From Desulfuromonas sp. (GTDB taxonomy: Bacteria; Desulfobacterota; Desulfuromonadia; Desulfuromonadales; BM103), in assembly GCA_012026975.1 (NCBI GenBank), contig VEPG01000071.1, forward strand, positions 37,153 through 101,152: 64,000 nucleotides of DNA, read 5' to 3'. Below are positions 1-64,000 of the stretch, one piece after another. The notes beneath the pieces were generated by a model. The model searched no databases. It saw nothing but the letters and a program-made list of their open reading frames with translations, and was not told the origin of the DNA. Position numbers and translations under genes: made by a program. Position 1 is the first letter of the stretch; every line of letters begins with the position of its first letter.

Positions 1-1
1 G

Positions 2-277
2 TGCAAGCCGGGCGACCGCTTCGGCAGCCGCGGGGTGCTGGTCGGGGAGAAGATGACGCGGGGACGTTTCGAGCAGCTCGATCCGGTCACCACCCTGGTG
101 CAGCGCCTGGGGCCGCCATCAACGACCGAGGTGCCGGGCTTCGGCCCGATGAAGACCGACCTTCGCCTGTACGCCTACCGCAATCGCATCCTCGGCGTCA
201 CCGCCCGCCTCTATCGCGGCCAGGTCACCAATTTGCGCACCGAGGGCGGGGGGTTCGCGGCGGTCAAGATCGTGTAG
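2..277 (+). CDS. Hypothetical protein, C-terminal part (cut by window edge)
   Basis: An open frame enters from the left edge and stops with TAG at 275-277, giving the last 91 residues of a protein. It is basic and has no Cys pair, membrane segment or catalytic motif that I recognise. A short stretch (GEKMTRGRF...VQRLGPPSTTE) loosely recalls the turn before the Gly-Pro-Pro in SmpA/OmlA-type lipoproteins, but that is too weak to name it. The stop lies 8 bases before a dispersed intergenic repeat. Function unknown. Confidence 0.45.
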   Translation, partial: CKPGDRFGSRGVLVGEKMTRGRFEQLDPVTTLVQRLGPPSTTEVPGFGPMKTDLRLYAYRNRILGVTARLYRGQVTNLRTEGGGFAAVKIV

Positions 278-285
278 ACAGATTT

Positions 286-409
286 CGGGTTGATCAAAAG
301 GGTTCAGATGCTAGGCGCCTGCGGGCCGAGGAGTGAGGCGTACCTTCAAGGTACGTCGCAACGACGAGGGCAAGGGCAACAACGCAGATGGGCCCTTTTC
401 ATCAACCCG
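286..409. repeat. Dispersed palindromic intergenic repeat, copy A
   Basis: This roughly 120-base element has matching ends (CGGGTTGAT at the left, ATCAACCCG at the right) and a near-palindromic body containing GGTACGTCGCAACGACGAGG. The reverse complement aligns over its whole length with 39116-39236. It fills the gap between two gene 3' ends, so it may act as a bidirectional terminator or be a small non-autonomous mobile unit. Confidence 0.75.
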
Positions 410-410
410 G

Positions 411-2396
411 CTACTTGAACATTCGTCCAAACAATCCCTTCTTTTGTTGCTCTTTTTTCTCCTGCAGAACCCTTAGGCCGCGGCGTGCCTGCATCGAGCG
501 GGCGTCGAGCTTGAGCGCTTTGTTGAACTCGGCCTCGGCCAGGGCATCCTGACCGCTCTCCAGCAAGATCCACCCCTTGAAGGCGAACCCCGGGGCGGTC
601 CGTTCCATGGTAAGGGCGCGGTTCAGCATCTGCTTGGCTTTTTCCTGCATGGCCCGGCTGGCGGCGTTCTTCGGGTTGCGGTAGATCGCCCAGGCCAGGT
701 GCGCCAGGTAATCGGCGTTGCCGCTGTCGAAGTTGACCGCTTCCTGCAGGGCCCTTTCCGCGTTGTCCCACTCTTCCATGTCGATAAACACTTTTCCCGA
801 CTCGGCCTGCACCTGGGCCTGGAAGCGGTCGTCCCCCTTGTGGCCGAGGCCGATCTTGTCGGCGCCGAGGAGTTCGTCGTAGCGTTCCTTCTTCACCACG
901 TCGGAGAGGGTGTTGTAGGCGTTGGCGACCGTGGCCAGGATCTCCTCAACCAGGGCGCCGTCCTCTCCGGAAAGCTGCATCAGGATGTCGGGGCCAAACT
1001 GGCGGGTGACGGCGAAATAACGCTCCTTGAGGAGATCGATGCTGAATTTGGCCGGCTTGATGCCGAACACCTCGTAATGATTTTTCCCCTCCAGGCTCTT
1101 GGCCATCAGCCGTACGCTCTGGGAGAGGTCGTCGGCCGCCGCCGCGGTTGCGGCCGATGCGGCCGTTGCCGGCGGCGCCGGGGCGGCGAGCGGTTCCGCC
1201 GCCTCTTCCTCGACCAGGTCGGTGAAGCTCTCCAGGGGGAGGTCGACTTCAACGGCAGCTTCTTCGATGACGGCGTTGAAAAGCGTGCGCAGCGGCAGGT
1301 CGCCGGTGCCGACCGGTTCGCCCGGCTGGTCGGCAAAGCGCAGCATGTCGAGGGCGGCCAGGGTCAGCAGCAGCGGCGCCTGGATCGTCGGGTCGCCCGG
1401 ACAGTCGGCCAGGGTGTGATGGCCGTCGAGATGCTTGAGAAAGTGCCGGGCTTCGTCGTCGAGGGCGAGAAAGTTGATGTGCCGGTAGAAGGCGTTGGCC
1501 GGGGTCGGGTACTTGCCGAGGCTGGTGGCCAGCAGTTGGTCGGCGCTCCGGCCCGGATAACGCTGGAAGCCGCGATAAAAGAGCTGGGGAACGTTCAGGG
1601 TGACGAGCTGCATCAGCTCCGGAACCGGCATGGCCTGCCAGCTGGCCTGGGCCGGCGGCGCCCCGAACGCCTGCTCCAGTTCGTGATTCAGGTAGGCAAA
1701 TTTGGCGTCGAGCAGGTCGCCGTAACTCAGACAGCCCATCTGGATCAGCACGTCGTGGCGAAAGGCGCCGTGGTTGGCGAAATAGGCATACTCCTCGGCG
1801 GAGATGACCCCCTGGGCGCGCAGGTAGTCACCGAAGTCGCGATGTTTGAAGCCGGGCCGCAGCGCGGCCGGGGCGCCGTTGATGAAGCTCAGCGTGCGCC
1901 GGGCATCGGGCCAGCTCAGCAGCAGCTGTCCGGAAAACCGCTTATGGAAGGCTTCCTGCAGATGCTGTGCGAACGGGCGCGGCGGGGGTGCCGGCGGCGC
2001 GGCTGCCTGGGCGGCGGCGGGAGCGGCCGGCAGGTGCGGGCCGATGGCCGCCAGCAGGTCGCCGGCCTTGAACGGTTTTTCCAGGTAGGACCGGACACCG
2101 AGGGCGGCGGCGGCCTGGTGGTACTGGTCGCCCTTGTAGGCGCCGCTCACGATGATGACCGGCAGTTGGGTGGTGCGCGGGCTCTGCCGCAGCTTTTTGA
2201 GCAGTTCGACGCCGTGCAGGCCGGGGAGCTTGAGGTCGAGGATCAGCAGGTCGGGGGGGGCGGCCGCGATGGCGCGCAGGGCGGCAATGCCGTCGGCCGC
2301 GTGCTCGGCCTGGTAGCCGCGATTCTTCAGCAGCTGGAGCAGGCTCTCCGCCAGCGGCTGGTGATCCTCGGCAATCAGGATGCGCTGTTGCGTCAT
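411..2396 (-). CDS. Response regulator fused to PATAN/DUF4388-like, DnaJ-like and TPR regions
   Basis: This 661-residue soluble protein starts with a receiver domain (about 1-125; phospho-acceptor Asp54 in LILDLKLPG, Lys in YLEKPF). A proline/alanine linker leads to a region of about 150-300 that resembles the PATAN/DUF4388 domain of deltaproteobacterial signalling proteins. Another Ala-rich linker leads to a J-domain-like segment (about 440-520, NHYEVFGIKPAKFS...AYNTLSDVVKKERYDELL). The HPD tripeptide that stimulates Hsp70 is missing, so it is probably a docking module. TPR-like helices fill the C-terminus, ending in a basic tail. A GGAG stands about 7 bases before the ATG. No kinase or output DNA-binding domain is adjacent. 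The domain calls are mine; the partner is unknown. Confidence 0.8.
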   Translation of the reverse strand: MTQQRILIAEDHQPLAESLLQLLKNRGYQAEHAADGIAALRAIAAAPPDLLILDLKLPGLHGVELLKKLRQSPRTTQLPVIIVSGAYKGDQYHQAAAALGVRSYLEKPFKAGDLLAAIGPHLPAAPAAAQAAAPPAPPPRPFAQHLQEAFHKRFSGQLLLSWPDARRTLSFINGAPAALRPGFKHRDFGDYLRAQGVISAEEYAYFANHGAFRHDVLIQMGCLSYGDLLDAKFAYLNHELEQAFGAPPAQASWQAMPVPELMQLVTLNVPQLFYRGFQRYPGRSADQLLATSLGKYPTPANAFYRHINFLALDDEARHFLKHLDGHHTLADCPGDPTIQAPLLLTLAALDMLRFADQPGEPVGTGDLPLRTLFNAVIEEAAVEVDLPLESFTDLVEEEAAEPLAAPAPPATAASAATAAAADDLSQSVRLMAKSLEGKNHYEVFGIKPAKFSIDLLKERYFAVTRQFGPDILMQLSGEDGALVEEILATVANAYNTLSDVVKKERYDELLGADKIGLGHKGDDRFQAQVQAESGKVFIDMEEWDNAERALQEAVNFDSGNADYLAHLAWAIYRNPKNAASRAMQEKAKQMLNRALTMERTAPGFAFKGWILLESGQDALAEAEFNKALKLDARSMQARRGLRVLQEKKEQQKKGLFGRMFK

Positions 2397-2431
2397 CGCT
2401 TATCTCCATGTCCTTCGGAGAGGGAAGGCTG

Positions 2432-2522
2432 CCGGGGTGTGGCAGTCTCCCTCCGAGCGGCCGGAAACTTGCTTCGCTTCAGACAATCCGTCCGCTGCTT
2501 CCGGGCGACTGCCACACCCCGG
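2432..2522. repeat. Inverted repeat with 16-bp perfect arms
   Basis: CCGGGGTGTGGCAGTC at 2432-2447 is exactly reverse-complemented at 2507-2522, with a 59-base spacer. It lies between mltG and the response-regulator fusion, both read leftward, so it would be in the leader of the fusion gene. There is no T-run after the right arm in either direction that would make a classical terminator. Confidence 0.65.
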
Positions 2523-2542
2523 TCAGGACGGAAAAGTTCGGC

Positions 2543-3589
2543 TTAATGCTGCCGCCGTTGGTAACGGTTCACGGCGCGATTATGCGCTTCCAGCGTTACG
2601 TTGAACTCGTGGCGGCCGTCGCCGCGAGCCACGAAGTAGAGTGCCTGGGTCGGGGCCGGATTGGCCGCGGCCTGCAGCGCCGCCAGCCCCGGACTGGCGA
2701 TCGGTCCCGGCGGCAGACCGACGCGCGTGTAGGTATTATACGGCGTCGGCGTCGTCAGGTGACGGCGGGTCAGGTTGCCGTCGAAGTTGACGACGCCGTA
2801 AATCACCGTCGGATCGGCCTGCAGCCGCATCCCCTTGCGCAGCCGGTTGTGAAAGACGCCGGCGATCAGTGGCATCTCTGCTTCGTTGCCGGCTTCCTTC
2901 TGCACGATCGAGGCCAGCGTGACCAGTCGGTGACGATCCAGCCCGCGGAGGCCGGCCGCCGCCAGCAGTTGCGGGGTCAGCTGGTGTTCGCACTGGGCGA
3001 CCATGGCCCGGATGACCTCTTCCGGCGTGGTGGTCGTCGTCACGATGTAGGTTTCCGGGAAGAGGTAGCCTTCCAGGGATACCCCCGGAATCCCCAGTTT
3101 TTTCAGCCGAACCGGATCCGTCGCGGCGTGCCGGAACTGTTCCGCCGTGCCGATCCCCGCCGCGGCCACCCGCGCCGCGATCTCCTTGAGCGCAAAGCCC
3201 TCCGGGATGGTGATGCGGACCTTGATGACATCACCGGCCAGCAGCCGGTCGAGCACCTCCCCCGGGGTGGCCGCCTTGGAAAATTCGTATTCGCCGGCCT
3301 TGATTTTCTGCGCCGCCTCGCGCCAGCGCGCCAGGCGCGCGAAGCGTTGCGCGTCGCCGACCACGCCGGCCTGCTCCAGTTGCAGGGCAACTTGCGGCAA
3401 CCCCGAGCCGGGGACGATCTTCACCCGCTGGGTGCCGGGCGGGGTGACCGGCCAGGTTTGGAAAAACCACTGGCGCAGACCAAAGGCCCCGGCGATCAGC
3501 AGGGCGACAGCGGCGACGAGCGCCAGCCAGACCAGGACCTTCCGGCGCTTCGGTTGGGCCGTTTCGGCCCGGCGGGGCGCATTCAACAT
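2543..3589 (-). CDS. mltG: Endolytic murein transglycosylase MltG (YceG-like)
   Basis: MltG cleaves nascent glycan strands at the inner membrane and sets glycan length. The 348-residue protein has a basic cytoplasmic tail, one membrane anchor (about 21-42) and a periplasmic YceG domain. The hallmark segment LASIVQKEAGNEAE carries the catalytic Glu. Downstream hallmarks are GVFHNRLRKGMRLQADPTVIYG, here split as FHNRLRKGM and LQADPTVIYG, and the PTPYNTYTRVGLPPGPI loop. Length is normal for the family. plsY lies 31 bases upstream on the same strand, so the two are probably co-transcribed. The ribosome site before the ATG is weak. Confidence 0.95.
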   Translation of the reverse strand: MLNAPRRAETAQPKRRKVLVWLALVAAVALLIAGAFGLRQWFFQTWPVTPPGTQRVKIVPGSGLPQVALQLEQAGVVGDAQRFARLARWREAAQKIKAGEYEFSKAATPGEVLDRLLAGDVIKVRITIPEGFALKEIAARVAAAGIGTAEQFRHAATDPVRLKKLGIPGVSLEGYLFPETYIVTTTTTPEEVIRAMVAQCEHQLTPQLLAAAGLRGLDRHRLVTLASIVQKEAGNEAEMPLIAGVFHNRLRKGMRLQADPTVIYGVVNFDGNLTRRHLTTPTPYNTYTRVGLPPGPIASPGLAALQAAANPAPTQALYFVARGDGRHEFNVTLEAHNRAVNRYQRRQH

Positions 3590-3620
3590 GGCGGTATTCT
3601 TCGGGCTTTACGGGGAAAAG

Positions 3621-4232
3621 TCAAGGTGCCGGCGGTTTGGCCCCGAAACGGTTCTCGGTGCCGGCGCACAGGCGCCGGAGGTTTTCGCGATGGCGCCAGA
3701 TGATCAGGGCGCCGATGGCAAGCGTGCACAGGGCCAGCGGCAGGGGGCGGTGGAGCAGGATGGTCAGCAACGGCGCGACGATCGCCGCCAGCACCGAGCC
3801 GAGGGAAATGTAACGGGTCGCTGCCACGGCCGCGAGGAACACCAGGCAGCCGCCGAGCAGGGCCAGGGGGTCGAGCACCAGGAAGATGCCGAGGGCGGTG
3901 GCCACGCCCTTGCCCCCTTTGAAGCGCAGGTAGACGGGGTAGCAGTGGCCGATGATGGCGACTATCCCGGCCAGGCCGAGTTGCAGCGGGGTCGGGGCCA
4001 GCCAGAGTTTGACGGCGTACAGTGGCAGGAAGCCCTTGAGGATGTCACCGAGCAGGGTGAGGATGCCGGGAAGTTTGCCGGCAACGCGGTAGACATTGGT
4101 CGCGCCGATGTTGCCGCTCCCCTTACTGCGCACATCCTCCAGCCCCATCAGGCGAGTCAGGACTACGCCGGTGGGGATGGCGGCAATCAGATAGATTGCG
4201 ATCAAAAGTGCTATGAAAACGGTAAGGTCCAT
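3621..4232 (-). CDS. plsY: Acyl-phosphate:glycerol-3-phosphate acyltransferase PlsY
   Basis: PlsY transfers the acyl group of acyl-phosphate to sn-glycerol 3-phosphate, the first acylation of phospholipid synthesis, in the inner membrane. The 203-residue protein has five or so hydrophobic segments. The conserved loops are present: SGNIGATNVYR near the N-terminal third, and GHCYPVYLRFKGGKGVATALG in the middle (split GHCYPVYLRFKGG / KGVATALG). The third loop near IWRHRENLRRL is also typical. Size matches the family. It precedes mltG on the same strand and probably forms a short cell-envelope operon with it. Confidence 0.95.
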   Translation of the reverse strand: MDLTVFIALLIAIYLIAAIPTGVVLTRLMGLEDVRSKGSGNIGATNVYRVAGKLPGILTLLGDILKGFLPLYAVKLWLAPTPLQLGLAGIVAIIGHCYPVYLRFKGGKGVATALGIFLVLDPLALLGGCLVFLAAVAATRYISLGSVLAAIVAPLLTILLHRPLPLALCTLAIGALIIWRHRENLRRLCAGTENRFGAKPPAP

Positions 4233-4460
4233 GGGCAGAAAGTACGAAAGCGGCTTGAGCCGCTCTCATTGGCAAGGATGGTCAGACCGGATTAATATGC
4301 CATGCCTGCGGAAGGTCCGTCAACGGTCTACGCTAATCAAGTAATCCGTATGGGCTCCGACTCCCGGCGGCGGGTGGCTGCTGCCTTTGTCCGGTCTATC
4401 GCTGCGCGCGTCAGCTGTGATATATGATCGAACCGGTTAAGTTAATTACAGGATCGTGGA

Positions 4461-5153
4461 GTGCCGTTGCCGAACGACAACATCGAAAATACAAAGGCCG
4501 CCGCGCAAACCATCATCTGTCCGTACTGCGATTATGAAAGGCAGGTGCCTTTGGACAAGCTGCCGGCCAGGCCGGTGGCCGCAACCTGCCCAAATTGCCG
4601 CAGCCGCTTTATGTTCAGGCCCGCGGCCACCTCTTCGCCGCCGGAAGCGAACCCTTCGAACAGGGGGCAGGATGGGCTCGGCAAGCCTCGCTATCGTAAT
4701 GATTTCGATATCATAAGGGACGAACTGGTTTCGTTTTATGCAGATGTGATCAGCCGGCAGAAGAGCAACGTTCTCCTCGTCGGCCTGCTGCTGGTTTTAT
4801 ATGGGCTGATGTATTTTATCGTGACCTCGATTTACTACATGTATATCAAATCGAGCGGCGGACCCGTTGCCGAGGTTGCGGAATACCTGTTGGTTGCCAG
4901 TAGTTACGTGGCCTTTTTCCCGGCCATGGTCATGCACTCGTGGAAGTTCATCGATGCGGGCAGCAGCCATCTTGTCGACCGGCTGTTCAGCTATAAGAGC
5001 ATATTCTTCCTGGTCACGACAAGCTACGCCTTGCTGCTGACGGTTTATGCCGGTTTGTTCGGCGGCAGTCCGATGCCACTTGCCCTGCTCTTTCCCGTCA
5101 TCGTCTCGTCGCTGGTCCCGTCGCTTCTGCATATTCTGTCAGATTCGTTATAA
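4461..5153 (+). CDS. Zinc-ribbon N-terminus fused to a membrane domain, function unknown
   Basis: The 230-residue product begins with a zinc-ribbon-like finger (CPYC at about 21-24, CPNC at about 45-48; MJ0042-type spacing). An acidic linker follows, then four or five hydrophobic segments from about residue 105 onward. The start is a GTG at 4461; AGGA lies about 10 bases upstream and no in-frame ATG precedes the first Cys pair. The membrane part resembles Yip1-like four-helix proteins only in general shape. It is followed by a strong hairpin terminator and no operon partner is evident. Function cannot be assigned. Confidence 0.75.
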   Translation: MPLPNDNIENTKAAAQTIICPYCDYERQVPLDKLPARPVAATCPNCRSRFMFRPAATSSPPEANPSNRGQDGLGKPRYRNDFDIIRDELVSFYADVISRQKSNVLLVGLLLVLYGLMYFIVTSIYYMYIKSSGGPVAEVAEYLLVASSYVAFFPAMVMHSWKFIDAGSSHLVDRLFSYKSIFFLVTTSYALLLTVYAGLFGGSPMPLALLFPVIVSSLVPSLLHILSDSL

Positions 5154-5255
5154 CCAGGCTGCCCATAGTCCCTCGCCGGTTCGAGACGCAGTAATGATCC
5201 TTTGATGCCATCGATGCGAAACAGGCAGCAGGCTTCCGGGTGCTGCAGCAAGGCA

Positions 5256-5284
5256 AAGGCCGTCTCCATGAGAGACGGCCTTTG
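5256..5284. terminator. Bidirectional hairpin terminator
   Basis: The arms AAAGGCCGTCTC and GAGACGGCCTTT surround a short loop. The hairpin lies between the convergent zinc-ribbon gene (ends 5153) and the Cache gene (ends 5330). There is only a short T run (TTTG) on the plus side and AAA on the other, so it could serve both directions. Confidence 0.75.
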
Positions 5285-5329
5285 TGTATCCGGTTATTGG
5301 TCGGGACGAGCGGGTTGTCGTCAGGGGCC

Positions 5330-5833
5330 TCAGTGCAAATAGATCCCCGCGCCGATATAGAGGGTTGTGCCCGGGATGACTTCGACGTAACTGAGCTTTT
5401 TTTCTTCCTTTTTCGTTTCGGGGTTGTCCCAGTAGTAAACGAGAAAGCCGGAACCGCTGCTCCCCTTGGCCAGCTTCGACAACTCCTGGATGACGTACAT
5501 CCCCCGCGAGTTCTTGTATTTTGTCTGGTCTTTCCCCGGAAAGTCCTTGAAGGTCGCATGGGCGATAGCAACATTGTTCTTGTAGTCAAAGACAAAAAAG
5601 TACCCGGTGTGGTCATCGAAAAAACGTACGGCATTGACATAGTTCTGGATCATGGTGGTGTTATAGGTGCCGTCCTTGTTGACGGCGACCGCACCCAGGC
5701 CCGCGGCCGCCGAATGAACCACGGCCTTGAGCACCGCGCGATCCGACGGCGAGCCGGTAACTTCGCAGACACCGCTGCCCACGGAAGCCAGCAACATGGC
5801 CAACGCCCCAATCGATAACAATACGTATTTCAC
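5330..5833 (-). CDS. Stand-alone single-Cache periplasmic protein
   Basis: This 167-residue protein has a cleavable signal peptide (about 1-24, ending in CEV) and then one Cache domain of the sCache_2 type. Diagnostic pieces are the early helix, FFDDHTGYFFVFDYKNNV, the AHATFKDFPGKD turn and the closing EVIPGTTLYIGAGIYLH. Such domains normally sense small molecules on chemoreceptors or kinases. Here there is no membrane anchor or output domain, so it may be a periplasmic ligand binder working with another sensor. It lies head-to-head with the hybrid kinase at 6202, a possible partner, but that link is inference. Confidence 0.8.
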   Translation of the reverse strand: MKYVLLSIGALAMLLASVGSGVCEVTGSPSDRAVLKAVVHSAAAGLGAVAVNKDGTYNTTMIQNYVNAVRFFDDHTGYFFVFDYKNNVAIAHATFKDFPGKDQTKYKNSRGMYVIQELSKLAKGSSGSGFLVYYWDNPETKKEEKKLSYVEVIPGTTLYIGAGIYLH

Positions 5834-6201
5834 TAGAAACTCTCCTTTCGCAGATGAAAAACTTGTTTGAAGAACTATCTTACCAATTTAGTTCGGGTGA
5901 AAAAATAAAAAATTGAGTACGATCGCGTGAATGCCGAAATCGCTTTTCGCTTGCGTGGTCGATACATCTTCGCCCGGCGGCGCCCAGAAGGCAACTCCCT
6001 GCCGTTGGAAGAGGGTCCTTCGGGGGCATTTGGGAACGGCGGCTGAACAGCTACCAAAGGACCGGAAATCGATACAGGCTAGGGCTTCGCGTCAGCCCGG
6101 GAGTTTAGACGGACGCTCTTGTCTGACGACCCATTTTGTATACAATGGAGTGACGGTCCGATTTGATGCAAATCGATTCACTCGCGCCCCGGTAAAATCC
6201 C
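5834..6201. other. Divergent intergenic region, no gene seen
   Basis: These 368 bases separate the Cache gene and the hybrid kinase. The left third is AT-rich (runs of A near 5900-5915) and could hold the Cache promoter. A TATACAAT near 6138-6145 resembles a -10 box for the kinase. I looked for a c-di-GMP (GEMM) riboswitch core and did not find one. No convincing small ORF has a ribosome site here. Confidence 0.4.
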
Positions 6202-8130
6202 ATGTCCGATCAAGACGAACGTTTCAAAAAAATGGTTGAAGACTCCCTGGATTGGTTTTGGGAGTTTGATGAGAATGCAAATTTCACATACGTGAGCCCG
6301 AGGATCAGAGCCCTGCTCGGATATGAACCCGAGGAACTGTTGGGGCTGAACGCATTTGATCTGATGGATGCCGATGAAGCTGAGCGGGTACGGCGATGTT
6401 TCAACCCGATCGCCCAGAGCTTTCTTCCGTTTAGCAACCTGCTAAACATTAATACCCACAAGGATGGACACAAGGTCGTCATCGAATCGAGTGGCGCCCC
6501 GATCTTCGATAACGAAGGTCGATTCCGCGGCTACCGGGGTATCGACCGCGACATCACCGAGCGCAAACAGATCGAAGAAGAGTTGCGGCATTCCAGGGAA
6601 AAGCTGAACGACATCCTGACGTTGTTGCCACAGTCCATCTACGAGGCTGACTTCAGTGGGCGATTAACCTATGCAAACCAGGTGGCTTTCGATCTGTTTG
6701 GCTACAGCAGGGAGGATTTTGCCGCAGGGTTGAATGTCCTGGACATGATTATCCCCGAAGATGTCGGCAGAGCCCGGGAGAATATCGGCAAGTTGTACAT
6801 GGGGGGCGAGGAGGGAAGTTATGAGTACACTGCGAGGAGAAAAGATGGCACGACCTTCCCCGTGATGATCTACTCCAGCGCTGTCAAAAAAGAGGGTGCT
6901 CCGCTCGGGATGAGAGGGATCATCGTCGATATCTCGAAGCGGAAGAAATACGAACAGGAGTTGGAAAAAGCCCGCGATATGGCGGAGAGCATGAGTCGCG
7001 CCAAAGATGAGTTTCTGGCAAACATGAGCCATGAACTGCGCACACCGATCACCGCTGTCCTTGGTTTTACCGAACTGCTCCAGGGGACGGAGCTTTCGGA
7101 GCAGCAGCAAAAGTACCTGGGCACCATTGCGTCGTCGACGGAAACCCTGCTGGCCCTCGTCAATGATCTCCTTGACCTTGCCAGGATCGAAGCGGGGAAG
7201 GTGTATTTGGAGCGTGAGGAATTCAGTCTCAGAACATTGATCGGCGAGATCGCCAACAGCCAGAAACCGGCAGCAAAGGCCAAGGGCCTTGCATTTAACA
7301 CCCGGATCTCTACCGAGGTTCCTGACCGGCTCATGGGTGATCCCTTACGTCTGAAGCAGGTTCTGCTCAACCTCACGGTCAACGCCATCAAGTTTTCGGA
7401 GAGGGGAGAGGTCTGCCTGTCGGTATCCGTCGCGGACTTTCACCCGTCGACACCCCTGCTCAGCTTTGATGTGGCAGACACGGGAATCGGGATCAGGACT
7501 GAGGACATTGCGGAAATTTTCCAACCGTTCAGCCAACTCGATCCCTCCTCTACCCGGAAATTTGGCGGCGCCGGCTTGGGGTTGGCCATCTGCACAAAGC
7601 TCCTGGCGATCATGGGGGGTGAGATCTCAGTGACCAGTTGCGAAGGCGTCGGAAGCACCTTCCATGTCCGCCTGCCTTTTGAGATGGCCGCTATCGAGAC
7701 GGAGGGTGGGGGGGCACATCCCGCAGGCCAGGCCACCACGGCGGAAGGAGCCCCGTTGCAGGTGCTGCTGGTAGAAGACCATGAGATCAGCCAGTATTTC
7801 TTTGCCGAGGTGTTGAAGCGCTGCGGGCATCATGTTGAGCTCGCGGCAAATGGGGCCGAGGCGTTGGGGAAACTTCAGTGTCGCTCGTACGATTTGGTTC
7901 TGATGGATGTGCAGATGCCGGTCATGGATGGATTAGAGGCGATCGGCAAGATTCGGGAGATGGAAAAGGCCGGAGGCGGACACCTGCCGGTGATTGCACT
8001 GACCGCCCACGCGATGGAAAAGGATCGTATCGAAGTCCTCGGCAAGGGCTTCGACGGCTACGTCTCCAAACCAATGAAGATCAACGAATTGCTCGATGAG
8101 GTGAAGAGATGCCTTACGTTGTTTCAGTGA
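6202..8130 (+). CDS. Hybrid histidine kinase: PAS-PAS-HisKA-HATPase-REC
   Basis: This 642-residue protein has no membrane segment or signal peptide, so it is cytoplasmic. It has two PAS domains (about 8-122 and 128-247, each closed by a DITERK/DISKRK motif), then HisKA with His277 in MSHELRTPI. The HATPase_c N box (NLTVNAIKF), G1 (DTGIGI) and G2 (GAGLGLAI) follow. A C-terminal receiver has Asp569 in LMDVQMPVMDG. This is an intact phosphorelay-type kinase, but no output domain or HPt protein is encoded nearby. The ATG at 6202 is the only start that keeps the first PAS helix; the ribosome site is weak (GGTAAAATCCC). Confidence 0.9.
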   Translation: MSDQDERFKKMVEDSLDWFWEFDENANFTYVSPRIRALLGYEPEELLGLNAFDLMDADEAERVRRCFNPIAQSFLPFSNLLNINTHKDGHKVVIESSGAPIFDNEGRFRGYRGIDRDITERKQIEEELRHSREKLNDILTLLPQSIYEADFSGRLTYANQVAFDLFGYSREDFAAGLNVLDMIIPEDVGRARENIGKLYMGGEEGSYEYTARRKDGTTFPVMIYSSAVKKEGAPLGMRGIIVDISKRKKYEQELEKARDMAESMSRAKDEFLANMSHELRTPITAVLGFTELLQGTELSEQQQKYLGTIASSTETLLALVNDLLDLARIEAGKVYLEREEFSLRTLIGEIANSQKPAAKAKGLAFNTRISTEVPDRLMGDPLRLKQVLLNLTVNAIKFSERGEVCLSVSVADFHPSTPLLSFDVADTGIGIRTEDIAEIFQPFSQLDPSSTRKFGGAGLGLAICTKLLAIMGGEISVTSCEGVGSTFHVRLPFEMAAIETEGGGAHPAGQATTAEGAPLQVLLVEDHEISQYFFAEVLKRCGHHVELAANGAEALGKLQCRSYDLVLMDVQMPVMDGLEAIGKIREMEKAGGGHLPVIALTAHAMEKDRIEVLGKGFDGYVSKPMKINELLDEVKRCLTLFQ

Positions 8131-8160
8131 TGAATATCTCATCCCCGCCCCGAATCTTCT

Positions 8161-8211
8161 CCGGAGAATAAAACACAATGCCGCCTCGATTGAGGCGGCA
8201 TTGCTCTAGTG
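8161..8211 (-). repeat. Outermost copy of the tRNA-Pro downstream terminator
   Basis: CCGGAGAATAAAACACAA followed by a hairpin with arms ATGCCGCCTC and GAGGCGGCAT matches the DNA just downstream of tRNA-Pro at 12287-12332. The bases that continue into the tRNA are not recognisable here. The hairpin differs from the other copies at two paired positions, so pairing is kept. It can terminate leftward reads. It probably marks the original chromosomal side of the insertion array. Confidence 0.6.
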
Positions 8212-8356
8212 CTGTGCGTATCAGGCTGGATGTCCCCAAAGGATGTTCCCTGTGAACGTCGGACAGCTTCGCCCCTGTTGTTCGACTGCTGCAAATAGTT
8301 TCGGTACTGCAAGAAGAAAGGCCGAGGATCTCTCCCCGGTCTTTGGTGTTAAGCAA

Positions 8357-9007
8357 TTAGCCGCGATACTTGGGGTTAGTAAAGATAAATACTGATATGT
8401 TGCTTTTGCCGTTCATTAGCCTGCTGCTTCTGAGCACACCGTCTTGACGCATTCTTATAATAAGGTTCTTCCAGATATTTTTTCTTACCGATAGCGGGAC
8501 TTCAAGCATACCGCCTGGAACAACGGCCATCGGTAGCCACTGTACGAGTTTGGATTCGTCTTCAAGTTTATATGAATATTCTTTGCCATCCTGGGTTTTT
8601 ACTGTTGCTGTCAATATAAATTCATCTGTTACCCAAGACGGTATAATGTACAAGCTAAGGCCTGTTATTATGGCCGGGATCAGAGCTGCCGGATCACCTG
8701 CATTCACAAATTGCGCATCTATCGTGACTTCCCCATTTATACCAGAACCCCAAGTCGTAAAATAACCAGATTCTCTTATGGCATCGGCTAGTTCATTCTC
8801 AACAACAGCTCTTGCCAAGGGGTTGCTGCTTCTTCCAAACATTTCAGTTTCCGCAGAAAGTGAGTAAGAGACAGTTTTTTTCTTTTCTTCCTCACCCAAT
8901 GGAGGGAAAGAGTCGACCTGTGGCAGTTTGTTCCCAGGGAAACAGGCACATCCCTGGATAACAACAAACAATAAGCCCAATGAAATAAAGACTAATGATT
9001 TAAGCAT
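8357..9007 (-). CDS. Putative lipoprotein, unknown family
   Basis: The 216-residue product has a lipoprotein signal with lipobox VIQGC (Cys at about 20), so it should be lipid-anchored. The body is a mixed alpha/beta region with a hydrophobic stretch (about 105-125, PAALIPAIITGLSLYIIPSW) and no catalytic motif that I recognise. A similar layout (hydrophobic mid-section, stress-like lipoprotein) is seen in the next gene, suggesting two distantly related paralogs. Base composition is clearly AT-richer than the flanks. Stop and start lie inside the tRNA-Pro insertion array, consistent with acquired DNA. Confidence 0.6.
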   Translation of the reverse strand: MLKSLVFISLGLLFVVIQGCACFPGNKLPQVDSFPPLGEEEKKKTVSYSLSAETEMFGRSSNPLARAVVENELADAIRESGYFTTWGSGINGEVTIDAQFVNAGDPAALIPAIITGLSLYIIPSWVTDEFILTATVKTQDGKEYSYKLEDESKLVQWLPMAVVPGGMLEVPLSVRKNIWKNLIIRMRQDGVLRSSRLMNGKSNISVFIFTNPKYRG

Positions 9008-9031
9008 GCTACGTGCCTTTCGATATTGATT

Positions 9032-9748
9032 CTAAAGCGGCGCGTTAGGAGCGGCCATGACTGCGGCTGCTTTTTCTTGCTGGATTTTTTCTAAAGCGCC
9101 TGATTTTAAGATCCTTTCAATAACTTCCTGGGCGAGGTAGTCGCCAACGGGCCCTTTTATTTCTTGTTCTACCATTGGTGTTATATCGTCGTCGTAATTG
9201 ATAAAAACAAAACCACTAATAAGAGCGATTGCGCCGACTTCGAACCAACTAATTTCAGTCCACGTTCGACCTATATCAGATTGATTGACGTCAAGTTTTA
9301 TTGGAATGCTGAATGTATCTATTTTGCTGTTGTCAATTGTAGATAGAATGTCAATATCAACATTGTAGGTAGGATAGTATTGATATCCATTCCATGCAGG
9401 TGCCCAAACTAAAAATCCTGGAAAATTAATGAGAAAGTTTAGTCCTGAACCCTCATGCTTTGGGTGGATTGCTACATTTGTTATTATGTCGGCTTTCTTC
9501 CCACTGGCAGGGGCATAAGGATAAATTATGCTAGATGTGTGTTTTGATAAACTACTTGCCATACCAGTAACCAAAGTCTTTCCATCTTTATCGGAACTTG
9601 ACGTAGTCACGCCGATGGTTAAGTCTTTTGGAAGGCTTTTGAAAGAGGATGCTTGATATTCATGTAGATTGTTGATCTCCAGATGGTGCGAGCATCCAAA
9701 AATAAAACCTGACAAAATCAGCAGCAGAATCAGACGAAGTGTTTTCAT
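9032..9748 (-). CDS. Putative lipoprotein, unknown family
   Basis: The 238-residue product starts with a lipobox signal (FIFGC, Cys at about 19). The mature part includes LTIGVTTSSSDKDGKTL, a hydrophobic patch (NFLINFPGFLVWAPAW) and a second one (VGAIALISGFVFIN). No known fold is obvious. It lies 24 bases upstream of the lipoprotein gene at 8357 on the same strand and the pair is probably one transcript. Base composition is AT-rich compared with the rest of the window, supporting horizontal acquisition. Confidence 0.6.
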   Translation of the reverse strand: MKTLRLILLLILSGFIFGCSHHLEINNLHEYQASSFKSLPKDLTIGVTTSSSDKDGKTLVTGMASSLSKHTSSIIYPYAPASGKKADIITNVAIHPKHEGSGLNFLINFPGFLVWAPAWNGYQYYPTYNVDIDILSTIDNSKIDTFSIPIKLDVNQSDIGRTWTEISWFEVGAIALISGFVFINYDDDITPMVEQEIKGPVGDYLAQEVIERILKSGALEKIQQEKAAAVMAAPNAPL

Positions 9749-9950
9749 GTCTCCCCCTTGGTTAAACTAATACTAGTTTGGTGATTTATACATTAGCCCT
9801 AACAAATATTCACAAATGCAAGGCTATCTTCAATAGTAAATTTGTCAATAGTCATTGAATGATCCCGACAGGATTGATGCTACTCTTGATATTATTAGTC
9901 ATATCGAATTCATGGCACCTCAGTAGTGGACGGGAAGTTTACGCGTAGAT

Positions 9951-10046
9951 CGGAGGCAAAAAATATAAAGGCCACCTCGATTGAGGCGGCCTTGCTATAG
10001 ATGGTCGGGGCGAGAGGATTTGAACCTCCGGCCCCCTGCTCCCGAA
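9951..10046 (-). repeat. tRNA-Pro 3'-half remnant plus terminator, copy 1
   Basis: Bases 10002-10046 are identical to the 3' end of tRNA-Pro (12341 onward), from the CCA end through the T arm and variable loop to the anticodon loop (ending CCCGAA). Bases 9968-9993 are the associated terminator hairpin followed on the minus strand by a T-rich run. The match stops abruptly in the anticodon loop, the usual crossover place for tRNA-targeting integrases. It is not a functional tRNA. The rest of 9749-10075 holds no gene that I can support. Confidence 0.8.
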
Positions 10047-10075
10047 TTTGACGAATTGCCAACTCGAGAAGGTGA

Positions 10076-10621
10076 TCAATTGGTTGCTTGTGCCGCCTTA
10101 GTCAATTCCTTGATGGTTTCGTTGGCAAAAGCCTCGTAGAGCCAACTCATTCTGGCATCATCCTGCCCTCCGGCCAAGCCGCCTAGCGCATAGGCCGCGG
10201 AAACTTCGAATCTGTCCAGTTCTTTGCCGCTGTTGTCCTTGACAACGACATCTCCGGTTATGTGGTCATTACCTGCCATGAACCCCCACATGACCGCTGA
10301 AAAATTGCTGCGCACCCGGACATCCTTGATTTCGATGCCGAGCAGCGGCAAGGCACCACTGTTGTCTATTTTGATCAGAGACTTCGCTTCGAGGGCGCGC
10401 AGGAGTGTTTTCTTCAATACTTCAGCATCGAATTTGAGATTGTCTTCCAAGCTTTTTTTGCCCTCTTCCGTCATGGTTACGTCAAGAGATCCGACGGGTT
10501 TCTGGACTGAGCAACAAAATTTCTCCTCCGTGCTGGCTTTGGGCCTTGCTACTCCAGCAGAGCAGCCAATCAGCAGTAGGGACGCAAATGCCAGGACGAG
10601 AAACAATTTCAGTCTTTGCAT
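10076..10621 (-). CDS. Lipoprotein resembling DUF4410 family
   Basis: I place the start at 10621 because GGGGGA precedes that ATG and a clean lipoprotein signal follows (LLLIGC, Cys at about 20). The longer upstream frame adds residues unlike a signal. The mature 160 residues contain an alpha/beta unit with LPLLGIEIKDVRVRSNF, then FMAGNDHITGDVVVKDNSGK and a Gly-rich turn (GGLAGGQDD) before a closing helix. That order resembles DUF4410 lipoproteins; this is a judgement by eye. The gene sits between two tRNA-Pro remnants, so it is probably the cargo of one small insertion. Confidence 0.65.
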   Translation of the reverse strand: MQRLKLFLVLAFASLLLIGCSAGVARPKASTEEKFCCSVQKPVGSLDVTMTEEGKKSLEDNLKFDAEVLKKTLLRALEAKSLIKIDNSGALPLLGIEIKDVRVRSNFSAVMWGFMAGNDHITGDVVVKDNSGKELDRFEVSAAYALGGLAGGQDDARMSWLYEAFANETIKELTKAAQATN

Positions 10622-10701
10622 GATTTCCCCCTGTTCACAAGAGATATGCTTGATTTGGTAGCACAAATGCGGTCTACCGGCAAGCGGATTGCGGGCAAGT
10701 A

Positions 10702-10789
10702 GCCCGGAGAGCGAAAACACAAAGGCCGCCTCGATTGAGGCGGCCTTGCTATAGATGGTCGGGGCGAGAGGATTTGAACCTCCGGCCCC
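10702..10789 (-). repeat. tRNA-Pro 3'-end remnant plus terminator, copy 2
   Basis: Bases 10756-10789 repeat the CCA end and T arm of tRNA-Pro, and 10722-10747 repeat its terminator with perfect arms (AAGGCCGCCTC / GAGGCGGCCTT). The shared block starts at CCCGGAG and runs about 88 bases with few differences from 12287-12374. It ends before the anticodon loop, shorter than copy 1. The stop codon of the Rh channel gene lies 9 bases away. Confidence 0.8.
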
Positions 10790-10797
10790 GGTTTTAG

Positions 10798-11955
10798 TCA
10801 GCCCTCGGCAAACTCTTCCGTATCAAGATAGGCCTCGGTCCTGCGACCGGAGAGGGCGATGATCTTGCCGGAAAGGAGGCCGGAGACAGCAGCCAGAACG
10901 ATCGTGATGGCGATCCCGGTGAGTTGCGCGCCGGGGGCAATGCCGTTGACGACAAAGAGAGCCGTCAGACCGCCAAAGAGGCCGGGAAGACCGTGCAGAT
11001 AGAAAACGCCGCAGGTGTCGACCGCCTTGGTCAGTTCGGTAATTTTGGCCTGGATGACGGCAAAGCCAAAAGTGGAGAGCGCCCCGGCCAGGAGGCCGAT
11101 CAGAAAGGCTCCTCCCGGCGGAGCGAGATCGCAGACCGAACCGATGGCAACGCCCCCGGCCAGGGTTGCATTGGCGATGTCGGCCGCCGAGATCTTGCCA
11201 CGCAGTTTGACGCTGGCAAGATAGGTCGCCAGGGTCGATCCGCACAGGGCGAGGATCACGTTCACGGCGGTTTTCGGCACATCGGCCGGGGCAACCAGGG
11301 CGGCACAGAAACTGGGCCAGAAGACCCACAGGACCATGCTGCCGAGGAGCGAATAACGATCACTGGTGTCGTCGCATTCGATGGCGGCCGTATACTCGGT
11401 CGAGGTGGTCATGGTCATGGCGACCCCCAAGCCAAAGATGGCGCCGAAGGCATGAATGACGATGGAGCCGCCGGTGTCGACAAACTTGTGCACGAAACCG
11501 AGGCCGCCGTTCAGGACGAGCCATTCATTGAGGCAGTAGCAGGGAACAAAGAGGGCGCCAAGCAGGGGGTACTGGTACATCTTGAGTCGGCCAAGGACGG
11601 CGCCGGCACAGATGAGCAGACTGGCCGCGGCAAATTCGGCCAGGATCAGCTGATCGATGATCGATTCCGGGCCTCCGCACCCGATGCAGTTGTCTTTGAA
11701 GAAATAGAGGGGAATGGCGACGCTGACCAGCAGGTAGGTGGCGGTAATCGCCGACTTGCCATACTGTTTGACGAAGACCATCAGAAAACCGAAGCCGACC
11801 AGGAGCATGGCCATGATGTGAATGGCACGATTGTACTTCTGGACATCGGTCAGCTCAGTCAGGTTCGTGCCGGGGGATTCGCCGGCGCCGGCGATACCGC
11901 ACAGGGCCAGGACGAGCAGGGTGGAAAGCAGCAGAGCGTTACGGAAATTCTTCAT
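10798..11955 (-). CDS. Rh-type (Rhesus/Rh50-like) ammonium channel
   Basis: This 385-residue inner-membrane protein belongs to the Amt/Mep/Rh superfamily. It has an N-terminal signal-like helix and about eleven further hydrophobic segments. The Rh-side signatures are present: LVGFGFLMVFVKQYG in the first helices, HAFGAIFGLGVAM in the middle and DTCGVFYLHGLPGLFGGL near the end, split as DTCGVFYLHG and LPGLFGGL. The last contains the pore histidine. I chose the ATG at 11955 because GGAGG lies 8 bases upstream. It should conduct NH3/NH4+ across the inner membrane. No glnK neighbour is present, unlike most amtB genes. It lies within the tRNA-bounded array. Confidence 0.85.
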   Translation of the reverse strand: MKNFRNALLLSTLLVLALCGIAGAGESPGTNLTELTDVQKYNRAIHIMAMLLVGFGFLMVFVKQYGKSAITATYLLVSVAIPLYFFKDNCIGCGGPESIIDQLILAEFAAASLLICAGAVLGRLKMYQYPLLGALFVPCYCLNEWLVLNGGLGFVHKFVDTGGSIVIHAFGAIFGLGVAMTMTTSTEYTAAIECDDTSDRYSLLGSMVLWVFWPSFCAALVAPADVPKTAVNVILALCGSTLATYLASVKLRGKISAADIANATLAGGVAIGSVCDLAPPGGAFLIGLLAGALSTFGFAVIQAKITELTKAVDTCGVFYLHGLPGLFGGLTALFVVNGIAPGAQLTGIAITIVLAAVSGLLSGKIIALSGRRTEAYLDTEEFAEG

Positions 11956-12286
11956 TGAACCTCCTCGGGTAAGAAACAGTGATCCCTCTGTCAGGATTTT
12001 TCGGGGCCGACAGGTACAAAAAAGGTCAACCCTCAGCATCAACCGTGGATTGACCCGTCGCTGCATTTGCCGGCACCCGCAAATCCGCCCCATTGACGCC
12101 ATTGTCGATGAAGCGGTTGGGCTTTTGTTTATTCTCCTATAGCGTCGCCCCTATCAAGAAGTTTCAAGTAGTCATCGAGACCGGGCATTAAAATATAGCA
12201 TGCACGGCACCGCGTCAACGAGGAGCAGCTCGAAGCTCGTCGCAATCATTCTCTTTGGATGACGGCACCAAAGTGCCCCGGACCTG
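11956..12286. other. Intergenic region, no gene seen
   Basis: The 331 bases upstream of the Rh channel hold its ribosome site (GGAGG) and presumably its promoter, but I find no sigma-54 element, riboswitch or supported ORF. Its right end runs into the tRNA-Pro terminator. Confidence 0.4.
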
Positions 12287-12306
12287 GCCCGGAGGGAGAA
12301 AACACA

Positions 12307-12332
12307 AAGGCCGCCTCGATTGAGACGGCCTT
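12307..12332 (-). terminator. Terminator of tRNA-Pro
   Basis: Hairpin arms AAGGCCGTCTC and GAGGCGGCCTT (minus strand) follow the CCA end by 8 bases and are followed by TTGTGTTTT. One G-U pair replaces a G-C pair relative to the other copies. Confidence 0.8.
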
Positions 12333-12340
12333 GCTATAGA

Positions 12341-12417
12341 TGGTCGGGGCGAGAGGATTTGAACCTCCGGCCCCCTGCTCCCGAAGCAGGTGCGCTACCA
12401 GGCTGCGCTACGCCCCG
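12341..12417 (-). tRNA. tRNA-Pro (anticodon CGG)
   Basis: The 77-base minus-strand sequence folds as a full cloverleaf. The acceptor arms CGGGGCG and CGCCCCG pair perfectly, the D arm is GCGC...GCGC, and the anticodon stem CCTGC/GCAGG encloses TTCGGGA. The T arm GGAGG/CCTCT has the TTCAAAT loop (one G-T pair). CCA is encoded. The anticodon CGG reads CCG. Its 3' half is repeated at 10002-10046 and 10756-10789, so it has served as an integration target. Confidence 0.97.
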
Positions 12418-12485
12418 ACGTGGTTACCCGGAAACAACGGTGGGGATAGATAGCACGAACGGCGGCGAAAGGCAAGGGGTTTCAG

Positions 12486-12923
12486 TCACCGCCGGAACAC
12501 CAGCGCCGCCCCGGCCAGGAGCAGGCAGGCCCCCACGGCCCGCTTGGCGTCGAGGGGGACGGTCCGGAACCCGAACAGGCCATAATGATCGAGAAGGATG
12601 CCGGTTGTCAGTTGCGCGGCGATGGTGGCGGCCATGGCCGCGGTGGTGCCGATCCTGGGGACGATGATGATCGTCAGGGTGACGAAGAAGGCCCCCAGGA
12701 ACCCCCCGGTCAGTTCCCAGCCGCGGGCCTCGGTCAACCCCCGGAAGCTGCCGCGGCCGGCGACCAGGGCCACGATCAGCAGCGCCACGGTGCCGACGGC
12801 GAAGGAGACGGCGGAACTCTCCACCGCGCCGATCTTCTGGGCGAGCCGGCCGTTGATGGAGGGCTGGATGGCGACGGCGATGCCGCCCAGGAACATCAGA
12901 AGGAAAAATCCAAGTGAAGGCAT
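12486..12923 (-). CDS. YdcZ-family (DUF606) small DMT transporter
   Basis: This 145-residue protein has five hydrophobic segments and the pattern of the YdcZ/DUF606 branch of the drug/metabolite transporter superfamily. Features are an N-terminal helix with [17 protein letters not shown], a Gly-rich second unit ([20 protein letters not shown]) and a closing [10 protein letters not shown]. Such proteins are half-size and act as dimers or pairs, but no partner gene is adjacent. AGGAG precedes the ATG by 6 bases. Substrate unknown. Confidence 0.85.
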
Positions 12924-12948
12924 GAGATCTCCTGCGGTTGACCGGCGG

Positions 12949-13806
12949 CTAGTCGAGCCCGACCCAGCGGGCGGTCGTTTCCTTCCCGCCCAGATTGTCC
13001 CAGCGCGAACCGATCAGCTGTTCGAGCACATCGAGGCGTTCGGCGGGGTGCGGATGGGTCTTGAACAGCAGCGCCAGTTGGTCGGCGTGGACATCGGCAC
13101 CGATCCGGTCGAGGACCGCCAGATAGGCGAAGGGGTCGTAGCCGACCCGGGCGGCGTACTGGATGCCGAGACGGTCGCAGGCAAACTCGGCGTCCTTGTC
13201 GAGGGAGCGGGCATACAGCTCCAGACCGCTGCCGGCCAGCTGCTGGGCGGTGGCGCTCTTGACCTTGCCGAGCAGGAATTCCTGGCCCAGTGCCAGCGCC
13301 CGCTGCTGCTGCAGCAGCCTGACGTAATGTCGCTCGTTGATGTGCACCATCTCGTGGCCGAGAATGCCGGCCAGTTCCGCCTCGTTGGCGAGCAGCCGGT
13401 AGAGGCCCCGGGTGACGAAGATGTAGCCGCCCGGCGCGGCAAAGGCGTTGATGTCGTCATTCTGGATGACGCCGAAGGTCCAGTTGAGTCCCGGCCGTGG
13501 TCCCTGTGACGCCAGGTAGCGGCCGACCTGGTTGACATAGCGCTGCAGCCGGTCGTTGTTCACCAGGGGATAGCCGGCCAGGAGGCGCCCGGCGATCTCG
13601 CGCCCCACCGCCTGTTCGTCGGCGTCGCTCAGCGTCCCGATCAGCGGCACCTGCCCGGGGCTCCCCGGCTGGGCGGCCGGCTGGCCGGGGGTCAGCACGC
13701 GGTTGAGTTCCGATTCGAGGAGGCCACCAAAGGGTGAGGTCTGTGCCGACTCGACGCAGGCCGACAGCAGGACGGCGAGGATGAGCAACCAGGCGGTGCG
13801 GATCAT
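12949..13806 (-). CDS. M48-family zinc metalloprotease, lipoprotein
   Basis: This 285-residue protein carries a lipoprotein signal (LLSAC, Cys17) and an M48 peptidase domain typical of periplasmic BepA/YfgC or LoiP-like proteases. Zinc ligands are His151 and His155 in HEMVH with catalytic Glu152; the third ligand is probably Glu207 in DKDAEFACD. It has no TPR tail, so it is shorter than BepA and closer to LoiP-like forms. The ATG at 13806 overlaps the stop of the SH3 protein by 4 bases (ATGA), showing translational coupling. It likely degrades misfolded envelope proteins. Confidence 0.9.
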   Translation of the reverse strand: MIRTAWLLILAVLLSACVESAQTSPFGGLLESELNRVLTPGQPAAQPGSPGQVPLIGTLSDADEQAVGREIAGRLLAGYPLVNNDRLQRYVNQVGRYLASQGPRPGLNWTFGVIQNDDINAFAAPGGYIFVTRGLYRLLANEAELAGILGHEMVHINERHYVRLLQQQRALALGQEFLLGKVKSATAQQLAGSGLELYARSLDKDAEFACDRLGIQYAARVGYDPFAYLAVLDRIGADVHADQLALLFKTHPHPAERLDVLEQLIGSRWDNLGGKETTARWVGLD

Positions 13807-14318
13807 GGCGTCCCTCCTTCCCCGGGAGCGGCCGCTACCGGCAGCGGCGGCACATTGCGCGGCCTGAGCCCGGCTTCCCGGGCCAGGCGTTCGGCCTCGG
13901 CCGGGGGCACCCGGAAGCGCTCGGCGGCGGCAATCGCCATTTCGCTGAAAGCGGCGGTTTTCAAAGTTTCCTCGCCGAGCCCGCGCACCCCGGTGGTGGT
14001 GACGATCTGCCCGGTGCCGGCGCGGCCGGTGGCAACCTGCGCCAGGCTGCCGGCGCTGACCGCCGACGCCGCGGCCGTGCGCCGGACACTGAGCATGCGC
14101 AGCCACCCGGTTTTGCCGGCGGCCTTGACCTGGTACCAGCTCCCCTCGCGCTTCTGGATGTCGACCGCCTGCCCGGCGGCCAGCTTGGTCAGCACCCTGG
14201 CATCGGCAAACGGTTTCTCGTACAGGTTGTCGGCCTTGCTGACCGTGGCGGGTTCGGCTAAACAGAACAGCGGCCAGGCCAGCAGGGCGGTCAGAGTCAG
14301 ACAAGTGATTTTGGTCAT
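13803..14318 (-). CDS. Secreted SH3b-domain protein
   Basis: The 171-residue product has a signal peptide (about 1-21) and then one bacterial SH3 domain (about 26-80; VSKADNLYEKPFADARVLTKL...WYQVKAAGKTGWLR). A low-complexity helix-rich tail ends in a proline-rich segment. SH3b domains bind peptidoglycan or act as adapters. It overlaps its neighbours by 4 bases on both sides, so it is co-translated with the CHASE2 protein and the M48 protease. The three probably act together at the envelope; the exact role is unknown. Confidence 0.85.
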   Translation of the reverse strand: MTKITCLTLTALLAWPLFCLAEPATVSKADNLYEKPFADARVLTKLAAGQAVDIQKREGSWYQVKAAGKTGWLRMLSVRRTAAASAVSAGSLAQVATGRAGTGQIVTTTGVRGLGEETLKTAAFSEMAIAAAERFRVPPAEAERLAREAGLRPRNVPPLPVAAAPGEGGTP

Positions 14319-16003
14319 GGTTGTGCTCCCTTGAGTTCTTGCAGGGCGGTCCCCAGCAAGGCCTGCCAGTCATGGGCGGCGCCGGCACCGAGATCGCCCT
14401 CGACCTGGCTGACCGACAGGCTTTCCCGGGGAAGAACGGTCACGAACGGTTTGACCCGCAGGAGCTCCGGCAAGGCGGCGGCCGTCGCCGCGGCTTCCTC
14501 GCGGATGGCCTGCCAGCGCGCCTCGTCGGTCCCTTCGTACAGCCAGCATAGCACCAGCGTATTCTCGAGCAAGCGCCACAGCCCCATCTGCCGACCGCTG
14601 AGCCATTCGGCGCTGGGGGCGTGCCGGCAGCGGGCCTGCAGCACGGCGGCGAGCTTCTGCAGGGCGGCCTCTTCGCGGGTGGGAAGCTCGAAGCGCAGGG
14701 CGAGCAGGCAGCCGCGCGCGCCGCCATGCTCCCCATGACGGCGCGCCACCACGCTCCGGTCCAGGGCGCGGGCCGTGGCAAAGGCATAGTAGCGGGCGAC
14801 GGAGTAGTAGGCAAAACCGAACATCACCGGGCCGGTGAGGTTGATATAGAGGTTGAAGAGGTTGATCGCCGCATAGGCGATGGCGATCAGCACAAACTGG
14901 GAGAGGCCGTAGATGCGGTCGAGCTTGCTGCTGGCGCCGTGGCGGTAGAAGGCCAAGGCGGTGGCCCAGAGAATCGCCAGGGTGACGAGCAGGTAGAGGA
15001 AACGGGCGTCGGGCACCCGCAGCCAGTCGCCGCGGCGCAGGTTGTCGATGGCCGTGGCGAGGATTTCGACGCCGGGGAACTGCCGGCTGACGGCGGTTGC
15101 CTTGATGTCGAACAGGCTTGGCGCGGTGGAGCCGATGATGACGATCTTGCCGGTGAACTCGTCGGCCGGCCGCTGCCGGTGCTCCTTCTGCAGGTCGGCA
15201 AGGACGTCGGCGAAGCTGACGTAGGGATAGCGGAACGGCGCGCCGCGCCAGTTGAGCAGCAGCCGGTCGGGGGCGGTGATCTCCGGCTTTTCGCCGCGGA
15301 CCACGGCCAGGGCCAGGGACGGAAGTTCAAAGCCCTGCTCGTTGCGGCGCAACGTGTATTCGCGGGCGATGCCGTCGTCGTCCGGCCAGATGTTGTTGAA
15401 GCCGAGCCGGCCGGAGGACTGCACGGCGGCGAAGTGCGGCAGGATCACGGCGATGGGCTTTTCCCCAATGCTGCCCGCGGTGGACTGTCGCACTCCCGGT
15501 ACCTTGCCGACCGGCAGAGAACTGGCGGCATCTTGGGCCGGATCGAGGCGCACCAGCGGGAACCAGGTATTGCCGGTCCGGGCGATGACTTCGTTGAAAT
15601 AGGCGTCGGAGTCCGGGTTGAAGATGTCCGGGTCGCTGAAGAGGATGTCGAAGACGATGGCCTTGGGACGCTGTGCCTCCACCTTTTCGACAAATTCCCC
15701 CAGCACCTGCCGGGGCCACGGCCAGCGGCCGTAGTCGCCGGCCATGGCGGCCAGCGATTTTTCATCGATGTCGACAATGACGATGTCCGGCGCCGGCTGC
15801 GCCACCACCAGTCGGTTGCGGACCATCATGTCGAAGGACTTCTGGCGCATGCCGACGATGTAGTTCGCCGAAACCGCATCGAGCAGAGCCAGCAGGGTGA
15901 AGATCGAGGCAATGTAAAGATTGTAATTCTGCTTGAGGCGGGTGCCGAGGCGATCGCCGGTCAGGACGATGAAGCGGCGCAGTCGGGAGAGCAGGGCGAG
16001 CAT
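14315..16003 (-). CDS. CHASE2-domain membrane protein without a recognised output domain
   Basis: The product has an N-terminal membrane helix (about 25-45) and a periplasmic CHASE2 domain (about 50-330). CHASE2 marks are FDILFSDPD, the N-terminal IVIVDIDEKSLA and the late GKIVIIGSTAPSLFDIKATAV block. Three further membrane helices follow, the usual CHASE2 architecture. The cytoplasmic end (about 415-560) should carry a cyclase or kinase, but I see no cyclase, GGDEF or kinase motif. Two ATGs are possible: 16003, used here, and 16054. Neither has a strong ribosome site. It heads the operon with the SH3b protein and M48 protease. Confidence 0.8.
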   Translation of the reverse strand: MLALLSRLRRFIVLTGDRLGTRLKQNYNLYIASIFTLLALLDAVSANYIVGMRQKSFDMMVRNRLVVAQPAPDIVIVDIDEKSLAAMAGDYGRWPWPRQVLGEFVEKVEAQRPKAIVFDILFSDPDIFNPDSDAYFNEVIARTGNTWFPLVRLDPAQDAASSLPVGKVPGVRQSTAGSIGEKPIAVILPHFAAVQSSGRLGFNNIWPDDDGIAREYTLRRNEQGFELPSLALAVVRGEKPEITAPDRLLLNWRGAPFRYPYVSFADVLADLQKEHRQRPADEFTGKIVIIGSTAPSLFDIKATAVSRQFPGVEILATAIDNLRRGDWLRVPDARFLYLLVTLAILWATALAFYRHGASSKLDRIYGLSQFVLIAIAYAAINLFNLYINLTGPVMFGFAYYSVARYYAFATARALDRSVVARRHGEHGGARGCLLALRFELPTREEAALQKLAAVLQARCRHAPSAEWLSGRQMGLWRLLENTLVLCWLYEGTDEARWQAIREEAAATAAALPELLRVKPFVTVLPRESLSVSQVEGDLGAGAAHDWQALLGTALQELKGAQP

Positions 16004-16197
16004 GACGATAATAATAGCAGAACTGGCGGCGGATGGTGACACCCTGTCGCGCATTGACCGGATCCGGTCCCGGGTTGCCGTGAAAATGCGTCGATTTTTC
16101 AGCGGGATCGATAGAACGTCATTTCAAACATTAAAACAATTTAAAATTCGTCAGTGATTCCGGTCGGGTTTTGCCGCAGTCAAGATATGTTAAAATA

Positions 16198-16212
16198 TGG
16201 CACATATGATGC
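16198..16212 (+). promoter_or_regulatory. Candidate sigma-54 (-24/-12) promoter
   Basis: TGGCACATATGATGC has GG and GC at the required 10-base separation and a full TGGCAC -24 box; the -12 box ATGC departs from TTGC by one base. It lies in non-coding DNA about 67 bases before the small membrane-protein gene at 16279. Confidence 0.45.
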
Positions 16213-16278
16213 AAAACATGAAATCGTTACGGTCGGCCGACGCCGATCCGACGCTTCCAGGCGAGAAAGGAGCTCCCC

Positions 16279-16467
16279 ATGTTCAGGCTTACCGCAACCA
16301 TCGGGGCAGTGCTGTTCTTCGGCAGCGGCTGGCTCTCCGGGGAGGTGGTCCCCCGCTTCACCCACTCGGCGGCGGATTACGTGCTGATGCCGCTGCTCGG
16401 CTATCTGGTCCTGATCGTCGCGGCACACTTCGCGGCGCGGCTGCTGCCCGAAACGGAAAAACCGTGA
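16279..16467 (+). CDS. Small two-helix membrane protein
   Basis: This 62-residue protein has AAGGAG 7 bases before its ATG, a strong ribosome site. Two hydrophobic segments (about 4-22 and 34-55) are separated by a charged loop (EVVPRFTHSAAD), and a short basic/acidic tail ends it. I know no family for it. It may be driven by the sigma-54-like element at 16198. Its short size and separate promoter suggest a regulatory or accessory membrane peptide. Confidence 0.7.
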   Translation: MFRLTATIGAVLFFGSGWLSGEVVPRFTHSAADYVLMPLLGYLVLIVAAHFAARLLPETEKP

Positions 16468-16598
16468 GGTTTGCGGCCGGCGGATAGCGCCGAACGGATC
16501 CCCCTCCATTCTTTTTCGTGTTTTGGCCGGCTGAACCGGGCCATGGTCGCCAAATTTGGTAAACTGTGGGTGAACCTCATCATGCCAGGAGGTGCCCC

Positions 16599-17507
16599 AT
16601 GATCAGGACCTTGCCGACCATGCTGCTCGCGGCGCTGCTGGCCGTTACTTCGGCACTGGCGCTGGAAATCACCTCGGTCGCCCCGACTCGTGCCATCCCG
16701 GGGACGCGGGTTATTCTGACCGGCGGTCCCTTCTCCCCGCAAAGCCGCATCTTCCTCGGCGAGCGGTTCGTGCCGCCGGTGAGGCAGCACCCCCGCCAGC
16801 TGGAGTTTGTCGTGCCGGCGCTGCCGCCCGGTGGGTATTCGCTGACCGTGCAGGATGAGGTTGCCAGCGCCGTACAGCCATTCAACTTCGAAGTGCTCGC
16901 GCCCCGTCCGCAGATTGTCGAGGTGGAGCCGGACAACCTCGACGTCTGCGCCGATGAAGCCGAGCGGCTGGTCCGGGTCCACGGGAGCGGCTTCCATCCG
17001 GAGACGCTGCTGCTGCTCGGCAGCAATACCGTCAACAGCCGGGTCGTCGATGCGGCGACCATGGAATTCCGCCTCCCCGCGCTGCCGGCCGGGGTCTACG
17101 GGGTGGAGGCGCGCAATCCCGACGGCACGGCGTCCCTCCCGCACTCCCTGTGGATCAACAGCGTCCCGGAGATCACCAGCGTCGAGCGCGGCGACGACTT
17201 CGTCAATAACTACGAAGTGATCGTCCGCGGCAAGAATTTCTTCTTCAATTCGATTCTGGTGGTCAGGGAAACGGACACGTCCGCCGGCGGCACCGGCACG
17301 CGGCAGACGACCTACTACGCCCGCCGGGGTGCCGCGGAACCGCTGCCGGGCAGCCTGGTTGCGCCGGGGGAGCAGCTTCGCTACGACGATTGCCGGACGC
17401 TGGTCTATCTGCGCTACCCGAGCAACTTCCAGGACAAGGAACTGACCTTGCAGGTGATCAACCCTGACGGCAAGAAGACAGCGGCCTACGCGGTCACGCT
17501 GCCGTAG
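16599..17507 (+). CDS. Secreted protein with IPT/TIG immunoglobulin-like repeats
   Basis: I start at 16599 because AGGAGGT lies 7 bases upstream and a good signal peptide follows (about 1-21, ending SALA). The mature 280 residues contain three IPT/TIG-type beta modules. Each opens with a Pro-containing strand and a xGxGF/G-x-F element (ITSVAPTRAIPGTRVILTGG; VEVEPDNLD...VRVHGSGFHP; ITSVERGDDF...VIVRGKNFFF). The protein is extracellular or periplasmic and probably structural or adhesive. No neighbour clarifies the role. Confidence 0.8.
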   Translation: MIRTLPTMLLAALLAVTSALALEITSVAPTRAIPGTRVILTGGPFSPQSRIFLGERFVPPVRQHPRQLEFVVPALPPGGYSLTVQDEVASAVQPFNFEVLAPRPQIVEVEPDNLDVCADEAERLVRVHGSGFHPETLLLLGSNTVNSRVVDAATMEFRLPALPAGVYGVEARNPDGTASLPHSLWINSVPEITSVERGDDFVNNYEVIVRGKNFFFNSILVVRETDTSAGGTGTRQTTYYARRGAAEPLPGSLVAPGEQLRYDDCRTLVYLRYPSNFQDKELTLQVINPDGKKTAAYAVTLP

Positions 17508-17522
17508 TCGGCATCCCGCCCT

Positions 17523-17927
17523 TTACAGGTGCCGGGTTTCGGCCGGCGGCGCCTGCCAGTTGTCGTTGCGCCCGTCGACGCAGGTGACCGGTGCATTCAC
17601 CAGTTCGGCCGGTTCCGCGTTGTCGAGGCAGGTGACGTTGACGGCGTAGACCTTGCCCCCCGTATCCTGGAGATTCCCCCAGCCGAACGAATGGACCCCG
17701 CAATGCCGGCAGAACAGATGGTGAATCTTCCGTGCGCCGAACTGGTAGTCGGTCAGCTCGGTTTCATCGGTCAGCAGCCGGAACGAGTCCGGCTTGACCA
17801 TGGTCAGCCAGTTGCGCACCTTGGTGCAGATCGAACAGTTGCATTTGAAAGTGCCGGCGCTCAGGTCGATATCCGCCTCGTAGCGGACCGCGCCGCAATG
17901 GCAGCCGCCCGTGTAGGTTTTCTTCAT
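17523..17927 (-). CDS. GFA/CENP-V family zinc protein
   Basis: The 134-residue protein has the GFA fold zinc ligands: GGCHCGAVRYEA at the N-terminus, CNCSICTK at about 30-37 and FCRHCGVHSFG in the middle. The family name comes from a glutathione-dependent formaldehyde-activating enzyme, but most members, including short ones such as this, have no proven reaction. GGAG stands 7 bases before the ATG. It lies 38 bases downstream of the selenocysteine-containing peroxiredoxin-like gene on the same strand, so a thiol or redox role is possible. Confidence 0.9.
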   Translation of the reverse strand: MKKTYTGGCHCGAVRYEADIDLSAGTFKCNCSICTKVRNWLTMVKPDSFRLLTDETELTDYQFGARKIHHLFCRHCGVHSFGWGNLQDTGGKVYAVNVTCLDNAEPAELVNAPVTCVDGRNDNWQAPPAETRHL

Positions 17928-17965
17928 GGGTTTTCTCCGGTCGGGGCCCGTCTGGCGTCACCCCG

Positions 17966-18472
17966 TTACTGTGATTGCGCAGCAGGGTCTGCTGCCGGTT
18001 GCTGGCGGTCCAGTTCCTCCAGCAGGCGTGCGTTCTCGGGAACCCCTTTCAGGATGTAGCTGATGATCCCCTCCCTGTCGATCAGGTAGGTTATCCTCCC
18101 GCTGTCATAACGCTTGCGAATCGCCCCGTCCGCATCGTCGATCAGCGGGAAGGCGATGCCGTGCTCTTTCATAAAGGCCTGGTGGGTCTCCAGGGTGTCG
18201 CCACTGACGCCCAGCACCTGGGCGTTGCGCTTGCCAAAGGCTTCCAGATCCCTTTGGAAAGCGATCAGTTCGTTGCGTCAGACCGGGGTGAAGTCGGCGA
18301 AGTAGAAGGCGAGGACGACATTCTGTCCGCGCAGGTCGGCAAGCCGGATCGAGCCCCTGGTCGATTCCGCGGTGAAGTCGGGGGCCGGCGTGCCGATTTC
18401 CAGGGCATGGGCCGCAACGCTCGACAGGGCGACCCAGGCGGCCGTGAGCGTCCCTCTCAGCAGTCGTTTCAT
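17966..18472 (-). CDS. Periplasmic selenocysteine-containing peroxiredoxin-like protein (in-frame TGA)
   Basis: Reading from the ATG at 18472 (GGAGG 6 bases upstream), the frame meets TGA at 18278-18280 and continues in the same frame to TAA at 17966, giving 168 residues. Codon 65 falls at ADFTPV-U-RNEL, the spot of the peroxidatic Cys in AhpC/TSA and Bcp peroxiredoxins. The flanking sequence is intact (GTPAPDFTAESTRG before; VLGVSGDTLETHQAF after). A signal peptide (about 1-23) sends it to the periplasm. It would reduce peroxides. A pseudogene reading is possible but unlikely, since a neighbour shows the same feature at its own active site. Confidence 0.8.
18241..18261 (-). promoter_or_regulatory. 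Candidate bacterial SECIS hairpin
   Basis: In the message, the sequence starting 17 bases after the UGA can fold as CTTTCC...GGAAG with a GG-containing loop (AAAGGGATCT) and one bulged U. Position and loop G residues fit bacterial SECIS elements, which bind SelB next to the UGA. The stem is short. Confidence 0.45.
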
Positions 18473-18616
18473 GGTGTCCTCCAGACAGTAGGGTAGCGTC
18501 TGCCTAAAGTTTAAACCGGTGCTGGGGATGTGCAAGCAGGAAGGGGTGCGACGATGAGGCCGGATTGCGCAATCAGGCAAGCTGGCACGGAGGGAAGGCG
18601 AGGGACGACGGTCGGA

Positions 18617-19153
18617 TCAGGCGCCGAGGCGCTGCAGGATAGCATCGACCGGGGGCCGGTCGGCCGGGCCACGGCCGACGTGATGCAGGCGCACGATGCC
18701 GGCCGGGTCGATCAGCACGTCGCCGCCGCGCTGATGGATGTCGCCGTGCGCCGGTTGCGGCAGCCGCCCTCTCATGATTTCCCGCAGGTAGGCCCGCCAG
18801 GTTGACGGTCCCCACAGATCCCAGAACGAGGCCATGAGCATCCCGTAGCCGCGATAGACGGCCCGGTCGGCATCGATCAGCAGCGGCCAGGCGAGGTCGG
18901 TCTCGGCGACGTACTGACGCGCGAAGAAATCGTTCTCGAACGTCACCACCGCGATCCTGACGTTGCGCCTGGCGAACTCGCCTTCCTGCTCGCGCAACTG
19001 CGCGAGATGCCCCCGGCAAGGGAGTCAGCCGAGATGACGGTGGAAGACCAGCAGCAGCCACTGCCCGCGGTAATCCTCAAGGCGATGGAGGGTGCCGGCG
19101 CTGTCTTGCAGGGCGAAGGGGATGGCGGGGCGGTTGGTGAAGTCGGTCGGCAT
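18617..19153 (-). CDS. Selenocysteine-containing thioredoxin-fold (AhpC/TSA-like) protein (in-frame TGA)
   Basis: From the ATG at 19153 (GGAGG upstream) the frame meets TGA at 19025-19027 (codon 43) and continues in frame to 18617, 178 residues in all. The context FHRHLG-U-LPCRGHLAQL is the CxxC motif of AhpC-like redoxins, with the first Cys replaced (UxxC: U43, C46). The continuation VTFENDFFARQYVAE...PLLIDADRAVYRGYG is typical for the family. No signal peptide is evident, so it should be cytoplasmic. A perfect 7-bp hairpin follows the UGA. It is divergent from the peptide-modification operon at 19300. Confidence 0.8.
18989..19006 (-). promoter_or_regulatory. Candidate bacterial SECIS hairpin
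   Basis: CTCGCGC and GCGCGAG pair perfectly around a 4-base loop (AGTT), beginning 21 bases from the UGA of the 18617-19153 gene. The location suits a bacterial SECIS; the loop has one G rather than the commoner GG. Confidence 0.5.
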
Positions 19154-19299
19154 GGCTTGGCATCCTCCGTGTTCTTGCCGTGGCAGATGTTCAAACAATA
19201 GCGCGCTCCCGGCCACTCTTCAAGGGCAACGGCACCGGCGCGGAGGCAGACCGCGACGGGTATGCTATGCTTTCAGCTGATCCCCGCACCGGAGCCGCC

Positions 19300-21345
19300 A
19301 TGCGTATCGCCCTGGTTTTTCCGCCGTTCTACCATCCGGCCATGTACAACCTGCCGCCGCTCGGGCTGATCAACCTGGCCACCGGGTTGAAGCTGGCCGG
19401 CCATGAGCCGCGCATCGTCGACCTGGTGCTGGCAATCCGCACCGGCGAACTGCCGCGTGACGGGGCGATTTACCGCAACGCCGTGCGCCTGATCCTGGCC
19501 GGTGAGCCGGAACTGGTGGCGTTTTCGGCGCAATGCACCACCTATCCTGCGATCGTGCAGCTTGCCCGGCTGCTCAAGCGCGAACGGCCGACGCTGCGGA
19601 TCGTCGTCGGCGGTCACAACGCCAGCTTCCTCGATGTCCAGACGCTGATGCGTTTCCCCGAGTTCGACGCGGTGGTGCGCGGTGAAGGGGAGGTGACCTT
19701 TCCGGAACTGGTCGCCGCCTGGCAGGCCGGCCGCGAGCCGACCGGAGTGGCCGGGGTGACCTGGCGGCGCGGCGGGGAGATCGTCGTCAACCCCGCGCGC
19801 GAGCTGCTCGCCGATCTCGATATCTTGCCGCTTCCCGACTACACCCTGGCGCCGCCATTGACGGCCTACCGGGACGCCTGCGCTCTGCCCCGTGCCATCG
19901 CCATTCTCGAGGTCGGCCGCGGCTGCCCGCACCGCTGCGTGTACTGCTCGGAGTCGGTCCTGTGGCAGCGGCGCACCCGTACCTTTGCGGTCGAGCGGGT
20001 GGTCAATGAAATGCGCACCCTGCGCGATGAACACGGCGCCGCATGCTTCTTGCTGGCTTACGATCAGTTCACCGCCGACCGCCGCTATGTCGAGGAATTC
20101 TGCCGGAAGGTGGTGGCGGCCGGGCTTGCCGAGACACCATGGTACTGCATTTCGCGCCTGGATTCCGTCGACACGGCGCTGTTGGCGCAGATGCGCGCCG
20201 CCGGCTGCGAATCGATGTGCTACGGCATCGATTCCGGCTCAAAGCGGACGCTGGCCTTCATCGACAAGCGCATCGACCGGGCGATTCTTTTCGAGCGGGT
20301 GCGGCAGACCACCGACCTCGGCATGGTGCCGACCCTGAGCTTCGTGGTCGGCTTCCCCGAAGAGGAACGGGAAGATCTCGATGCCACCCTGGAGCTGGCG
20401 CTGCAGTGCGGCGTCCAGGGGAACGTCAACCCGCTGATGCAGCTTCCCACCGTGCTTCCCGGTACCGAACTGCACCGCCGTTACGGCGACCGGCTGGTGC
20501 GCAGCGTCGACACCTACTTCGCGCAGGGGCTGGAGTTCACCGACGGGCGGCGTCTGCCCGAGGATGAGGCACTGATCGACAGTGCTCCGGAGATCTTCAG
20601 CAGTTTCCGCAACCTGGAGTGCCCGGGGCTGCCGCTCGCCGAGCTGTACCGGCTGGCCGCGGGGTTCCCGCTGATCGTCACCCTCTTTCCCAAGAGCTTC
20701 CTGCTCCTGTGCCGGGCGTTGGCCGTGCCGCCGACCGCGCTGTTTGCGGCTTTCGACGCGTTTCATCAGCAGGCGGATGGGGCCGGGGAGCTCAATGCGC
20801 CGCGCTGTTTCGCCCGTTTCCCGGCCTTTGCCAACTCCCGGCTGGCCGCGATCCGCGCCGTCGCGGGAGAGTGGGAGCATCTCGCCGCAGTGCTCGACTA
20901 CGAGGGGCATGCCCTCGATGTCGCCCGATTTGCCAAGGGGGAAAAAACCGGTAACATTGATGTGCAGCGCCTGGATGAATGGCGCCCGCGCCGCCCGGCC
21001 AATGTGCGCATGGCCGCGTTTCGCTTCGATCTGCCGGCCATTGTCGCCGATCTCAAGGCCGGCGTGATCAGGTCGTCCTATCCGCAAGCGCCGAGTCGGC
21101 TGGTCTTTCGCCAGGCGGGGGCGCAGCTGGAGGTGACGGCGATCAATGCCTTCGGCTTCGACCTGCTCGCCGGGAGCGATGGCGCGACCGCGCTTGCCGA
21201 ACTGGCCGCAAGGCTGCGGGATGTCCATGGCGAAGGTCGGTCCGCCGCCGCATTCCTGGCCGGCTGCCGTGACGCGGCGCAGCAACTCGCCGGTCTCGAA
21301 CTGCTCGAACCGGATTTTCACGTATCGCCAGAGGAAGGGAGGTGA
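19300..21345 (+). CDS. B12-binding radical SAM enzyme with possible PqqD-like C-terminus, putative peptide maturase
   Basis: The 681-residue protein has an N-terminal cobalamin-binding-type Rossmann domain (about 1-140, opening RIALVFPPFYHPAMYNLPPLG). The radical SAM core follows, with the cluster motif Cys209-x3-Cys213-x2-Cys216 (CPHRCVYC) and GGE-like and FVVGFPEE elements. After the core comes a long helical region, and the last 80 residues (SRLVFRQAGAQLEV...INAFGFDLLAG...LARLRD-like helices) look like a PqqD/RRE peptide-binding unit. The ATG at 19300 has GGAG upstream and starts the B12 domain correctly. The stop lies 4 bases before the Cys-repeat peptide gene, making that peptide the likely substrate. 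Reaction unknown (thioether, methylation or other C-H chemistry). Confidence 0.85.
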   Translation: MRIALVFPPFYHPAMYNLPPLGLINLATGLKLAGHEPRIVDLVLAIRTGELPRDGAIYRNAVRLILAGEPELVAFSAQCTTYPAIVQLARLLKRERPTLRIVVGGHNASFLDVQTLMRFPEFDAVVRGEGEVTFPELVAAWQAGREPTGVAGVTWRRGGEIVVNPARELLADLDILPLPDYTLAPPLTAYRDACALPRAIAILEVGRGCPHRCVYCSESVLWQRRTRTFAVERVVNEMRTLRDEHGAACFLLAYDQFTADRRYVEEFCRKVVAAGLAETPWYCISRLDSVDTALLAQMRAAGCESMCYGIDSGSKRTLAFIDKRIDRAILFERVRQTTDLGMVPTLSFVVGFPEEEREDLDATLELALQCGVQGNVNPLMQLPTVLPGTELHRRYGDRLVRSVDTYFAQGLEFTDGRRLPEDEALIDSAPEIFSSFRNLECPGLPLAELYRLAAGFPLIVTLFPKSFLLLCRALAVPPTALFAAFDAFHQQADGAGELNAPRCFARFPAFANSRLAAIRAVAGEWEHLAAVLDYEGHALDVARFAKGEKTGNIDVQRLDEWRPRRPANVRMAAFRFDLPAIVADLKAGVIRSSYPQAPSRLVFRQAGAQLEVTAINAFGFDLLAGSDGATALAELAARLRDVHGEGRSAAAFLAGCRDAAQQLAGLELLEPDFHVSPEEGR

Positions 21346-21349
21346 CTCT

Positions 21350-21520
21350 ATGCTGAAGATCGCCCCAGTGGAGAAGAAACTGTTGTCTGCCGCCGCCTGC
21401 CATGCGCCGGCCTGCCACGCACCGGCCTGTCATGCCCCCGCATGTCACGCCCCGGCGTGCCACGCCCCCGCCTGTCATGCGCCGAGTTGCCACGCGCCGG
21501 CCTGTCATGGCCCGGCCTGA
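21350..21520 (+). CDS. Cys-His-Ala-Pro repeat peptide, putative RiPP precursor
   Basis: This 56-residue peptide starts at 21350 with GGGAGG ideally placed. Residues 1-16 (MLKIAPVEKKLLSAAA) look like a short leader. From Cys17 onward a pentapeptide CHAPA runs eight times with Cys at 17, 22, 27, 32, 37, 42, 47 and 52; only one Ala-to-Ser and one Ala-to-Gly change occur. Codons vary between units (TGC/TGT, CAT/CAC, four Ala and several Pro codons), so selection keeps the peptide rather than a recent DNA duplication. It is sandwiched between the radical SAM enzyme and a methyltransferase in one operon. A metal-binding or cross-linked product is plausible. Confidence 0.85.
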   Translation: MLKIAPVEKKLLSAAACHAPACHAPACHAPACHAPACHAPACHAPSCHAPACHGPA

Positions 21521-21571
21521 CCGTATGCGGGCGGACTGCCGACAGGTGGCCCGCCCGCTTTCATCACTGCC

Positions 21572-22489
21572 ATGCAACGCCGCCTCCTCGACCTGCTGAT
21601 CTGCCCCCGCTGCCTTCCCGCGGAAAAGCCGCTGCGCGCCGCTTTGCGCGAGGTGCGCGCCGGCGAGGTGGTCGAAGCCACGCTCACCTGCCCGAAATGC
21701 CGGACGGACTATCCGGTCAGCGACGGTCTCGCCACCCTGCTGCCGGCCGGCGCGACGGAAGATCACTACAACTCGAGCGACCGGCTGGCCGGCTACCTGT
21801 GGAGCCACTACGCCGACCTCGAGGGCGACCCGGATGCGCATCGGGCGTTCCCGGCCTGGGGCGAACTGTTCGCCGGCGCCGACGGACCGGTGCTGGATGC
21901 CGGCTGCGCCGTCGGCCGCCTCGCTTTCGAGTTGGCGCGGCAGGCGGAGCTGGTGATCGGCATCGACCGGGCCGCGGGGTTCGCGCGGGCGGCCCGCACC
22001 CTGGCGCGCAACGGTCGGCTTGGTTTCGAGCTGATCAGCGAGGGGGAGCTTTATGAAAGCCGCACGGCCCGTCTGCCTGACGAGGTGCCGCGCGAGCGGG
22101 TCGAGTTCCTGGTGGCCGATGCCCTGGCGCTGCCATTTCCGGCCGGCCTGTTCGGTACGACGGCCTCGCTCAACCTGCTTGACCGGGTGCCGCTGCCGCG
22201 TCTCCATCTGGCCGAACTCGACCGGGTCGGCAGGAAGGCCGGCGCCACCCTGCTGCTGGCCGACCCCTGGTCATGGGCGGCTGGCCCCGCGCAGCCGGAG
22301 GAGTGGCTCGGCGGCTGTCGTTCCGGGCAGGGCGCCGGCTTCGGGCGGGACAACGTACGCCGCCTGCTGGAACGGCTGGGGCGTCCTCCCTGGCGGCTGG
22401 CCGACAACGGCCGGATCAGCTGGACGATCCGTCATCATCGCAACCATTTCGAGTTGATCCACAGTGACTACCTCCTTGCCCGCCGTTGA
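21572..22489 (+). CDS. SAM-dependent methyltransferase with Trm112-like zinc domain
   Basis: The 305-residue protein begins with a Trm112-type zinc ribbon (LLDLLICPRC at about 5-14, LTCPKCRTDYPVSDG at about 38-52). A class I methyltransferase domain follows, with motif I VLDAGCAVGRLAFELA (about 108-123), acidic GIDRA and a later ADALALPFP. The order matches stand-alone small-molecule or protein methyltransferases. The ribosome site is weak, suggesting coupling to upstream translation. It is third in the radical SAM/peptide operon and may methylate the peptide (N-, S- or C-terminus) or a precursor. The substrate is inferred from context only. Confidence 0.85.
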   Translation: MQRRLLDLLICPRCLPAEKPLRAALREVRAGEVVEATLTCPKCRTDYPVSDGLATLLPAGATEDHYNSSDRLAGYLWSHYADLEGDPDAHRAFPAWGELFAGADGPVLDAGCAVGRLAFELARQAELVIGIDRAAGFARAARTLARNGRLGFELISEGELYESRTARLPDEVPRERVEFLVADALALPFPAGLFGTTASLNLLDRVPLPRLHLAELDRVGRKAGATLLLADPWSWAAGPAQPEEWLGGCRSGQGAGFGRDNVRRLLERLGRPPWRLADNGRISWTIRHHRNHFELIHSDYLLARR

Positions 22490-23423
22490 CAACGCCCGGC
22501 CCCGGCCGGTCTTCGATGCCCACGTCGATCTGGTCTATGCCCTGGGCCCGGACCCCGCGACAGCCGTGGTGGGGAGCCCCTTTGCGCCGGAGTGCCTCGC
22601 TGCCGGCGGGGTGCGGGTGCTGACAAGCGTCCTCTACTGCGCCGACGCCTTCAACGGTCCGCCCGCCGCCGCCCATCTCCGGGAGCTGCTTGCCGCCGAT
22701 GCCCGACTCCTTGGCGACCTGCCGCTCATTCAGGGGCGAGACCAGCTGAACAGCGTTTGGGAGGGGAGCGGGGCGCCGGGGCGGCTGCGGCTGCGGGAAA
22801 ACGCCGAGCCGCTGCCGGAGTTCGGCGTCGCGGCGGCCTGCGCGGCGGGGATCGTCACCGTCGGCCTGACCCATGTCGGCCGCAACCGCCTGGCCGATGG
22901 CAACGCCGTCGCGGCCCCCGGTGGGCTGCCCCCGGCCGGCCGGCAGCTGCTGGCGGAGCTGGCCGCGGCGGGGCGGGTGCTGGACGTGGCCCACCTGGCG
23001 CCACCGGGCTTTTGGGAGGTGCTGACGGAGTACGCCGGACCGCTGATCTGCTCGCACACCGGGTTGCGCCGTTTCCGCGATCTGCCGCGCAACCTCGACG
23101 AGTCCCAGCTGGCTGCGCTGTTCGGTCGCGGCGGCATCGTCGGCCTGGCCTTTGCCCCGGGGCTGCTGGCAACAACCCCGGAGATCGATCTCGACGAGGT
23201 CTTTCGTCAACTCGACTGGCTCGTGCAGCGCTTCGGGGCGGAACAGGTGGGGTTGGGCAGCGACTTCGGTGGTTTCGAGGGAATTTGCCACGGTCTGGAG
23301 GATCACGGCCGGCTGCCGGCCCTGGCTGCGCGCATGGAGCGGGCCGGCTACCCGGCGGCGGCCATCGCCGCGATCATGGGGGAGAACTGGCGACGCTTCT
23401 ATGCCGCCGTGCTGCCGGCGTAG
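22464..23423 (+). CDS. M19-family (renal-type) dipeptidase
   Basis: The 319-residue protein is a metal-dependent dipeptidase of the M19/microsomal dipeptidase family. It shows FDAHVDLVY near the N-terminus (metal ligands His and Asp), GLTHVGRNRLADGN, the SHTGLR block (metal ligand His) and GLGSDFGGFEG near the end. No signal peptide is present, so it acts in the cytoplasm. The start is GTG at 22464, inside the methyltransferase gene (26-base overlap), so the two are coupled. In this operon it could trim the leader or release small pieces such as Ala-Pro. Its 3' end overlaps the convergent aminotransferase by 25 bases. Confidence 0.85.
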   Translation: MTTSLPAVDNARPRPVFDAHVDLVYALGPDPATAVVGSPFAPECLAAGGVRVLTSVLYCADAFNGPPAAAHLRELLAADARLLGDLPLIQGRDQLNSVWEGSGAPGRLRLRENAEPLPEFGVAAACAAGIVTVGLTHVGRNRLADGNAVAAPGGLPPAGRQLLAELAAAGRVLDVAHLAPPGFWEVLTEYAGPLICSHTGLRRFRDLPRNLDESQLAALFGRGGIVGLAFAPGLLATTPEIDLDEVFRQLDWLVQRFGAEQVGLGSDFGGFEGICHGLEDHGRLPALAARMERAGYPAAAIAAIMGENWRRFYAAVLPA

Positions 23424-24538
23424 CGGTCGAGGGTCGCAAGGAAGCGGGCCACGTCCTCCGGTGTGTTGGCGAAGTGCGGCGACAGGCGGATGCGGCCGTC
23501 GCGCAGGGCGACGACGACCCGGTTCGCGCTCAGGTAGCGAAACAGCCCTGCTATATCGGCGGTGCCGTCGAAAGCGACGATGCCGGCCCGCTCGCGTTCC
23601 GCGCGGGGGGAAGCCAGGCGCCAGCCCCGTTGTTCCAGGCCCGCATCCAGTTGTCTGGTCAGGGTCGCCACCTGCGTCCGGATGTGTTCGCCGCCGACTT
23701 CAGCGAGCAGTTCCAAAGCCGAGCCGAGCCCGGCAATTCCCACGACGTTCAACGTTCCCGGTTCGAACCCGGCGGCATCGCCGCGCAGGGTGAAGTGCAG
23801 GGAAAAATCCTCCGCGTCGGTGACGCTCTTCCACCCCGCCAACGGCGGCGTCAGCCGCGGCAGCAGTTCGCGCTCGACATACAGCACCCCGATCCCCTGC
23901 GGTCCGCACAGCCACTTGTGCGCCCCGCAGGAAAGGGCGGCGATGCCGCAGCGTTTCACGTCGAGCGGCAGCAGGCCGAGGCTCTGGATGGCATCGACCA
24001 CCAGCAGCAGGCCGTGTTCCCGGCAGAAGTCGCCGAAAGCCGGCAGGTCGGCGGCAAAGCCGGTGGCGAAGTCGACGCTGCTCAGCGCCAGCACGCGGGC
24101 TTGCGGGATGAATGCTCCGGCCACGGCGTCGACGGTGAGCCGGCCGTTGCGGCGGGGGATGTCGATCACCCGCACGCCGCGCCTGGCCAGGTGCCGCCAC
24201 GGATAGATGTTGGCGGGAAAGTCCGGCGTCGGCACCAGCACTGCTTCCCCCGACCGCCACGGCAGCGCTTCGGCAACCAGACTCAGCCCCGTCGAAGTGT
24301 TGGGAACGAAAGCGATCTCCCCGGCGTCCGCGCCGATAAATGCCGCCGCCTGCCGGCGCACCGCCGCGACCCGGTCGGTCCAGAGCCGGTAGCCGGCGCT
24401 GCCGAGACCGGCCTGCTCGGCGAGGACGGAGCGCATGGCCGCGACCACCCTGGTCGAGCAGGGGGCGATCCCGGCGTGATTGAAAAATAGCTGCTCATCC
24501 AGCGCCGGGAAGAGGGTGCGGCAGACAGTCGGTTCCAT
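23399..24538 (-). CDS. Class V aminotransferase / cysteine-desulfurase-like PLP enzyme
   Basis: The 379-residue PLP enzyme has the class V fold: NHAGIAPCS near the N-terminus, VPNTSTGLSLVAEA, the Asp of VVDAIQSLG and the PLP lysine in SCGAHKWLCGPQG, and a C-terminal IRLSPHFANTPEDV. It looks closer to kynureninase/isopenicillin-epimerase-like members than to NifS, since no catalytic Cys loop is evident. It follows the macrodomain gene by one base on the minus strand and ends tail-to-tail with the dipeptidase. A link to the peptide operon is possible but not shown. Substrate unknown. Confidence 0.85.
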   Translation of the reverse strand: MEPTVCRTLFPALDEQLFFNHAGIAPCSTRVVAAMRSVLAEQAGLGSAGYRLWTDRVAAVRRQAAAFIGADAGEIAFVPNTSTGLSLVAEALPWRSGEAVLVPTPDFPANIYPWRHLARRGVRVIDIPRRNGRLTVDAVAGAFIPQARVLALSSVDFATGFAADLPAFGDFCREHGLLLVVDAIQSLGLLPLDVKRCGIAALSCGAHKWLCGPQGIGVLYVERELLPRLTPPLAGWKSVTDAEDFSLHFTLRGDAAGFEPGTLNVVGIAGLGSALELLAEVGGEHIRTQVATLTRQLDAGLEQRGWRLASPRAERERAGIVAFDGTADIAGLFRYLSANRVVVALRDGRIRLSPHFANTPEDVARFLATLDRYAGSTAA

Positions 24539-24539
24539 C

Positions 24540-25070
24540 TCAGTGTGTCGCCGGGAAAGGGGTGAGCTCGGCGCGAGCCTGTTCGTAGCGGTTCCGGTCG
24601 TCTGCCGAGAAGCAACAGAATATCACCTGTTCCGGGATCGGATGGGTGAGGAGGAACGCCCGGACCTCGCGCAAGGCGATGCGGCAGGCGCGCTCGAACG
24701 GAAAGCGGTAGACGCCGGTGCTGATCGAAGGAAAGGCGATGCTTTTGACCCCGTGTGAGGCTGCCAGCGTCAGGCTGTTGCGGTAGCAGGCGGCCAGCAG
24801 GGTGTCCTCGTTGTGGTCGCCGCCGTGCCAGACCGGGCCGACGGTATGGATGACGAAGCGCGCCGGCAGCCGGTATCCCTTGGTCAGCCTGGCCTCGCCG
24901 GTCGGGCAGCCGCCGAGGGTGCGGCACTCGGCCAGCAGCTCCGGGCAGGCGGCTCGATGGATGGCGCCATCGACGCCACCGCCGCCGAGCAGCGAACTGT
25001 TGGCGGCATTGACGATGGCATCAACGTCCAGGGTGGTAATGTCGGCCTGGAGGATTTCGATGCTCGGCAT
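24540..25070 (-). CDS. Macrodomain protein, putative O-acetyl-ADP-ribose deacetylase
   Basis: The 176-residue protein is one macrodomain of the YmdB/MacroD type. It shows [20 protein letters not shown], split [14 protein letters not shown] and [23 protein letters not shown]; the [22 protein letters not shown] strand; and [14 protein letters not shown]. The ADP-ribose pocket residues (Asn-Ala-Ala-Asn, Gly-rich GGGGVD, Gly-Val-Tyr) are intact. It should hydrolyse O-acetyl-ADP-ribose or ADP-ribosylated groups in the cytoplasm. GGAGGGG precedes the ATG at 25070. The downstream PLP enzyme begins right after its stop. Confidence 0.92.
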
Positions 25071-25083
25071 AACCCCTCCGCCG

Positions 25084-25191
25084 TCACCCCTGTTTGGCGA
25101 AGCTGTCCGCCGCCGCGCACTTTTCGCACTTGCGCGGCTTGCAGCGGCCTTCCTTTTCGTGTCCGCATTTGGCGCATTTCCAAGTGGCCAT
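25084..25191 (-). CDS. 35-residue RCKP-type rubredoxin-like zinc ribbon
   Basis: The small frame [20 protein letters not shown]... has two Cys pairs: CAKC at 6-9 and the [10 protein letters not shown] unit at 16-25. It is the C-terminal rubredoxin-like ribbon seen in rubrerythrin-type proteins, here alone. GGGG lies about 9 bases before the ATG. The stop is 13 bases from the macrodomain start. It probably binds Zn or Fe; partner unknown. Confidence 0.75.
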
Positions 25192-25233
25192 GATGATGCC
25201 CCTTTTTTACGAGTGGGTTGAGAGGGTGGTTCG

Positions 25234-25286
25234 AGGTTAAAGGTCAAAGGTACAAGGTAAATTCTTTAACCTTTAGCCTTTAACCT
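25234..25286. repeat. Imperfect palindrome between small zinc-ribbon genes
   Basis: AGGTTAAAGGTCAAAGGTA at the left pairs with TAACCTTTAGCCTTTAACCT at the right around an AT-rich centre. It may be a terminator of the gene at 25299 or a small dispersed repeat. Confidence 0.6.
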
Positions 25287-25298
25287 TGAGCCTGTCGC

Positions 25299-25484
25299 TT
25301 ATTTCGGCAGCGGGCTGGGGTTGCACAAGTCGCCTTCACGGTCGGCGCGGGCGCCGCAGTTGTGGCAGACGTAGCTGGGAGTTCGGCTGCGGGCGGCCAT
25401 TTCATCGAGCAGCCCTTTTTTCTTCAGCTTGCAGAAGTGCAGATCATGCAGCTCCGGGTCGCGACAGACGGGCGGGTCGGACAT
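25299..25484 (-). CDS. Small zinc-ribbon protein
   Basis: The ATG at 25484 has GGAGG 6 bases upstream, so I prefer it over the ATG 39 bases earlier. The 61 residues include a first Cys (VCRDPELHDLHFCKLKKKG) and a CHNCGAR ribbon with a later LCNPSPLP. The order C-x11-C...C-x2-C-x9-C suggests one metal site. It is a stand-alone small protein common in this bacterial group in my experience of the pattern; function unknown. Confidence 0.7.
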   Translation of the reverse strand: MSDPPVCRDPELHDLHFCKLKKKGLLDEMAARSRTPSYVCHNCGARADREGDLCNPSPLPK

Positions 25485-25546
25485 GGCTACCTCCGTAAGG
25501 TTGATTACCTTGTCCTCTATCATACCATCCGGCGTCGGGAAAGGAA

Positions 25547-26110
25547 CTACTCTTCGGCGAGCAGAATCGCCTCGGCCACCTCGCGCAGCGACTTGCGCTT
25601 GTCCATGGCCAGCTTCTGCAGGCGGCGGAAGGCGCTCGGCTCGTCCATGCCGCGCTTCATCAGCACCCCCTTGGCCCGGTCGACCAGCTTGCGGGTTTCC
25701 AGCGCTTCGCGCAGCTTGCCGACTTCGTCGCGGAGACTGACCAGCTCGACAAATTGATGGATCGCCAGGTCGACGGCGACCAGCAACTGCTCGGCGCGCA
25801 CCGGTTTGACCACGAAATTCATCACGCCGGCGAGGCGGGCGCGCTCGACGGTGGCGGTATCCGCGGTGGCGGTGAGCAGAACCACCGGAATCGGTTTGAG
25901 CTTGCTGATTTTTTCAGCAACGGTGATGCCGTCGATGCCTGGCATGCCGACATCCATGACCACCAACAGGATCTCCTGGTGGCGGACCAGTTCCAGGGCG
26001 CGGCTGCCGTCGCCTGCTTCGAGGATCTCGTCGAAGCCGTAATGGTCAAGGATTTCAGCGACCTGCCGCCGCAACAGCGGTTCGTCATCAACAATCAGGG
26101 CACGGCGCAT
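25547..26110 (-). CDS. Response regulator with ANTAR RNA-binding output
   Basis: The 187-residue protein has an N-terminal receiver (about 1-118, Asp53 in VVMDVGMPGIDG, Lys in VVKPV) and a short coiled-coil linker. A C-terminal ANTAR domain follows (about 135-185; LVDRAKGVLMKRGMDEPSAF, LQKLAMDKRKSLREVAEAI). ANTAR regulators bind paired RNA hexaloop hairpins and stop termination. No target hairpin pair is obvious in the adjacent leaders. It lies downstream of the Cache kinase gene on the same strand, 94 bases away, with a possible own sigma-54 promoter. Confidence 0.9.
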   Translation of the reverse strand: MRRALIVDDEPLLRRQVAEILDHYGFDEILEAGDGSRALELVRHQEILLVVMDVGMPGIDGITVAEKISKLKPIPVVLLTATADTATVERARLAGVMNFVVKPVRAEQLLVAVDLAIHQFVELVSLRDEVGKLREALETRKLVDRAKGVLMKRGMDEPSAFRRLQKLAMDKRKSLREVAEAILLAEE

Positions 26111-26156
26111 GGTGTCATCTCCGGAAATTTGCCTGGTGAAGCTGTCCAGGAATTAT

Positions 26157-26171
26157 GCATCAGCAGTGCCG
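26157..26171 (-). promoter_or_regulatory. Weak candidate sigma-54 promoter
   Basis: On the minus strand CGGCACTGCTGATGC keeps GG and GC with 10-base separation but has one mismatch in each box. It is 47 bases before the ANTAR regulator start. Confidence 0.3.
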
Positions 26172-26203
26172 AAATGCCGGGACTTGGCCGCGCCCGCGTA
26201 AAA

Positions 26204-28153
26204 TCAGCGAGACAACGGCAGGGTGACGCTGAAGACCGCGCCGGGGCCGTCGCTGCGGTTGGCGGCCTCGATCTGCCCGCCGTGCTCCTGAATGATGCCA
26301 TAGGAGACCGACAGGCCGAGGCCGGTCCCCTGCGGTTTGGTGGTGTAAAAGGGGGTGAACAGGCGCTCGCCGGCCTCGGCCGCCAGCCCCGGCCCGGTGT
26401 CGAGCACCCGCGTGCGACAGCAATGTACGTCCGCCGTGGTTTCGAGCGTCAGGACGCCGGCGCCGGCCATGGCCTGCAGGGCGTTGAGAATCAGGTTGGT
26501 GAAGACCTGGCGCAACTGGTCGCCGTCGGCGTGCAGGATGATGCCGGACTGGCAGCGGCGCTCGATGGTCATCCCGGTCAAGGGCAACTGGTGGCCGATC
26601 TGTTCGACGATGTCGTCGAGCAGGGGGGCCTGTTCGACCGGCCCCGGCGTGTTCCCCTGCCGCCGTGAAAAGCTGCGGAGTTGGCCGACGATCCGTTCGA
26701 TGCGGGTGGTCTGTTTGAGAATGACGCCGACCTCCTCCTGGGTGCCGGCCGCTTCCGGCAGGGACATCTGCAGGAGTTCGGCGTTGCCGCGGATGATGGC
26801 CAGGGGATTGTTGATCTCGTGGGCGACGCCGGCGGCCAGCAGGCCGACCTCGGCCAGGCGTTCGGCCTGCGCCAGCTCCCGCCCCTTCTCCTCCAGTTCG
26901 GCGGTGCGCCGGGCAACCTTCTCCTCCAGCGTCCGGTTCAGGGTGTTGATCTCGTCCTCGCGTTCGCACAGCCGTTCGGCCATGATGTTGAATTCCTCGG
27001 CCAGCGTGGCAATTTCGTCATGGCCGCTGACCGGGATGGCGGCATGGCGTTCCCCCGAAGCGATGCGCCGGGCGCCTTCGGCCAGGATCCGGATGGGGCG
27101 GGCGAGGCGGCCGCTGAGCCAGCCGGCGAGGGAGAGGCCGACCAGCGCACCGCCTATCAGGACCACGGCGAACAGGAGGTTGGTGCGCGAGCGCATGGCC
27201 AGAAACGGGGCTTCCGGCATCCCCACATAGAGGGCGCCGACCACCGTTCCTCCCGGATCGCGCAGCGGCGTGTAGGCCGACATGAACCAGTCGTTGTAGA
27301 CGAAGGCCCGACCGTTCCACGGCGTTCCCTGCTTCAGAACGACCTCCCGGACCGCCTCGGACATCAGGGTGCCGATGGCGCGCTCGCCCCGCTCGTCGCG
27401 GACACTGGTGGCGATGCGCAGATCGCCGAGGAAGACGGTGGCCACCCCGCCGGGGGCGCCGCCGAAAACGATGCGGGTGAGGTCGTCGACCAGGGTGCTG
27501 TCGGCGTTGAGCAGTACCCCCGCCTGCAGGGCGCCGATGATCGTGCCGCTGCGGTCGCGCACCGGCGCGGCCGCCTGCAGGAACAGCCCCTGCTCCTCGA
27601 CGGCCTTGCTGTAGCGCGAGGCCAGCTCGGTGGGGCGAACGGTGATGCGGGCACGGGCCGCCAGTTCCGGGTGCTCCCGTTGCATCTGCTCGGGGACGAG
27701 CCGCACGATGCCGCCCCCGCCGTTGCCGGCGAGGGCCTTGGCGACGAGGGGGTCATGCAGGCCGCGGTCGCCGGTGATGCCGGGGTTGGCCACCCGGTAG
27801 ACGACCATGCCGTAGCGGTTGATGACGTTGAGGAAGGTCAGGCGCTCGTTGCGCAGCACCATCCCCAGGACGCCCTCCATCTGGCCGACGCCGTCGCGCT
27901 GCAGGGCATCGCCCATCTCGGGAGCGAGTGCCGTCAGGGCGGTGATCTCCTCCAGGCGTTCGATTTCATGGCGGAAGAGCTTGCCGGCCGTGGCGAGCTT
28001 GACGTCGACCTGCCGTTGGGCGTCGTCGACCAGTTGCGTGGTGATCAGCGACATGCCGATCAGCCAGCAGGCAGCGATGGCGCCGACCAGCGGCAGCAGC
28101 GTGGCGAGGCCGAGCTTCAGGCGGATGGAGGTGCGCAGGCGCCGGCGCATCAA
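26204..28153 (-). CDS. Membrane histidine kinase with double Cache sensor
   Basis: The 649-residue protein has a first membrane helix (about 15-35), a periplasmic Cache region (about 40-320) and a second membrane helix (about 328-350). HAMP follows, then a coiled coil rich in Glu and the kinase core. The Cache is the Cache_3/Cache_2 type (GVATVFLGDLRIATSVRDERG... NDWFMSAYTPLRDPGG). The HisKA His445 sits in GVAHEINNPLAI; HATPase has LILNALQA, DTGPGL and GTGLGLS. The ATG at 28153 overlaps the stop of the NtrC-type regulator by 4 bases. The pair is divergent from hybS, so it probably controls hydrogenase in answer to a periplasmic small molecule or metabolic state. Confidence 0.92.
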   Translation of the reverse strand: MMRRRLRTSIRLKLGLATLLPLVGAIAACWLIGMSLITTQLVDDAQRQVDVKLATAGKLFRHEIERLEEITALTALAPEMGDALQRDGVGQMEGVLGMVLRNERLTFLNVINRYGMVVYRVANPGITGDRGLHDPLVAKALAGNGGGGIVRLVPEQMQREHPELAARARITVRPTELASRYSKAVEEQGLFLQAAAPVRDRSGTIIGALQAGVLLNADSTLVDDLTRIVFGGAPGGVATVFLGDLRIATSVRDERGERAIGTLMSEAVREVVLKQGTPWNGRAFVYNDWFMSAYTPLRDPGGTVVGALYVGMPEAPFLAMRSRTNLLFAVVLIGGALVGLSLAGWLSGRLARPIRILAEGARRIASGERHAAIPVSGHDEIATLAEEFNIMAERLCEREDEINTLNRTLEEKVARRTAELEEKGRELAQAERLAEVGLLAAGVAHEINNPLAIIRGNAELLQMSLPEAAGTQEEVGVILKQTTRIERIVGQLRSFSRRQGNTPGPVEQAPLLDDIVEQIGHQLPLTGMTIERRCQSGIILHADGDQLRQVFTNLILNALQAMAGAGVLTLETTADVHCCRTRVLDTGPGLAAEAGERLFTPFYTTKPQGTGLGLSVSYGIIQEHGGQIEAANRSDGPGAVFSVTLPLSR

Positions 28154-29511
28154 CGCCCCGACTCAGTCAGGCCGAATTCGACGATCTTGCGATCGAGGGT
28201 CTTGCGGGAGATGCCGAGGATCTCGGCGGTGCGGCTCTTGTGGAAGCCGGTCTGGCGCAGAACCCCGGCGATGTGCTGGCGTTCGACCACCTCCAGCGCC
28301 ACCAGCGGGCGCTCCGCCGCGCTCTCCGGCAACGCGGGGGAGCGGAACAGCGGCAGGACGTCGCTGCCGACCAGCGGGGCGCGGGTCAGGATGGCGGCCC
28401 GTTCGACGATATTCTCCAGCTCGCGGACGTTCCCCGGCCAGGCATAGTCGGTCAGGCGGCGCAGCGCGTCGGCCTCGAAACCGTGGATCTCCTTGCGCAG
28501 CTTTGCGGCGCAGCGGCGCAGGAAGAAGAGCGCCAGCGGCTCGATGTCCTCCGGGCGCTCGCGCAGCGGCGGCAGTTCCAGGGTGATGACGTTGAGCCGG
28601 AAATAGAGGTCCTCGCGGAAGCGCCCGGCGGCGACCTCCCGGAGCAGATCCTTGTTGGTGGCCGCCACCAGGCGCCCGTCAGCGCTGCGCGGGCGGGTGG
28701 TGCCCACCGGGGTGTAGTCGCGCTCCTGGATCACGCGCAGCAGCTTGGCCTGGACGGCCGGGCTCATCTCCGCCACTTCGTCGAGCAGCAGCGTCCCCCC
28801 CTCGGCTTCCTCAAGCAACCCTTTCTGATTGGCAATCGCCCCCGTGAAGGCGCCGCGGACGTGGCCGAACAGCTGGCTCTCCAGGAGATTGTCGGCCAGG
28901 GTCGCGCAGTTGAGCGAGACAAAGGATTTCTCCCGGCGGGGGCTGTGGCGGTGCAGCAGGCGGGCGATCAGTTCCTTGCCGGTCCCCGATTCGCCGGTGA
29001 TCAGGATGTTGGCGTCGCTGGCAGCGACCTGCAGGGTCAAATCAAAGATCTCGCGAAAGCGCCGGTTGCGAAAGATGATCTCGCCGGGTGGAGACTGCCG
29101 GTTCAGCTGGTCGCGCAACTCGCGGTTTTCCAGGGCCAGGCGCCGATGCTCCAGGGCGTTGTCGATGACGCCCAGCACCTTCTCCTTGGGGAACGGCTTG
29201 GTCAGGTAGTCGTAGGCACCGAGCTTGACCGCCTGCACCGCATCGTCGATGGCACCGAAGGCGCTCATCACCACCACCGGGATCTCCGGCGCCAGTTTCC
29301 TGATCCGGCGCAGAACCTGGAGACCGTCGAGGTCGGGCATGCGCACATCCTGCAGGATCAGCCCGATCTCCTCGTCGCCCCGCTCTTCCAGCTTGGCCAG
29401 CAGGTCGGTTCCGCGCAGGAACGTCTCCACCTGGTAGCCGCGGTGCTGCAGGAGCTTCTTCAGGTAGATCAGGATCTCCTCTTCGTCGTCGCACAGCAAC
29501 AGCCGGGTCAT
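28150..29511 (-). CDS. Sigma-54-dependent response regulator (NtrC family), likely hydrogenase regulator
   Basis: I place the start at 29511 (MTRLLLCDDE), with AGAGAGG upstream. The 453-residue protein has a receiver (Asp55 in LQDVRMPDLDG, Lys in YLTKPFP), an AAA+ domain with Walker A GESGTGKE, the sigma-54 contact loop GAFTGA and a Fis-type helix-turn-helix at the end (HKSRTAEILGISRKTLDRK). All parts are intact. It is cotranscribed with the Cache kinase. The divergent gap holds a sigma-54 promoter in front of hybS and a palindrome near its own start, so it most likely activates the hyb-hyp genes and may control itself. Confidence 0.93.
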   Translation of the reverse strand: MTRLLLCDDEEEILIYLKKLLQHRGYQVETFLRGTDLLAKLEERGDEEIGLILQDVRMPDLDGLQVLRRIRKLAPEIPVVVMSAFGAIDDAVQAVKLGAYDYLTKPFPKEKVLGVIDNALEHRRLALENRELRDQLNRQSPPGEIIFRNRRFREIFDLTLQVAASDANILITGESGTGKELIARLLHRHSPRREKSFVSLNCATLADNLLESQLFGHVRGAFTGAIANQKGLLEEAEGGTLLLDEVAEMSPAVQAKLLRVIQERDYTPVGTTRPRSADGRLVAATNKDLLREVAAGRFREDLYFRLNVITLELPPLRERPEDIEPLALFFLRRCAAKLRKEIHGFEADALRRLTDYAWPGNVRELENIVERAAILTRAPLVGSDVLPLFRSPALPESAAERPLVALEVVERQHIAGVLRQTGFHKSRTAEILGISRKTLDRKIVEFGLTESGR

Positions 29512-29525
29512 CGCAGCCTCTCTTT

Positions 29526-29550
29526 CGGACAGAATGATACATGTCCGGAC
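29526..29550. promoter_or_regulatory. Palindromic candidate activator-binding site
   Basis: CGGACA and TGTCCG face each other across 10 bases, and GTCCGGAC is itself a perfect 8-bp palindrome. It lies 88-112 bases upstream of the hyb -24 box and just before the start of the NtrC-type regulator gene, a usual place for an upstream activator site. Confidence 0.5.
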
Positions 29551-29637
29551 AAAATGACGCAACCAGTTGTGGGCTGCCGGGGCCGGCAGCCGGCGAGGAT
29601 GAAGTTAACCTAATGATTTTACAGGTGGTCGTTGCGA

Positions 29638-29652
29638 TGGCACGGGCCTTGC
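29638..29652 (+). promoter_or_regulatory. Sigma-54 promoter of the hyb operon
   Basis: TGGCACGGGCCTTGC matches the -24/-12 consensus (TGGCACG-N4-TTGC) at every fixed base. The predicted start is near 29664, leaving a leader of about 64 bases with AAGGAG before hybS. Confidence 0.85.
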
Positions 29653-29727
29653 CAACAGGAGAGTGACGTTTTGCGTGCGCCCGGACTTTCCGGGCGTCGT
29701 CTATGCCCTGCCATCAAGGAGTAGATC

Positions 29728-30840
29728 ATGGAGAGAGACAGCTGGGGTCGCGACGTTTCGCGACGGGATTTCATGAAGACGTGCATGACGGTCTCCGCCA
29801 TGCTCGGCCTGCCGTTCGGCATGGCCGAACAGGTGGCCGCGGCGGCCATGGCCGACGGCCGGCCGGCGGTGATCTGGCTGCACTTCCAGGAGTGCACCGG
29901 CTGTTCCGAATCGCTGCTGCGCGCCAGCCATCCGACCGTGGCGACGCTGCTGCTGGAGACGATCTCCCTCGATTATCATGAAACCCTGATGGCCGGTGCC
30001 GGCCATCAGGCGGAAGCCGCGCTGCAGTCCTCGATGCAGGCCAATCGAGGCAAATACCTGCTGGTTGTCGAGGGGGCGATCCCGACCCGGCAGGCCGGCA
30101 TCTTCTGCAAGGTCGCCGGCAAGACCGCGCTGGAGTCGCTGCAGGAGGCCGCCGCCGGCGCCCAGGCGATCGTCAGCATCGGCACCTGCGCCAGCTTCGG
30201 CGGCATCCAGTCCGCCGCGCCCAACCCGACCGGGGCGGTGGGGGTCGGCGACGTTATCAAGGACAAGCCGATCATCAACCTTCCCGGCTGCCCCCCCAAC
30301 CCCTACAACCTGCTGTCAACCATCCTCTATTTCATGACCTTCAACAAACTCCCCGAACTGGACGGCATGAGCCGCCCGAAGTTCGCCTACGGCCGCAAAC
30401 TGCACGAGCATTGCGAACGCCGGCCGCACTTCGACGCCGGCCGCTTCGCCCAGGCCTTTGGCGACGAGGGGCACAGCCAGGGGCACTGTCTCTACAAGCT
30501 GGGGTGCAAGGGGCCGGCGACCTACGCCAACTGCTCGGTCAACCGCTTCAACGACATCGGCGTCTGGCCGGTCGCGGTCGGCCATCCGTGCATCGGCTGC
30601 ACCGAACCGACGATCCTGTTCAACACGGCCATCGCCGACAAGGTGCAGATCCACGAGCCGACCCCCTTCGACAGCTACGCCCCCGTCGATCTGAAAGAGA
30701 AGGGGAAGGGACCGGACCCGCTCACCACCGGCATCGTCGGTCTGGCGGCCGGTTCGGCCATCGGGGCCGGCGCCGTGGTGGCCCGGCGCCTCCCCGGCGC
30801 CGGCGGGACAGAGGAGGACGGTCATGGCCCGACCGACTAG
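29728..30840 (+). CDS. hybS: [NiFe] hydrogenase small subunit HybS (HybO-like)
   Basis: This electron-transfer subunit carries three Fe-S clusters and passes electrons from the Ni-Fe site. The 370-residue protein has a twin-arginine signal (VSRRDFMKTC), the proximal-cluster motif ECTGCSES and the later GTCASFGG and LPGCPPNPYN. The distal-cluster and medial-cluster Cys/His sets follow (CLYKLGCKGP, CSVNRFND and HPCIGCTEP). A C-terminal hydrophobic helix (TTGIVGLAAGSAIGAGAVVA) anchors it to the periplasmic face of the membrane. AAGGAG precedes the ATG by 7 bases. It is the first gene after the sigma-54 promoter and overlaps hybA by 17 bases. Confidence 0.95.
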   Translation: MERDSWGRDVSRRDFMKTCMTVSAMLGLPFGMAEQVAAAAMADGRPAVIWLHFQECTGCSESLLRASHPTVATLLLETISLDYHETLMAGAGHQAEAALQSSMQANRGKYLLVVEGAIPTRQAGIFCKVAGKTALESLQEAAAGAQAIVSIGTCASFGGIQSAAPNPTGAVGVGDVIKDKPIINLPGCPPNPYNLLSTILYFMTFNKLPELDGMSRPKFAYGRKLHEHCERRPHFDAGRFAQAFGDEGHSQGHCLYKLGCKGPATYANCSVNRFNDIGVWPVAVGHPCIGCTEPTILFNTAIADKVQIHEPTPFDSYAPVDLKEKGKGPDPLTTGIVGLAAGSAIGAGAVVARRLPGAGGTEEDGHGPTD

Positions 30841-31771
30841 ACGCGGCTTCCTGGTCGGCCTGGCCGCGGGCTCGGTCTCCCTGGCCTGCGGCGGCGTGGC
30901 CGCCGCCATCGAGTCCGGCGGCGATGCGGCGGAGCGCGGGGAGGGGGAGCTGGGAATGCTCTACGACGCCACCCGCTGTGTCGGCTGCAAGGCGTGCATG
31001 GCCGCGTGCAAGCGGGTCAACGGTGACTACGGTTCGCTGGCCTACGAACGGGCAGCCTTCGATCCGGACGGGCTGTGGGACGCGCCGCAGGACCTCTCCG
31101 GCTCGACCCGCACCCTGATCAAGCTCTTCAAGCAGTCCGACCGTGAGTGGTCGTACGTCAAGTACTCGTGCATGCACTGCCGCAAGCCGTCGTGCGTGTC
31201 GGTCTGCCCGGTCAGCGCCATGACCCGGGATCCCCTCACCGGCGTGGTCGACTACAACAAGAACACCTGCATCGGCTGCCGCTACTGCCAGGTGGCCTGC
31301 GCCTTCAACATCCCGCGCTTTCAGTGGGAGAGCGCCACTCCGCAGATCGTCAAGTGCGACCTGTGCGTCCACACCAACCTGGCGAAGAAAGGGGTCACCG
31401 CCTGCGCCGAGGCCTGCCCGGCCGGAGCCATCCGTTTCGGCAAGCGCAGCGAACTGCTCAGCGAAGCCCGGCGGCGCCTTGATGAAAAGCCCGGCCTCTA
31501 CATCAACCACATCTACGGCGAGCACGAGGTGGGCGGGACCAATCACCTCTACCTCGCCGCCATGCAGTTCAGCCAGCTCGGCCTGCCGCAGCTCCCCGCC
31601 ACGCCGCCGGCGGAGTTCTCCGAGAAGATCCAGCACACCATCTACAAGGGGTTCGTCGCCCCGGTCGCGCTTTACGGGACGCTGTGCTGGCTGGCCCTGC
31701 GCAACCTGAAGAAGTCGCCGCCGCACGCCGACCGCATCGGGGAAGACGGGGAGATCAACCATGAGTCATGA
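30824..31771 (+). CDS. hybA: Periplasmic ferredoxin-type hydrogenase subunit HybA
   Basis: The 315-residue protein has a Tat signal (TRRGFLVGLAAG) and four 4Fe-4S motifs of the DMSO-reductase-B type (CVGCKACMAACKR; CMHCRKPSCVSVCP; CIGCRYCQVACAF; CDLCVH...CAEACP). A C-terminal hydrophobic segment (about 275-295) anchors it. It carries electrons between HybS and the membrane quinone subunit HybB. Its ATG lies inside hybS and its end overlaps hybB by 11 bases, so the operon is tightly coupled. Confidence 0.95.
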   Translation: MARPTRRGFLVGLAAGSVSLACGGVAAAIESGGDAAERGEGELGMLYDATRCVGCKACMAACKRVNGDYGSLAYERAAFDPDGLWDAPQDLSGSTRTLIKLFKQSDREWSYVKYSCMHCRKPSCVSVCPVSAMTRDPLTGVVDYNKNTCIGCRYCQVACAFNIPRFQWESATPQIVKCDLCVHTNLAKKGVTACAEACPAGAIRFGKRSELLSEARRRLDEKPGLYINHIYGEHEVGGTNHLYLAAMQFSQLGLPQLPATPPAEFSEKIQHTIYKGFVAPVALYGTLCWLALRNLKKSPPHADRIGEDGEINHES

Positions 31772-33044
31772 CGATTTTCAGCGCCACGAGGCGAGCATCC
31801 TGACCCCGGCCTTCTTCGCGTTGCTGCTGCTGACGCTGATCGGCTTCTTCCTGGTCGCCCTGCGCTTCATCAAAGGGATCGGCGCCGTCTCCAACATGAG
31901 CGACGGCTACCCGTGGGGGATCTGGATCACCTACGACGTCGCCACCGGCACGGCCATCGCCTGCGGCGGCTATGCCATGGCGATCCTGGTCTACATCCGC
32001 AACCAGATGAGCTACCACCCGATGATCCGCTCGGCGGTGCTGACCAGTCTGTTCGGCTACGGCCTGGCCGGCTTCTCGGTGATGGTCGACGTCGGCCGGC
32101 CGTGGAACGCCTACAACTTCTTCATCCCGTCGAAGTGGCAGGTCAACTCGGCGATGTTCGAGGTGGCTCTGTGCGTCATGGCCTACACCACGGTGCTGCT
32201 GATCGAATTCCTGCCGGCGCTGCTGACCCGCCTGGAGGAGGCCGACAGCAAAAGCCTGCGGCGCCTGGCCGAACGGCTGCACCGCAGCACCGGCGTCGCC
32301 CCGGAGCGGCTGACGACGCGCATCGAGTGGGCCAGGGCCGGCGCCGCCTGGCTGCGGCCGCGCCTCGACAAGGTGCTGATCTTCATCATCGTCCTCGGCA
32401 TCACCCTGCCGACCATGCACCAGTCGTCGCTCGGCTCGCTGCTGCTGATCGCCTCGACCAAGCTGCACCCCTTGTGGCACACTGGCTTTCTGCCGTTGCT
32501 CTTTTTGATCAACTGCGTCTACATCGGCTATTCGATCTGCATCCTCGAATCGGTCCTCTCCTCCTACGCCTTCAAGCGCCCCTTCGAGACCAAGGAACTG
32601 GCCGGGCTGGCCGCGATCATCCCCTGGGTGACAGTCATCTGGCTGTCGGTGGTCTTCGGCGACCTGCTCTGGCGCGGCCAGTTGGGGAAGATCCTTGTCC
32701 TGGACTTCTACGCGGGCTTCTTTCTGCTGGAGATCGCCCTGATCGGCACCGGCTCCTTCATCCTCTTCTCGGCGGCCAACCGCCGCTCGGTGCGCTGGCT
32801 GTTCGTGTCGGCGGCGCTGATCGTCATCGGCGGCGCCCTCTACCGCTTCAACGTCTACCTGATCGGCTTCAACCCCGGGAAAGGGTGGCGCTACTTCCCG
32901 TCCCTGGCCGAGTTCATGGTTACCATCGGCATCATCGCCTTCGAGATCCTCTGTTACAAGGTGCTGGTCAAGCTCCTGCCGGTCCTGCCGCGCCTGCACG
33001 GCCGCGACCACGCCCCGGCTCCACCCCTCCCGCAATCCAACTGA
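31761..33044 (+). CDS. hybB: Integral membrane quinone-reactive subunit HybB (NrfD family)
   Basis: The 427-residue protein has about ten membrane helices and no heme-binding Cys motif. It belongs to the NrfD/PsrC family that binds quinone and links Hyb-type hydrogenases to the menaquinone pool. Supporting pieces are the N-terminal helix pair, SDGYPWGIWITYDVATGTA, and MVDVGRPWNAYNFF. It overlaps hybA and precedes hybL by 24 bases. The C-terminus is proline-rich and cytoplasmic. Confidence 0.93.
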   Translation: MSHDDFQRHEASILTPAFFALLLLTLIGFFLVALRFIKGIGAVSNMSDGYPWGIWITYDVATGTAIACGGYAMAILVYIRNQMSYHPMIRSAVLTSLFGYGLAGFSVMVDVGRPWNAYNFFIPSKWQVNSAMFEVALCVMAYTTVLLIEFLPALLTRLEEADSKSLRRLAERLHRSTGVAPERLTTRIEWARAGAAWLRPRLDKVLIFIIVLGITLPTMHQSSLGSLLLIASTKLHPLWHTGFLPLLFLINCVYIGYSICILESVLSSYAFKRPFETKELAGLAAIIPWVTVIWLSVVFGDLLWRGQLGKILVLDFYAGFFLLEIALIGTGSFILFSAANRRSVRWLFVSAALIVIGGALYRFNVYLIGFNPGKGWRYFPSLAEFMVTIGIIAFEILCYKVLVKLLPVLPRLHGRDHAPAPPLPQSN

Positions 33045-33068
33045 TTGCTACCTTCAGGAGAGAATGAT

Positions 33069-34748
33069 ATGGCCCGCATTACCCTCGACCCCGTGACCCG
33101 CATCGAAGGGCACCTGCGCATCGACGTCGAAGTCAACGACCACCGCGTCAGCAAGGCCTGGTCCTCGGCGCAGATGTGGCGCGGCATCGAAACCATCCTC
33201 AAAGGCCGCCCCCCCGAGGACGCCTGGATCTACGCCCAGCGTTTCTGCGGCGTCTGCACCACGGTCCACGCCATCTCCTCGATCCGTTCGGTGGAGCACG
33301 CGCTCAACGTGGAGGTGCCGCTCAACGCCCAGTACATCCGCAACATCATCATGGCCCAGCACTCGGTGCAGGACCACATCGTCCACTTCTACCACCTCTC
33401 CGCCCTCGACTGGGTCGACGTGGTCTCGGCGCTCAAGGCCGATCCGGCGGCCACCGCCCGCCTGGCCCAGTCGCTCAGCCCCTGGCCGGGGAATTCCGAG
33501 ACCGAGTTCCGGGCGGTCAAGGAGAAGCTGAGCGCCTTCGTCAACACCGGCCGGCTGGGGATCTTCTCCAGCGGCTACTGGGGGCATCCGGCCATGCAGC
33601 TGCCGCCGGAGGCCAACCTGATGGCCGTCACCCATTACCTGACCGCCCTCGACGTGCAGCGCAAGTCGGCGCAGGCGGTGGCGATCCTCGGCGGCAAGAA
33701 CCCGCACATCCAGAATCTCTGTGTCGGCGGGGTGGCCACCGCGGTCAACGTCGACAACCTGGCGACCCTGAACATGGAGCGGATCGCCGCCCTGCGCACC
33801 CTGATGGCGGAAACCCGCGATTACGTGCAGCAGGTCTATCTCCCCGACATGCTGGCCATTGCCGGGGCCTACCGCGACTGGTTCGGCATCGGCGCCGGCG
33901 TCACCAACTACCTGGCGGTGCCGGAGATGCCGGAGGACAGCCGCAACCAGCAATTCACCCTCCCCGGCGGGCTGATCCACGGCGGCGACCTGGGCGCGGC
34001 CCGCATCCTCAAGGACCACCAGGATCCGAAGCTGATCGGCGACATCAGTGAAAGCGTCGCCTGCGCCTGGTACAAGGGGAGCGCCGCGCTGCACCCTTGG
34101 GAAGGGGAGACCGAGCCGCTTTACACCGACTTCGAGGAGAACGGCAAGTACTCCTGGTGCAAGGCGCCGCGCCTGGCCGGACAGCCGGTGCAGGTCGGGC
34201 CGACGGCGCAGATCCTCGCCGGCTACGCCGCCGGCCAGCCGCAGATCAAGGCCCTGGTCGACAGCACCTGCCGCACCCTGAAGATCAAGCCGATGCAGCT
34301 CGGTTCGACCATGGGGCGGCTGGTGGCCCGCGCCCTGCGCGCCAGCCTGATGGCCGACCTCTCCCTGCACTATCTCGACAAGCTGGTCGAGAATCTCGGC
34401 CGCGGCGACAAGAGCTACGCCAACCCGACACCGATCCCGAAAGGGGAATATCGTGGCGTCGGCTTCCACGAGGCGCCGCGCGGCACCCTGTCACACTGGA
34501 TCGTGATTGAAGACAAAAAGATCAAGAACTACCAGGCCGTGGTGCCGTCGACCTGGAACTCCTCGCCGCGCGACGAGCAGGGGGTGCCCGGCCCCTACGA
34601 GGCCTCGCTGGTCAACAACCCGGTGGCCGAGCCGGAAAAGCCGCTGGAAGTGCTGCGCACCATCCACTCCTTCGACCCGTGCATCGCCTGCGCCGTGCAC
34701 ACCATCGATCCGGAAGGGAAAGAGATCACCAAGGTCAAGGTATTATGA
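33069..34748 (+). CDS. hybL: [NiFe] hydrogenase large (catalytic) subunit HybL (HybC-like)
   Basis: This subunit splits H2 at a Ni-Fe centre. The 559-residue protein has the N-terminal L1 motif RFCGVC (Cys60, Cys63) and the C-terminal DPCIACAVH (Cys538, Cys541, His544). Fifteen residues beyond His544 form the maturation peptide that the HybD protease removes. GGAG lies 8 bases before the ATG at 33069. It has no Tat signal of its own and travels with HybS. The stop overlaps the hybD start (ATGA). Confidence 0.96.
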   Translation: MARITLDPVTRIEGHLRIDVEVNDHRVSKAWSSAQMWRGIETILKGRPPEDAWIYAQRFCGVCTTVHAISSIRSVEHALNVEVPLNAQYIRNIIMAQHSVQDHIVHFYHLSALDWVDVVSALKADPAATARLAQSLSPWPGNSETEFRAVKEKLSAFVNTGRLGIFSSGYWGHPAMQLPPEANLMAVTHYLTALDVQRKSAQAVAILGGKNPHIQNLCVGGVATAVNVDNLATLNMERIAALRTLMAETRDYVQQVYLPDMLAIAGAYRDWFGIGAGVTNYLAVPEMPEDSRNQQFTLPGGLIHGGDLGAARILKDHQDPKLIGDISESVACAWYKGSAALHPWEGETEPLYTDFEENGKYSWCKAPRLAGQPVQVGPTAQILAGYAAGQPQIKALVDSTCRTLKIKPMQLGSTMGRLVARALRASLMADLSLHYLDKLVENLGRGDKSYANPTPIPKGEYRGVGFHEAPRGTLSHWIVIEDKKIKNYQAVVPSTWNSSPRDEQGVPGPYEASLVNNPVAEPEKPLEVLRTIHSFDPCIACAVHTIDPEGKEITKVKVL

Positions 34749-35257
34749 GCACTCTGGTCTACGGCGCCGGCAACACCCTGGTCTCCGACGAGGGGTTCGG
34801 CGTCCATCTGGTCGACTACCTGCAGCGGCACTGGGACGTCCCGCCGGAGGTCGAACTGCTCGACGGCGGTACGCTGGGGATCATGACCGGCTACCGGGTC
34901 GAAGAGGTCGACCACCTGATTTTGGTCGACGTCCTCGACGCCGACGGTTTTCCAGGGGAGGTGCGGCGCTACGACCTGCACGATCTGCTGCTCGATCGTC
35001 TGCCGGTCAAGCTCTCGCCGCACCAGATCGGCATTCAGGAGATGCTCTCCTTAAGCGCCCTGCGCGGGCGTTTGCCGCAGAGTGCCACGCTCTTCGGCGT
35101 CATTCCGGCCTCCTATGCCGCCGGAATCGGCCTGTCCCCCCCGCTGGCGGCGGCACTCGGCCCCGTGGCCGCCCTGGTCGTCGCCGAGTTGGAGCGCCAG
35201 GGGCACCGGCTCATCTCTCTCCGTGATGTCGGTGCCCCGGCGCTCCGTGCCTGTTGA
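34745..35257 (+). CDS. hybD: Hydrogenase maturation endopeptidase (HybD/HyaD family)
   Basis: The 170-residue protease removes the C-terminal tail of HybL after Ni insertion. Family residues are present: GAGNTLVSDEGFGVHLV at the N-terminus, with an acidic nickel-sensing residue, LLDGGTLGIM with Asp, and LSPHQIGIQEML with His. Length and order match HybD/HyaD proteins. The ATG at 34745 overlaps the hybL stop by 4 bases, giving translational coupling to its substrate. Confidence 0.95.
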   Translation: MSTLVYGAGNTLVSDEGFGVHLVDYLQRHWDVPPEVELLDGGTLGIMTGYRVEEVDHLILVDVLDADGFPGEVRRYDLHDLLLDRLPVKLSPHQIGIQEMLSLSALRGRLPQSATLFGVIPASYAAGIGLSPPLAAALGPVAALVVAELERQGHRLISLRDVGAPALRAC

Positions 35258-35309
35258 CGCCAGGCCGGGTTGGCAATCCGGCACCGGATCGACCGGCAGG
35301 CGCCCTTGC

Positions 35310-35339
35310 AATTTATAGACAGCCACCCCATTATAAATT
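35310..35339. promoter_or_regulatory. AT-rich inverted repeat upstream of hypA
   Basis: AATTTATA and TATAAATT form perfect 8-bp arms around 14 bases, 17 bases before the hypA start. It could be a weak hairpin, an operator or a -10-like region for hypA. The surrounding 98-base gap holds no gene. Confidence 0.35.
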
Positions 35340-35355
35340 TTTCGGGGGCGCGCCG

Positions 35356-35697
35356 ATGCACGAACTCAGCCTGACACAAAATCTCGTCGCCATTGCCGAG
35401 GAGCACGCCCGCAAGGCGGGCGCGGTCGTTATCCGCTCCATCACCTTGGAAGTCGGGGAGCTGTCGGGTGCGATCCCGGAGGCGCTGGAGTTCGCCTTCG
35501 ACGTCTGTAGTAAGGGGACGCTGGCCGAGGGGGCGGTCCTGACCATCCGGCGCGTGCCGGGCCACGGCCGGTGCGCGGTCTGTGCGGCGGAGACCGCGTG
35601 CCATGAGCTGTCCGCGGTCTGCCCGGCATGCGGCGCCCTCGGCTTCGAACTCGCCACCGGCACGGAGCTGCGCCTTCTCGAACTGGAGATCGACTGA
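35356..35697 (+). CDS. hypA: Hydrogenase nickel-insertion protein HypA
   Basis: HypA delivers Ni with HypB. The 113-residue protein starts with the nickel site MHELSLTQNL (Met1-His2-Glu3) and has the zinc site CAVCAAETAC...CPACGAL. Length is normal. A GGGGGCG element precedes the ATG. It is the first hyp gene, 98 bases after hybD, and is 3 bases from hypB. Confidence 0.95.
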   Translation: MHELSLTQNLVAIAEEHARKAGAVVIRSITLEVGELSGAIPEALEFAFDVCSKGTLAEGAVLTIRRVPGHGRCAVCAAETACHELSAVCPACGALGFELATGTELRLLELEID

Positions 35698-35700
35698 CGC

Positions 35701-36453
35701 ATGTGCATCAATTGCGGTTGCGCTCCCACCGAGGGAGCACACAATCATCACCATCACGATCATGACCACGGCGCGCGCACCCTGCGCATCGAGGAAGACC
35801 TGCTCGCCAAGAACGACCGCCTGGCGGCGGGCAACCGCGCGCAGTTCGCCGCTGCCGGAGTCTTTGTTCTCAACTTGGTCAGTTCCCCCGGCTCCGGCAA
35901 GACCACGCTGCTGGAGCGGACCCTGCGCGAACTCGGGACGAAGTGGCGCTTCGCCGTCCTCGAAGGGGATCAGCAGACCAGCCTCGATGCCGACCGCATC
36001 GCCGCGCCCGGGGTGCCGGTCCGGCAGATCAACACCGGTGCCGGCTGCCACCTCGATGCCCACATGGTCGGTCACGGCGTCGAAAACTTCGACCTGCCCG
36101 GAACCGATCTCCTGCTGATCGAAAATGTCGGCAACCTGGTCTGCCCGGCATCCTTCGACCTTGGCGAGGACCACAAGGTCGCCCTGCTGTCGGTGACCGA
36201 AGGGGAGGACAAGCCGCTCAAGTACCCGCAGATGTTCCGGGCGGCTGCCCTGATGATCATCACCAAGACCGATCTGCTCCCTTATGTCGATTTCGACGTT
36301 GAGCGCTGCAAGGCCTTTGCGCGGCAGGTCAATCCGAAGATCGAGATCCTCGAGCTCTCCTGCCGCAGCGGTGAAGGACTGGCGGAATGGTACGGGTGGC
36401 TGGAGGAAGGCGTGAAAAGGAAACAAGAGCCAAGAGCCGAGAGCCAAGAATAA
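35701..36453 (+). CDS. hypB: Hydrogenase nickel-incorporation GTPase HypB
   Basis: The 250-residue protein has the N-terminal high-affinity nickel motif (MCINCGCAP), a His-rich stretch ([11 protein letters not shown]) likely used for Ni storage, and a SIMIBI GTPase domain. The GTPase has Walker [10 protein letters not shown], an internal [12 protein letters not shown] zinc/nickel element, [10 protein letters not shown] and the TKTD guanine motif. GTP hydrolysis drives Ni release from HypA/HypB to the large subunit. The last dozen residues ([12 protein letters not shown]) run into short DNA repeats and look like a recent extension. Confidence 0.95.
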
Positions 36454-36520
36454 GACCCCGGTTTTTCTCGAGTCTTGGCGCTTGAGTCTTTAGCGAGCGA
36501 CGCAAGGAGTGAGCGTTCTT

Positions 36521-36751
36521 ATGTGCCTGGGTGTACCGATGCAGATCAAAACGATCACCGATGACCTGGCGGTCTGCGAAATCGACGGCGTGCGCCGCGA
36601 GGCGAGCCTGATGATGGTCGATGGCGTACAGGTCGGTGACTACGTCCTGATTCATGCCGGTTTCGCCATCGAGAAGATCGACGAGGCGGAAGCGCAGCTG
36701 ACTCTTGACGCTCTGCGCGCCGCCCTGGATGAGGGACTCTTCCCCGAATGA
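36521..36751 (+). CDS. hypC: Hydrogenase assembly chaperone HypC
   Basis: The 76-residue protein begins MCLGVPMQIK; Cys2 binds the Fe(CN)2CO precursor with HypD. I start at 36521 because the family always begins MCxGxP and AAGGAG lies about 12 bases upstream; an ATG 12 bases earlier would bury Cys2. The 67-base gap before it holds short direct repeats (AGAGCCAAGAGCCGAGAGCC) and no gene. The stop overlaps the hypD start. Confidence 0.95.
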   Translation: MCLGVPMQIKTITDDLAVCEIDGVRREASLMMVDGVQVGDYVLIHAGFAIEKIDEAEAQLTLDALRAALDEGLFPE

Positions 36752-37836
36752 GCCTGTTCGCCCCGTTCCGCGACCCGGCGCTGGCGCGCGGCCAGCTCGC
36801 GGCGATTCGCCGGACCGTAGCGGACCATGCCGGCACCATGACGCTGATGGAGGTGTGCGGCACGCACACCATGGCCATCTGTCAGCACGGCATCCGCGCC
36901 CTGCTTCCCGACCGGATTCGCCTGATCTCCGGACCGGGCTGCCCGGTGTGCGTCACCCCGGTCGGCTATGTCGACCACGCCGTGGCGCTGGCACGCCGCC
37001 CGGCGACGGTCATCGCCACCTTCGGCGACATGGTGCGCGTTCCCGGTTCCTCCTCCAGTCTGCTGCGCGAGCAGGCCGCCGGCGCGATGATCAGGATCGT
37101 CTATTCCCCCCTCGACGCCGTGACCCTGGCCGAAAAGCACCCGGACCGCACCGTGGTCTTCCTCGGCGTCGGTTTCGAGACGACCGCCCCGACCGTTGCC
37201 GGCGCGATCGTCACGGCCAAACGCCAGGGGTTGACCAACTTCTTCGTCCTCTGTGCCCACAAGACCATTCCGATCCCGATGGCGGTGCTGGCCGATGATC
37301 CGGAACTGCAGGTCGACGGCTACCTCTGTCCGGCCCACGTTTCGGTAATCATCGGTGCCGACGCTTACCAACCGCTGGCCGGGCAGCACCATGTGCCGTG
37401 CGTGATCACCGGCTTCGAGCCGCTCGACGTCCTCCAGGGGGTACTGATGCTGGCCCGGCAGATCAAAGCCGGCGCGGCGCGGGTCGAGACCCAGTACCGC
37501 CGGGTGGTCAGGCCGGAGGGAAACCTGAAAGCCCGGGCGCTGCTGGCCGAGGTGTTCGAACCGTGCGATGCGGGCTGGCGCGGCATCGGCACGATCCCCG
37601 GCAGCGGTCTGCAACTGCGCCCGGCCTATGCCGCCTTCGATGCCGCCGTGCAGCTGCCGGTGACGGTGGAACCGCCGCGCGAGCATGCCGGCTGCCGCTG
37701 CGGCGAGATCCTCAAGGGGAAGCTGCGCCCCAGCGACTGCCCGCTGTTTCGCACGGTCTGCACCCCGGAAGAGCCGGTGGGGGCGTGCATGGTCTCCAGT
37801 GAAGGAACATGTGCAGCGGAGTACAAATACGGCTGA
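36748..37836 (+). CDS. hypD: Hydrogenase Fe-(CN)2CO assembly protein HypD
   Basis: The 362-residue protein builds the Fe(CN)2CO unit with HypC and HypE. It has the redox/Fe motif MEVCGTHT near the N-terminus, GPGCPVCVTP, GFETTAPTVAGA and the C-terminal 4Fe-4S cluster Cys set (HAGCRCGEILKG...CPLFRTVCTP). All are intact. It overlaps hypC by 4 bases and is separated from hypE by a palindromic repeat. Confidence 0.96.
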   Translation: MSLFAPFRDPALARGQLAAIRRTVADHAGTMTLMEVCGTHTMAICQHGIRALLPDRIRLISGPGCPVCVTPVGYVDHAVALARRPATVIATFGDMVRVPGSSSSLLREQAAGAMIRIVYSPLDAVTLAEKHPDRTVVFLGVGFETTAPTVAGAIVTAKRQGLTNFFVLCAHKTIPIPMAVLADDPELQVDGYLCPAHVSVIIGADAYQPLAGQHHVPCVITGFEPLDVLQGVLMLARQIKAGAARVETQYRRVVRPEGNLKARALLAEVFEPCDAGWRGIGTIPGSGLQLRPAYAAFDAAVQLPVTVEPPREHAGCRCGEILKGKLRPSDCPLFRTVCTPEEPVGACMVSSEGTCAAEYKYG

Positions 37837-37852
37837 TCGAAAGTCATAAGCC

Positions 37853-38064
37853 TTGGCCGCTGATAAAGGCGGATCAAGGCGGATAAACCAAAAATAAATT
37901 AACAGGGATAATGGGGATCAAGGGGATAAAATCAAAGGCCTTTTGGGGTTTTAAAGTCGAAAAAACAATATTATTTTGACTTGCGGGTTTCATCCCCTGT
38001 ATCCCCTTTATCCCTGTTAGATAGAATCGCTTGATCAGATTTGATCCGCTTTGATCAGCGGCCA
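37853..38064. repeat. Large imperfect palindrome between hypD and hypE
   Basis: The outer arms TTGGCCGCTGAT and ATCAGCGGCCAA match (one base short), and inner arms TAACAGGGATAATGGGGATC and its near reverse complement (38015 region) also pair. About 210 bases form one long hairpin with an AT-rich centre (near 37950-37975). It is non-coding and looks like a miniature inverted-repeat element inserted in the hyp operon. It may attenuate hypE. Confidence 0.7.
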
Positions 38065-38094
38065 ATAGAATTGGTTTTTTCTGAAAGGAAATCG

Positions 38095-39114
38095 ATGGCC
38101 TCCGACATTATCCTGCTCGGCCACGGCAGTGGCGGGACGCTCAGTCACCGGTTGCTCGACGAGCTGATCGTGCCGATCCTCTCCGGCATCGGCCCGCGCG
38201 ACCAGAACGATGCCGCGGTGCTGGCGCCCGTCAGCGGCCGACTGGCGTTCACCACCGACAGCTACGTGGTCGATCCGCTCTTTTTCCCCGGCGGCGACAT
38301 CGGCTGCCTGGCGGTGTACGGGACGATCAACGATCTGGCCATGGCCGGGGCCCGGCCGCTCTCCCTCAGCGTCGGCCTGATCATCGAGGAGGGGCTGCCG
38401 GTTGCCGACTTGAAACGGGTGCTGGAGAGCCTGCGTGCCGCCGCCGACCGCTGCGGCGTGGGTATTGTCACCGGCGACACCAAAGTGGTGCCGCGCGGCA
38501 AGGCCGACCAGCTGTTCATCAACACCGCCGGGATCGGCGTGCTGGAGCACGCGCTGGAGATCAAGGGGAGCGGCGCCCGCCCCGGCGACCGGGTGCTGAT
38601 CAACGGCCCGTTCGGCGACCACGGCATGGCGGTGCTGGTTGCGCGCGAAGGGCTGGAACTGACCGCGCCGATCGTCTCCGACTGCGCGCCGCTGCACGAA
38701 CTGGTCGGCGAGTTGCTCGCGGAGCTTGGTGATGCCGTGCACGTCCTGCGCGACCCGACGCGCGGCGGGGTGGCGACCACCCTCAAGGAGCTTGCCCGCC
38801 AGTCGGACGTCGCCATCGTTCTCGATGAAGCCGCCCTGCCGGTGACCCCGGCGGTGGCCGGCGCCTGCGCGATCCTCGGCCTCGACCCGCTGTTCGTCGC
38901 CAACGAGGGGAAGCTGCTGGCCTGTGTCGCTCCCGAGGCGGTCGAGGCTGCCTTGGCAATCATGCGTCGTCATGCGCCGGCTGGAGAGTCGGGGCCGGCG
39001 ATTATCGGCGAGGTGGTCGGGGAGAGCGGTGGCAAAGTACGCTTGCGCACCGCCATCGGCGGGGTGCGGGCGATCGAGATGTTGGCGGGGGAGCAGCTGC
39101 CGCGCATCTGTTGA
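38095..39114 (+). CDS. hypE: Carbamoyl-dehydratase HypE
   Basis: HypE dehydrates carbamoyl carried on its C-terminal Cys to thiocyanate, the CN source. The 339-residue protein has the ATP-binding AIRS-type fold (ILLGHGSGGTLSH, DNA-encoded DQNDAAVLAP, FTTDSYVVDPLFFPGGDIG, here split as FTTDSYVVDPLFF and PGGDIG, and DPTRGGVATTL) and ends in the essential PRIC. GGAAATCG precedes the ATG at 38095. It is the last hyp gene, followed by a repeat and terminator. Confidence 0.95.
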   Translation: MASDIILLGHGSGGTLSHRLLDELIVPILSGIGPRDQNDAAVLAPVSGRLAFTTDSYVVDPLFFPGGDIGCLAVYGTINDLAMAGARPLSLSVGLIIEEGLPVADLKRVLESLRAAADRCGVGIVTGDTKVVPRGKADQLFINTAGIGVLEHALEIKGSGARPGDRVLINGPFGDHGMAVLVAREGLELTAPIVSDCAPLHELVGELLAELGDAVHVLRDPTRGGVATTLKELARQSDVAIVLDEAALPVTPAVAGACAILGLDPLFVANEGKLLACVAPEAVEAALAIMRRHAPAGESGPAIIGEVVGESGGKVRLRTAIGGVRAIEMLAGEQLPRIC

Positions 39115-39115
39115 G

Positions 39116-39236
39116 CGGCTGATGAAAAGACCCCATCTGCGGCGTTGCCCTTGGCCTCGGCGCTGCGACGTACCGATGGGTACGCCTCGCTTCTCGGCCT
39201 GCGGGCGCCTTGCACCTGGGGTCTTTTGATCAGCCG
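39116..39236. repeat. Dispersed palindromic intergenic repeat, copy B
   Basis: Starts CGGCTGATGAAAAGACCCCA and ends GGGGTCTTTTGATCAGCCG. Outer bases are self-complementary and the body carries CGACGTACCGATGGGTACG. It aligns with the reverse complement of 286-409. It begins right after the hypE stop. Confidence 0.8.
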
Positions 39237-39255
39237 TGATGATTGCAGGAATGAA

Positions 39256-39282
39256 AAGGCCCCCTTCACTCAAGGGGGCCTT
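39256..39282. terminator. Bidirectional terminator between hypE and the cytochrome operon
   Basis: Arms AAGGCCCCCTT and AAGGGGGCCTT form an 11-bp stem with a 5-base loop between two convergent gene ends; A/T-rich bases follow on both sides. Confidence 0.85.
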
Positions 39283-39306
39283 CGTGTTTTTCAACAGAAG
39301 CAGGAG

Positions 39307-40206
39307 TTACTCGGTCAGAATGCCGAAAACCTGGACCCGGTTGTTGCTGCGGTCGGCGACGATCAGCTTCCCTTGGCTGTTGATGCAAAGCTGCGCGGGG
39401 TAGTAGAGCTGGCCCTCTTCCCACCCCAGGGCCAGTTTGTGCCCGAGGAAGCTGCCGTCCCTGCCGACCAGCGCCAGACCGCTGCCGTGCTGGTCAGACA
39501 GATAAAGCGTTCCCTGCCCGTCGATGGCCAGGCTGGTGGGGAAGTTGGTGTATTCCTTCAGCCCCTTGCCCAGGAGCGTGAACGCTTCGGCCGCCGGATT
39601 GGCTGCGTAGACGGCTCCGGCGACACTGTCGAGCAGATAGACGGTACCCTGGGGACTGATCGCGAGATCGGCCATGGTGCCGTAGTCTTTCGGGAAGGCG
39701 ATCTGGCGCAGATATTGCCCGGCTGCGTCCAGCACCAGCACCCTCTCGGCGAAGATGTCCAGCAGATAGAGGTTGTCCTGGGCGTCGAACGCGAAGCTGC
39801 GCGGGACGAAATTCTGAGCGCCCGGCAGGTTCCTGGGCTTCAGCGCGCCGGTCATTTTCCCGTCCGCCCCCAGCTTGGCAACGGTTCGATCCTTGCCGTT
39901 GAGCAGGTAGATGTCACCGCGCGAGTTTATCCGCACGATGAGCGGCACGGCCCCTTCCAGCGGCACGACGGTCTTGGCGACCAGGGTTTGCTCACCCAGG
40001 CTGAAAATCACGATCCGGCTGTTGCCGGTATCGGCCACCACCAGCGTTTTTTCATCGCAGGCCACCCCCTCCGGCAGCTTCAGGGCAACCCCCTCGCCAT
40101 CGGCGTACAGCGTCTGCAGGTGCTTGAACTGGGTTGCCCCGACGGTGGCCGGGAGCAGGCACCCCAAGGCCACGAGACTCACGATTCCGGTCAGTAACTG
40201 GCGCAT
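39307..40206 (-). CDS. Secreted NHL-repeat beta-propeller protein
   Basis: From the ATG at 40206 (GGAG upstream) the 299-residue product has a signal peptide (about 1-23) and then NHL-type propeller blades. Repeated pieces are DTGNSRIVIFSL, INSRGDIYLLNGKDRTV, FDAQDNLYLLD, ISPQGTVYLLDS, IDGQGTLYLSDQ and INSQGKLIVADRSNNRVQVF. About six blades can be counted. NHL proteins of this type accompany multiheme cytochromes in Geobacter. It closes the operon, 5 bases after the 16-heme cytochrome. Probably periplasmic or surface scaffold. Confidence 0.88.
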   Translation of the reverse strand: MRQLLTGIVSLVALGCLLPATVGATQFKHLQTLYADGEGVALKLPEGVACDEKTLVVADTGNSRIVIFSLGEQTLVAKTVVPLEGAVPLIVRINSRGDIYLLNGKDRTVAKLGADGKMTGALKPRNLPGAQNFVPRSFAFDAQDNLYLLDIFAERVLVLDAAGQYLRQIAFPKDYGTMADLAISPQGTVYLLDSVAGAVYAANPAAEAFTLLGKGLKEYTNFPTSLAIDGQGTLYLSDQHGSGLALVGRDGSFLGHKLALGWEEGQLYYPAQLCINSQGKLIVADRSNNRVQVFGILTE

Positions 40207-40210
40207 GGTT

Positions 40211-41485
40211 TTATCTCCGATACTTGGTGTGACACTGCACGCAGAGGGCCTGGACATCCGGATAATAGAGGAAATGCTTGTATTCCGTGCCATGGGTCCG
40301 GTGACAGCTGAGGCAATCGAGCGAGAGGTTGCGGTTGCGCGGGTCGATCACCTCGGGGCCGATCGGATGCGTCGAATGGGCCTGCCAGTCGTGGCACTGG
40401 GCACAGACCTCGCTCGTCGCCGCTTTCGTTTGCAGGAACAGGTTGTCCGAGGCATGCGGTGAGTGGCAGGTGGTGCACTCCCCGTCGCTGATCGGTTGAT
40501 GCTTGGTCTGCGCCCGCGCCTGGCGGGCCAGGGTGTCGGCATGGCAGCTGCCGCAGACCTCCAGCATCGGCTTCCGCAACAGCCCGGCCTGGGTCGACGC
40601 ATGGGGTGAATGGCAGTTGATGCAGCCGGTCTTGTCCACCAGCGGCCAGTGCAGGCGCTTCTTGCCGAACGCCGTGTTGAGCATGTCGTAGTGACAGCCC
40701 TGGCAGAGTTCGTAGCCCTGTTTTTTCAGGGTAAAGGGCTGTGCGGCGGTCGGTTCCTCGTGGCACTGGTTGCACATGCCGCTCTTGAGCGGCTGGTGCA
40801 CGTTGTCCGCCAGGAGCGCCCCGGCATTCGAGCCGTGCGGATCATGACAGGAGGTGCAGCGACCCCGCTCGACCGGGTAGTTCATGTGCCGCTTTTTGAA
40901 CCCTTCGCTGTTGGTCTTGTGGCAGTCGAGGCACAGTTTGGGTTCCTCGGCGGTCAGCAGGCTGACCTGCTTTGCCGAAGCGTGCGGGTTGTGACACTTG
41001 AGGCAACCCTGCTTGACCGGGGCATGAGAGAACTTGTTGGCGGCAATCTTCTTGCCCAGGGCCTGGTGACAGTCGAAGCAGAGCTCGCTGCCGCCCTTGA
41101 CCAGGTTGGCTGGATTGGCCGACGCATGCGGGTCATGACAGGCGACGCACTTGCCCTCGGCCACCACCCGGTGAGTGCTGACGGCCCCCTTGGGGATCAC
41201 CTGGTCGTGGCATTTGTAGCAGATCGTCTCGGCGGGCCCTTCCATCAGCTTCGCGTGGGTCGAGGCGTGGGGATTGTGGCAGCCGGTGCATTCCCCCTTG
41301 GCCAGCGGGGTATGGATATGCTTGGCCTGCAGTTTGCCGCCGAAGGCCGTGTGGCAGGTCAGGCAGAGCTTCCCCTCGGCGCCCGGCTTGAGCTTGAAGG
41401 TCTCGCTGCTCCCGGCGAAGGCGGCCGCGCCGCAGAGCATCAGCGCGGCCAGCAGCATCACAATGACTTGGTTTCGATATCTCAT
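40211..41485 (-). CDS. 16-heme c-type cytochrome (doubled CxxCH family)
   Basis: The 424-residue protein has a signal peptide (about 1-24) and sixteen CxxCH motifs. They alternate between isolated motifs and ones followed by DPHAS, NPHAS or SPHAS, in which the extra His is a likely distal ligand (CTGCHNPHAS, CVACHDPHAS). Each pair occupies about 50 residues, so it is a long repetitive wire. It should be periplasmic or outer-surface. It begins 12 bases after the 26-heme gene. Electron transfer to or from the OmcS-like system is inferred from context. Confidence 0.93.
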   Translation of the reverse strand: MRYRNQVIVMLLAALMLCGAAAFAGSSETFKLKPGAEGKLCLTCHTAFGGKLQAKHIHTPLAKGECTGCHNPHASTHAKLMEGPAETICYKCHDQVIPKGAVSTHRVVAEGKCVACHDPHASANPANLVKGGSELCFDCHQALGKKIAANKFSHAPVKQGCLKCHNPHASAKQVSLLTAEEPKLCLDCHKTNSEGFKKRHMNYPVERGRCTSCHDPHGSNAGALLADNVHQPLKSGMCNQCHEEPTAAQPFTLKKQGYELCQGCHYDMLNTAFGKKRLHWPLVDKTGCINCHSPHASTQAGLLRKPMLEVCGSCHADTLARQARAQTKHQPISDGECTTCHSPHASDNLFLQTKAATSEVCAQCHDWQAHSTHPIGPEVIDPRNRNLSLDCLSCHRTHGTEYKHFLYYPDVQALCVQCHTKYRR

Positions 41486-41496
41486 GGTGTCCACCT

Positions 41497-43485
41497 CTAT
41501 TTCTTCGCGACGGTGTGACACGCATCGCAGGATCTTGCTGCGAACGGCGCATGCATCGTCGGCTTGAAATATTTCGGGTCTTTCGATGCATGAGGATCGT
41601 GGCAGCTCATGCAGTTCATCGTCTGGGCGTCGATCGTCAGATGCGCCTGCCGGAACGATTCGGCCGTCGGCTCATGGCATTCGCCGCACAACGACTGCAG
41701 GGGGAGCGGCAGCAGCTTGTCCAGACTTGCCGAGTGCGGCTGATGGCAGCGCTGGCAATCCCGTCCGGCGGGTGAATGGTTCTTTTCTTCCGCCAGCTTC
41801 TTTTGCAGGGCGGGATGGCAGGTCAGGCACAGGTCGGGGCTTTGCGCCAGCAGCAGGGACTTGAGCTTCGCCTGGTGCGGATTGTGGCAGGCGCTGCATT
41901 CCCCTGTCGTGGCCGGTGCGTGCTTGACCGCCGCGGCGCCAAGCTGCTTGGCAAAATCACCATGACAGTTCAGGCACAGCTGCTGCTGCGGTGTCGAGGT
42001 CATCCCCTTGTAATCGCTGGCATGGGGATCATGGCAGGTCAGGCATTCACCCTCCTGGTACGGGGTGTGGATCGTGGCGGTCTCGTCCTTGAGAAGGGTC
42101 TTCTCGTGGCAGGTCGCACAGAGTTTTTCCCCGCTGGCCTTGAGGAATCGCTCGTTGTCCGCGCCGTGCCCGAAGTGGCAGGCCGTGCACTGCCCGCCCT
42201 GGACCGGCTGGTGGATGCTGCTTTTCTGGAACTCCCCTTCCAGGCCGGAGTGGCAGGAATAGCAGACCGCATCCGCTCGCCCGACCAGGATGTGCTCGGC
42301 GCTGGAGCCATGGGGGTTGTGGCAGCTGGTGCACAGGTTTTCCGTGAACGGGCTGTGCTGCTTGCGGTTTTTGGCTCCGGCCGTACGCACGGCGGCATGA
42401 CACGCGTAGCACAGCTCTCCTTCCGGCTTGTTCACCAGCCCCTTGTAGGCCGCGGAATGGGGCGAATGGCAGGAGAGGCAGCCCTCCTGGCTCTCCACCG
42501 GGGCATGCTTGAAGCGGGCCACCCGGCTGGTGTTTTCGTGACAGGTGAAGCAGAGGTTGTTCCCTTCGCCGAGCAGCAGCTTCTTCTGCACCGACGTGTG
42601 CGGGTCGTGGCAGGAGAGACACTGCCCCGCCTTGAACGGCTCGTGCTGCACGGCGGCGTCGCCTTTCAGGGCAGCGTTGTCGTGGCAGCCCAGGCAGAGC
42701 TTGTCGGCGGGCTCGTTCAAGCCGAACGGCTCCTTGTCGGTCGGAGCCTTGTGGCAGGCAGAGCATTCGGCTCCGGCCACGGGGCTGTGCAGACTCCCCT
42801 TCAGCAGGTTGGCATTGTCGGAGCTGTGGGGATCGTGGCAGGTGGTGCAGGCCGCCGTGGCCACCGGGTATTCGCCGTGGGCCTTGCCGAACCCTGCGGC
42901 CTTGACGTCGTGGCACGACAGGCACAGTTTTCCCGGCGCCAGAGTGAGCAGGTTCGGCTGTTCGGAGTAGTGGGAGGCATGGCAGGCCTGACAGCCTTTC
43001 TCCGTGATGATTCCGTGTACGACCTTCTTCCGGTAGCTGTCCGGTTTGTGGCACTTGAAGCAGATGTCGCTCCCTTCGGCCGCCAGCAGGTGGTCGGCAT
43101 CCGAGGCATGCGGGTTGTGGCAGGTGGTGCACTTCCCTCGCCGCAGGGCGGAGTGCACCCCGGTCTTCTTGTCGAGGTTGAACTTCGCCTCGGCATGGCA
43201 GCGGAAGCAGAGTTTGTTCCCTTCCTCGACCAGCAGCAGCTTGCCGACGATGCCGTGCGACAGGTGGCAGTCCAGGCACTTCCCGTCTTTCATGCCCGGG
43301 TGCTGATTTTTCAGGTTGAGGTACTGTTTGCCGAAAGCCTCGTGGCAGTCGGCACATTCTTTCTTCTTGAATTCGCGCGCGGCATAGCCGGAGTCCGGAT
43401 ATGCCAGCTGCAAGCCGAGGAGGCAGCAGCAGAGCAGGGCGATTCCCGAGAAGAACGTCAGCAGATGTGATTTTATTCGCATCAT
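41497..43485 (-). CDS. 26-heme c-type cytochrome (doubled CxxCH family)
   Basis: This 662-residue cytochrome starts at 43485 (GGAG upstream). It has a signal segment (about 1-35) and twenty-six CxxCH motifs by my count, from CADCH to the last CDACH eight residues from the end. Most odd-even pairs follow the CxxCHxPHAS layout. It shares repeat style with the 16-heme neighbour, so the two are paralogs. The very large heme number in 660 residues predicts an extended chain. Location periplasm or cell surface. The long antisense frames here are composition shadows. Confidence 0.93.
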   Translation of the reverse strand: MMRIKSHLLTFFSGIALLCCCLLGLQLAYPDSGYAAREFKKKECADCHEAFGKQYLNLKNQHPGMKDGKCLDCHLSHGIVGKLLLVEEGNKLCFRCHAEAKFNLDKKTGVHSALRRGKCTTCHNPHASDADHLLAAEGSDICFKCHKPDSYRKKVVHGIITEKGCQACHASHYSEQPNLLTLAPGKLCLSCHDVKAAGFGKAHGEYPVATAACTTCHDPHSSDNANLLKGSLHSPVAGAECSACHKAPTDKEPFGLNEPADKLCLGCHDNAALKGDAAVQHEPFKAGQCLSCHDPHTSVQKKLLLGEGNNLCFTCHENTSRVARFKHAPVESQEGCLSCHSPHSAAYKGLVNKPEGELCYACHAAVRTAGAKNRKQHSPFTENLCTSCHNPHGSSAEHILVGRADAVCYSCHSGLEGEFQKSSIHQPVQGGQCTACHFGHGADNERFLKASGEKLCATCHEKTLLKDETATIHTPYQEGECLTCHDPHASDYKGMTSTPQQQLCLNCHGDFAKQLGAAAVKHAPATTGECSACHNPHQAKLKSLLLAQSPDLCLTCHPALQKKLAEEKNHSPAGRDCQRCHQPHSASLDKLLPLPLQSLCGECHEPTAESFRQAHLTIDAQTMNCMSCHDPHASKDPKYFKPTMHAPFAARSCDACHTVAKK

Positions 43486-43534
43486 GACAACTCCATTGTT
43501 GAATTGCCGGGCCAGGCCTGGCAGGTGGCGTCCG

Positions 43535-45349
43535 TCAGCCGTTCTGCTGCTCCGGCACGAGGAAGTTTTCGGTTGGATAGACTTCCTTGAGCTTGCCGAC
43601 CCACTCGGCAAGAGCCGCCTTGATCTTTTCCGCATAAAGAACCCGCCCGATCTCCTGGCGGACCTCCGGGTAGGGCTTGGCGACCGGCGGATAGGCGCTT
43701 TCGACCAACAGCGTGTAATAGAGTCCGCCGGGGCCGGCGTAAAGGAACAGGTCGCCCTGGCGCGCGGCTTCGACCTGCCGGTGCAGATCGTCCGGCAGGG
43801 CCGTGATCGCGAGCAGCGCGTCGCCGAGGGCGAGGATCTCCTTGTGGTCGGCATCGGCCAGATCCGTCGCGTTGGCCGAGACCCACTTGAAATCACTGCC
43901 GGCCTGCAGTTTTTTCAGGGCGGCGCGGGCACTCTCCTGGCTGGTGAAGACCAGACTCTTCATCTTCAGCATCAGCGGCGAGGAATAATCGTGCAGATGC
44001 TTGTCGTAGTAGGCGCGGACATCCTCTTCCCGCACGGAAATCCCCGGCACCACCGCCTTGGCCATGAAGGTCTCGAACAGCAGCCCCTCCGTGTAATCGT
44101 CCAACTGCTCCCGGAAGGCTGCCGTCTTGTCGATCCCCTGGCTCTGGGCTTCCATCCTGCCGGTGACGGCCACCAGCCGGTTGTCGATCACACCCGCCTT
44201 CTTCTTGTCCAGGTCAGCGGCGTCGAGGCCGCGGTCCATGCCGTGATACAGGGAAGACTCCAGCTTCTTGGCGACTTCGGCGACGGTGATGGTCACCGTC
44301 TCCCGGCCGTTGCTGATCGTTGCCAGCGGCCGCTGGTCCTTGCTCAGGGCGGCAAAGACCTCGGTCCCCTTTGCCTGCGGGTTCGCTGCCAGGATCCTGG
44401 CGAAATCCAGGGCCTGCTCGGCATCCTTGTCAAAGGTGACGTACTTCCCTTCCAGGGACTGCAGGTAGGCCAGCTGCTGTTTCCTCGATTCCTGCTGCAT
44501 CAGGCGGTCGGCCGCGGCCTGGCGCACCGCGGGGTCTTCATAGTTGCGCCGGTCTTCCAGCCGGAACAGCATGACCCCCTTGTCCGCCTTGAAAATCTGG
44601 CTGACCTCGCCGGTTTTCATCGTGTAAACAGCCTGGGCGGCTGCGGGGAGGAGGTCGTTCAGCCGGGCATATTGCGGTTCCTCCCCCCCCTCGGCCTTGC
44701 CGGCTGCGACCTGCCGGTCGGCCAGGGTCTTGAAGTCGCCGCCAGCGGCGACCTCCTTGAGCAGGGCTTCCGCATCGGCCTGACTGAAGAACCGGTAGGT
44801 CAGCAGCTTCGCCTCGAGCGCCATCTGCCGGTACAGCTCATCGACCGCCGCGGCTTCGACCCGGAGATCCTTGACCTGGGTGGCCAGCAGGTGCTGGATC
44901 ATCGTCTTCAGGGCGAAATTCTCGATCTGGCTCTGCACTTCCGGGGTCTTGTCGAAGCCGATGTTGAGCGCTTCCTGCTTGACCAGCTTGATGGCGATCA
45001 GGCGATCGAGCGTCTCGGCGAAATTCTGCTTCCCCTTCGCTTTGTTCTCGTCCGCATTGCCGTGCATTTTGGCCAGTTCCATGGCGAATTTCTGCAGGGT
45101 GATCGTCTCGCCGTTGACCGTGGCCACCACCGTTGCCGCGTGCTTCTCGGAAAACAGCGGGATCCTCTCGATCTGTTCCGCGCCCTTGGGGCGCAAGGCA
45201 ATGGTCAGTTCCTGCATCTCTCCGGTCACAGCCGGCGCCGGGGCGTTGGGGGCAGGCATCCCCCCGCCGCCGCCGAAGGCAAGGGCGGCAACGGCGGACG
45301 CAAGAATCAGGATTTTGGCGGATACGACGGTTAGAAATGGTTTTTGCAT
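43535..45349 (-). CDS. PpiC-type peptidyl-prolyl isomerase / SurA-like chaperone (OscH-like)
   Basis: The 604-residue protein has a signal-like helix (about 8-26) and SurA/PpiD-like N-terminal helices (VNGETITLQKFAMELAKM). A parvulin-like central part follows (YRFFSQADAEALLKEVAAGGDF, split YRFFSQADAEALLKEV and AAGGDF), and a second PpiC-like part near the end (LVFTSQESARAALKKLQAG). Active-site signatures are weak, so chaperone action may dominate. Position just downstream of propeller, barrel and two lipoproteins matches the prolyl isomerase of the osc cluster, reported to help fold OmcS. Confidence 0.85.
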   Translation of the reverse strand: MQKPFLTVVSAKILILASAVAALAFGGGGGMPAPNAPAPAVTGEMQELTIALRPKGAEQIERIPLFSEKHAATVVATVNGETITLQKFAMELAKMHGNADENKAKGKQNFAETLDRLIAIKLVKQEALNIGFDKTPEVQSQIENFALKTMIQHLLATQVKDLRVEAAAVDELYRQMALEAKLLTYRFFSQADAEALLKEVAAGGDFKTLADRQVAAGKAEGGEEPQYARLNDLLPAAAQAVYTMKTGEVSQIFKADKGVMLFRLEDRRNYEDPAVRQAAADRLMQQESRKQQLAYLQSLEGKYVTFDKDAEQALDFARILAANPQAKGTEVFAALSKDQRPLATISNGRETVTITVAEVAKKLESSLYHGMDRGLDAADLDKKKAGVIDNRLVAVTGRMEAQSQGIDKTAAFREQLDDYTEGLLFETFMAKAVVPGISVREEDVRAYYDKHLHDYSSPLMLKMKSLVFTSQESARAALKKLQAGSDFKWVSANATDLADADHKEILALGDALLAITALPDDLHRQVEAARQGDLFLYAGPGGLYYTLLVESAYPPVAKPYPEVRQEIGRVLYAEKIKAALAEWVGKLKEVYPTENFLVPEQQNG

Positions 45350-45416
45350 GGGATCCTCTTTCTTCTTGTATCGCAGCAATGAACGATACGTTGGTAGGCG
45401 ACCGGGAAAGATCGCG

Positions 45417-46865
45417 TTATTCCTCCAGCAGTCTGATCGTCGCCCGGGTCATCGGGGTGACCAGACCATGCGCCGTGGCAATCCTGCCGATGTCGAAAAA
45501 GTAAACGCCGTCGTTGCCCCGCGCGGAGCTGCGCGACGTCCAGATGATTTCACGCTGGCGGCCGGCGACGGCCTGCACGGAAAAATCGACCTTGGCCTCC
45601 GCGATCAGGTCCTGGTAATCGAAGACCTGCCCGGAGACGATCAGGTCCGCACCGAGAATCTTTTCGCTGGCGAGGATGTCCGCGGCCGCCAGCGACGGGC
45701 CCGCCTGCATGATCATCCGGTAGCGCAGCAGGATGTCGCGGACCCAGCCCGGCTCGTAAACCCGGAGGTTCTCGTAGCGGTTCAGCTGTTTGAGCAGGTG
45801 CAGGGTGACAATCGTCCCGGCGTGCTTCCGGGTGCTGGCATTCAGCAGCGGGACCAGCGCCACGCGGTACTCCCGCTCGGGATCGAAGGTCGCCGCGCGG
45901 AAGGTGACTTGCGGCTGCAGGCGGCTGCCGACCGCTCCGGTCGCGGCGTCCGCGGTCTTGCCGTCACCGTTGAGCAGGCGTACCCCCTGTCGGTCGGCCG
46001 TGTGGCGATAACTCGGGAAGCTGCCCGCCAGATAGCGCTGAAAGGAGGCGACCAGTTGGTCCAGCCCGTTGCCGAGCAGTTGCCGGACATCGTTCACTCT
46101 CCCCAGTCCGAGCAACCCGGGCGCCTCATCCCCGGCCAGGCCGACGCTGTCGATCCAGAGGATTTCAGGCTCGCGGCCGGTCGCGACGACCCGGGCGATC
46201 AGGGCGACCCGCGGCGGCACCGCGTCCTGCCAGGTTTCCAGGGTGCTGATCACCACGCCGTCGACGCCGAGTTCCTCCTGCAGTTGCTGGCTGGTCTCGG
46301 GAGCGATGCCGCCGACATGGCGGACGCGGTGTTTCCGCATGAACTCCTCCAGCGTGTCGTCGGCGAGCACCTGCAGCCCCGCAGCGGCCATGGTGCGGAC
46401 CAGCCGATCGTGGATCTCCACCAGGGGCGCCGTGCGGTCGCTCAGGTTTTCGGTCGGCAGCACGGCGTAGCGCGAGTTCCCGGCGAGCAGCGGTGCAAAG
46501 CGGTAGGGATCGGACCAGTCGCTCTCGACCACGGTGCCCGCGGCATCGGTCGCAACCACCCTGAGCCGGTAGTCTCCCGGCTCCTTGGGCGTCCAGCGCA
46601 AATCAGACGTCGCTCCCCGCTGGAGACTCGACTCCACCCCGTCTTTCATCATCCGAAAATCGTAGACAACCGGGCCCTGACCGCCGCTGGTACGGCAGCT
46701 CAGCCGCAGCGCATTGCGCCTGGCTACGGACCCCTCCGCGGCAACGTCGACGCCGGCGATGCCCAGCGGCGGCGGGCCGGGAGCCTTCCCGGCACAGCCG
46801 GCCAGCAGCAGGGCGAGCAGCAGGGCGGCGAGCCGTTTATTCAAACAGCTGGTCGAGCAGATCAT
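45417..46865 (-). CDS. Lipoprotein with two CsgG/GNA1162-like domains (Osc channel-type component)
   Basis: The 482-residue product carries a lipobox (LLLAGC). Its first half has an Ig-like part (SVARRNALRLSCRTSGGQGP) and then a nucleotide-fold-like region with YAVLPTENLSDRTAPLVE and HRVRHVGGIAPETSQQLQ. The second half repeats the pattern (YRVALVPLLNASTRKHAGTI; EKILGADLIVSGQVFDYQD). Both resemble CsgG/GNA1162-type periplasmic domains that build outer-membrane pores. The ATG at 46865 overlaps the previous gene by 29 bases; a TTG 21 bases later would give a tidier signal, so the start is uncertain. Confidence 0.75.
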   Translation of the reverse strand: MICSTSCLNKRLAALLLALLLAGCAGKAPGPPPLGIAGVDVAAEGSVARRNALRLSCRTSGGQGPVVYDFRMMKDGVESSLQRGATSDLRWTPKEPGDYRLRVVATDAAGTVVESDWSDPYRFAPLLAGNSRYAVLPTENLSDRTAPLVEIHDRLVRTMAAAGLQVLADDTLEEFMRKHRVRHVGGIAPETSQQLQEELGVDGVVISTLETWQDAVPPRVALIARVVATGREPEILWIDSVGLAGDEAPGLLGLGRVNDVRQLLGNGLDQLVASFQRYLAGSFPSYRHTADRQGVRLLNGDGKTADAATGAVGSRLQPQVTFRAATFDPEREYRVALVPLLNASTRKHAGTIVTLHLLKQLNRYENLRVYEPGWVRDILLRYRMIMQAGPSLAAADILASEKILGADLIVSGQVFDYQDLIAEAKVDFSVQAVAGRQREIIWTSRSSARGNDGVYFFDIGRIATAHGLVTPMTRATIRLLEE

Positions 46866-47424
46866 TGATGACCTGGGTTGTCACATCGTTCATCGGCTGA
46901 CCGCCGCTCCCGAGCAGCCGGTCGACCGCCGTGATGCCGCCCTTGGTCGAGCTGGCGGACCAGACGACCGTGCCGTTCTGGGTCTCGATCATCTGCAGGC
47001 TCAGGGAGACCAGGTTGGCTTCGGCGGAACCGGAGCGGACCGGACCATATTCCCTGAGAACCCCGGTGATCACCGCATCCACCTCGAGGACCGCTTTCAG
47101 CTTGGTGATCTCCTCGACGGTCGGCGTCTGGGGGATGCGCACGCCGACCCGGTTGACGCCGCGCGCCACTTCACCGGGGGGGAGCACATAGATCTGCTCG
47201 GTGGCCAGCAACATCCCCATGAAGGCGTCACGGACCCGTTCACTGGCCTGGTCGTCGCTGGTCAGGTTCTGGAACGGCATGACGGCGACCGTGCGCACGG
47301 CGCTGAAGTCCATCTGTGCGTTGGTGTAGTCCGGGACAGCGGGCGGCATGAGTGAACAGCCGCCCATGCACAACTGCAGACAGCAGCCAAGCCAGACAAC
47401 CAGCAGGTTCCTTGTTAATTTCAT
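46837..47424 (-). CDS. GNA1162/CsgG-like lipoprotein
   Basis: The 195-residue protein starts at 47424 (AAGGAT upstream) with a lipoprotein signal (MGGC). The mature part has VRTVAVMPFQNLTSDDQASE, VRDAFMGMLLATEQIYVLPP and VDAVITGVLREYG, the sequence pattern of the GNA1162/DUF799 and CsgG family. It should sit in the outer membrane facing the periplasm. It overlaps the larger lipoprotein and follows the outer-membrane barrel gene by 50 bases; the three probably form one secretion or assembly complex. Confidence 0.82.
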   Translation of the reverse strand: MKLTRNLLVVWLGCCLQLCMGGCSLMPPAVPDYTNAQMDFSAVRTVAVMPFQNLTSDDQASERVRDAFMGMLLATEQIYVLPPGEVARGVNRVGVRIPQTPTVEEITKLKAVLEVDAVITGVLREYGPVRSGSAEANLVSLSLQMIETQNGTVVWSASSTKGGITAVDRLLGSGGQPMNDVTTQVINDLLDQLFE

Positions 47425-47473
47425 GTCGATATCCTTCTGCTGCGGGAGCAAGTCCCGGATGGTGCCGCGCCGT

Positions 47474-49612
47474 TCAGTAAAGGAACCGCAGCGCGAGACT
47501 GACATTCTCGAATTCGACGCGTTCCGTCAGGTCCTCCCGTTCACCCAGGGCGTACTCCACGGTCAGCTGGGTTTTGCGATTGACCTGCCAGCGCACGGTC
47601 GGGGAGAGGGACCAGCCCTTTTCCTCGTCGCTATCGTTCGTGTAACCGTAGCCCATGGTGAACATGAGCGTGCCGTCCTTGAATGGCGACCAGTTGACGA
47701 AATACTGCTGGGTCACGGTCGACTCCTGGTCCTCGCCGGTCTTGTCGGTGAAGGCGAGGTCCGCCGACAGGCTCAGGGTCGAGGTCGGCACCCAGGTGAT
47801 GACCAGACGGCCATCCTGGTCGCGGGACATCGGCCGCCCGCTCTCCCGTTCCCAGGACGCTCCATAGGAGAGTGTCAGGTTCAGCCAGCGGTTGGGGATG
47901 ATGTTGCTGCTGACCCGCATGAACGTGGTGTTGGTTTCGCCGCCTTCGGCCGGGTCCTGCCAGCTGTAGCCGGTGTCCAGATAAAGGCTCCACCCCTCGT
48001 ACAGGTCCAGGTTGTTGCGCAGCAGGATCGTGTTGGCGGTGCTGAGGTCGCCGTCGTTCTCCGTATGGCGGTTGTAGCTGTAGGTCAGGCTCTGGTCGAA
48101 GGTCTCCAGGTATTTGGCCGTGAGTGAGGCCGAATAGCTGTAATCGGTTTCGGGCCCCTCACCCTTTTCGCGGCTTTCGGCGCGATGCAGCCGCATATTG
48201 CCGGCAAACACGTCGTCGAAGCGGTGGCTCAGCCGGGCGCCGGTGCTCAGCAGCGTCCGCTTCTCGTCGAGCGGCTGCGAACGTTCCTCGCGGTAAAGCA
48301 GATCATAGCCGGTCGATGTCCGGTCGCTATGTTTCCAGTTGACGGCAAGATCGCCGGTCCAGTCGGTGGTGACCACTTCGGGGAGGTCCGGCGCCAGCGT
48401 CCGCCGGGCGACGAGGTCCCTGATCACCAGGTTTTCCCCTGCGGGAACGGTCGGCGGCGCCAGCGGGGTGGTCACGATCTTGATGAAGCGGGTTTCCACG
48501 GAGCCGAAGGCCAGCTCGAACCGGCCTTCGGCGAAGTTGGTGCTGGCGACGGCACTGATCTCGGTCCAGTTCTCGGTATCGTTGTTGCGCACGTAGATGC
48601 GCCAGGTGAAATCGGTGCTGTGGGCGTTGCCGATATCGACGAAATTGATGAACAGTCGGTCCACCTCGGTCGGCGTGCCGAAATCTAGGCCGAAGCTGAG
48701 CTGGTCCGCTTCCAGCAGCGAATCGACCAGCAGATCGACGCTGCTCAGGGTAAAGCCGGGGTCCGGATCGCTGGTCAGGGGGGATGGATCTTCCCTGCTG
48801 CCGATGACCGTTCCGGCCGACTTCGTCGGGATCAGACGATCGCCGATCCCGGAAAATTCGATCTCCTGCCGGCGGGCCCGGAGGCTGCCGTTCACTGCGA
48901 CCGCCCCCTGCAGATAGCTCCTGTTGAAACGGATGTTGCCATTGTCGGTATTGGTCAGCGTTTCAAAGTTGGTGATCTTGTTCAGGGCCTGGTTGGTCGT
49001 GTGGCTGTAGTTGAAATCGAAGTCCCGGTAGCGGTAACGGCTTTGCAGCCGGTAGTCGTCGACCTGCTGGTCATTGGTCCGCGGCGAGTTGTAGCTCAGG
49101 GTCCGCGTGTAATCGAGGTCGAGCTCCGGCCAGTCGATCGGCTTCCAGTCCAGGCCGGCGCTGTACTCTTCCGTGAAAGTGCGGGTCGTGTCCATGAACG
49201 AGGCGCTCCGCTTGATTTCGCTTTTCCGGTAGCCGGCCATGGCCTGCAGCAGCGGCGAGCTGAGCTGCAGGTCGATATAGGGACGGGTGGTGGTATTTTT
49301 CCCGTCGCTGTCCCGGCCGTCCGGGTCGGTCGTGGTGCTGTCGATCTTGTCCTGGTCGAACAACCCGCCGAAATTCAGCTTCAGGTTCGGCATGAGTTCC
49401 TTCTGCACATCCAGGCTGTAGAGCTGGGAAAACACGGTCCGCTCGGTATCATAGGCGAGCCCCGTGTCCTTCTCCGTGATCGTGCTGTCGGTGACCTCGT
49501 ATTCCAGGTCGGTCAGCAGGCGCAGGCTGTCGGCCAGGGCCGGAGCCGTCCCCATCAGGACGCAACAGGCAGCGAGCAGGCTGCACCAAGCTGAGCGGCA
49601 AAGCAGAACCAT
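47474..49612 (-). CDS. Outer-membrane beta-barrel with discoidin-like insert (Osc channel-type component)
   Basis: The 712-residue protein has a signal peptide (about 1-27) and many alternating amphipathic strands (LKLNFGGLFDQDK, YIDLQLSSPLLQ, FDFNYSHTTNQ), ending in SLALRFLY with an aromatic last residue, as in BamA-inserted barrels. About residues 290-390 form a compact non-barrel insert (VDRLFINFVDIGN...WRIYVRNNDTENWTEIS...RFIKIVTTP) that resembles F5/8-type discoidin domains. It probably folds on the surface and may bind the filament or polysaccharide. Good ribosome site (AAGGTGATCG). Its stop and the propeller gene are 3 bases apart. Confidence 0.85.
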   Translation of the reverse strand: MVLLCRSAWCSLLAACCVLMGTAPALADSLRLLTDLEYEVTDSTITEKDTGLAYDTERTVFSQLYSLDVQKELMPNLKLNFGGLFDQDKIDSTTTDPDGRDSDGKNTTTRPYIDLQLSSPLLQAMAGYRKSEIKRSASFMDTTRTFTEEYSAGLDWKPIDWPELDLDYTRTLSYNSPRTNDQQVDDYRLQSRYRYRDFDFNYSHTTNQALNKITNFETLTNTDNGNIRFNRSYLQGAVAVNGSLRARRQEIEFSGIGDRLIPTKSAGTVIGSREDPSPLTSDPDPGFTLSSVDLLVDSLLEADQLSFGLDFGTPTEVDRLFINFVDIGNAHSTDFTWRIYVRNNDTENWTEISAVASTNFAEGRFELAFGSVETRFIKIVTTPLAPPTVPAGENLVIRDLVARRTLAPDLPEVVTTDWTGDLAVNWKHSDRTSTGYDLLYREERSQPLDEKRTLLSTGARLSHRFDDVFAGNMRLHRAESREKGEGPETDYSYSASLTAKYLETFDQSLTYSYNRHTENDGDLSTANTILLRNNLDLYEGWSLYLDTGYSWQDPAEGGETNTTFMRVSSNIIPNRWLNLTLSYGASWERESGRPMSRDQDGRLVITWVPTSTLSLSADLAFTDKTGEDQESTVTQQYFVNWSPFKDGTLMFTMGYGYTNDSDEEKGWSLSPTVRWQVNRKTQLTVEYALGEREDLTERVEFENVSLALRFLY

Positions 49613-49615
49613 CGA

Positions 49616-51043
49616 TCACCTTGCGCCCATCACGGCGACGGCCTGGCTGTCGGGACCCAGCTCCAGCTTCCCCAATTCCCGTTTGCTGACCAGATCGATC
49701 TTCAACAGTCGCCGGCTCTGGGGGAGAAGGGCCAGCAGGGTGTTTTCCTCGTTGTCGATCGTCAGGGCCCGGACCGGCTCCGGCGGCAGGGTGAAGGCGT
49801 CGATCGCCATCGCCGCGCGCGGGTCGACCACGACGATCCGGCCGTCGTTCATCCCCACGTAGAGGAGGCCGCCGGCCCGGTCGGCCTTGAGCGAAACTGC
49901 GCCGTTGCCAATGAAGATGGGGTTGCGCAAGGACAGCGAAATGGCGTCGAGCACGGACAATTCCGCGGAAAAGTCGTTGATCAGGTAAAGCGTCCTGCCG
50001 TCCGCATCGGCCACGCCATCCAGGGGAGCTTCCTCCAGGGGGATCGTTCTCTGCACGGACTGGTTCTGCAGATCGATCACCGAGAGGAGGCTGGCGGCGG
50101 CATGGGTGACGAAGGCCCGGGTTTCGCCGGTGCCGAGAAAGAGGTTCCCCGCGTCCGCGTTCAGCCGGACCCGACCCTTCTCAAACAGCGCCTGCGTGTC
50201 GATGATGCTGACCGAGCTGCTCCCCGGATTGAGGGCGACCAACAGGTTGCCGCTTGCGGTCAGGGCCAGTTCGGTCGGCCGGTCGCCGAAGCGCAGCGGC
50301 ACCCGGCCAAGGAGAGCGCCGCTGTTTACCTCGATCACCACGATGGCGTCCTCGCCGCTCAAGGCGACGTACAACCAGCCCCGGCGCTGATCGAGAGCCA
50401 GGTCGGCGGGTGCCGCCCCGACCCGGATGGCCCCCAGCACCTGGGCGGTGCGCTTGTTGAAGACGGTCAGACTCGGCGTGGTGTGGCTGCTCACGAAACC
50501 CTTGAGATTGACCAGCGCCCGTTCCGGTTTCCAGAGCGCAAACCGGGGGGTGAACAAAGCCCCGGCGGTAATGAGCCGCTCCGCGCCAAGCGACAGGAGC
50601 AGGGTCTCGGCCTGATCTTCCCGGATATCGAACGGCTCTTCGATCACCAGCCGCCCCTCGGGTGGGAGCAGATCGACCGGTCCTTCCTCGCCCTGCACGC
50701 TGGCCGAAGCGATGCGCACGGCGATCCCCCGGTAGCGGCCGGGCGGCAGGGTGAGATTGACCAGCTGCGTCTGCGCGCCGAGCAGCCGGCTGCCCTCGAA
50801 GCGGCTCTGCTGCAGCGGCAGCGGCACCTCGCCGCCGTCGAGCCGCAGGGCCGCGAGTTCGCTGACCGTGAAGGTCAGGCGGTGAGCTTCCTGGGGGAGC
50901 GGCTGCAGAAACAGGGTGAACAGGCCGGAGGGCGCCGTCGGTACCGCTGCCGGCCTGACTGCGGCGGTGCAGGCGGCCGCCTGCAGCGCCAGACAGAGCA
51001 CGGCGAACAGTTTCGTGACAGGGGTGCGAACGGGAAGCTTCAT
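49616..51043 (-). CDS. Beta-propeller lipoprotein (OscD-like)
   Basis: I use the ATG at 51043 because AGGA lies 8 bases upstream; ATGs at 51049 and 51052 are alternatives. The 475-residue product has a lipobox (AAAC at about 25) and an N-terminal beta domain of about 130 residues resembling DUF4382 (LTLPPGRYRGIAVRI). A YVTN-like seven-bladed propeller follows: LDQRRGWLYVALSGED, LTASGNLLVALNPG, DADGRTLYLINDF, GGLLYVGMNDGRIVVVD and others. It comes right after the second OmcS-like gene and corresponds in position to OscD, reported to affect nanowire morphology. Confidence 0.85.
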   Translation of the reverse strand: MKLPVRTPVTKLFAVLCLALQAAACTAAVRPAAVPTAPSGLFTLFLQPLPQEAHRLTFTVSELAALRLDGGEVPLPLQQSRFEGSRLLGAQTQLVNLTLPPGRYRGIAVRIASASVQGEEGPVDLLPPEGRLVIEEPFDIREDQAETLLLSLGAERLITAGALFTPRFALWKPERALVNLKGFVSSHTTPSLTVFNKRTAQVLGAIRVGAAPADLALDQRRGWLYVALSGEDAIVVIEVNSGALLGRVPLRFGDRPTELALTASGNLLVALNPGSSSVSIIDTQALFEKGRVRLNADAGNLFLGTGETRAFVTHAAASLLSVIDLQNQSVQRTIPLEEAPLDGVADADGRTLYLINDFSAELSVLDAISLSLRNPIFIGNGAVSLKADRAGGLLYVGMNDGRIVVVDPRAAMAIDAFTLPPEPVRALTIDNEENTLLALLPQSRRLLKIDLVSKRELGKLELGPDSQAVAVMGAR

Positions 51044-51053
51044 GGCCATCATC

Positions 51054-52241
51054 CTAGGGGGTCGCCGCGCCGTGGCATTTTTCACAGAAGCGGCCCTGGC
51101 CGGCGCCGAACTCCGTAGCGAGGTTGCGCCCGTAATAGCTGAAATAAACGTCGTTGACCGTCGCGCCGACGTCACCGACAGCCGGATGGGAGTCCGCCAG
51201 CAGGCCGGCGGTGAAATCCCAGCGCCCGGCATCCGGAAAAGCCGACGCATGCGCCCGATGGCAGGTCAGGCACATGACGTTGGCGTTGGCATCCGGCCCC
51301 TGCCGGCTGTTCGGGTCGAGCAGTTGCAGCGTCGTCGTGCCGCGCTCGAACGGGACGAACTGCAGGTAGGCCGTCGCGGCCGAGCCGGAGAAATCGCCGG
51401 TGCGCAGGTAGCTGTTGTAGGTGTCGACCACCCCTTGGCCGAGCAGTGCCCCGCGCCCCGACGGGTGCGTGAAGGTGCTCCCCTCGATCCGGTGGCCGCC
51501 GTCGAGCATGGCCCCGTGGCAGTTGCCGCACCATTCACTCATGCCGGCACCATAGGCGACGTGGCTGCCGTCGCTCTCCGCGAACCTGCTGACGCTGCTC
51601 TGGCGGGCGACCGGCGCGTCGGCGACGAAGGCCGCGCCGCCGGCCGGCCGGTGGCGGGGGTCCCCCAGCAGCCGGAAGTTGCCGCAGATCGCCCCGCCGG
51701 GGGGCTCGGTGCCGTACGACCCGGAGCCGCTGACGGGGGGGGCGCCCCAGCGGGTCCCGCCGGCGCTTTGGCCGTGGGGGTCATGGCAGCTGGTGCAGCC
51801 GAGCCGTGCCGACGGATAGGTGCCGCCCGGAGCCAGGGTCAGCTGCGGGTCAGGGAGCAGGTTGTGATCGATGGCCACGATGTTGTGGCCATGGTTGTCT
51901 CCGGGGCTGCTCCCGTTCAGCCAGCTAAAGCTCCTGATCAGCCAGTAGAAATCGCCGCCCGGCGTGAGTGCCGAGCCGTCCGGGCTGAACACGGACGGGC
52001 TGTTGGGACCGCCGGGCCCGGCATGGCAGTTGAGGCAGATGGAGCTCGGGTCGGAGCTCAGCAGTAGAGACTCCCCCGCGGATCGTGCGCTGTGCATCGA
52101 ATGGCAGGCGTTGCAGGAGCCGGCGCCGCCATCATGAAAGGCGTAGCTGTGGCCGGAAAAAACGCAAAGCACCAGCGCTGCCGCCACAAACAACGGGCGT
52201 CCGGCCGGCCTGGTCCTGCTGAGGAGTCTGTCGCTAATCAT
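51054..52241 (-). CDS. Second OmcS-like six-heme cytochrome
   Basis: The 395-residue protein has a signal peptide (about 1-34) and then FHDGGAGSCNACHSMHS, the same mature start as OmcS. Six CxxCH motifs are present: CNACH, CLNCH, CTSCH, CGNCH, CLTCH and CEKCH. Distal-His sites of OmcS are kept (GHNIVAIDH, MSEWCGNCH, HRAHASAF). It is longer than its neighbour, mainly in loops, and ends CEKCHGAATP instead of the OmcS CNKCHAKD. It could be an alternative filament subunit, a cap or an OmcT-type paralog. It heads the assembly-gene part of the operon. Confidence 0.9.
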   Translation of the reverse strand: MISDRLLSRTRPAGRPLFVAAALVLCVFSGHSYAFHDGGAGSCNACHSMHSARSAGESLLLSSDPSSICLNCHAGPGGPNSPSVFSPDGSALTPGGDFYWLIRSFSWLNGSSPGDNHGHNIVAIDHNLLPDPQLTLAPGGTYPSARLGCTSCHDPHGQSAGGTRWGAPPVSGSGSYGTEPPGGAICGNFRLLGDPRHRPAGGAAFVADAPVARQSSVSRFAESDGSHVAYGAGMSEWCGNCHGAMLDGGHRIEGSTFTHPSGRGALLGQGVVDTYNSYLRTGDFSGSAATAYLQFVPFERGTTTLQLLDPNSRQGPDANANVMCLTCHRAHASAFPDAGRWDFTAGLLADSHPAVGDVGATVNDVYFSYYGRNLATEFGAGQGRFCEKCHGAATP

Positions 52242-52355
52242 CGAGGCCTCGGCCCCGGATCGTAGAATGACTGCATAAACCCGGTTGCTGTTCCAAGTAT
52301 TGCGGGGATTTTCCCCTTGTCTACCTGTCAAATCCGTCGGCGGTTATTGAATAAA

Positions 52356-52388
52356 AGGCTGACAGCGCTTAAGAAACGCTGTCAGCCT
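52356..52388 (-). terminator. Rho-independent terminator after the OmcS-like gene
   Basis: On the minus strand AGGCTGACAGCG and CGCTGTCAGCCT form a 12-bp perfect stem followed by TTTTATT. It lies between the two OmcS-like genes, so most transcripts would carry only the first one, with read-through into the assembly genes. Confidence 0.88.
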
Positions 52389-52399
52389 CCTGGCTTTCC

Positions 52400-52436
52400 C
52401 CCTGGCGGCCGGCCCATCCGGCCGGAACCGCCAGGG
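52400..52436 (-). terminator. Accessory hairpin upstream of the terminator
   Basis: CCCTGGCGG and CCGCCAGGG are perfect arms enclosing a CCGG-rich inner stem. Without its own T run it probably protects the 3' end of the abundant OmcS-like message or helps the terminator. Confidence 0.6.
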
Positions 52437-52468
52437 TTTCACTTGTCAACTTAACTGCTTATTTTTGC

Positions 52469-53602
52469 TTAGTCCTTCGCGTGGCACTTGTTGCACAGCT
52501 GGCGCTGATACTGGCCGTACTTGGCGACGACATCGACGGCGGCGCCATTGGCATAGTAGGGAACCGCACCGTTCGCCATCAGCGTCGAGGTGTTTTCATG
52601 CAGGATGGCCGACCCGGCGATGAATTCCGAGGTGTTGCTGTCCCAGCGCAGGGCGTTTTCGAAAGCCGAAGCATGGGCGCGGTGGCAGCTCAGGCACATG
52701 ACCTGGTCGGTGCCGGTCACGCCGACGGTGCTGGCGGGATCCAGCAATTTACCATCGGAGACGCCGCGCTCGATCGGGACCAGCGGATCGAAGGCTGTGG
52801 CGGCGGTGCCGGTGAAGTCGCCGGTCTTGACATAGCTGTTGTAGGAGACCGGGACCGGGACGTCGGTCGGATGCATGTTGGTGTTGTCGTTGAACGACGG
52901 GTGGCAGCTCAGGCACCAGTCGGACATGCCGCTGCCGTAGTTGACTTTGGTGCCGGCAGAAGCGTCCGCGGTCGCAACCGGCGCATTGGCGGTAATCTGC
53001 TTGAAGCCGGCATCGCCGAGCAGACGGTAGTTGCCGGCGATCGTCCCGGCGGGCGGCTGCTTGGTGGCCTGGTTGAGATAGGAACCGGAGACGGAGATCG
53101 GGGCCGCGCCGTTGGCGGTGCCGCCGTCGATCTGGCCGTGCGGGTCGTGGCAGCTGGTGCAGCCGAGCAGCCCGGCATTCATGGTGCCGCCGGGGGCGGT
53201 GGTGTTGGTGGCATCGACCGTCAGGCCGAAGTCGGCGGCGACGACGTTGTGTCCCTTGTTGTCGGGATCAAAGGTAATAACGGTGCCGCGCTCCAGGTAA
53301 TCGTGCGTGGCCGCGTCGGACACCCAGAAGAAGTCGCCGCCCTGGTTCTTGTTGGAGCCGTTGACGCTGTTGATGTGATAGCTGCTCGCGCCGGTGTGGC
53401 AGTTGAGGCAGGTGGAACTGGCGTCGGAACCCTTCATCAGCGAAGCGGCCGTGGCAGAGCCGGCCCGGGGATTGTCTGCCGAGTTGTGCATCGAGTGGCA
53501 GCCGTCACAATGTGCGACGCCGCCGCCGTGGAACGCGAAAGCGCTCCCGCTGGTCAGGACGAGTCCCGCTGCCATGGCCAAGATCATCTTGCTTGCTTTC
53601 AT
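52469..53602 (-). CDS. omcS: OmcS-like six-heme filament-forming cytochrome
   Basis: The 377-residue protein has a signal peptide cut after AFA (residue 23), so the mature chain begins FHGGGVAHCDGCHSMHNS, as OmcS does. Six CxxCH motifs are present (CDGCH, CLNCH, CTSCH, CLSCH, CLSCH, CNKCH). OmcS blocks also include SYHIN, GHNVVAADFGL, APGGT...LLGCTSCHDPHG, YNSYVKTGDFTGTAATAF, CHRAHASAF and the end YQRQLCNKCHAKD. OmcS polymerises into extracellular heme filaments that carry electrons outside the cell; this should do the same. GGGAGG precedes the ATG. It has its own sigma-54 promoter and terminator, fitting a highly expressed subunit. Confidence 0.92.
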   Translation of the reverse strand: MKASKMILAMAAGLVLTSGSAFAFHGGGVAHCDGCHSMHNSADNPRAGSATAASLMKGSDASSTCLNCHTGASSYHINSVNGSNKNQGGDFFWVSDAATHDYLERGTVITFDPDNKGHNVVAADFGLTVDATNTTAPGGTMNAGLLGCTSCHDPHGQIDGGTANGAAPISVSGSYLNQATKQPPAGTIAGNYRLLGDAGFKQITANAPVATADASAGTKVNYGSGMSDWCLSCHPSFNDNTNMHPTDVPVPVSYNSYVKTGDFTGTAATAFDPLVPIERGVSDGKLLDPASTVGVTGTDQVMCLSCHRAHASAFENALRWDSNTSEFIAGSAILHENTSTLMANGAVPYYANGAAVDVVAKYGQYQRQLCNKCHAKD

Positions 53603-53693
53603 GGTGTTGCCTCCCATTGCTGTGTGGTTGATCGCGTATCGACATCTCCGGAGTTGCCGATATGCTGATTTCGAACTGTGCTTTCAACCAGGA

Positions 53694-53708
53694 GCAATCG
53701 GCGTGCCA
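53694..53708 (-). promoter_or_regulatory. Sigma-54 promoter of the OmcS-like gene
   Basis: Minus-strand TGGCACGCCGATTGC matches TGGCACG-N4-TTGC fully. The predicted start is near 53682, giving an 80-base leader with a strong ribosome site. I see no c-di-GMP-type riboswitch core in the leader. Confidence 0.88.
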
Positions 53709-53791
53709 GCACGGTTTAAAAAAAATAACTCAACAATTACAATGGCTTGTGAATGAAGCTTGAATTTCTTCCATTCTCTTCGCACGGCCCG

Positions 53792-53838
53792 TCTGGAGAT
53801 TTTCCAAATTCATTTTGGGAGATTTCCAAATTTTCCGG
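53792..53838. promoter_or_regulatory. Two-palindrome element upstream of the OmcS-like promoter
   Basis: TCTGGAGATTTTCCAAA is followed, 22 bases later, by TTTGGGAGATTTCCAAA. The element starts 84 bases upstream of the -24 box. Sequence and 22-base phasing match the element at 54964-55007, so both probably bind the same sigma-54 activator. Confidence 0.65.
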
Positions 53839-53840
53839 GG

Positions 53841-54854
53841 CTACCGTCCCAGAGAAATCGTGTAGACGCCGACCCCTTTGTTGGCGGCCTGCGCGACAAA
53901 GATCCGATGCCTCTCCGGGTCGAGCGCCAGGTCGTCCGGGACGATCATGTCTTCCGGCCGGTCGCCCCGGTAGCCGAACTCGCCCAGGAAGACGAAATCA
54001 GAGGCGAACACCATAACCACCGAACGCAACCTGTCCGCCACGTAGATATTTCCCTGCGGGTCGGCGACGATCCCGGAGACGACTCCGAATTTGCCGGGGC
54101 CGCTCCCCGGCGAGCCGAAAGCGGCGAGAGCCCCGTCCGGCTTCAAACGAAACGCGCTGAACAGGGTAGGCACCGTAAAATAGATGCTGCCATCGGTGCC
54201 GATGCTGAAGCCGCTGATCTCGAGGGACAGGGTCTTCTTTTTTTCCGGGTCCTGCTCCCTGGCCATCCGCTCGAAGTCGGCGGTGAGATCGTATGCCTGG
54301 CGGAAAGCGCCGTCGGACTGCAGGACGACAATCTGCAGCTCTCTGGAGTCGAGCAGATAGAAGAGGCCACCCTGGCACTTCATCCGATCCGGATCGAATT
54401 TTTGATACTTTTCCGGAAGGTTTTCGAGGGTGATGACCGCTTGCGGTTCGCCGCGGAAGTTGAGGACCTGAATGGCGTCCCTCTGGAAATTTCGCGCCAG
54501 GAGATAAATGGCGCCGTCATCCCCCGCAGCGACATCCTTCGCGGCAACGATCGACCCGTCGCCGCCAAAGGCGAACACCTCCATCCCTTGCTGATTGTAG
54601 ATGCGGATTTCGTTCAGGCTCTGATCAAGGGTATAGAGTTCCTGCTGGCGGGGATCGAAGTCGAGCCGCGCCCACTGGGAGGCGACGGGACCGGAAAAAT
54701 CGGAAAGCAGGTACTGGAAGCTTGCCTGGAGCGAGGCTCCGCCACGTTGGCTCTGCTGCAGTTCGGCCGATGCAGCCGATGGCGTCAGCAGTATGGCGCA
54801 GAGAAAGACCGGGAAGAGGGAAGACAGGGGTTTGACCGGGCCGGGAATTTTCAT
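53841..54854 (-). CDS. Secreted NHL-repeat beta-propeller protein upstream of OmcS-like gene
   Basis: The 337-residue product has a signal peptide (about 1-30) and propeller blades: LDFDPRQQELYTLDQSLNE, split LDFDPRQQELY and TLDQSLNE; DDGAIYLLARN; GTDGSIYFTVPTLFSAF; ADPQGNIYVADRLRSVV; LDPERHRIFVAQA. NHL genes are found next to omcS in Geobacter. The ATG at 54854 keeps the signal; the sigma-54 start is predicted only about 4 bases before it, so the message may be nearly leaderless or the start may differ. Its 3' end runs into the regulatory element of the OmcS-like gene. Confidence 0.85.
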   Translation of the reverse strand: MKIPGPVKPLSSLFPVFLCAILLTPSAASAELQQSQRGGASLQASFQYLLSDFSGPVASQWARLDFDPRQQELYTLDQSLNEIRIYNQQGMEVFAFGGDGSIVAAKDVAAGDDGAIYLLARNFQRDAIQVLNFRGEPQAVITLENLPEKYQKFDPDRMKCQGGLFYLLDSRELQIVVLQSDGAFRQAYDLTADFERMAREQDPEKKKTLSLEISGFSIGTDGSIYFTVPTLFSAFRLKPDGALAAFGSPGSGPGKFGVVSGIVADPQGNIYVADRLRSVVMVFASDFVFLGEFGYRGDRPEDMIVPDDLALDPERHRIFVAQAANKGVGVYTISLGR

Positions 54855-54869
54855 GGCTCCCATTATTCA

Positions 54870-54884
54870 GCAATCAACGTGCCA
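54870..54884 (-). promoter_or_regulatory. Sigma-54 promoter of the NHL-repeat gene
   Basis: Minus-strand TGGCACGTTGATTGC matches the -24/-12 consensus at all fixed bases; predicted start near 54858. Confidence 0.85.
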
Positions 54885-54963
54885 TGTGGCGCCGGAATAA
54901 AACAACCAATCAAGTCAACAAATTAGCGGCGTGAAGAATAGACCTGGGTGGGATCCGGCGGGA

Positions 54964-55007
54964 AATCTGGGAATTTTCCCGAATCGATCTGGGAAAATTC
55001 CCAGATT
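54964..55007. promoter_or_regulatory. Two-palindrome element upstream of the NHL promoter
   Basis: AATCTGGGAATTTTCCC and GGGAAAATTCCCAGATT are perfect 17-base inverted repeats, each arm containing a TCTGGGAAAATTCCC-like half; the TCT starts are 22 bases apart. It starts 80 bases upstream of the NHL -24 box and lies in the divergent gap before the sensor operon, so it may also act on that operon. The remaining bases of 54855-55178 hold no gene. Confidence 0.68.
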
Positions 55008-55098
55008 CGTGTTCGGAGCCCTTTTCCTGCAGTGGGCTGTCATGGCTTTCTCGGTGATCACTTCCACGGCATGAAAACTGCAATTACTGGTCGTTAAC

Positions 55099-55127
55099 TT
55101 GACAAATCTGGTATGAATAAGGTAACT
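55099..55127 (+). promoter_or_regulatory. Candidate sigma-70 promoter of the sensor operon
   Basis: TTGACA (55099-55104) and GTAACT (55122-55127) are separated by 17 bases; the -35 is perfect and the -10 matches TATAAT at four positions. It is 52 bases before the PhnD-like start. Confidence 0.5.
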
Positions 55128-55178
55128 AATTAATCTACAAGTCATTCTCGATTAGGGCGGTATGCAGAGACGTTTTAC

Positions 55179-56141
55179 ATGAAGAAGCAAGGAATACGGC
55201 GTTTCCCCTCAAAGCTTCCCACCAGGCTCGCGCGACTGACGGTTTTCACCCTGACCTCTCTCCTGCTGCTGGCTGCCTGTAACCGGCAGGAGGCACCGGA
55301 GGCTCGCTCACAACCGGCAAGCGACTCCCGAACCATCAAGATCGGCCTGATCCCGGAACAGGATATCTTTGTTCAGAAGAAGCGTTACGAGCCTCTGCTG
55401 GCGCAACTCGCCAAGGAACTGCACCGCCCCATCGAGATCAGGATGCTCCCGCGCTACGGGAACATCATCGAAAATTTCCGTGAACTCGACCTCGATGGCG
55501 CCTTCCTGGGCAGTTTCACCGGCACGCTGGCGATCGGTGAACTGGGTGTCGAGCCTTTGGCCAGGCCGCTTTATAGCGACGGCAGCTCCACCTACTATGG
55601 AATGATCTTTGTACGGCGAGGCAGCGGCCTCCACTCGGCCAGGGATCTGCGCAGCAAGCGGCTGGTGCTGGTCGACAAGGCGACCACCGCCGGTTACCTG
55701 CTGCCGCTGGCCTACTTCAAGTCACTTGGGATTGCCGATTACCGGACCTGGTTCAGGGAGGTCTATTTCAGCGGCAACCATGAGGATGCCATTCGCGATG
55801 TCCTCTCCGGGGATGCCGATATCGGCGCGGCCAAAAACACGATCTTCTACCAGGTGGCGAAAGCGGATCCGCGGGTGCTGCGGGAACTGGACATCCTTGC
55901 GGTCTCTCCCCATGTCCCTACCAACGGACTGATGGTCCGAAGTGAACTCCCCGACCTCCTCAAGCAGACCTTGAAGCAGAAGCTGCTGACCATGCACGAA
56001 ACGCCGGAAGGCCGGAAGATCCTGGGCGATATGCAAATCGCGAGATTTATCGAAACCCGGGCTGAGGACTACCGGCCGGTGAGCGACTATGCCGCCGGCA
56101 TCGGGCTGGATCTGAAGAACTACGACTATCACAATAATTAA
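55179..56141 (+). CDS. PhnD-like periplasmic binding lipoprotein
   Basis: The 320-residue protein has a lipoprotein signal (LLAAC, Cys at about 35) and a two-lobed binding domain of the PhnD/phosphate-phosphonate family: IKIGLIPEQDIFVQKKRYEP at the start, GAFLGSFTGTLAIGE in the middle, VDKATTAGYLLPLAYF and VLSGDADIGAAKNTIFYQ. Such proteins normally feed ABC transporters, but none is present; instead a histidine kinase starts 15 bases downstream. It probably binds a ligand in the periplasm and passes the signal to that kinase. The ligand is unknown. Confidence 0.88.
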   Translation: MKKQGIRRFPSKLPTRLARLTVFTLTSLLLLAACNRQEAPEARSQPASDSRTIKIGLIPEQDIFVQKKRYEPLLAQLAKELHRPIEIRMLPRYGNIIENFRELDLDGAFLGSFTGTLAIGELGVEPLARPLYSDGSSTYYGMIFVRRGSGLHSARDLRSKRLVLVDKATTAGYLLPLAYFKSLGIADYRTWFREVYFSGNHEDAIRDVLSGDADIGAAKNTIFYQVAKADPRVLRELDILAVSPHVPTNGLMVRSELPDLLKQTLKQKLLTMHETPEGRKILGDMQIARFIETRAEDYRPVSDYAAGIGLDLKNYDYHNN

Positions 56142-56155
56142 ATGAAGCGCCCGCC

Positions 56156-57988
56156 ATGAAGAAACAGGTCCTGCTCGGCCTCGTCCTGATGATTGCAAGC
56201 TTTATCGCCGGGGGTCTCTACATCGCCGCGTCGATCCAGAACGTCACCGACAAGTTGGGGAAGGTCATTTCCTTCCACCAGGTGGAGTTTCTGCGCGGGA
56301 CGCTGGAACACCGGATCAAGGCGGTCCAGACCGATCTGCTGCTGCAAGGTTCGCCGCATGCCAGCAGCTTTGACAATGCCGTGGCACTTATCGAATCGAT
56401 GGAGGATGCGGCGGACGTCTGCCGGAGTTGCCACCATTCGGAACTGACCAGCAGGCGCCTGGCCGAATTCGAAAAATCAGTCGAACAGTACATGAAGCTG
56501 CTCAGCCGGACCCTGACGCTCCGGGCCAACAGCGCACGGCTGGAAAATGCCCGGACGGTGGCGTTTTCCCATGGGGAACATTTGTTGCATGATCTGAACC
56601 TGTTGTCGACGGCCTCGGCGGACCGGATTTCCGAGCGAATCGGCCGGATCCAGGAGGATATCAAGGCCACCAACAACTTCCTGATCGCGTGCCTGGTCCT
56701 CGGCCCGGTGACCATCGTCATTGTCACGGGGCTGTTTCTCCGGCGTTTTGCCGGGTCGATCGGTACCCTGGTCAATGCCGCGCAGGTCCTGAAGCGCGGC
56801 GACCTGGATTACCGTATTAGCGAACCGCTCGATGGCGAATTCCGCACCCTGGCCAACGCCTTCAATGGCATGGCCGGCGCCATCAAAGAGGAACAGCAGA
56901 AATTCGCGGCGATGTACAAATCCTACCAGACCCTGTTTGAAACGGCGGGCGACGCCATCATGATCACCAGGCTAGAAGGCGTGCGGCCGGGACAAATCCT
57001 CTCCGCCAATCGGGCGGCCTCGGAGCTTTACGGCTATTCCAGCGCCGAACTGCTGCGGATGAGCGTCGTCGACCTGCTCCCCGAGGGGAAGGGGGACAAG
57101 TTTCTGGCGCGGACTCGGGCCGGGCTTTCCGCGGAGTGGTCGCATCAACGGGTCAGGCGGCGGCGGAAGGACGGTTCCCTGATCAGCGTCGATCTGAGCA
57201 TGGGACCTTTGCAGTTGGGGGAGGAAAAGTGTCTGCTCAGCTTCTGCCGCGACATTACCGAGCAGCTGCGCGCCGAAGCGGAGCTGCAGCGCGCCAACCA
57301 GATGGCGCTGGTCGGACAGATGAGCGCCGGGCTGGCCCACGAGATCAAAAACCCGCTGGCCGGCATCAAGACCACCCTGGATGTCCTCGCCGATGACCTT
57401 GACCTGAATCCCCACGATCAGGAGCTGTTCGCCAGGGTCAGCAACGAGATCAACCGGATGGAAAAGCTGCTCAAGAGCCTGCTGAACTATGCCCGGCCGC
57501 CGGAGCCGCAATTCGACTTCATCGACATGAACCGGCTGCTCGAAATCTCGCTCGGCAACGTCGAAACCGCGGCGCGCAGAAATCCGGAACTTGCCGTCCG
57601 GTTCACCACGGTCTTCGCCCCGGACCTGCCGCGGGTCGAGGCGGATTCGTCCCAGCTGCAGCAGGTTTTCCTGAACATTCTCCTCAATGCCGTCGATGCC
57701 CTGGAAAGCGAGGGGACGATTTCCATCGAGACCCGGCGGGACGATGAGGATCACATCATGATCACGATTGCCGACACCGGGAAGGGGATCCCGGCGGCGA
57801 CGCTCGAAAAGATCTTCAACCCATTTTTCACCACCAAAAGCAAAGGGACCGGCCTCGGCCTGTCGATCTGCAAGCGGCTCGTCGAACAGCATGGCGGCCA
57901 GATTCAGGTCGAAAGCCAGGTCGAGCACGGCACGACTTTTGTCATTACCCTGCCGCTGGCCCATAGGGAACGGGAGTTAGGCGTATGA
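56156..57988 (+). CDS. Histidine kinase with periplasmic heme c motif (HAMP-PAS-HisKA-HATPase)
   Basis: The 610-residue protein has membrane helices at about 5-27 and 178-198 and a periplasmic helical domain between. That domain contains VCRSCHH with a CxxCH at 89-93, so it can bind a covalent heme c. HAMP, a PAS domain (about 255-370, ending CRDITEQ) and the kinase core follow, with His395 in GLAHEIKNPLAG and intact N, G1 (DTGKGI) and G2 (GTGLGLS) boxes. A heme in the sensor domain suggests it reads redox state or gas in the periplasm. It overlaps the response regulator by 4 bases and is divergent from the OmcS-like locus. Confidence 0.92.
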   Translation: MKKQVLLGLVLMIASFIAGGLYIAASIQNVTDKLGKVISFHQVEFLRGTLEHRIKAVQTDLLLQGSPHASSFDNAVALIESMEDAADVCRSCHHSELTSRRLAEFEKSVEQYMKLLSRTLTLRANSARLENARTVAFSHGEHLLHDLNLLSTASADRISERIGRIQEDIKATNNFLIACLVLGPVTIVIVTGLFLRRFAGSIGTLVNAAQVLKRGDLDYRISEPLDGEFRTLANAFNGMAGAIKEEQQKFAAMYKSYQTLFETAGDAIMITRLEGVRPGQILSANRAASELYGYSSAELLRMSVVDLLPEGKGDKFLARTRAGLSAEWSHQRVRRRRKDGSLISVDLSMGPLQLGEEKCLLSFCRDITEQLRAEAELQRANQMALVGQMSAGLAHEIKNPLAGIKTTLDVLADDLDLNPHDQELFARVSNEINRMEKLLKSLLNYARPPEPQFDFIDMNRLLEISLGNVETAARRNPELAVRFTTVFAPDLPRVEADSSQLQQVFLNILLNAVDALESEGTISIETRRDDEDHIMITIADTGKGIPAATLEKIFNPFFTTKSKGTGLGLSICKRLVEQHGGQIQVESQVEHGTTFVITLPLAHRERELGV

Positions 57989-59382
57989 ACAGAAAAGGGC
58001 GGATATTCCTGCTGGACGATGACGAACTGATCATCAGCATGCTGGCCAGAGCCCTGCAGAAGGACGGTTACGAAGTCGGCATGCTCGGCAACCCGCACCA
58101 GGCGGTCGAGAAGATCTGCGCCTGGCAGCCGCATGCCTTACTGATGGACATCGATCTGGGGGAGGGCCCGAGCGGCCTTGACCTGCTCGAAATGCTGCAG
58201 GAGGAAGGGGCCGATTTCCCGGTCATCATGCTCACGGCCGACGATTCCGCCGAATCGGCGATCCGTGCCATGCGCTGCGGTGCGGCCGACTACCTGACCA
58301 AGCCGTTCAACATCGAGGAAGTCAGGATCGTCCTTGAAAAGCTGTTGGCCAGCACCCGCTTGAAAAACGAGGTCGAATACCTGAAGAAATCACCCACTGC
58401 GACCCTCGGCAGGATCTTCATCGGCGAATCCGCCATTATCAACAAGCTGTTGGGAGACGCCCGCAAGATTGCCGAGGCCGGGGTGCAGTCGGTCTTGATT
58501 ACCGGCAAGTCGGGAACCGGCAAGGAAGTCCTCGCCCGCAACATCCACTACTGGCGTTTCGGCGCCCGCAAGGATTACGAGAGCATCCCCTACATCGCCA
58601 TCAACTGCACCGCTCTCCCCGAGAACCTGATCGAGGGAGAGCTGTTCGGCCACGTCAAGGGGGCGTTTACCGACGCGAAAAGCGACAAGAAAGGGGTGTT
58701 CGAGCTGGCCGACGGCGGCACGCTGCTGCTTGACGAAATCGGCGACATGCGCCCCGACCTGCAGGGGAAGCTGCTGCGCGTGCTCGAGGAGCGGACGGTG
58801 CGCCGGCTCGGCGGCAAGATCGACCAGCCGATCGATGTCACGATCATCGCGGCCACCAACCGGGACCTGCGCAAGGCCGTGCTTGACGGGGATTTTCGGG
58901 AAGACCTGTTCTATCGGCTCACCTCGTTTGCCGTCGACATCCCCCCCCTGTGCAAACGCGAAGACGACGTCCTGCTGCTGACCAGACATTTCCTCCAGGG
59001 GTTTGCCGCCAAATATTCGAAGCCGCCGATCGAGCATATCGCCGACGATGCCTGCGAACTGCTCAAGGCCTATGCCTGGCCGGGGAACGTCCGTGAACTG
59101 CGCAACGTCATCGAGCGCTGCGTCGTCATGGAGAATACCGACACGCTCTCCGCCGAACACCTCCCCCTGACGATCGGCGGGAGCAACCAGCAGTTCACCC
59201 CTTCACGCAAGATCTTCCAGGCGATCATGCCGGATGAGGGGATCTCTCTCGAATTGGTGGAAAAGTCCTACATCAAGCTGGCCCTGGAACGCTCGGACCA
59301 CAATATGACCAAGGCGGCGAAGCTGCTGCAGGTCAGCTACGACATCCTCAGATACCAGGCGAAAAAGTACCAGCTGGTCTAG
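57985..59382 (+). CDS. Sigma-54-dependent response regulator, likely activator of the nanowire locus
   Basis: The 465-residue protein has a receiver (Asp55 in [10 protein letters not shown], Lys in YLTKPFN), an AAA+ domain with Walker A GKSGTGKE, and a Fis-like HTH at the end ([20 protein letters not shown]). The sigma-54 contact loop reads GAFTDA (226-231) rather than GAFTGA, an unusual but natural variant. It is cotranscribed with the heme-c kinase. Two sigma-54 promoters with matching upstream elements lie in the divergent genes, so I infer it switches the OmcS-like genes on. Confidence 0.92.
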
Positions 59383-59398
59383 CGTGCTCCGCAACGTC

Positions 59399-59428
59399 GA
59401 AGGCCCCCGGTTATTGCCGGGGGCCTTC
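59399..59428. terminator. Bidirectional terminator
   Basis: GAAGGCCCCCGG and CCGGGGGCCTTC form a 12-bp stem around TTATTG between convergent gene ends; CATTTT follows on the plus strand. Confidence 0.88.
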
Positions 59429-59451
59429 GCATTTTAACGATAATCTCGTTT

Positions 59452-59589
59452 CTACCTCGCCTGCTCGACGCGTTCCTCGAACCAGTTGCTCCCTTTTTGC
59501 AGGTCGCGTTCCGCCCCCTTGAGCGTTTCGCAGCCGGCGAGCAGCAGGCCGATGGCGATCAGGATGGCAGTCAGTCGCATGCCGGTCAT
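59452..59589 (-). CDS. Entericidin-like small lipoprotein
   Basis: This 45-residue frame starts at 59589, overlapping the lspA stop (ATGA). It has a lipoprotein signal (LLLAGC, Cys20) and a short helical tail ETLKGAERDLQKGSNWFEER, the layout of entericidin A/B antidote or toxin lipoproteins. It is small, envelope-anchored and translationally coupled to the lipoprotein signal peptidase that will process it. Role unknown. Confidence 0.72.
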   Translation of the reverse strand: MTGMRLTAILIAIGLLLAGCETLKGAERDLQKGSNWFEERVEQAR

Positions 59590-60098
59590 GGCTGATCCTC
59601 CCCGATGGTGGTCTGTTTTTCCCGTTTTAGCCGTCGTTCCTCAATAAGCATATCCCAGATCAGCAGGGTCACGCCAACGCAGATCGCCGAGTCGGCGACG
59701 TTGAAGGCCGGCCAGTGATGATGGCGCCAGAAGACGTCGAGAAAGTCGATGACTTCACCGAGGCGCACCCGGTCGATCAGGTTCCCCAGCGCCCCGGAAA
59801 AGATCAGGGCGAGGGCAATCGCTCCGAGCGTCTGGTCGGCGCGCAGGCTGCGCAGGTACCAGAGGATCACCAGCAAGGCGATACTGGCGACGGCGATGAA
59901 GAACGGCACGCGCAGCGCGCTGTTCGACAGGATGCCGAAAGCCGCCCCCTGGTTGCGGATGTAGGTGAGATGGAACCAGCCCTTGATGACCGGTACCGAT
60001 TCGTACAGTTCGAAATTGGCGTCGACGTACAGCTTGGTCGCCTGGTCGAGGATCAGGACGACGGTGGTAACGATGGCCAGAAGGCGATAACGGGACAT
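59586..60098 (-). CDS. lspA: Lipoprotein signal peptidase LspA
   Basis: LspA cleaves prolipoprotein signal peptides at the lipidated Cys. The 170-residue protein has four membrane helices and the family motifs DQATKLYVD, YIRNQGAAFG, GALGNLIDRV and FNVADSAI, the last two carrying the catalytic Asp residues. The ATG at 60098 (MSRYRLLA) gives the usual length; an ATG 30 bases upstream is possible. It follows ileS on the same strand, a classical gene order. Confidence 0.95.
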   Translation of the reverse strand: MSRYRLLAIVTTVVLILDQATKLYVDANFELYESVPVIKGWFHLTYIRNQGAAFGILSNSALRVPFFIAVASIALLVILWYLRSLRADQTLGAIALALIFSGALGNLIDRVRLGEVIDFLDVFWRHHHWPAFNVADSAICVGVTLLIWDMLIEERRLKREKQTTIGEDQP

Positions 60099-60171
60099 GA
60101 ATGGCTCTCGAAGGAATTTAACCGTCATCGTAGGGGCGGGTCTCCCCGCCCAGAGCGCGGTGACCGCGCTC

Positions 60172-62952
60172 CTACACCGTCAACGCCCTGGCACAACGAG
60201 GGCAGATTTCCGGGTGCGTCGCGTTCGAACCGATCCCCGTCGAATAGTTCCAGCAGCGCGGGCATTTTTCGCCATCCGCCCGCTCGACGCGGATGGCCAG
60301 CCCCGGCAGCGCCTCGCTGGCGGTTCCGTCGGCCAGCGTTTCGGCCAGTTCGGCCCGGGAGACGATAAACAGGGTGGCCAGCTCATCGCACTCGGCCTGC
60401 AGCAGCTCGCGCAGCGCTCCCGGTGCGGCGGCCAGGAGAACCTTCGCTTCCAGGCCGGAGCCGATCAGTTTGGCGGTGCGCGCCTGTTCGAGGCACTTCG
60501 AGACTTCCCCGCGGACGGCGAGCATCTGGTCGTAGCGGGTCTCCAGTGCCGGATCGGCCCATTCCGCGGCGAGTTGCGGGAAGCCGGCCAGGTGCACGCT
60601 GGCTTCCCGTTCGCCCGGCAGGTAACCCCAGATTTCGTCGGCGGTGAAGGAGAGCACCGGGGCCATCAGGCGGGTCAGGGTGTCGAGAATGGCGTACATC
60701 GCGGTCTGCGCGCTGCGCCGCTCGACACTCTTGGCCGGCGCGGTGTAAAGCCGGTCCTTGAGGACATCGAGGTAGAAGGCGCTCATCTCCACGGCACAGA
60801 AGTTGTGCACCGCATGGTAGAGGACGTGGAACTCGTAGTCGTCGTAGGACTTCTGCACGCGGTCGGAGAGCCCTTTGAGCTTGCTCAGCGCCCAGCGGTC
60901 GATGGCCAGCAGTTCCGCCGGGGGGACGGTGTCGCCTGCCGGGTCGAAGTCGTGGATGTTGCCGAGGATGTAGCGCGCGGTGTTGCGGATGCGTCGGTAG
61001 GCCTCGGAGACCTGCTGCAGGATGTTGTCGCCGCAGCGGGTGTCGTTGCGGTAGTCCTGGGTCGCCACCCACAGGCGCAGGATCTCGGCGCCGTATTTCT
61101 TGATGACCTCTTCCGGGGCGACCACGTTGCCCATCGATTTGGACATCGGCCGTCCCTCCTGATCGAGGACGAAGCCGTGAGTCAGCACCGCCTTGTACGG
61201 TGAGGTGCCGCGAGTGCCGACTGCGGCCAAAAGGCTCGAATGGAACCAGCCGCGGTGCTGGTCGCTCCCCTCCAGGTAGAGGTCGGCCGGGGATGAGAGC
61301 TGCGGCAGCTGTTCGACCACCGCGGCGTGGGAGACGCCCGAGTCGAACCAGACGTCGAGGATGTCCATCTCCTTGCGGAACTCCTTGGCGCCGCAGCCCG
61401 GGCAGACGGTGCCGGCGGGGAGCAGCTCGGCCGCCTCTTTCTCGAACCAGACGTCGCTGCCGCCGGTCTCGAAGAGGTCGGCGACATGGTGCATGACCTT
61501 GCCGTCGGCCAGCGCCTCGCCGCATTGCGTGCAGTAGAAGGCGGTAATCGGCACCCCCCAGCTGCGCTGACGGCTGATGCACCAGTCGGGGCGGTTGGCG
61601 ATCATGTTGTAGATCCGCTCGCGTCCCCAGGACGGGATCCAGCGGGCGGCGTCGATGTGCTTGAGCGCCTGGCCGCGCAGGTCGTTGGCCTCCATGGCGA
61701 CGAACCACTGCTCGGTGGCGCGGAAGATGATCGGTTTCTTGCAGCGCCAGCAGTGCGGGTAGCTGTGGGCGACCTTCCCCTCTTTCAGCAGCGCCCCCAC
61801 TTCCAGCAGTTTGGCCGTCACCTGCGGGTTGACCGCCGGCACCTTCTCGCCGCCGAACAGCTCCAGGGTCGGCAGGTAGCGGCCGTGATCGTCGACCGGG
61901 TTGTAGATCTCCAGCCCGTAGCGCAGACCGGTCAGGTAGTCGTCGTGGCCGTGGCCCGGGGCGGTGTGGACGCAGCCGGTGCCGGCCTCCAGCGTCACGT
62001 AGTCGCCGAGGACGATCAGGGAGGGACGCGCGTACAGCGGGTGACGGCAGTTCTTGCGTTCGAAGATTCCGGCTTCGAAGGTGGCGACCACCGGTCCCGG
62101 CGTCCGGCCGATCTCCTTGAAGACCGTCTCCTTGAGCCCCTCGGCCATGACCAGCAGCTCCCCCTCCGATTCGACCGCCACGTAGGGGAGCTCGGGGTTG
62201 AGGGCCACCGCCAGGTTGGCGGGGATGGTCCACGGGGTGGTGGTCCAGATCACGAAGAAGAGCGGCTTGCCGGCGAGGGCTTCGAGTCCGGCGGGCAGGC
62301 TGTCGTTGTAGGGGAACTTGACGTAGATCGACGGCGAGGTGTGGTCGCCGTACTCGACCTCGGCCTCGGCCAGGGCGGTGACGCAGGAAGAGCACCAGTG
62401 CACCGGCTTCTTCCCCTTGTAGAGCCCGCCGCGCTCGGCGAAACGCGCCAGCTCGCGGGCGGTGGCGGCTTCGTAGTCATTGGTCATGGTCAGGTAGGGG
62501 TGCTCCCAGTCGCCGAGGACGCCCAGGCGGCGGAATTCGTCGCGCTGGATATCGATCCACTGCTGCGCGTACTTGCGGCACTCGCGGCGGATCTCCACCT
62601 TGCTCATGGTCCGTTTCTTCTCGCCGAGCTGTTGATCGACCTTGAGTTCGATCGGCAGGCCGTGGCAGTCCCACCCCGGCACGTAGGGGGTGTAGAAGCC
62701 CTGCATGCGCCGGCTCTTGACCACGATGTCCTTGAGGATCTTGTTGAGGGCGTGGCCGATGTGGATGTGGCCGTTGGCGTAGGGGGGGCCGTCGTGCAGG
62801 GTGAAGTTCGGCTGGCCGGGCTGCGGCTCGCTGACCCGGCGGTCGAGCTCCAGCTCTTCCCAGCGCTTGAGCAGTTCGGGCTCGCGCTGCGGCAGGCTGG
62901 CGCGCATCGGGAAGTCGGTGACGGGGAGGTTCAGGGTGTCTTTGTATTCCAT
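60172..62952 (-). CDS. ileS: Isoleucyl-tRNA synthetase
   Basis: The 926-residue class I synthetase charges tRNA-Ile and edits valine. It has the HIGH box ([12 protein letters not shown]), the KMSKS box (PMSKSMGN), the editing-domain threonine-rich [13 protein letters not shown] region and a C-terminal zinc site (CPRCWNYS...CPRC). AGGAG stands 7 bases before the ATG at 62952, so I prefer it over the ATG 6 bases upstream. It is full-length and followed by lspA. Confidence 0.97.
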
Positions 62953-63058
62953 GGCCATGCTCCTGGCGGAATTGAGGCATCAAAACGAATTTCACAACTT
63001 ATGCGGAAGCGCCCGACAAGTCAAGATTTCCGGAAGAATTCCGGGGACTGCGCAGGGG

Positions 63059-64000
63059 TCAACGAGAGGGCTGGCACAGCCGGCGCAACAGCAGGTAGCC
63101 GAGGGTGCCGGCAAGAAGCGAGGCGGCGAAGATCCCCACCTTGGCTGCGGCAATCAGTTCCGGAACATTTTCGTAGGCCAGGTTGGTGATGAACAGACTC
63201 ATGGTGAAGCCGATCCCGCCGAGCAGCCCCAGGCCGAAAATCTGCGACCAACGGGTGCCGGCGGGAAGCTCGGCCAGTCCCAGCGTTACCGCCAGCCAGG
63301 CAAACAGGGTAATGCCGAGCGGTTTGCCGATCAGCAGTCCGCAGGTAATGCCGATGGTGACGGGGTGGCTGGCGGCGGTGGCGAGTTCGCTAAGGTCGAT
63401 GGCGATGCCGGCGTTGGCCAGGGCGAAGATCGGCATGACGCCGAAGACCACCCAGTGATGCATTTCATGTTCCATCCGCTGCAACGGGCTCATGGCGTCG
63501 TGGCAGGTGTGTTCCAGCGCCAGCAGCGTGCCGAGTTTCTCTTCGTCCAGGAACGGCCCGGGGATGATGGCATGGGCCCGGTAGCCGGCCACCAGTCGTT
63601 CGGCTTCGGCGAGGAACGCATCGTGGCCGTGACGTGGCCGTACCGGCACGGCCATGCCGATCAGGACCCCGGCGACCGTGGCATGGATCCCCGATTTGAG
63701 CAGGGCCACCCACAACAGCAGGCCGACCAGGGCGTAAAAATTCGGCGTCTTGATCCCCAGACGATTGCCGCTGGCGAGGATAATCAGAAAGATTGCACCG
63801 AAAGCCAGAGCAGAGAGGTTCAGCCTACCGGTATAAAAGAGGGCAATGACCAGTACCGCGCCGAGATCGTCGACAATCGCCAGGGCGGTGAGGAAGATCG
63901 CCAGCGAACGCGGAATGCGATTACCGAGCAGGGCGATGACACCGAGAGCGAAAGCGATGTCGGTGGCCATCGGGATTGCCCAGCCGCGGGCCTGGAGCCC
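63059..64000 (-). CDS. nhaA: Na+/H+ antiporter NhaA (5' end outside window)
   Basis: The frame enters from the right edge and ends at 63059, giving 313 residues of an NhaA-type antiporter. Diagnostic pieces are GWAIPMATDIAFALGV and IVDDLGAVLVIALFYTG with the paired ion-binding Asp residues, IHATVAGVLIGMAVPV, the long cytoplasmic loop and ANAGIAIDL. The N-terminal two helices are missing because of the window edge, not a mutation. It exports Na+ in exchange for protons. Confidence 0.95.
   Translation of the reverse strand, partial: GLQARGWAIPMATDIAFALGVIALLGNRIPRSLAIFLTALAIVDDLGAVLVIALFYTGRLNLSALAFGAIFLIILASGNRLGIKTPNFYALVGLLLWVALLKSGIHATVAGVLIGMAVPVRPRHGHDAFLAEAERLVAGYRAHAIIPGPFLDEEKLGTLLALEHTCHDAMSPLQRMEHEMHHWVVFGVMPIFALANAGIAIDLSELATAASHPVTIGITCGLLIGKPLGITLFAWLAVTLGLAELPAGTRWSQIFGLGLLGGIGFTMSLFITNLAYENVPELIAAAKVGIFAASLLAGTLGYLLLRRLCQPSR

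Follow-up and report, generated by a model that had tools for sequence, protein, structure and literature searches.

Eleven open reading frames run on the minus strand from position 54854 down to 39307 of the window (the whole stretch of DNA that was analysed, 64 kb), and checking confirmed the order and strand of the genes as well as the number of hemes (6, 6, 26 and 16). Together they are a complete and ordinary osc (omcS-companion) cluster, i.e. another member of a system with which Geobacter and other bacteria presumably build heme-protein wires on their surface. The first gene (53841..54854, minus strand), 5' of the hexaheme genes, encodes a secreted NHL/beta-propeller-type protein of 337 aa with a signal peptide; its match to the NHL family is weak, and a homologue is found in the equivalent place in most of the compared loci, relatives included. 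It is followed by two genes for OmcS-like hexaheme cytochromes, which stand directly 5' of a block of eight genes in the order propeller, barrel, two lipoproteins, PPIase, 26-heme cytochrome, 16-heme cytochrome and NHL protein. The block is closed by this second NHL-repeat protein (39307..40206, minus strand; Pfam NHL, E 1.8e-20), whose position is conserved in the relatives. The gene inventory, order, strand and heme counts of the initial annotation could be kept, but several of its starts had been set too far upstream: the 26-heme gene begins at 43482, not 43896, and the propeller gene at 51043.

Gene order in Geobacter and in other loci

The genes oscI and oscJ were named, and the roles of OscD-H given, in PMC13194489. 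They correspond to GSU2495 and GSU2494 in the conserved eight-gene block GSU2500-2493 (PMC13194489, PMC12977616), which is stated to be present in every genome with a GSU2501 homologue (PMC12977616); 26 heme motifs had already been listed for GSU2495 in 2010 (PMC2996986). As emerged from the synteny comparison that the initial annotation had proposed, the order D-E-F-G-H-I26-J16-NHL is identical in Geomobilimonas luticola (L059), Geobacter sp. H2geo (L075) and Geobacter sp. L1geo (L093), all included in the published figure of omcS-like gene neighbourhoods (PMC12977616). The block order is also conserved in about 40 other loci from several phyla, in which the heme numbers, 26 and 16, hardly vary. 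Because the whole block is conserved in other genomes, the locus is not a product of chance. Families and synteny bear out an osc-type locus with its full set of companion genes in the order that the initial annotation had given, i.e. hexahemes followed by propeller, barrel, two lipoproteins and PpiC protein. The claim that the locus lies outside the canonical layout had to be dropped: the 26-heme, 16-heme and second NHL genes are oscI, oscJ and the end of the GSU2500-2493 block, and the relatives have them in the same order.

The searched genomes, in which the best identity to OmcS is 72%, left out G. sulfurreducens, and the comparison with the GSU genes was made via the named relatives (L059, L075, L093) and the literature. 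Judged in this way, gene order and content are like those of the G. sulfurreducens Osc cluster (omcS/omcT/oscC plus GSU2500-GSU2493), from which the present locus differs by the separate duplication of its hexaheme genes and by an additional Ig-like domain in OscG. The identity of OscD-J to the Geobacteraceae copy in L059 is moderate (29-55%).

Hexaheme cytochromes and companion genes

Hexaheme cytochrome 1 (52469..53602, minus strand; six CXXCH motifs) and hexaheme cytochrome 2 (51054..52241, minus strand; six CXXCH motifs) matched OmcS (PDB 6ef8) with E 1.1e-61 and E 6.2e-64, respectively, and are 46% and 42% identical to mature OmcS. OmcS (6ef8/6nef) was the sole match of both proteins in the PDB search, and the match is full-length. 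Both keep 12/12 axial histidines, including His16, which in the established OmcS structures is a ligand to the heme of the neighbouring subunit. In spite of these common traits the window proteins have shorter loops than the OmcS nanowire subunit (mature lengths of 354 and 361 aa vs 407) and are not its orthologues: in a quick tree a split with a support of 100 sets both apart from OmcS and from the Geobacter gene in the OscC position, and neither groups as an orthologue of G. sulfurreducens OmcS. Hexaheme 2 occupies the GSU2501/OscC position, immediately ahead of OscD, and by the same tree it is not an OscC orthologue. Judged from these sequence relationships, the window pair arose by a duplication independent of Geobacter OmcS/OscC.

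The retention of all 12 axial histidines, the inter-subunit ligand His16 among them, speaks against a reading that we regard as rather unlikely, namely that the hexahemes, once through the osc gate, remain on the surface as monomeric or short cytochromes instead of long wires, the cluster being a general hexaheme secretion system that was later adopted for wires in some Geobacter. A non-wire possibility is raised in PMC12977616, where omcS is missing from some of the genomes that have the eight-gene block and a GSU2501-type hexaheme from none of them; the place of the window pair beyond the strongly supported split from OmcS, and the shorter mature proteins, also favour it.

The companion genes begin with OscD (49616..51043, minus strand), which has YVTN/YncE-type propeller repeats and an AAAC lipobox-like site, and whose homologues in the equivalent position are 30-65% identical. 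OscE (47474..49612, minus strand) is a large outer-membrane beta-barrel with a discoidin-like insert; the barrel is predicted with an AF2 mean pLDDT of 92 and has ~26-28 strands by our own count from the strand list, and an F5/8 type C domain is found in 10 of its 44 homologues. Its top-ranked PDB fold match is MtrB (6r2q_B, E 3.8e-10, TM 0.37/0.40), with other barrels close behind. Membership in the MtrB_PioB family is not supported, as the Pfam model matched none of the 44 OscE homologues and OscE had no NCBIfam match. MtrB_PioB genes are present separately, elsewhere in the genome.

OscF (46837..47424, minus strand) is a GNA1162/PelC-like lipoprotein with an MGGC lipobox (Pfam GNA1162-like, E 8.4e-8), and its profile matches GNA1162 (4hrv, E 7e-6) and PelC (9h80, E 7.4e-6). 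OscG (45417..46865, minus strand; LAGC lipobox, AF2 pLDDT 80) is a lipoprotein that combines an Ig-like domain with two GNA1162/PelC-like domains; it has 482 aa here vs ~365-440 aa elsewhere, and the Ig-like domain is seemingly absent from many copies. The two lipoproteins had been described as CsgG/GNA1162-like. The GNA1162 part is confirmed, but CsgG is not the nearest relative of OscG, since in Foldseek searches with the AF2 model GNA1162 (TMt 0.70) and PelC (TMt 0.62-0.73) fit better than CsgG (E 5e-4, TMt ~0.4). The lipoprotein fold of GNA1162 and of PelC, from the PelBC exopolysaccharide exporter, is common to OscF and OscG; in contrast to those systems, no PelB-type partner was seen in the osc cluster, and OscG has two such domains together with the Ig-like one. 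OscH (43535..45349, minus strand) is a SurA-like PPIC peptidyl-prolyl isomerase/chaperone (Rotamase_2 E 3.2e-19, Rotamase E 2.8e-8, SurA_N).

Regulatory motifs and a proposed mechanism

Sigma-54 -24/-12 elements are found 5' of the first NHL gene (54869..54884, minus strand; TGGCACGTTGATTGCT, an exact match, with sites in the equivalent place in L106 and L044) and 5' of hexaheme 1 (53693..53708, minus strand; TGGCACGCCGATTGCT, with similar sites in relatives). There are only two exact matches within the 64 kb, the element at 53693..53708 being one of them. A pair of TGGGAAWWTTCCCA palindromes (54968..55003, with no strand assigned), exact at 54990-55003 and with one mismatch at 54968-54981, provides candidate activator-binding sites; such places number only 4 across the whole 2.83 Mb genome. 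Genes for a phosphonate-binding-like protein, a sensor kinase and a sigma-54 response regulator (55179..59382, plus strand; assigned by Pfam) lie divergently and are the probable regulators of the cluster. The trio or parts of it are found beside the cluster in L106, L107 and L053, and the regulator alone in L049, L050 and L052. The sigma-54 regulator GSU2506 and sensor kinase GSU2507 of G. sulfurreducens are likewise numbered next to the Osc cluster, adjacent to GSU2505 (PMC10599522).

Between the hexaheme genes there is a terminator-like hairpin (52349..52388, minus strand) with a stem of 12+ bp followed by TTTTATT. Its region folds with a z of -6.1, and a homologous hairpin stands in the equivalent place in 6 other loci, in one case without the T-tract; covariation is weak (2/12 pairs). 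This hairpin after hexaheme 1, together with the separate sigma-54 elements ahead of the NHL gene and of hexaheme 1, weakens the supposition of the initial annotation that one transcript covers all of these genes. We consider such a transcript, with wire subunit and machinery made in equal amounts, improbable, even though all genes are on one strand with convergent or divergent neighbours at the ends, and no long gap follows hexaheme 2 (-25 to 71 bp). The sigma-54 elements, the dedicated palindrome and the hairpin offer a simple explanation of how much wire protein and little machinery might be made. No Rfam family reached threshold as a riboswitch before the operon. Low-score Rfam matches at 37.9 kb are due to a strong inverted repeat.

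We think it probable that this is the complete osc cluster of an uncultured Desulfuromonadales-type bacterium and that it works as follows. Sigma-54 and the neighbouring two-component system would activate the NHL gene and the hexaheme 1 gene, and the hairpin 3' of hexaheme 1 would leave this protein in excess over the machinery; both steps are our own proposals. The hexahemes would enter the periplasm, where the PPIase OscH aids folding, and then cross the outer membrane by a gate that the barrel OscE builds together with the lipoproteins OscF and OscG; these two are PelC- and GNA1162-like and may form a periplasm-facing ring. Outside the cell at least one of the two hexahemes would polymerise in the manner of OmcS, with His16 ligating the heme of the next subunit, and OscD would tune the shape of the filament. 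OscI and OscJ, in our interpretation, would be MtrA-like rods of hemes in the periplasm that probably pass electrons on to the gate or the wire.

Gene content, gene order, families, ligand conservation and the promoter and hairpin motifs are established here. The roles of OscD-H are carried over by inference from G. sulfurreducens, where they rest on work by Shen et al. (2025) that PMC13194489 and PMC12977616 cite. The mechanism is supported by the homology to OmcS with its ligands, by the order from OscD to NHL in L059, L075 and L093 and the block in about 40 loci, by the likeness of OscF/OscG to PelC/GNA1162 in sequence and fold, and by the profile match of OscI to MtrA; its regulatory part is supported by the sigma-54 sites, the palindromes, the linked regulator and the GSU2506/GSU2507 parallel. 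It is weakened in that neither hexaheme is the orthologue of G. sulfurreducens OmcS and wire formation is known for OmcS itself only (PMC12977616), and in that it is disputed whether OmcS wires are physiologically needed (PMC11077965).

The long heme chains OscI and OscJ

OscI (41497..43482, minus strand) is an MtrA/DmsE-like cytochrome with 26 CXXCH motifs (DmsE-family model, E 4.7e-85), and its family profile matches MtrA (6r2q_A, E 1.5e-31; the entry is titled 'Structure of the Mtr complex' and its chain A is mislabelled in the PDB table). OscJ (40211..41485, minus strand) has 16 CXXCH motifs. The number of hemes is 26 in 35/40 OscI homologues and 16 in 37/37 near-full OscJ sequences. Two lineages have OscI and OscJ joined, at an identical junction, into a single 42-heme protein, and the two fusions apparently arose independently. 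They lie at 14172-17357 in L055 and at 16417-19608 in L062; no further fusion was seen in 395 sampled genomes of the phylum, the OscJ frames being 423-615 aa long in the 15 genomes with strong matches. Such fusions, which are rare and come from other bacteria, suggest that the two long heme proteins work end to end. The MtrA-like character of OscI and the 42-heme fusions support, without proving it, an arrangement in which OscI and OscJ would make up an end-to-end periplasmic heme rod.

The locus bears on how cytochrome wires are exported and kept in electrical contact with the inner membrane. By itself it adds a further example to a known system, and the wider comparison matters more: the 26- and 16-heme partners over several phyla and the apparently independent fusions point to a definite, testable periplasmic arrangement. 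The MtrA-MtrB conduit (6r2q) is similar in that OscI is an MtrA/DmsE-type multiheme cytochrome and MtrB the best-ranked solved fold for OscE; it differs in that OscI has 26 hemes instead of 10, and in the low TM of OscE to MtrB and its missing MtrB_PioB match.

The physical link between export machine and long periplasmic heme chains that had been suggested at the outset is a hypothesis. The idea is strengthened by the near-invariant synteny and heme number and by the two 42-heme fusions, and weakened by a complete-chromosome MAG (L061, G279) in which the NHL protein, a hexaheme and OscD-G are present and OscH, OscI and OscJ have no match. As this MAG has the export half only, it argues against an obligate link. 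A specific form of the idea, which we put forward as a tentative and rather doubtful possibility, is that a 42-heme rod of fixed length, running from the OscI C-terminus to the OscJ N-terminus, spans the periplasm, docks under the OscE/F/G gate and connects the exported wire to the respiratory chain, 26 + 16 being constant across phyla because the periplasm must be bridged. The heme spacing in MtrA is ~9 angstrom per heme, at which the proposed rod would be roughly 35 nm long.

We give somewhat less than an even chance to a looser arrangement, in which OscI and OscJ carry or store electrons as free periplasmic proteins, with a common operon but without a fixed contact to the gate. The L061 MAG is in accordance with free carriers, as are the missing MtrB_PioB match of OscE and three loci (L060, L072 and L073) in which the cluster is broken up, OscD-G and OscH-I(-J) forming two halves that run divergently. 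However, near-invariant heme numbers, two fusions at one junction and a linkage conserved across phyla would be unexpected for loose carriers. The 14-heme short OscI initially seen in two of these loci (L060 and L072) was an artefact that arose from the 10 kb limit of the flank; OscJ and a frame of full OscI size are both present in the whole genomes.

Canonical layout of the osc cluster

Reading the open frames of the window gave eleven consecutive minus-strand genes from 54854 to 39307. In 5' to 3' order they encode an NHL-type protein, two hexaheme cytochromes, the propeller lipoprotein OscD, the barrel OscE, the lipoproteins OscF and OscG, the PPIC chaperone OscH, the 26-heme cytochrome OscI, the 16-heme cytochrome OscJ and a second NHL protein. 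The cluster is flanked by a convergent [NiFe]-hydrogenase locus, which ends at 39114, and by a divergent regulator locus that starts at 55179.

GSU2495 and GSU2494 have been named oscI and oscJ (PMC13194489), and 26 heme motifs were reported in GSU2495 (PMC2996986). PMC13194489, with reference to Shen et al. 2025, assigns OscH to folding, OscE, OscF and OscG to secretion and OscD to morphology. An eight-gene block, GSU2500-GSU2493, lies downstream in every genome with the GSU2501 hexaheme and was linked to nanowire maturation and secretion; the neighbourhood figure of that work takes in G. luticola and strains H2geo and L1geo (PMC12977616). We found the block in Geomobilimonas luticola (L059), Geobacter sp. 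H2geo (L075) and Geobacter sp. L1geo (L093). Compared with the GSU2500-GSU2493-type block of the named Geobacteraceae and the literature, the window agrees in all eight genes and in their order. The view of the initial annotation that the layout lies outside the canonical one was not borne out, since oscI and oscJ are already named and the gene order is that of these three strains. The cluster is a further member of the known osc system, with the canonical layout.

Several repeats were seen in the window. Just downstream of the cluster (39130-39250) is an element of about 105 bases from a dispersed repeat family, of which the genome has about 18 near-full copies that are 78-100% identical. A near-perfect long inverted repeat (37870-38045; folding energy z -7) lies between hypD and an AIRS-domain (hypE-like) gene, and its Rfam matches were sub-threshold only. 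A 96-base repeat that carries an apparent tRNA 3' end is present in three copies at 9951-12417, one of them adjoining an intact tRNA-Pro (12341-12417); G+C is low there (0.50 at 8-12 kb), and the region is possibly an island or a set of duplicated attachment sites.

Heme numbers and OscI-OscJ fusions

An OscF profile search of one-per-species genomes gave 53 loci, found in Desulfuromonadales, Desulfobulbaceae, Nitrospirota, Acidobacteriota, Anaeromyxobacter, Rokubacteria and Schekmanbacteria, among others. In these loci the block is almost always complete where the contig is long enough. Near-full OscI has 26 hemes in 35 of 40 loci, 25 in three (one of which, L088, is truncated by the locus end) and 42 in two, and near-full OscJ has 16 hemes in all 37 cases. 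It is these fixed heme numbers and the OscI-OscJ fusions that merit further work.

The 42-heme proteins, of 1061 or 1063 aa, are OscI and OscJ in a single frame without a stop (L055, 14172-17357; L062, 16417-19608). In both, OscI residues 1 to about 658 are followed by OscJ from residue 25 or 26, i.e. the OscJ signal peptide is missing. In a quick, midpoint-rooted OscI tree L055 clusters with the unfused L064 and L056 (support 91 and 100) and L062 is placed elsewhere, which implies that fusion at this one junction took place twice, or once with splitting afterwards. The fusions, in two lineages, are apparently independent of each other. Fused genes are commonly taken as a sign that their products act together, and here the fusion suggests that the OscI C-terminus adjoins the OscJ N-terminus. 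Of 395 genomes sampled from the phylum, 15 had a strong OscJ match and in none of these was the frame fused, so the fusion is rare.

Some loci speak against a fixed link between the export genes and the large cytochromes. The complete-chromosome MAG of L061 has the NHL gene, a hexaheme and OscD-G, and OscJ/OscI and OscH found no match in that genome. In L060, L072 and L073 the cluster is divided into divergent halves, OscD-G and OscH-I(-J). Together these loci make the system look like two modules that as a rule travel together.

Hexahemes and transcription

For both window hexahemes the sole PDB match was OmcS, the G. sulfurreducens nanowire subunit, at full length (E 1.1e-61 and 6.2e-64). 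In an alignment to mature OmcS (6ef8), both retain the histidines of all six CXXCH motifs, and besides these exactly six others are conserved (H2, H16, H110, H147, H257 and H335), i.e. all twelve predicted axial ligands are kept. They include His16, the ligand shared by adjacent OmcS subunits. In a tree built from 69 hexahemes, a split with support 100 separates the two window proteins from OmcS and the Geobacter gene at the OscC position, which lie together, so the two pairs duplicated separately; labelling one window hexaheme omcS and the other oscC would therefore be wrong.

The 64 kb contain only two exact sigma-54 elements, one ahead of the NHL gene and one ahead of the first hexaheme gene, and sites are found at equivalent positions in L106, L044, L045, L043 and L051. 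Allowing one mismatch gave four sites in total, no more than chance; the weight lies in the two exact sites and their position. A hairpin with a T-tract lies between the hexaheme genes, and six other loci have a homologous hairpin at this position, with weak covariation (the T-tract is absent in L035). Given these sites and the hairpin, the single co-transcript assumed in the initial annotation may exist but is not the simplest reading. Within 54854-54884, the element before the NHL gene is only about 15 bases from the start codon, with equal spacing in L106 and L044, so the predicted message would be nearly leaderless.

The palindrome TGGGAAWWTTCCCA has two copies upstream of the NHL gene; genome-wide it was found at just four places. 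The divergent neighbour locus encodes a sigma-54 response regulator and a kinase, and parts of it recur beside the osc cluster in relatives. In G. sulfurreducens, GSU2506 and GSU2507 are a regulator and a kinase of this kind (PMC10599522). A second such pair (26204-29562), on the opposite strand to the osc-flanking one (56156-59382), shares with it DNA stretches that are 70-83% alike (inverted repeats I1-I6).

Structural resemblances of the Osc proteins

The OscI profile matches MtrA of the Mtr complex (6r2q_A, E 1.5e-31). None of 44 OscE homologues had an MtrB_PioB match. In the OscE model (mean pLDDT 92) a discoidin-like domain is inserted into a large barrel; its best PDB fold is MtrB (6r2q_B), at a TM of just 0.37/0.40 and with other large barrels close behind. 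Because of this low score and the missing MtrB_PioB matches, OscE-OscI was not assigned as a porin-cytochrome pair. Separate MtrB_PioB genes are on other contigs of the same genome, with NrfB-like cytochrome matches slightly upstream.

OscF and OscG belong with GNA1162 and PelC. In OscG an Ig-like domain precedes two domains of this type; several relatives carry repeats of the Ig-like part, and their proteins reach up to 1442 aa. Enlarged forms (970-1442 aa) were seen in L045 (10557-13469), L046 (3525-7853), L062 (10635-14564) and L094 (10551-14003); in L045 and L046 (genomes G013 and G037) the enlargement consists of tandem N-terminal Ig-like domain copies.
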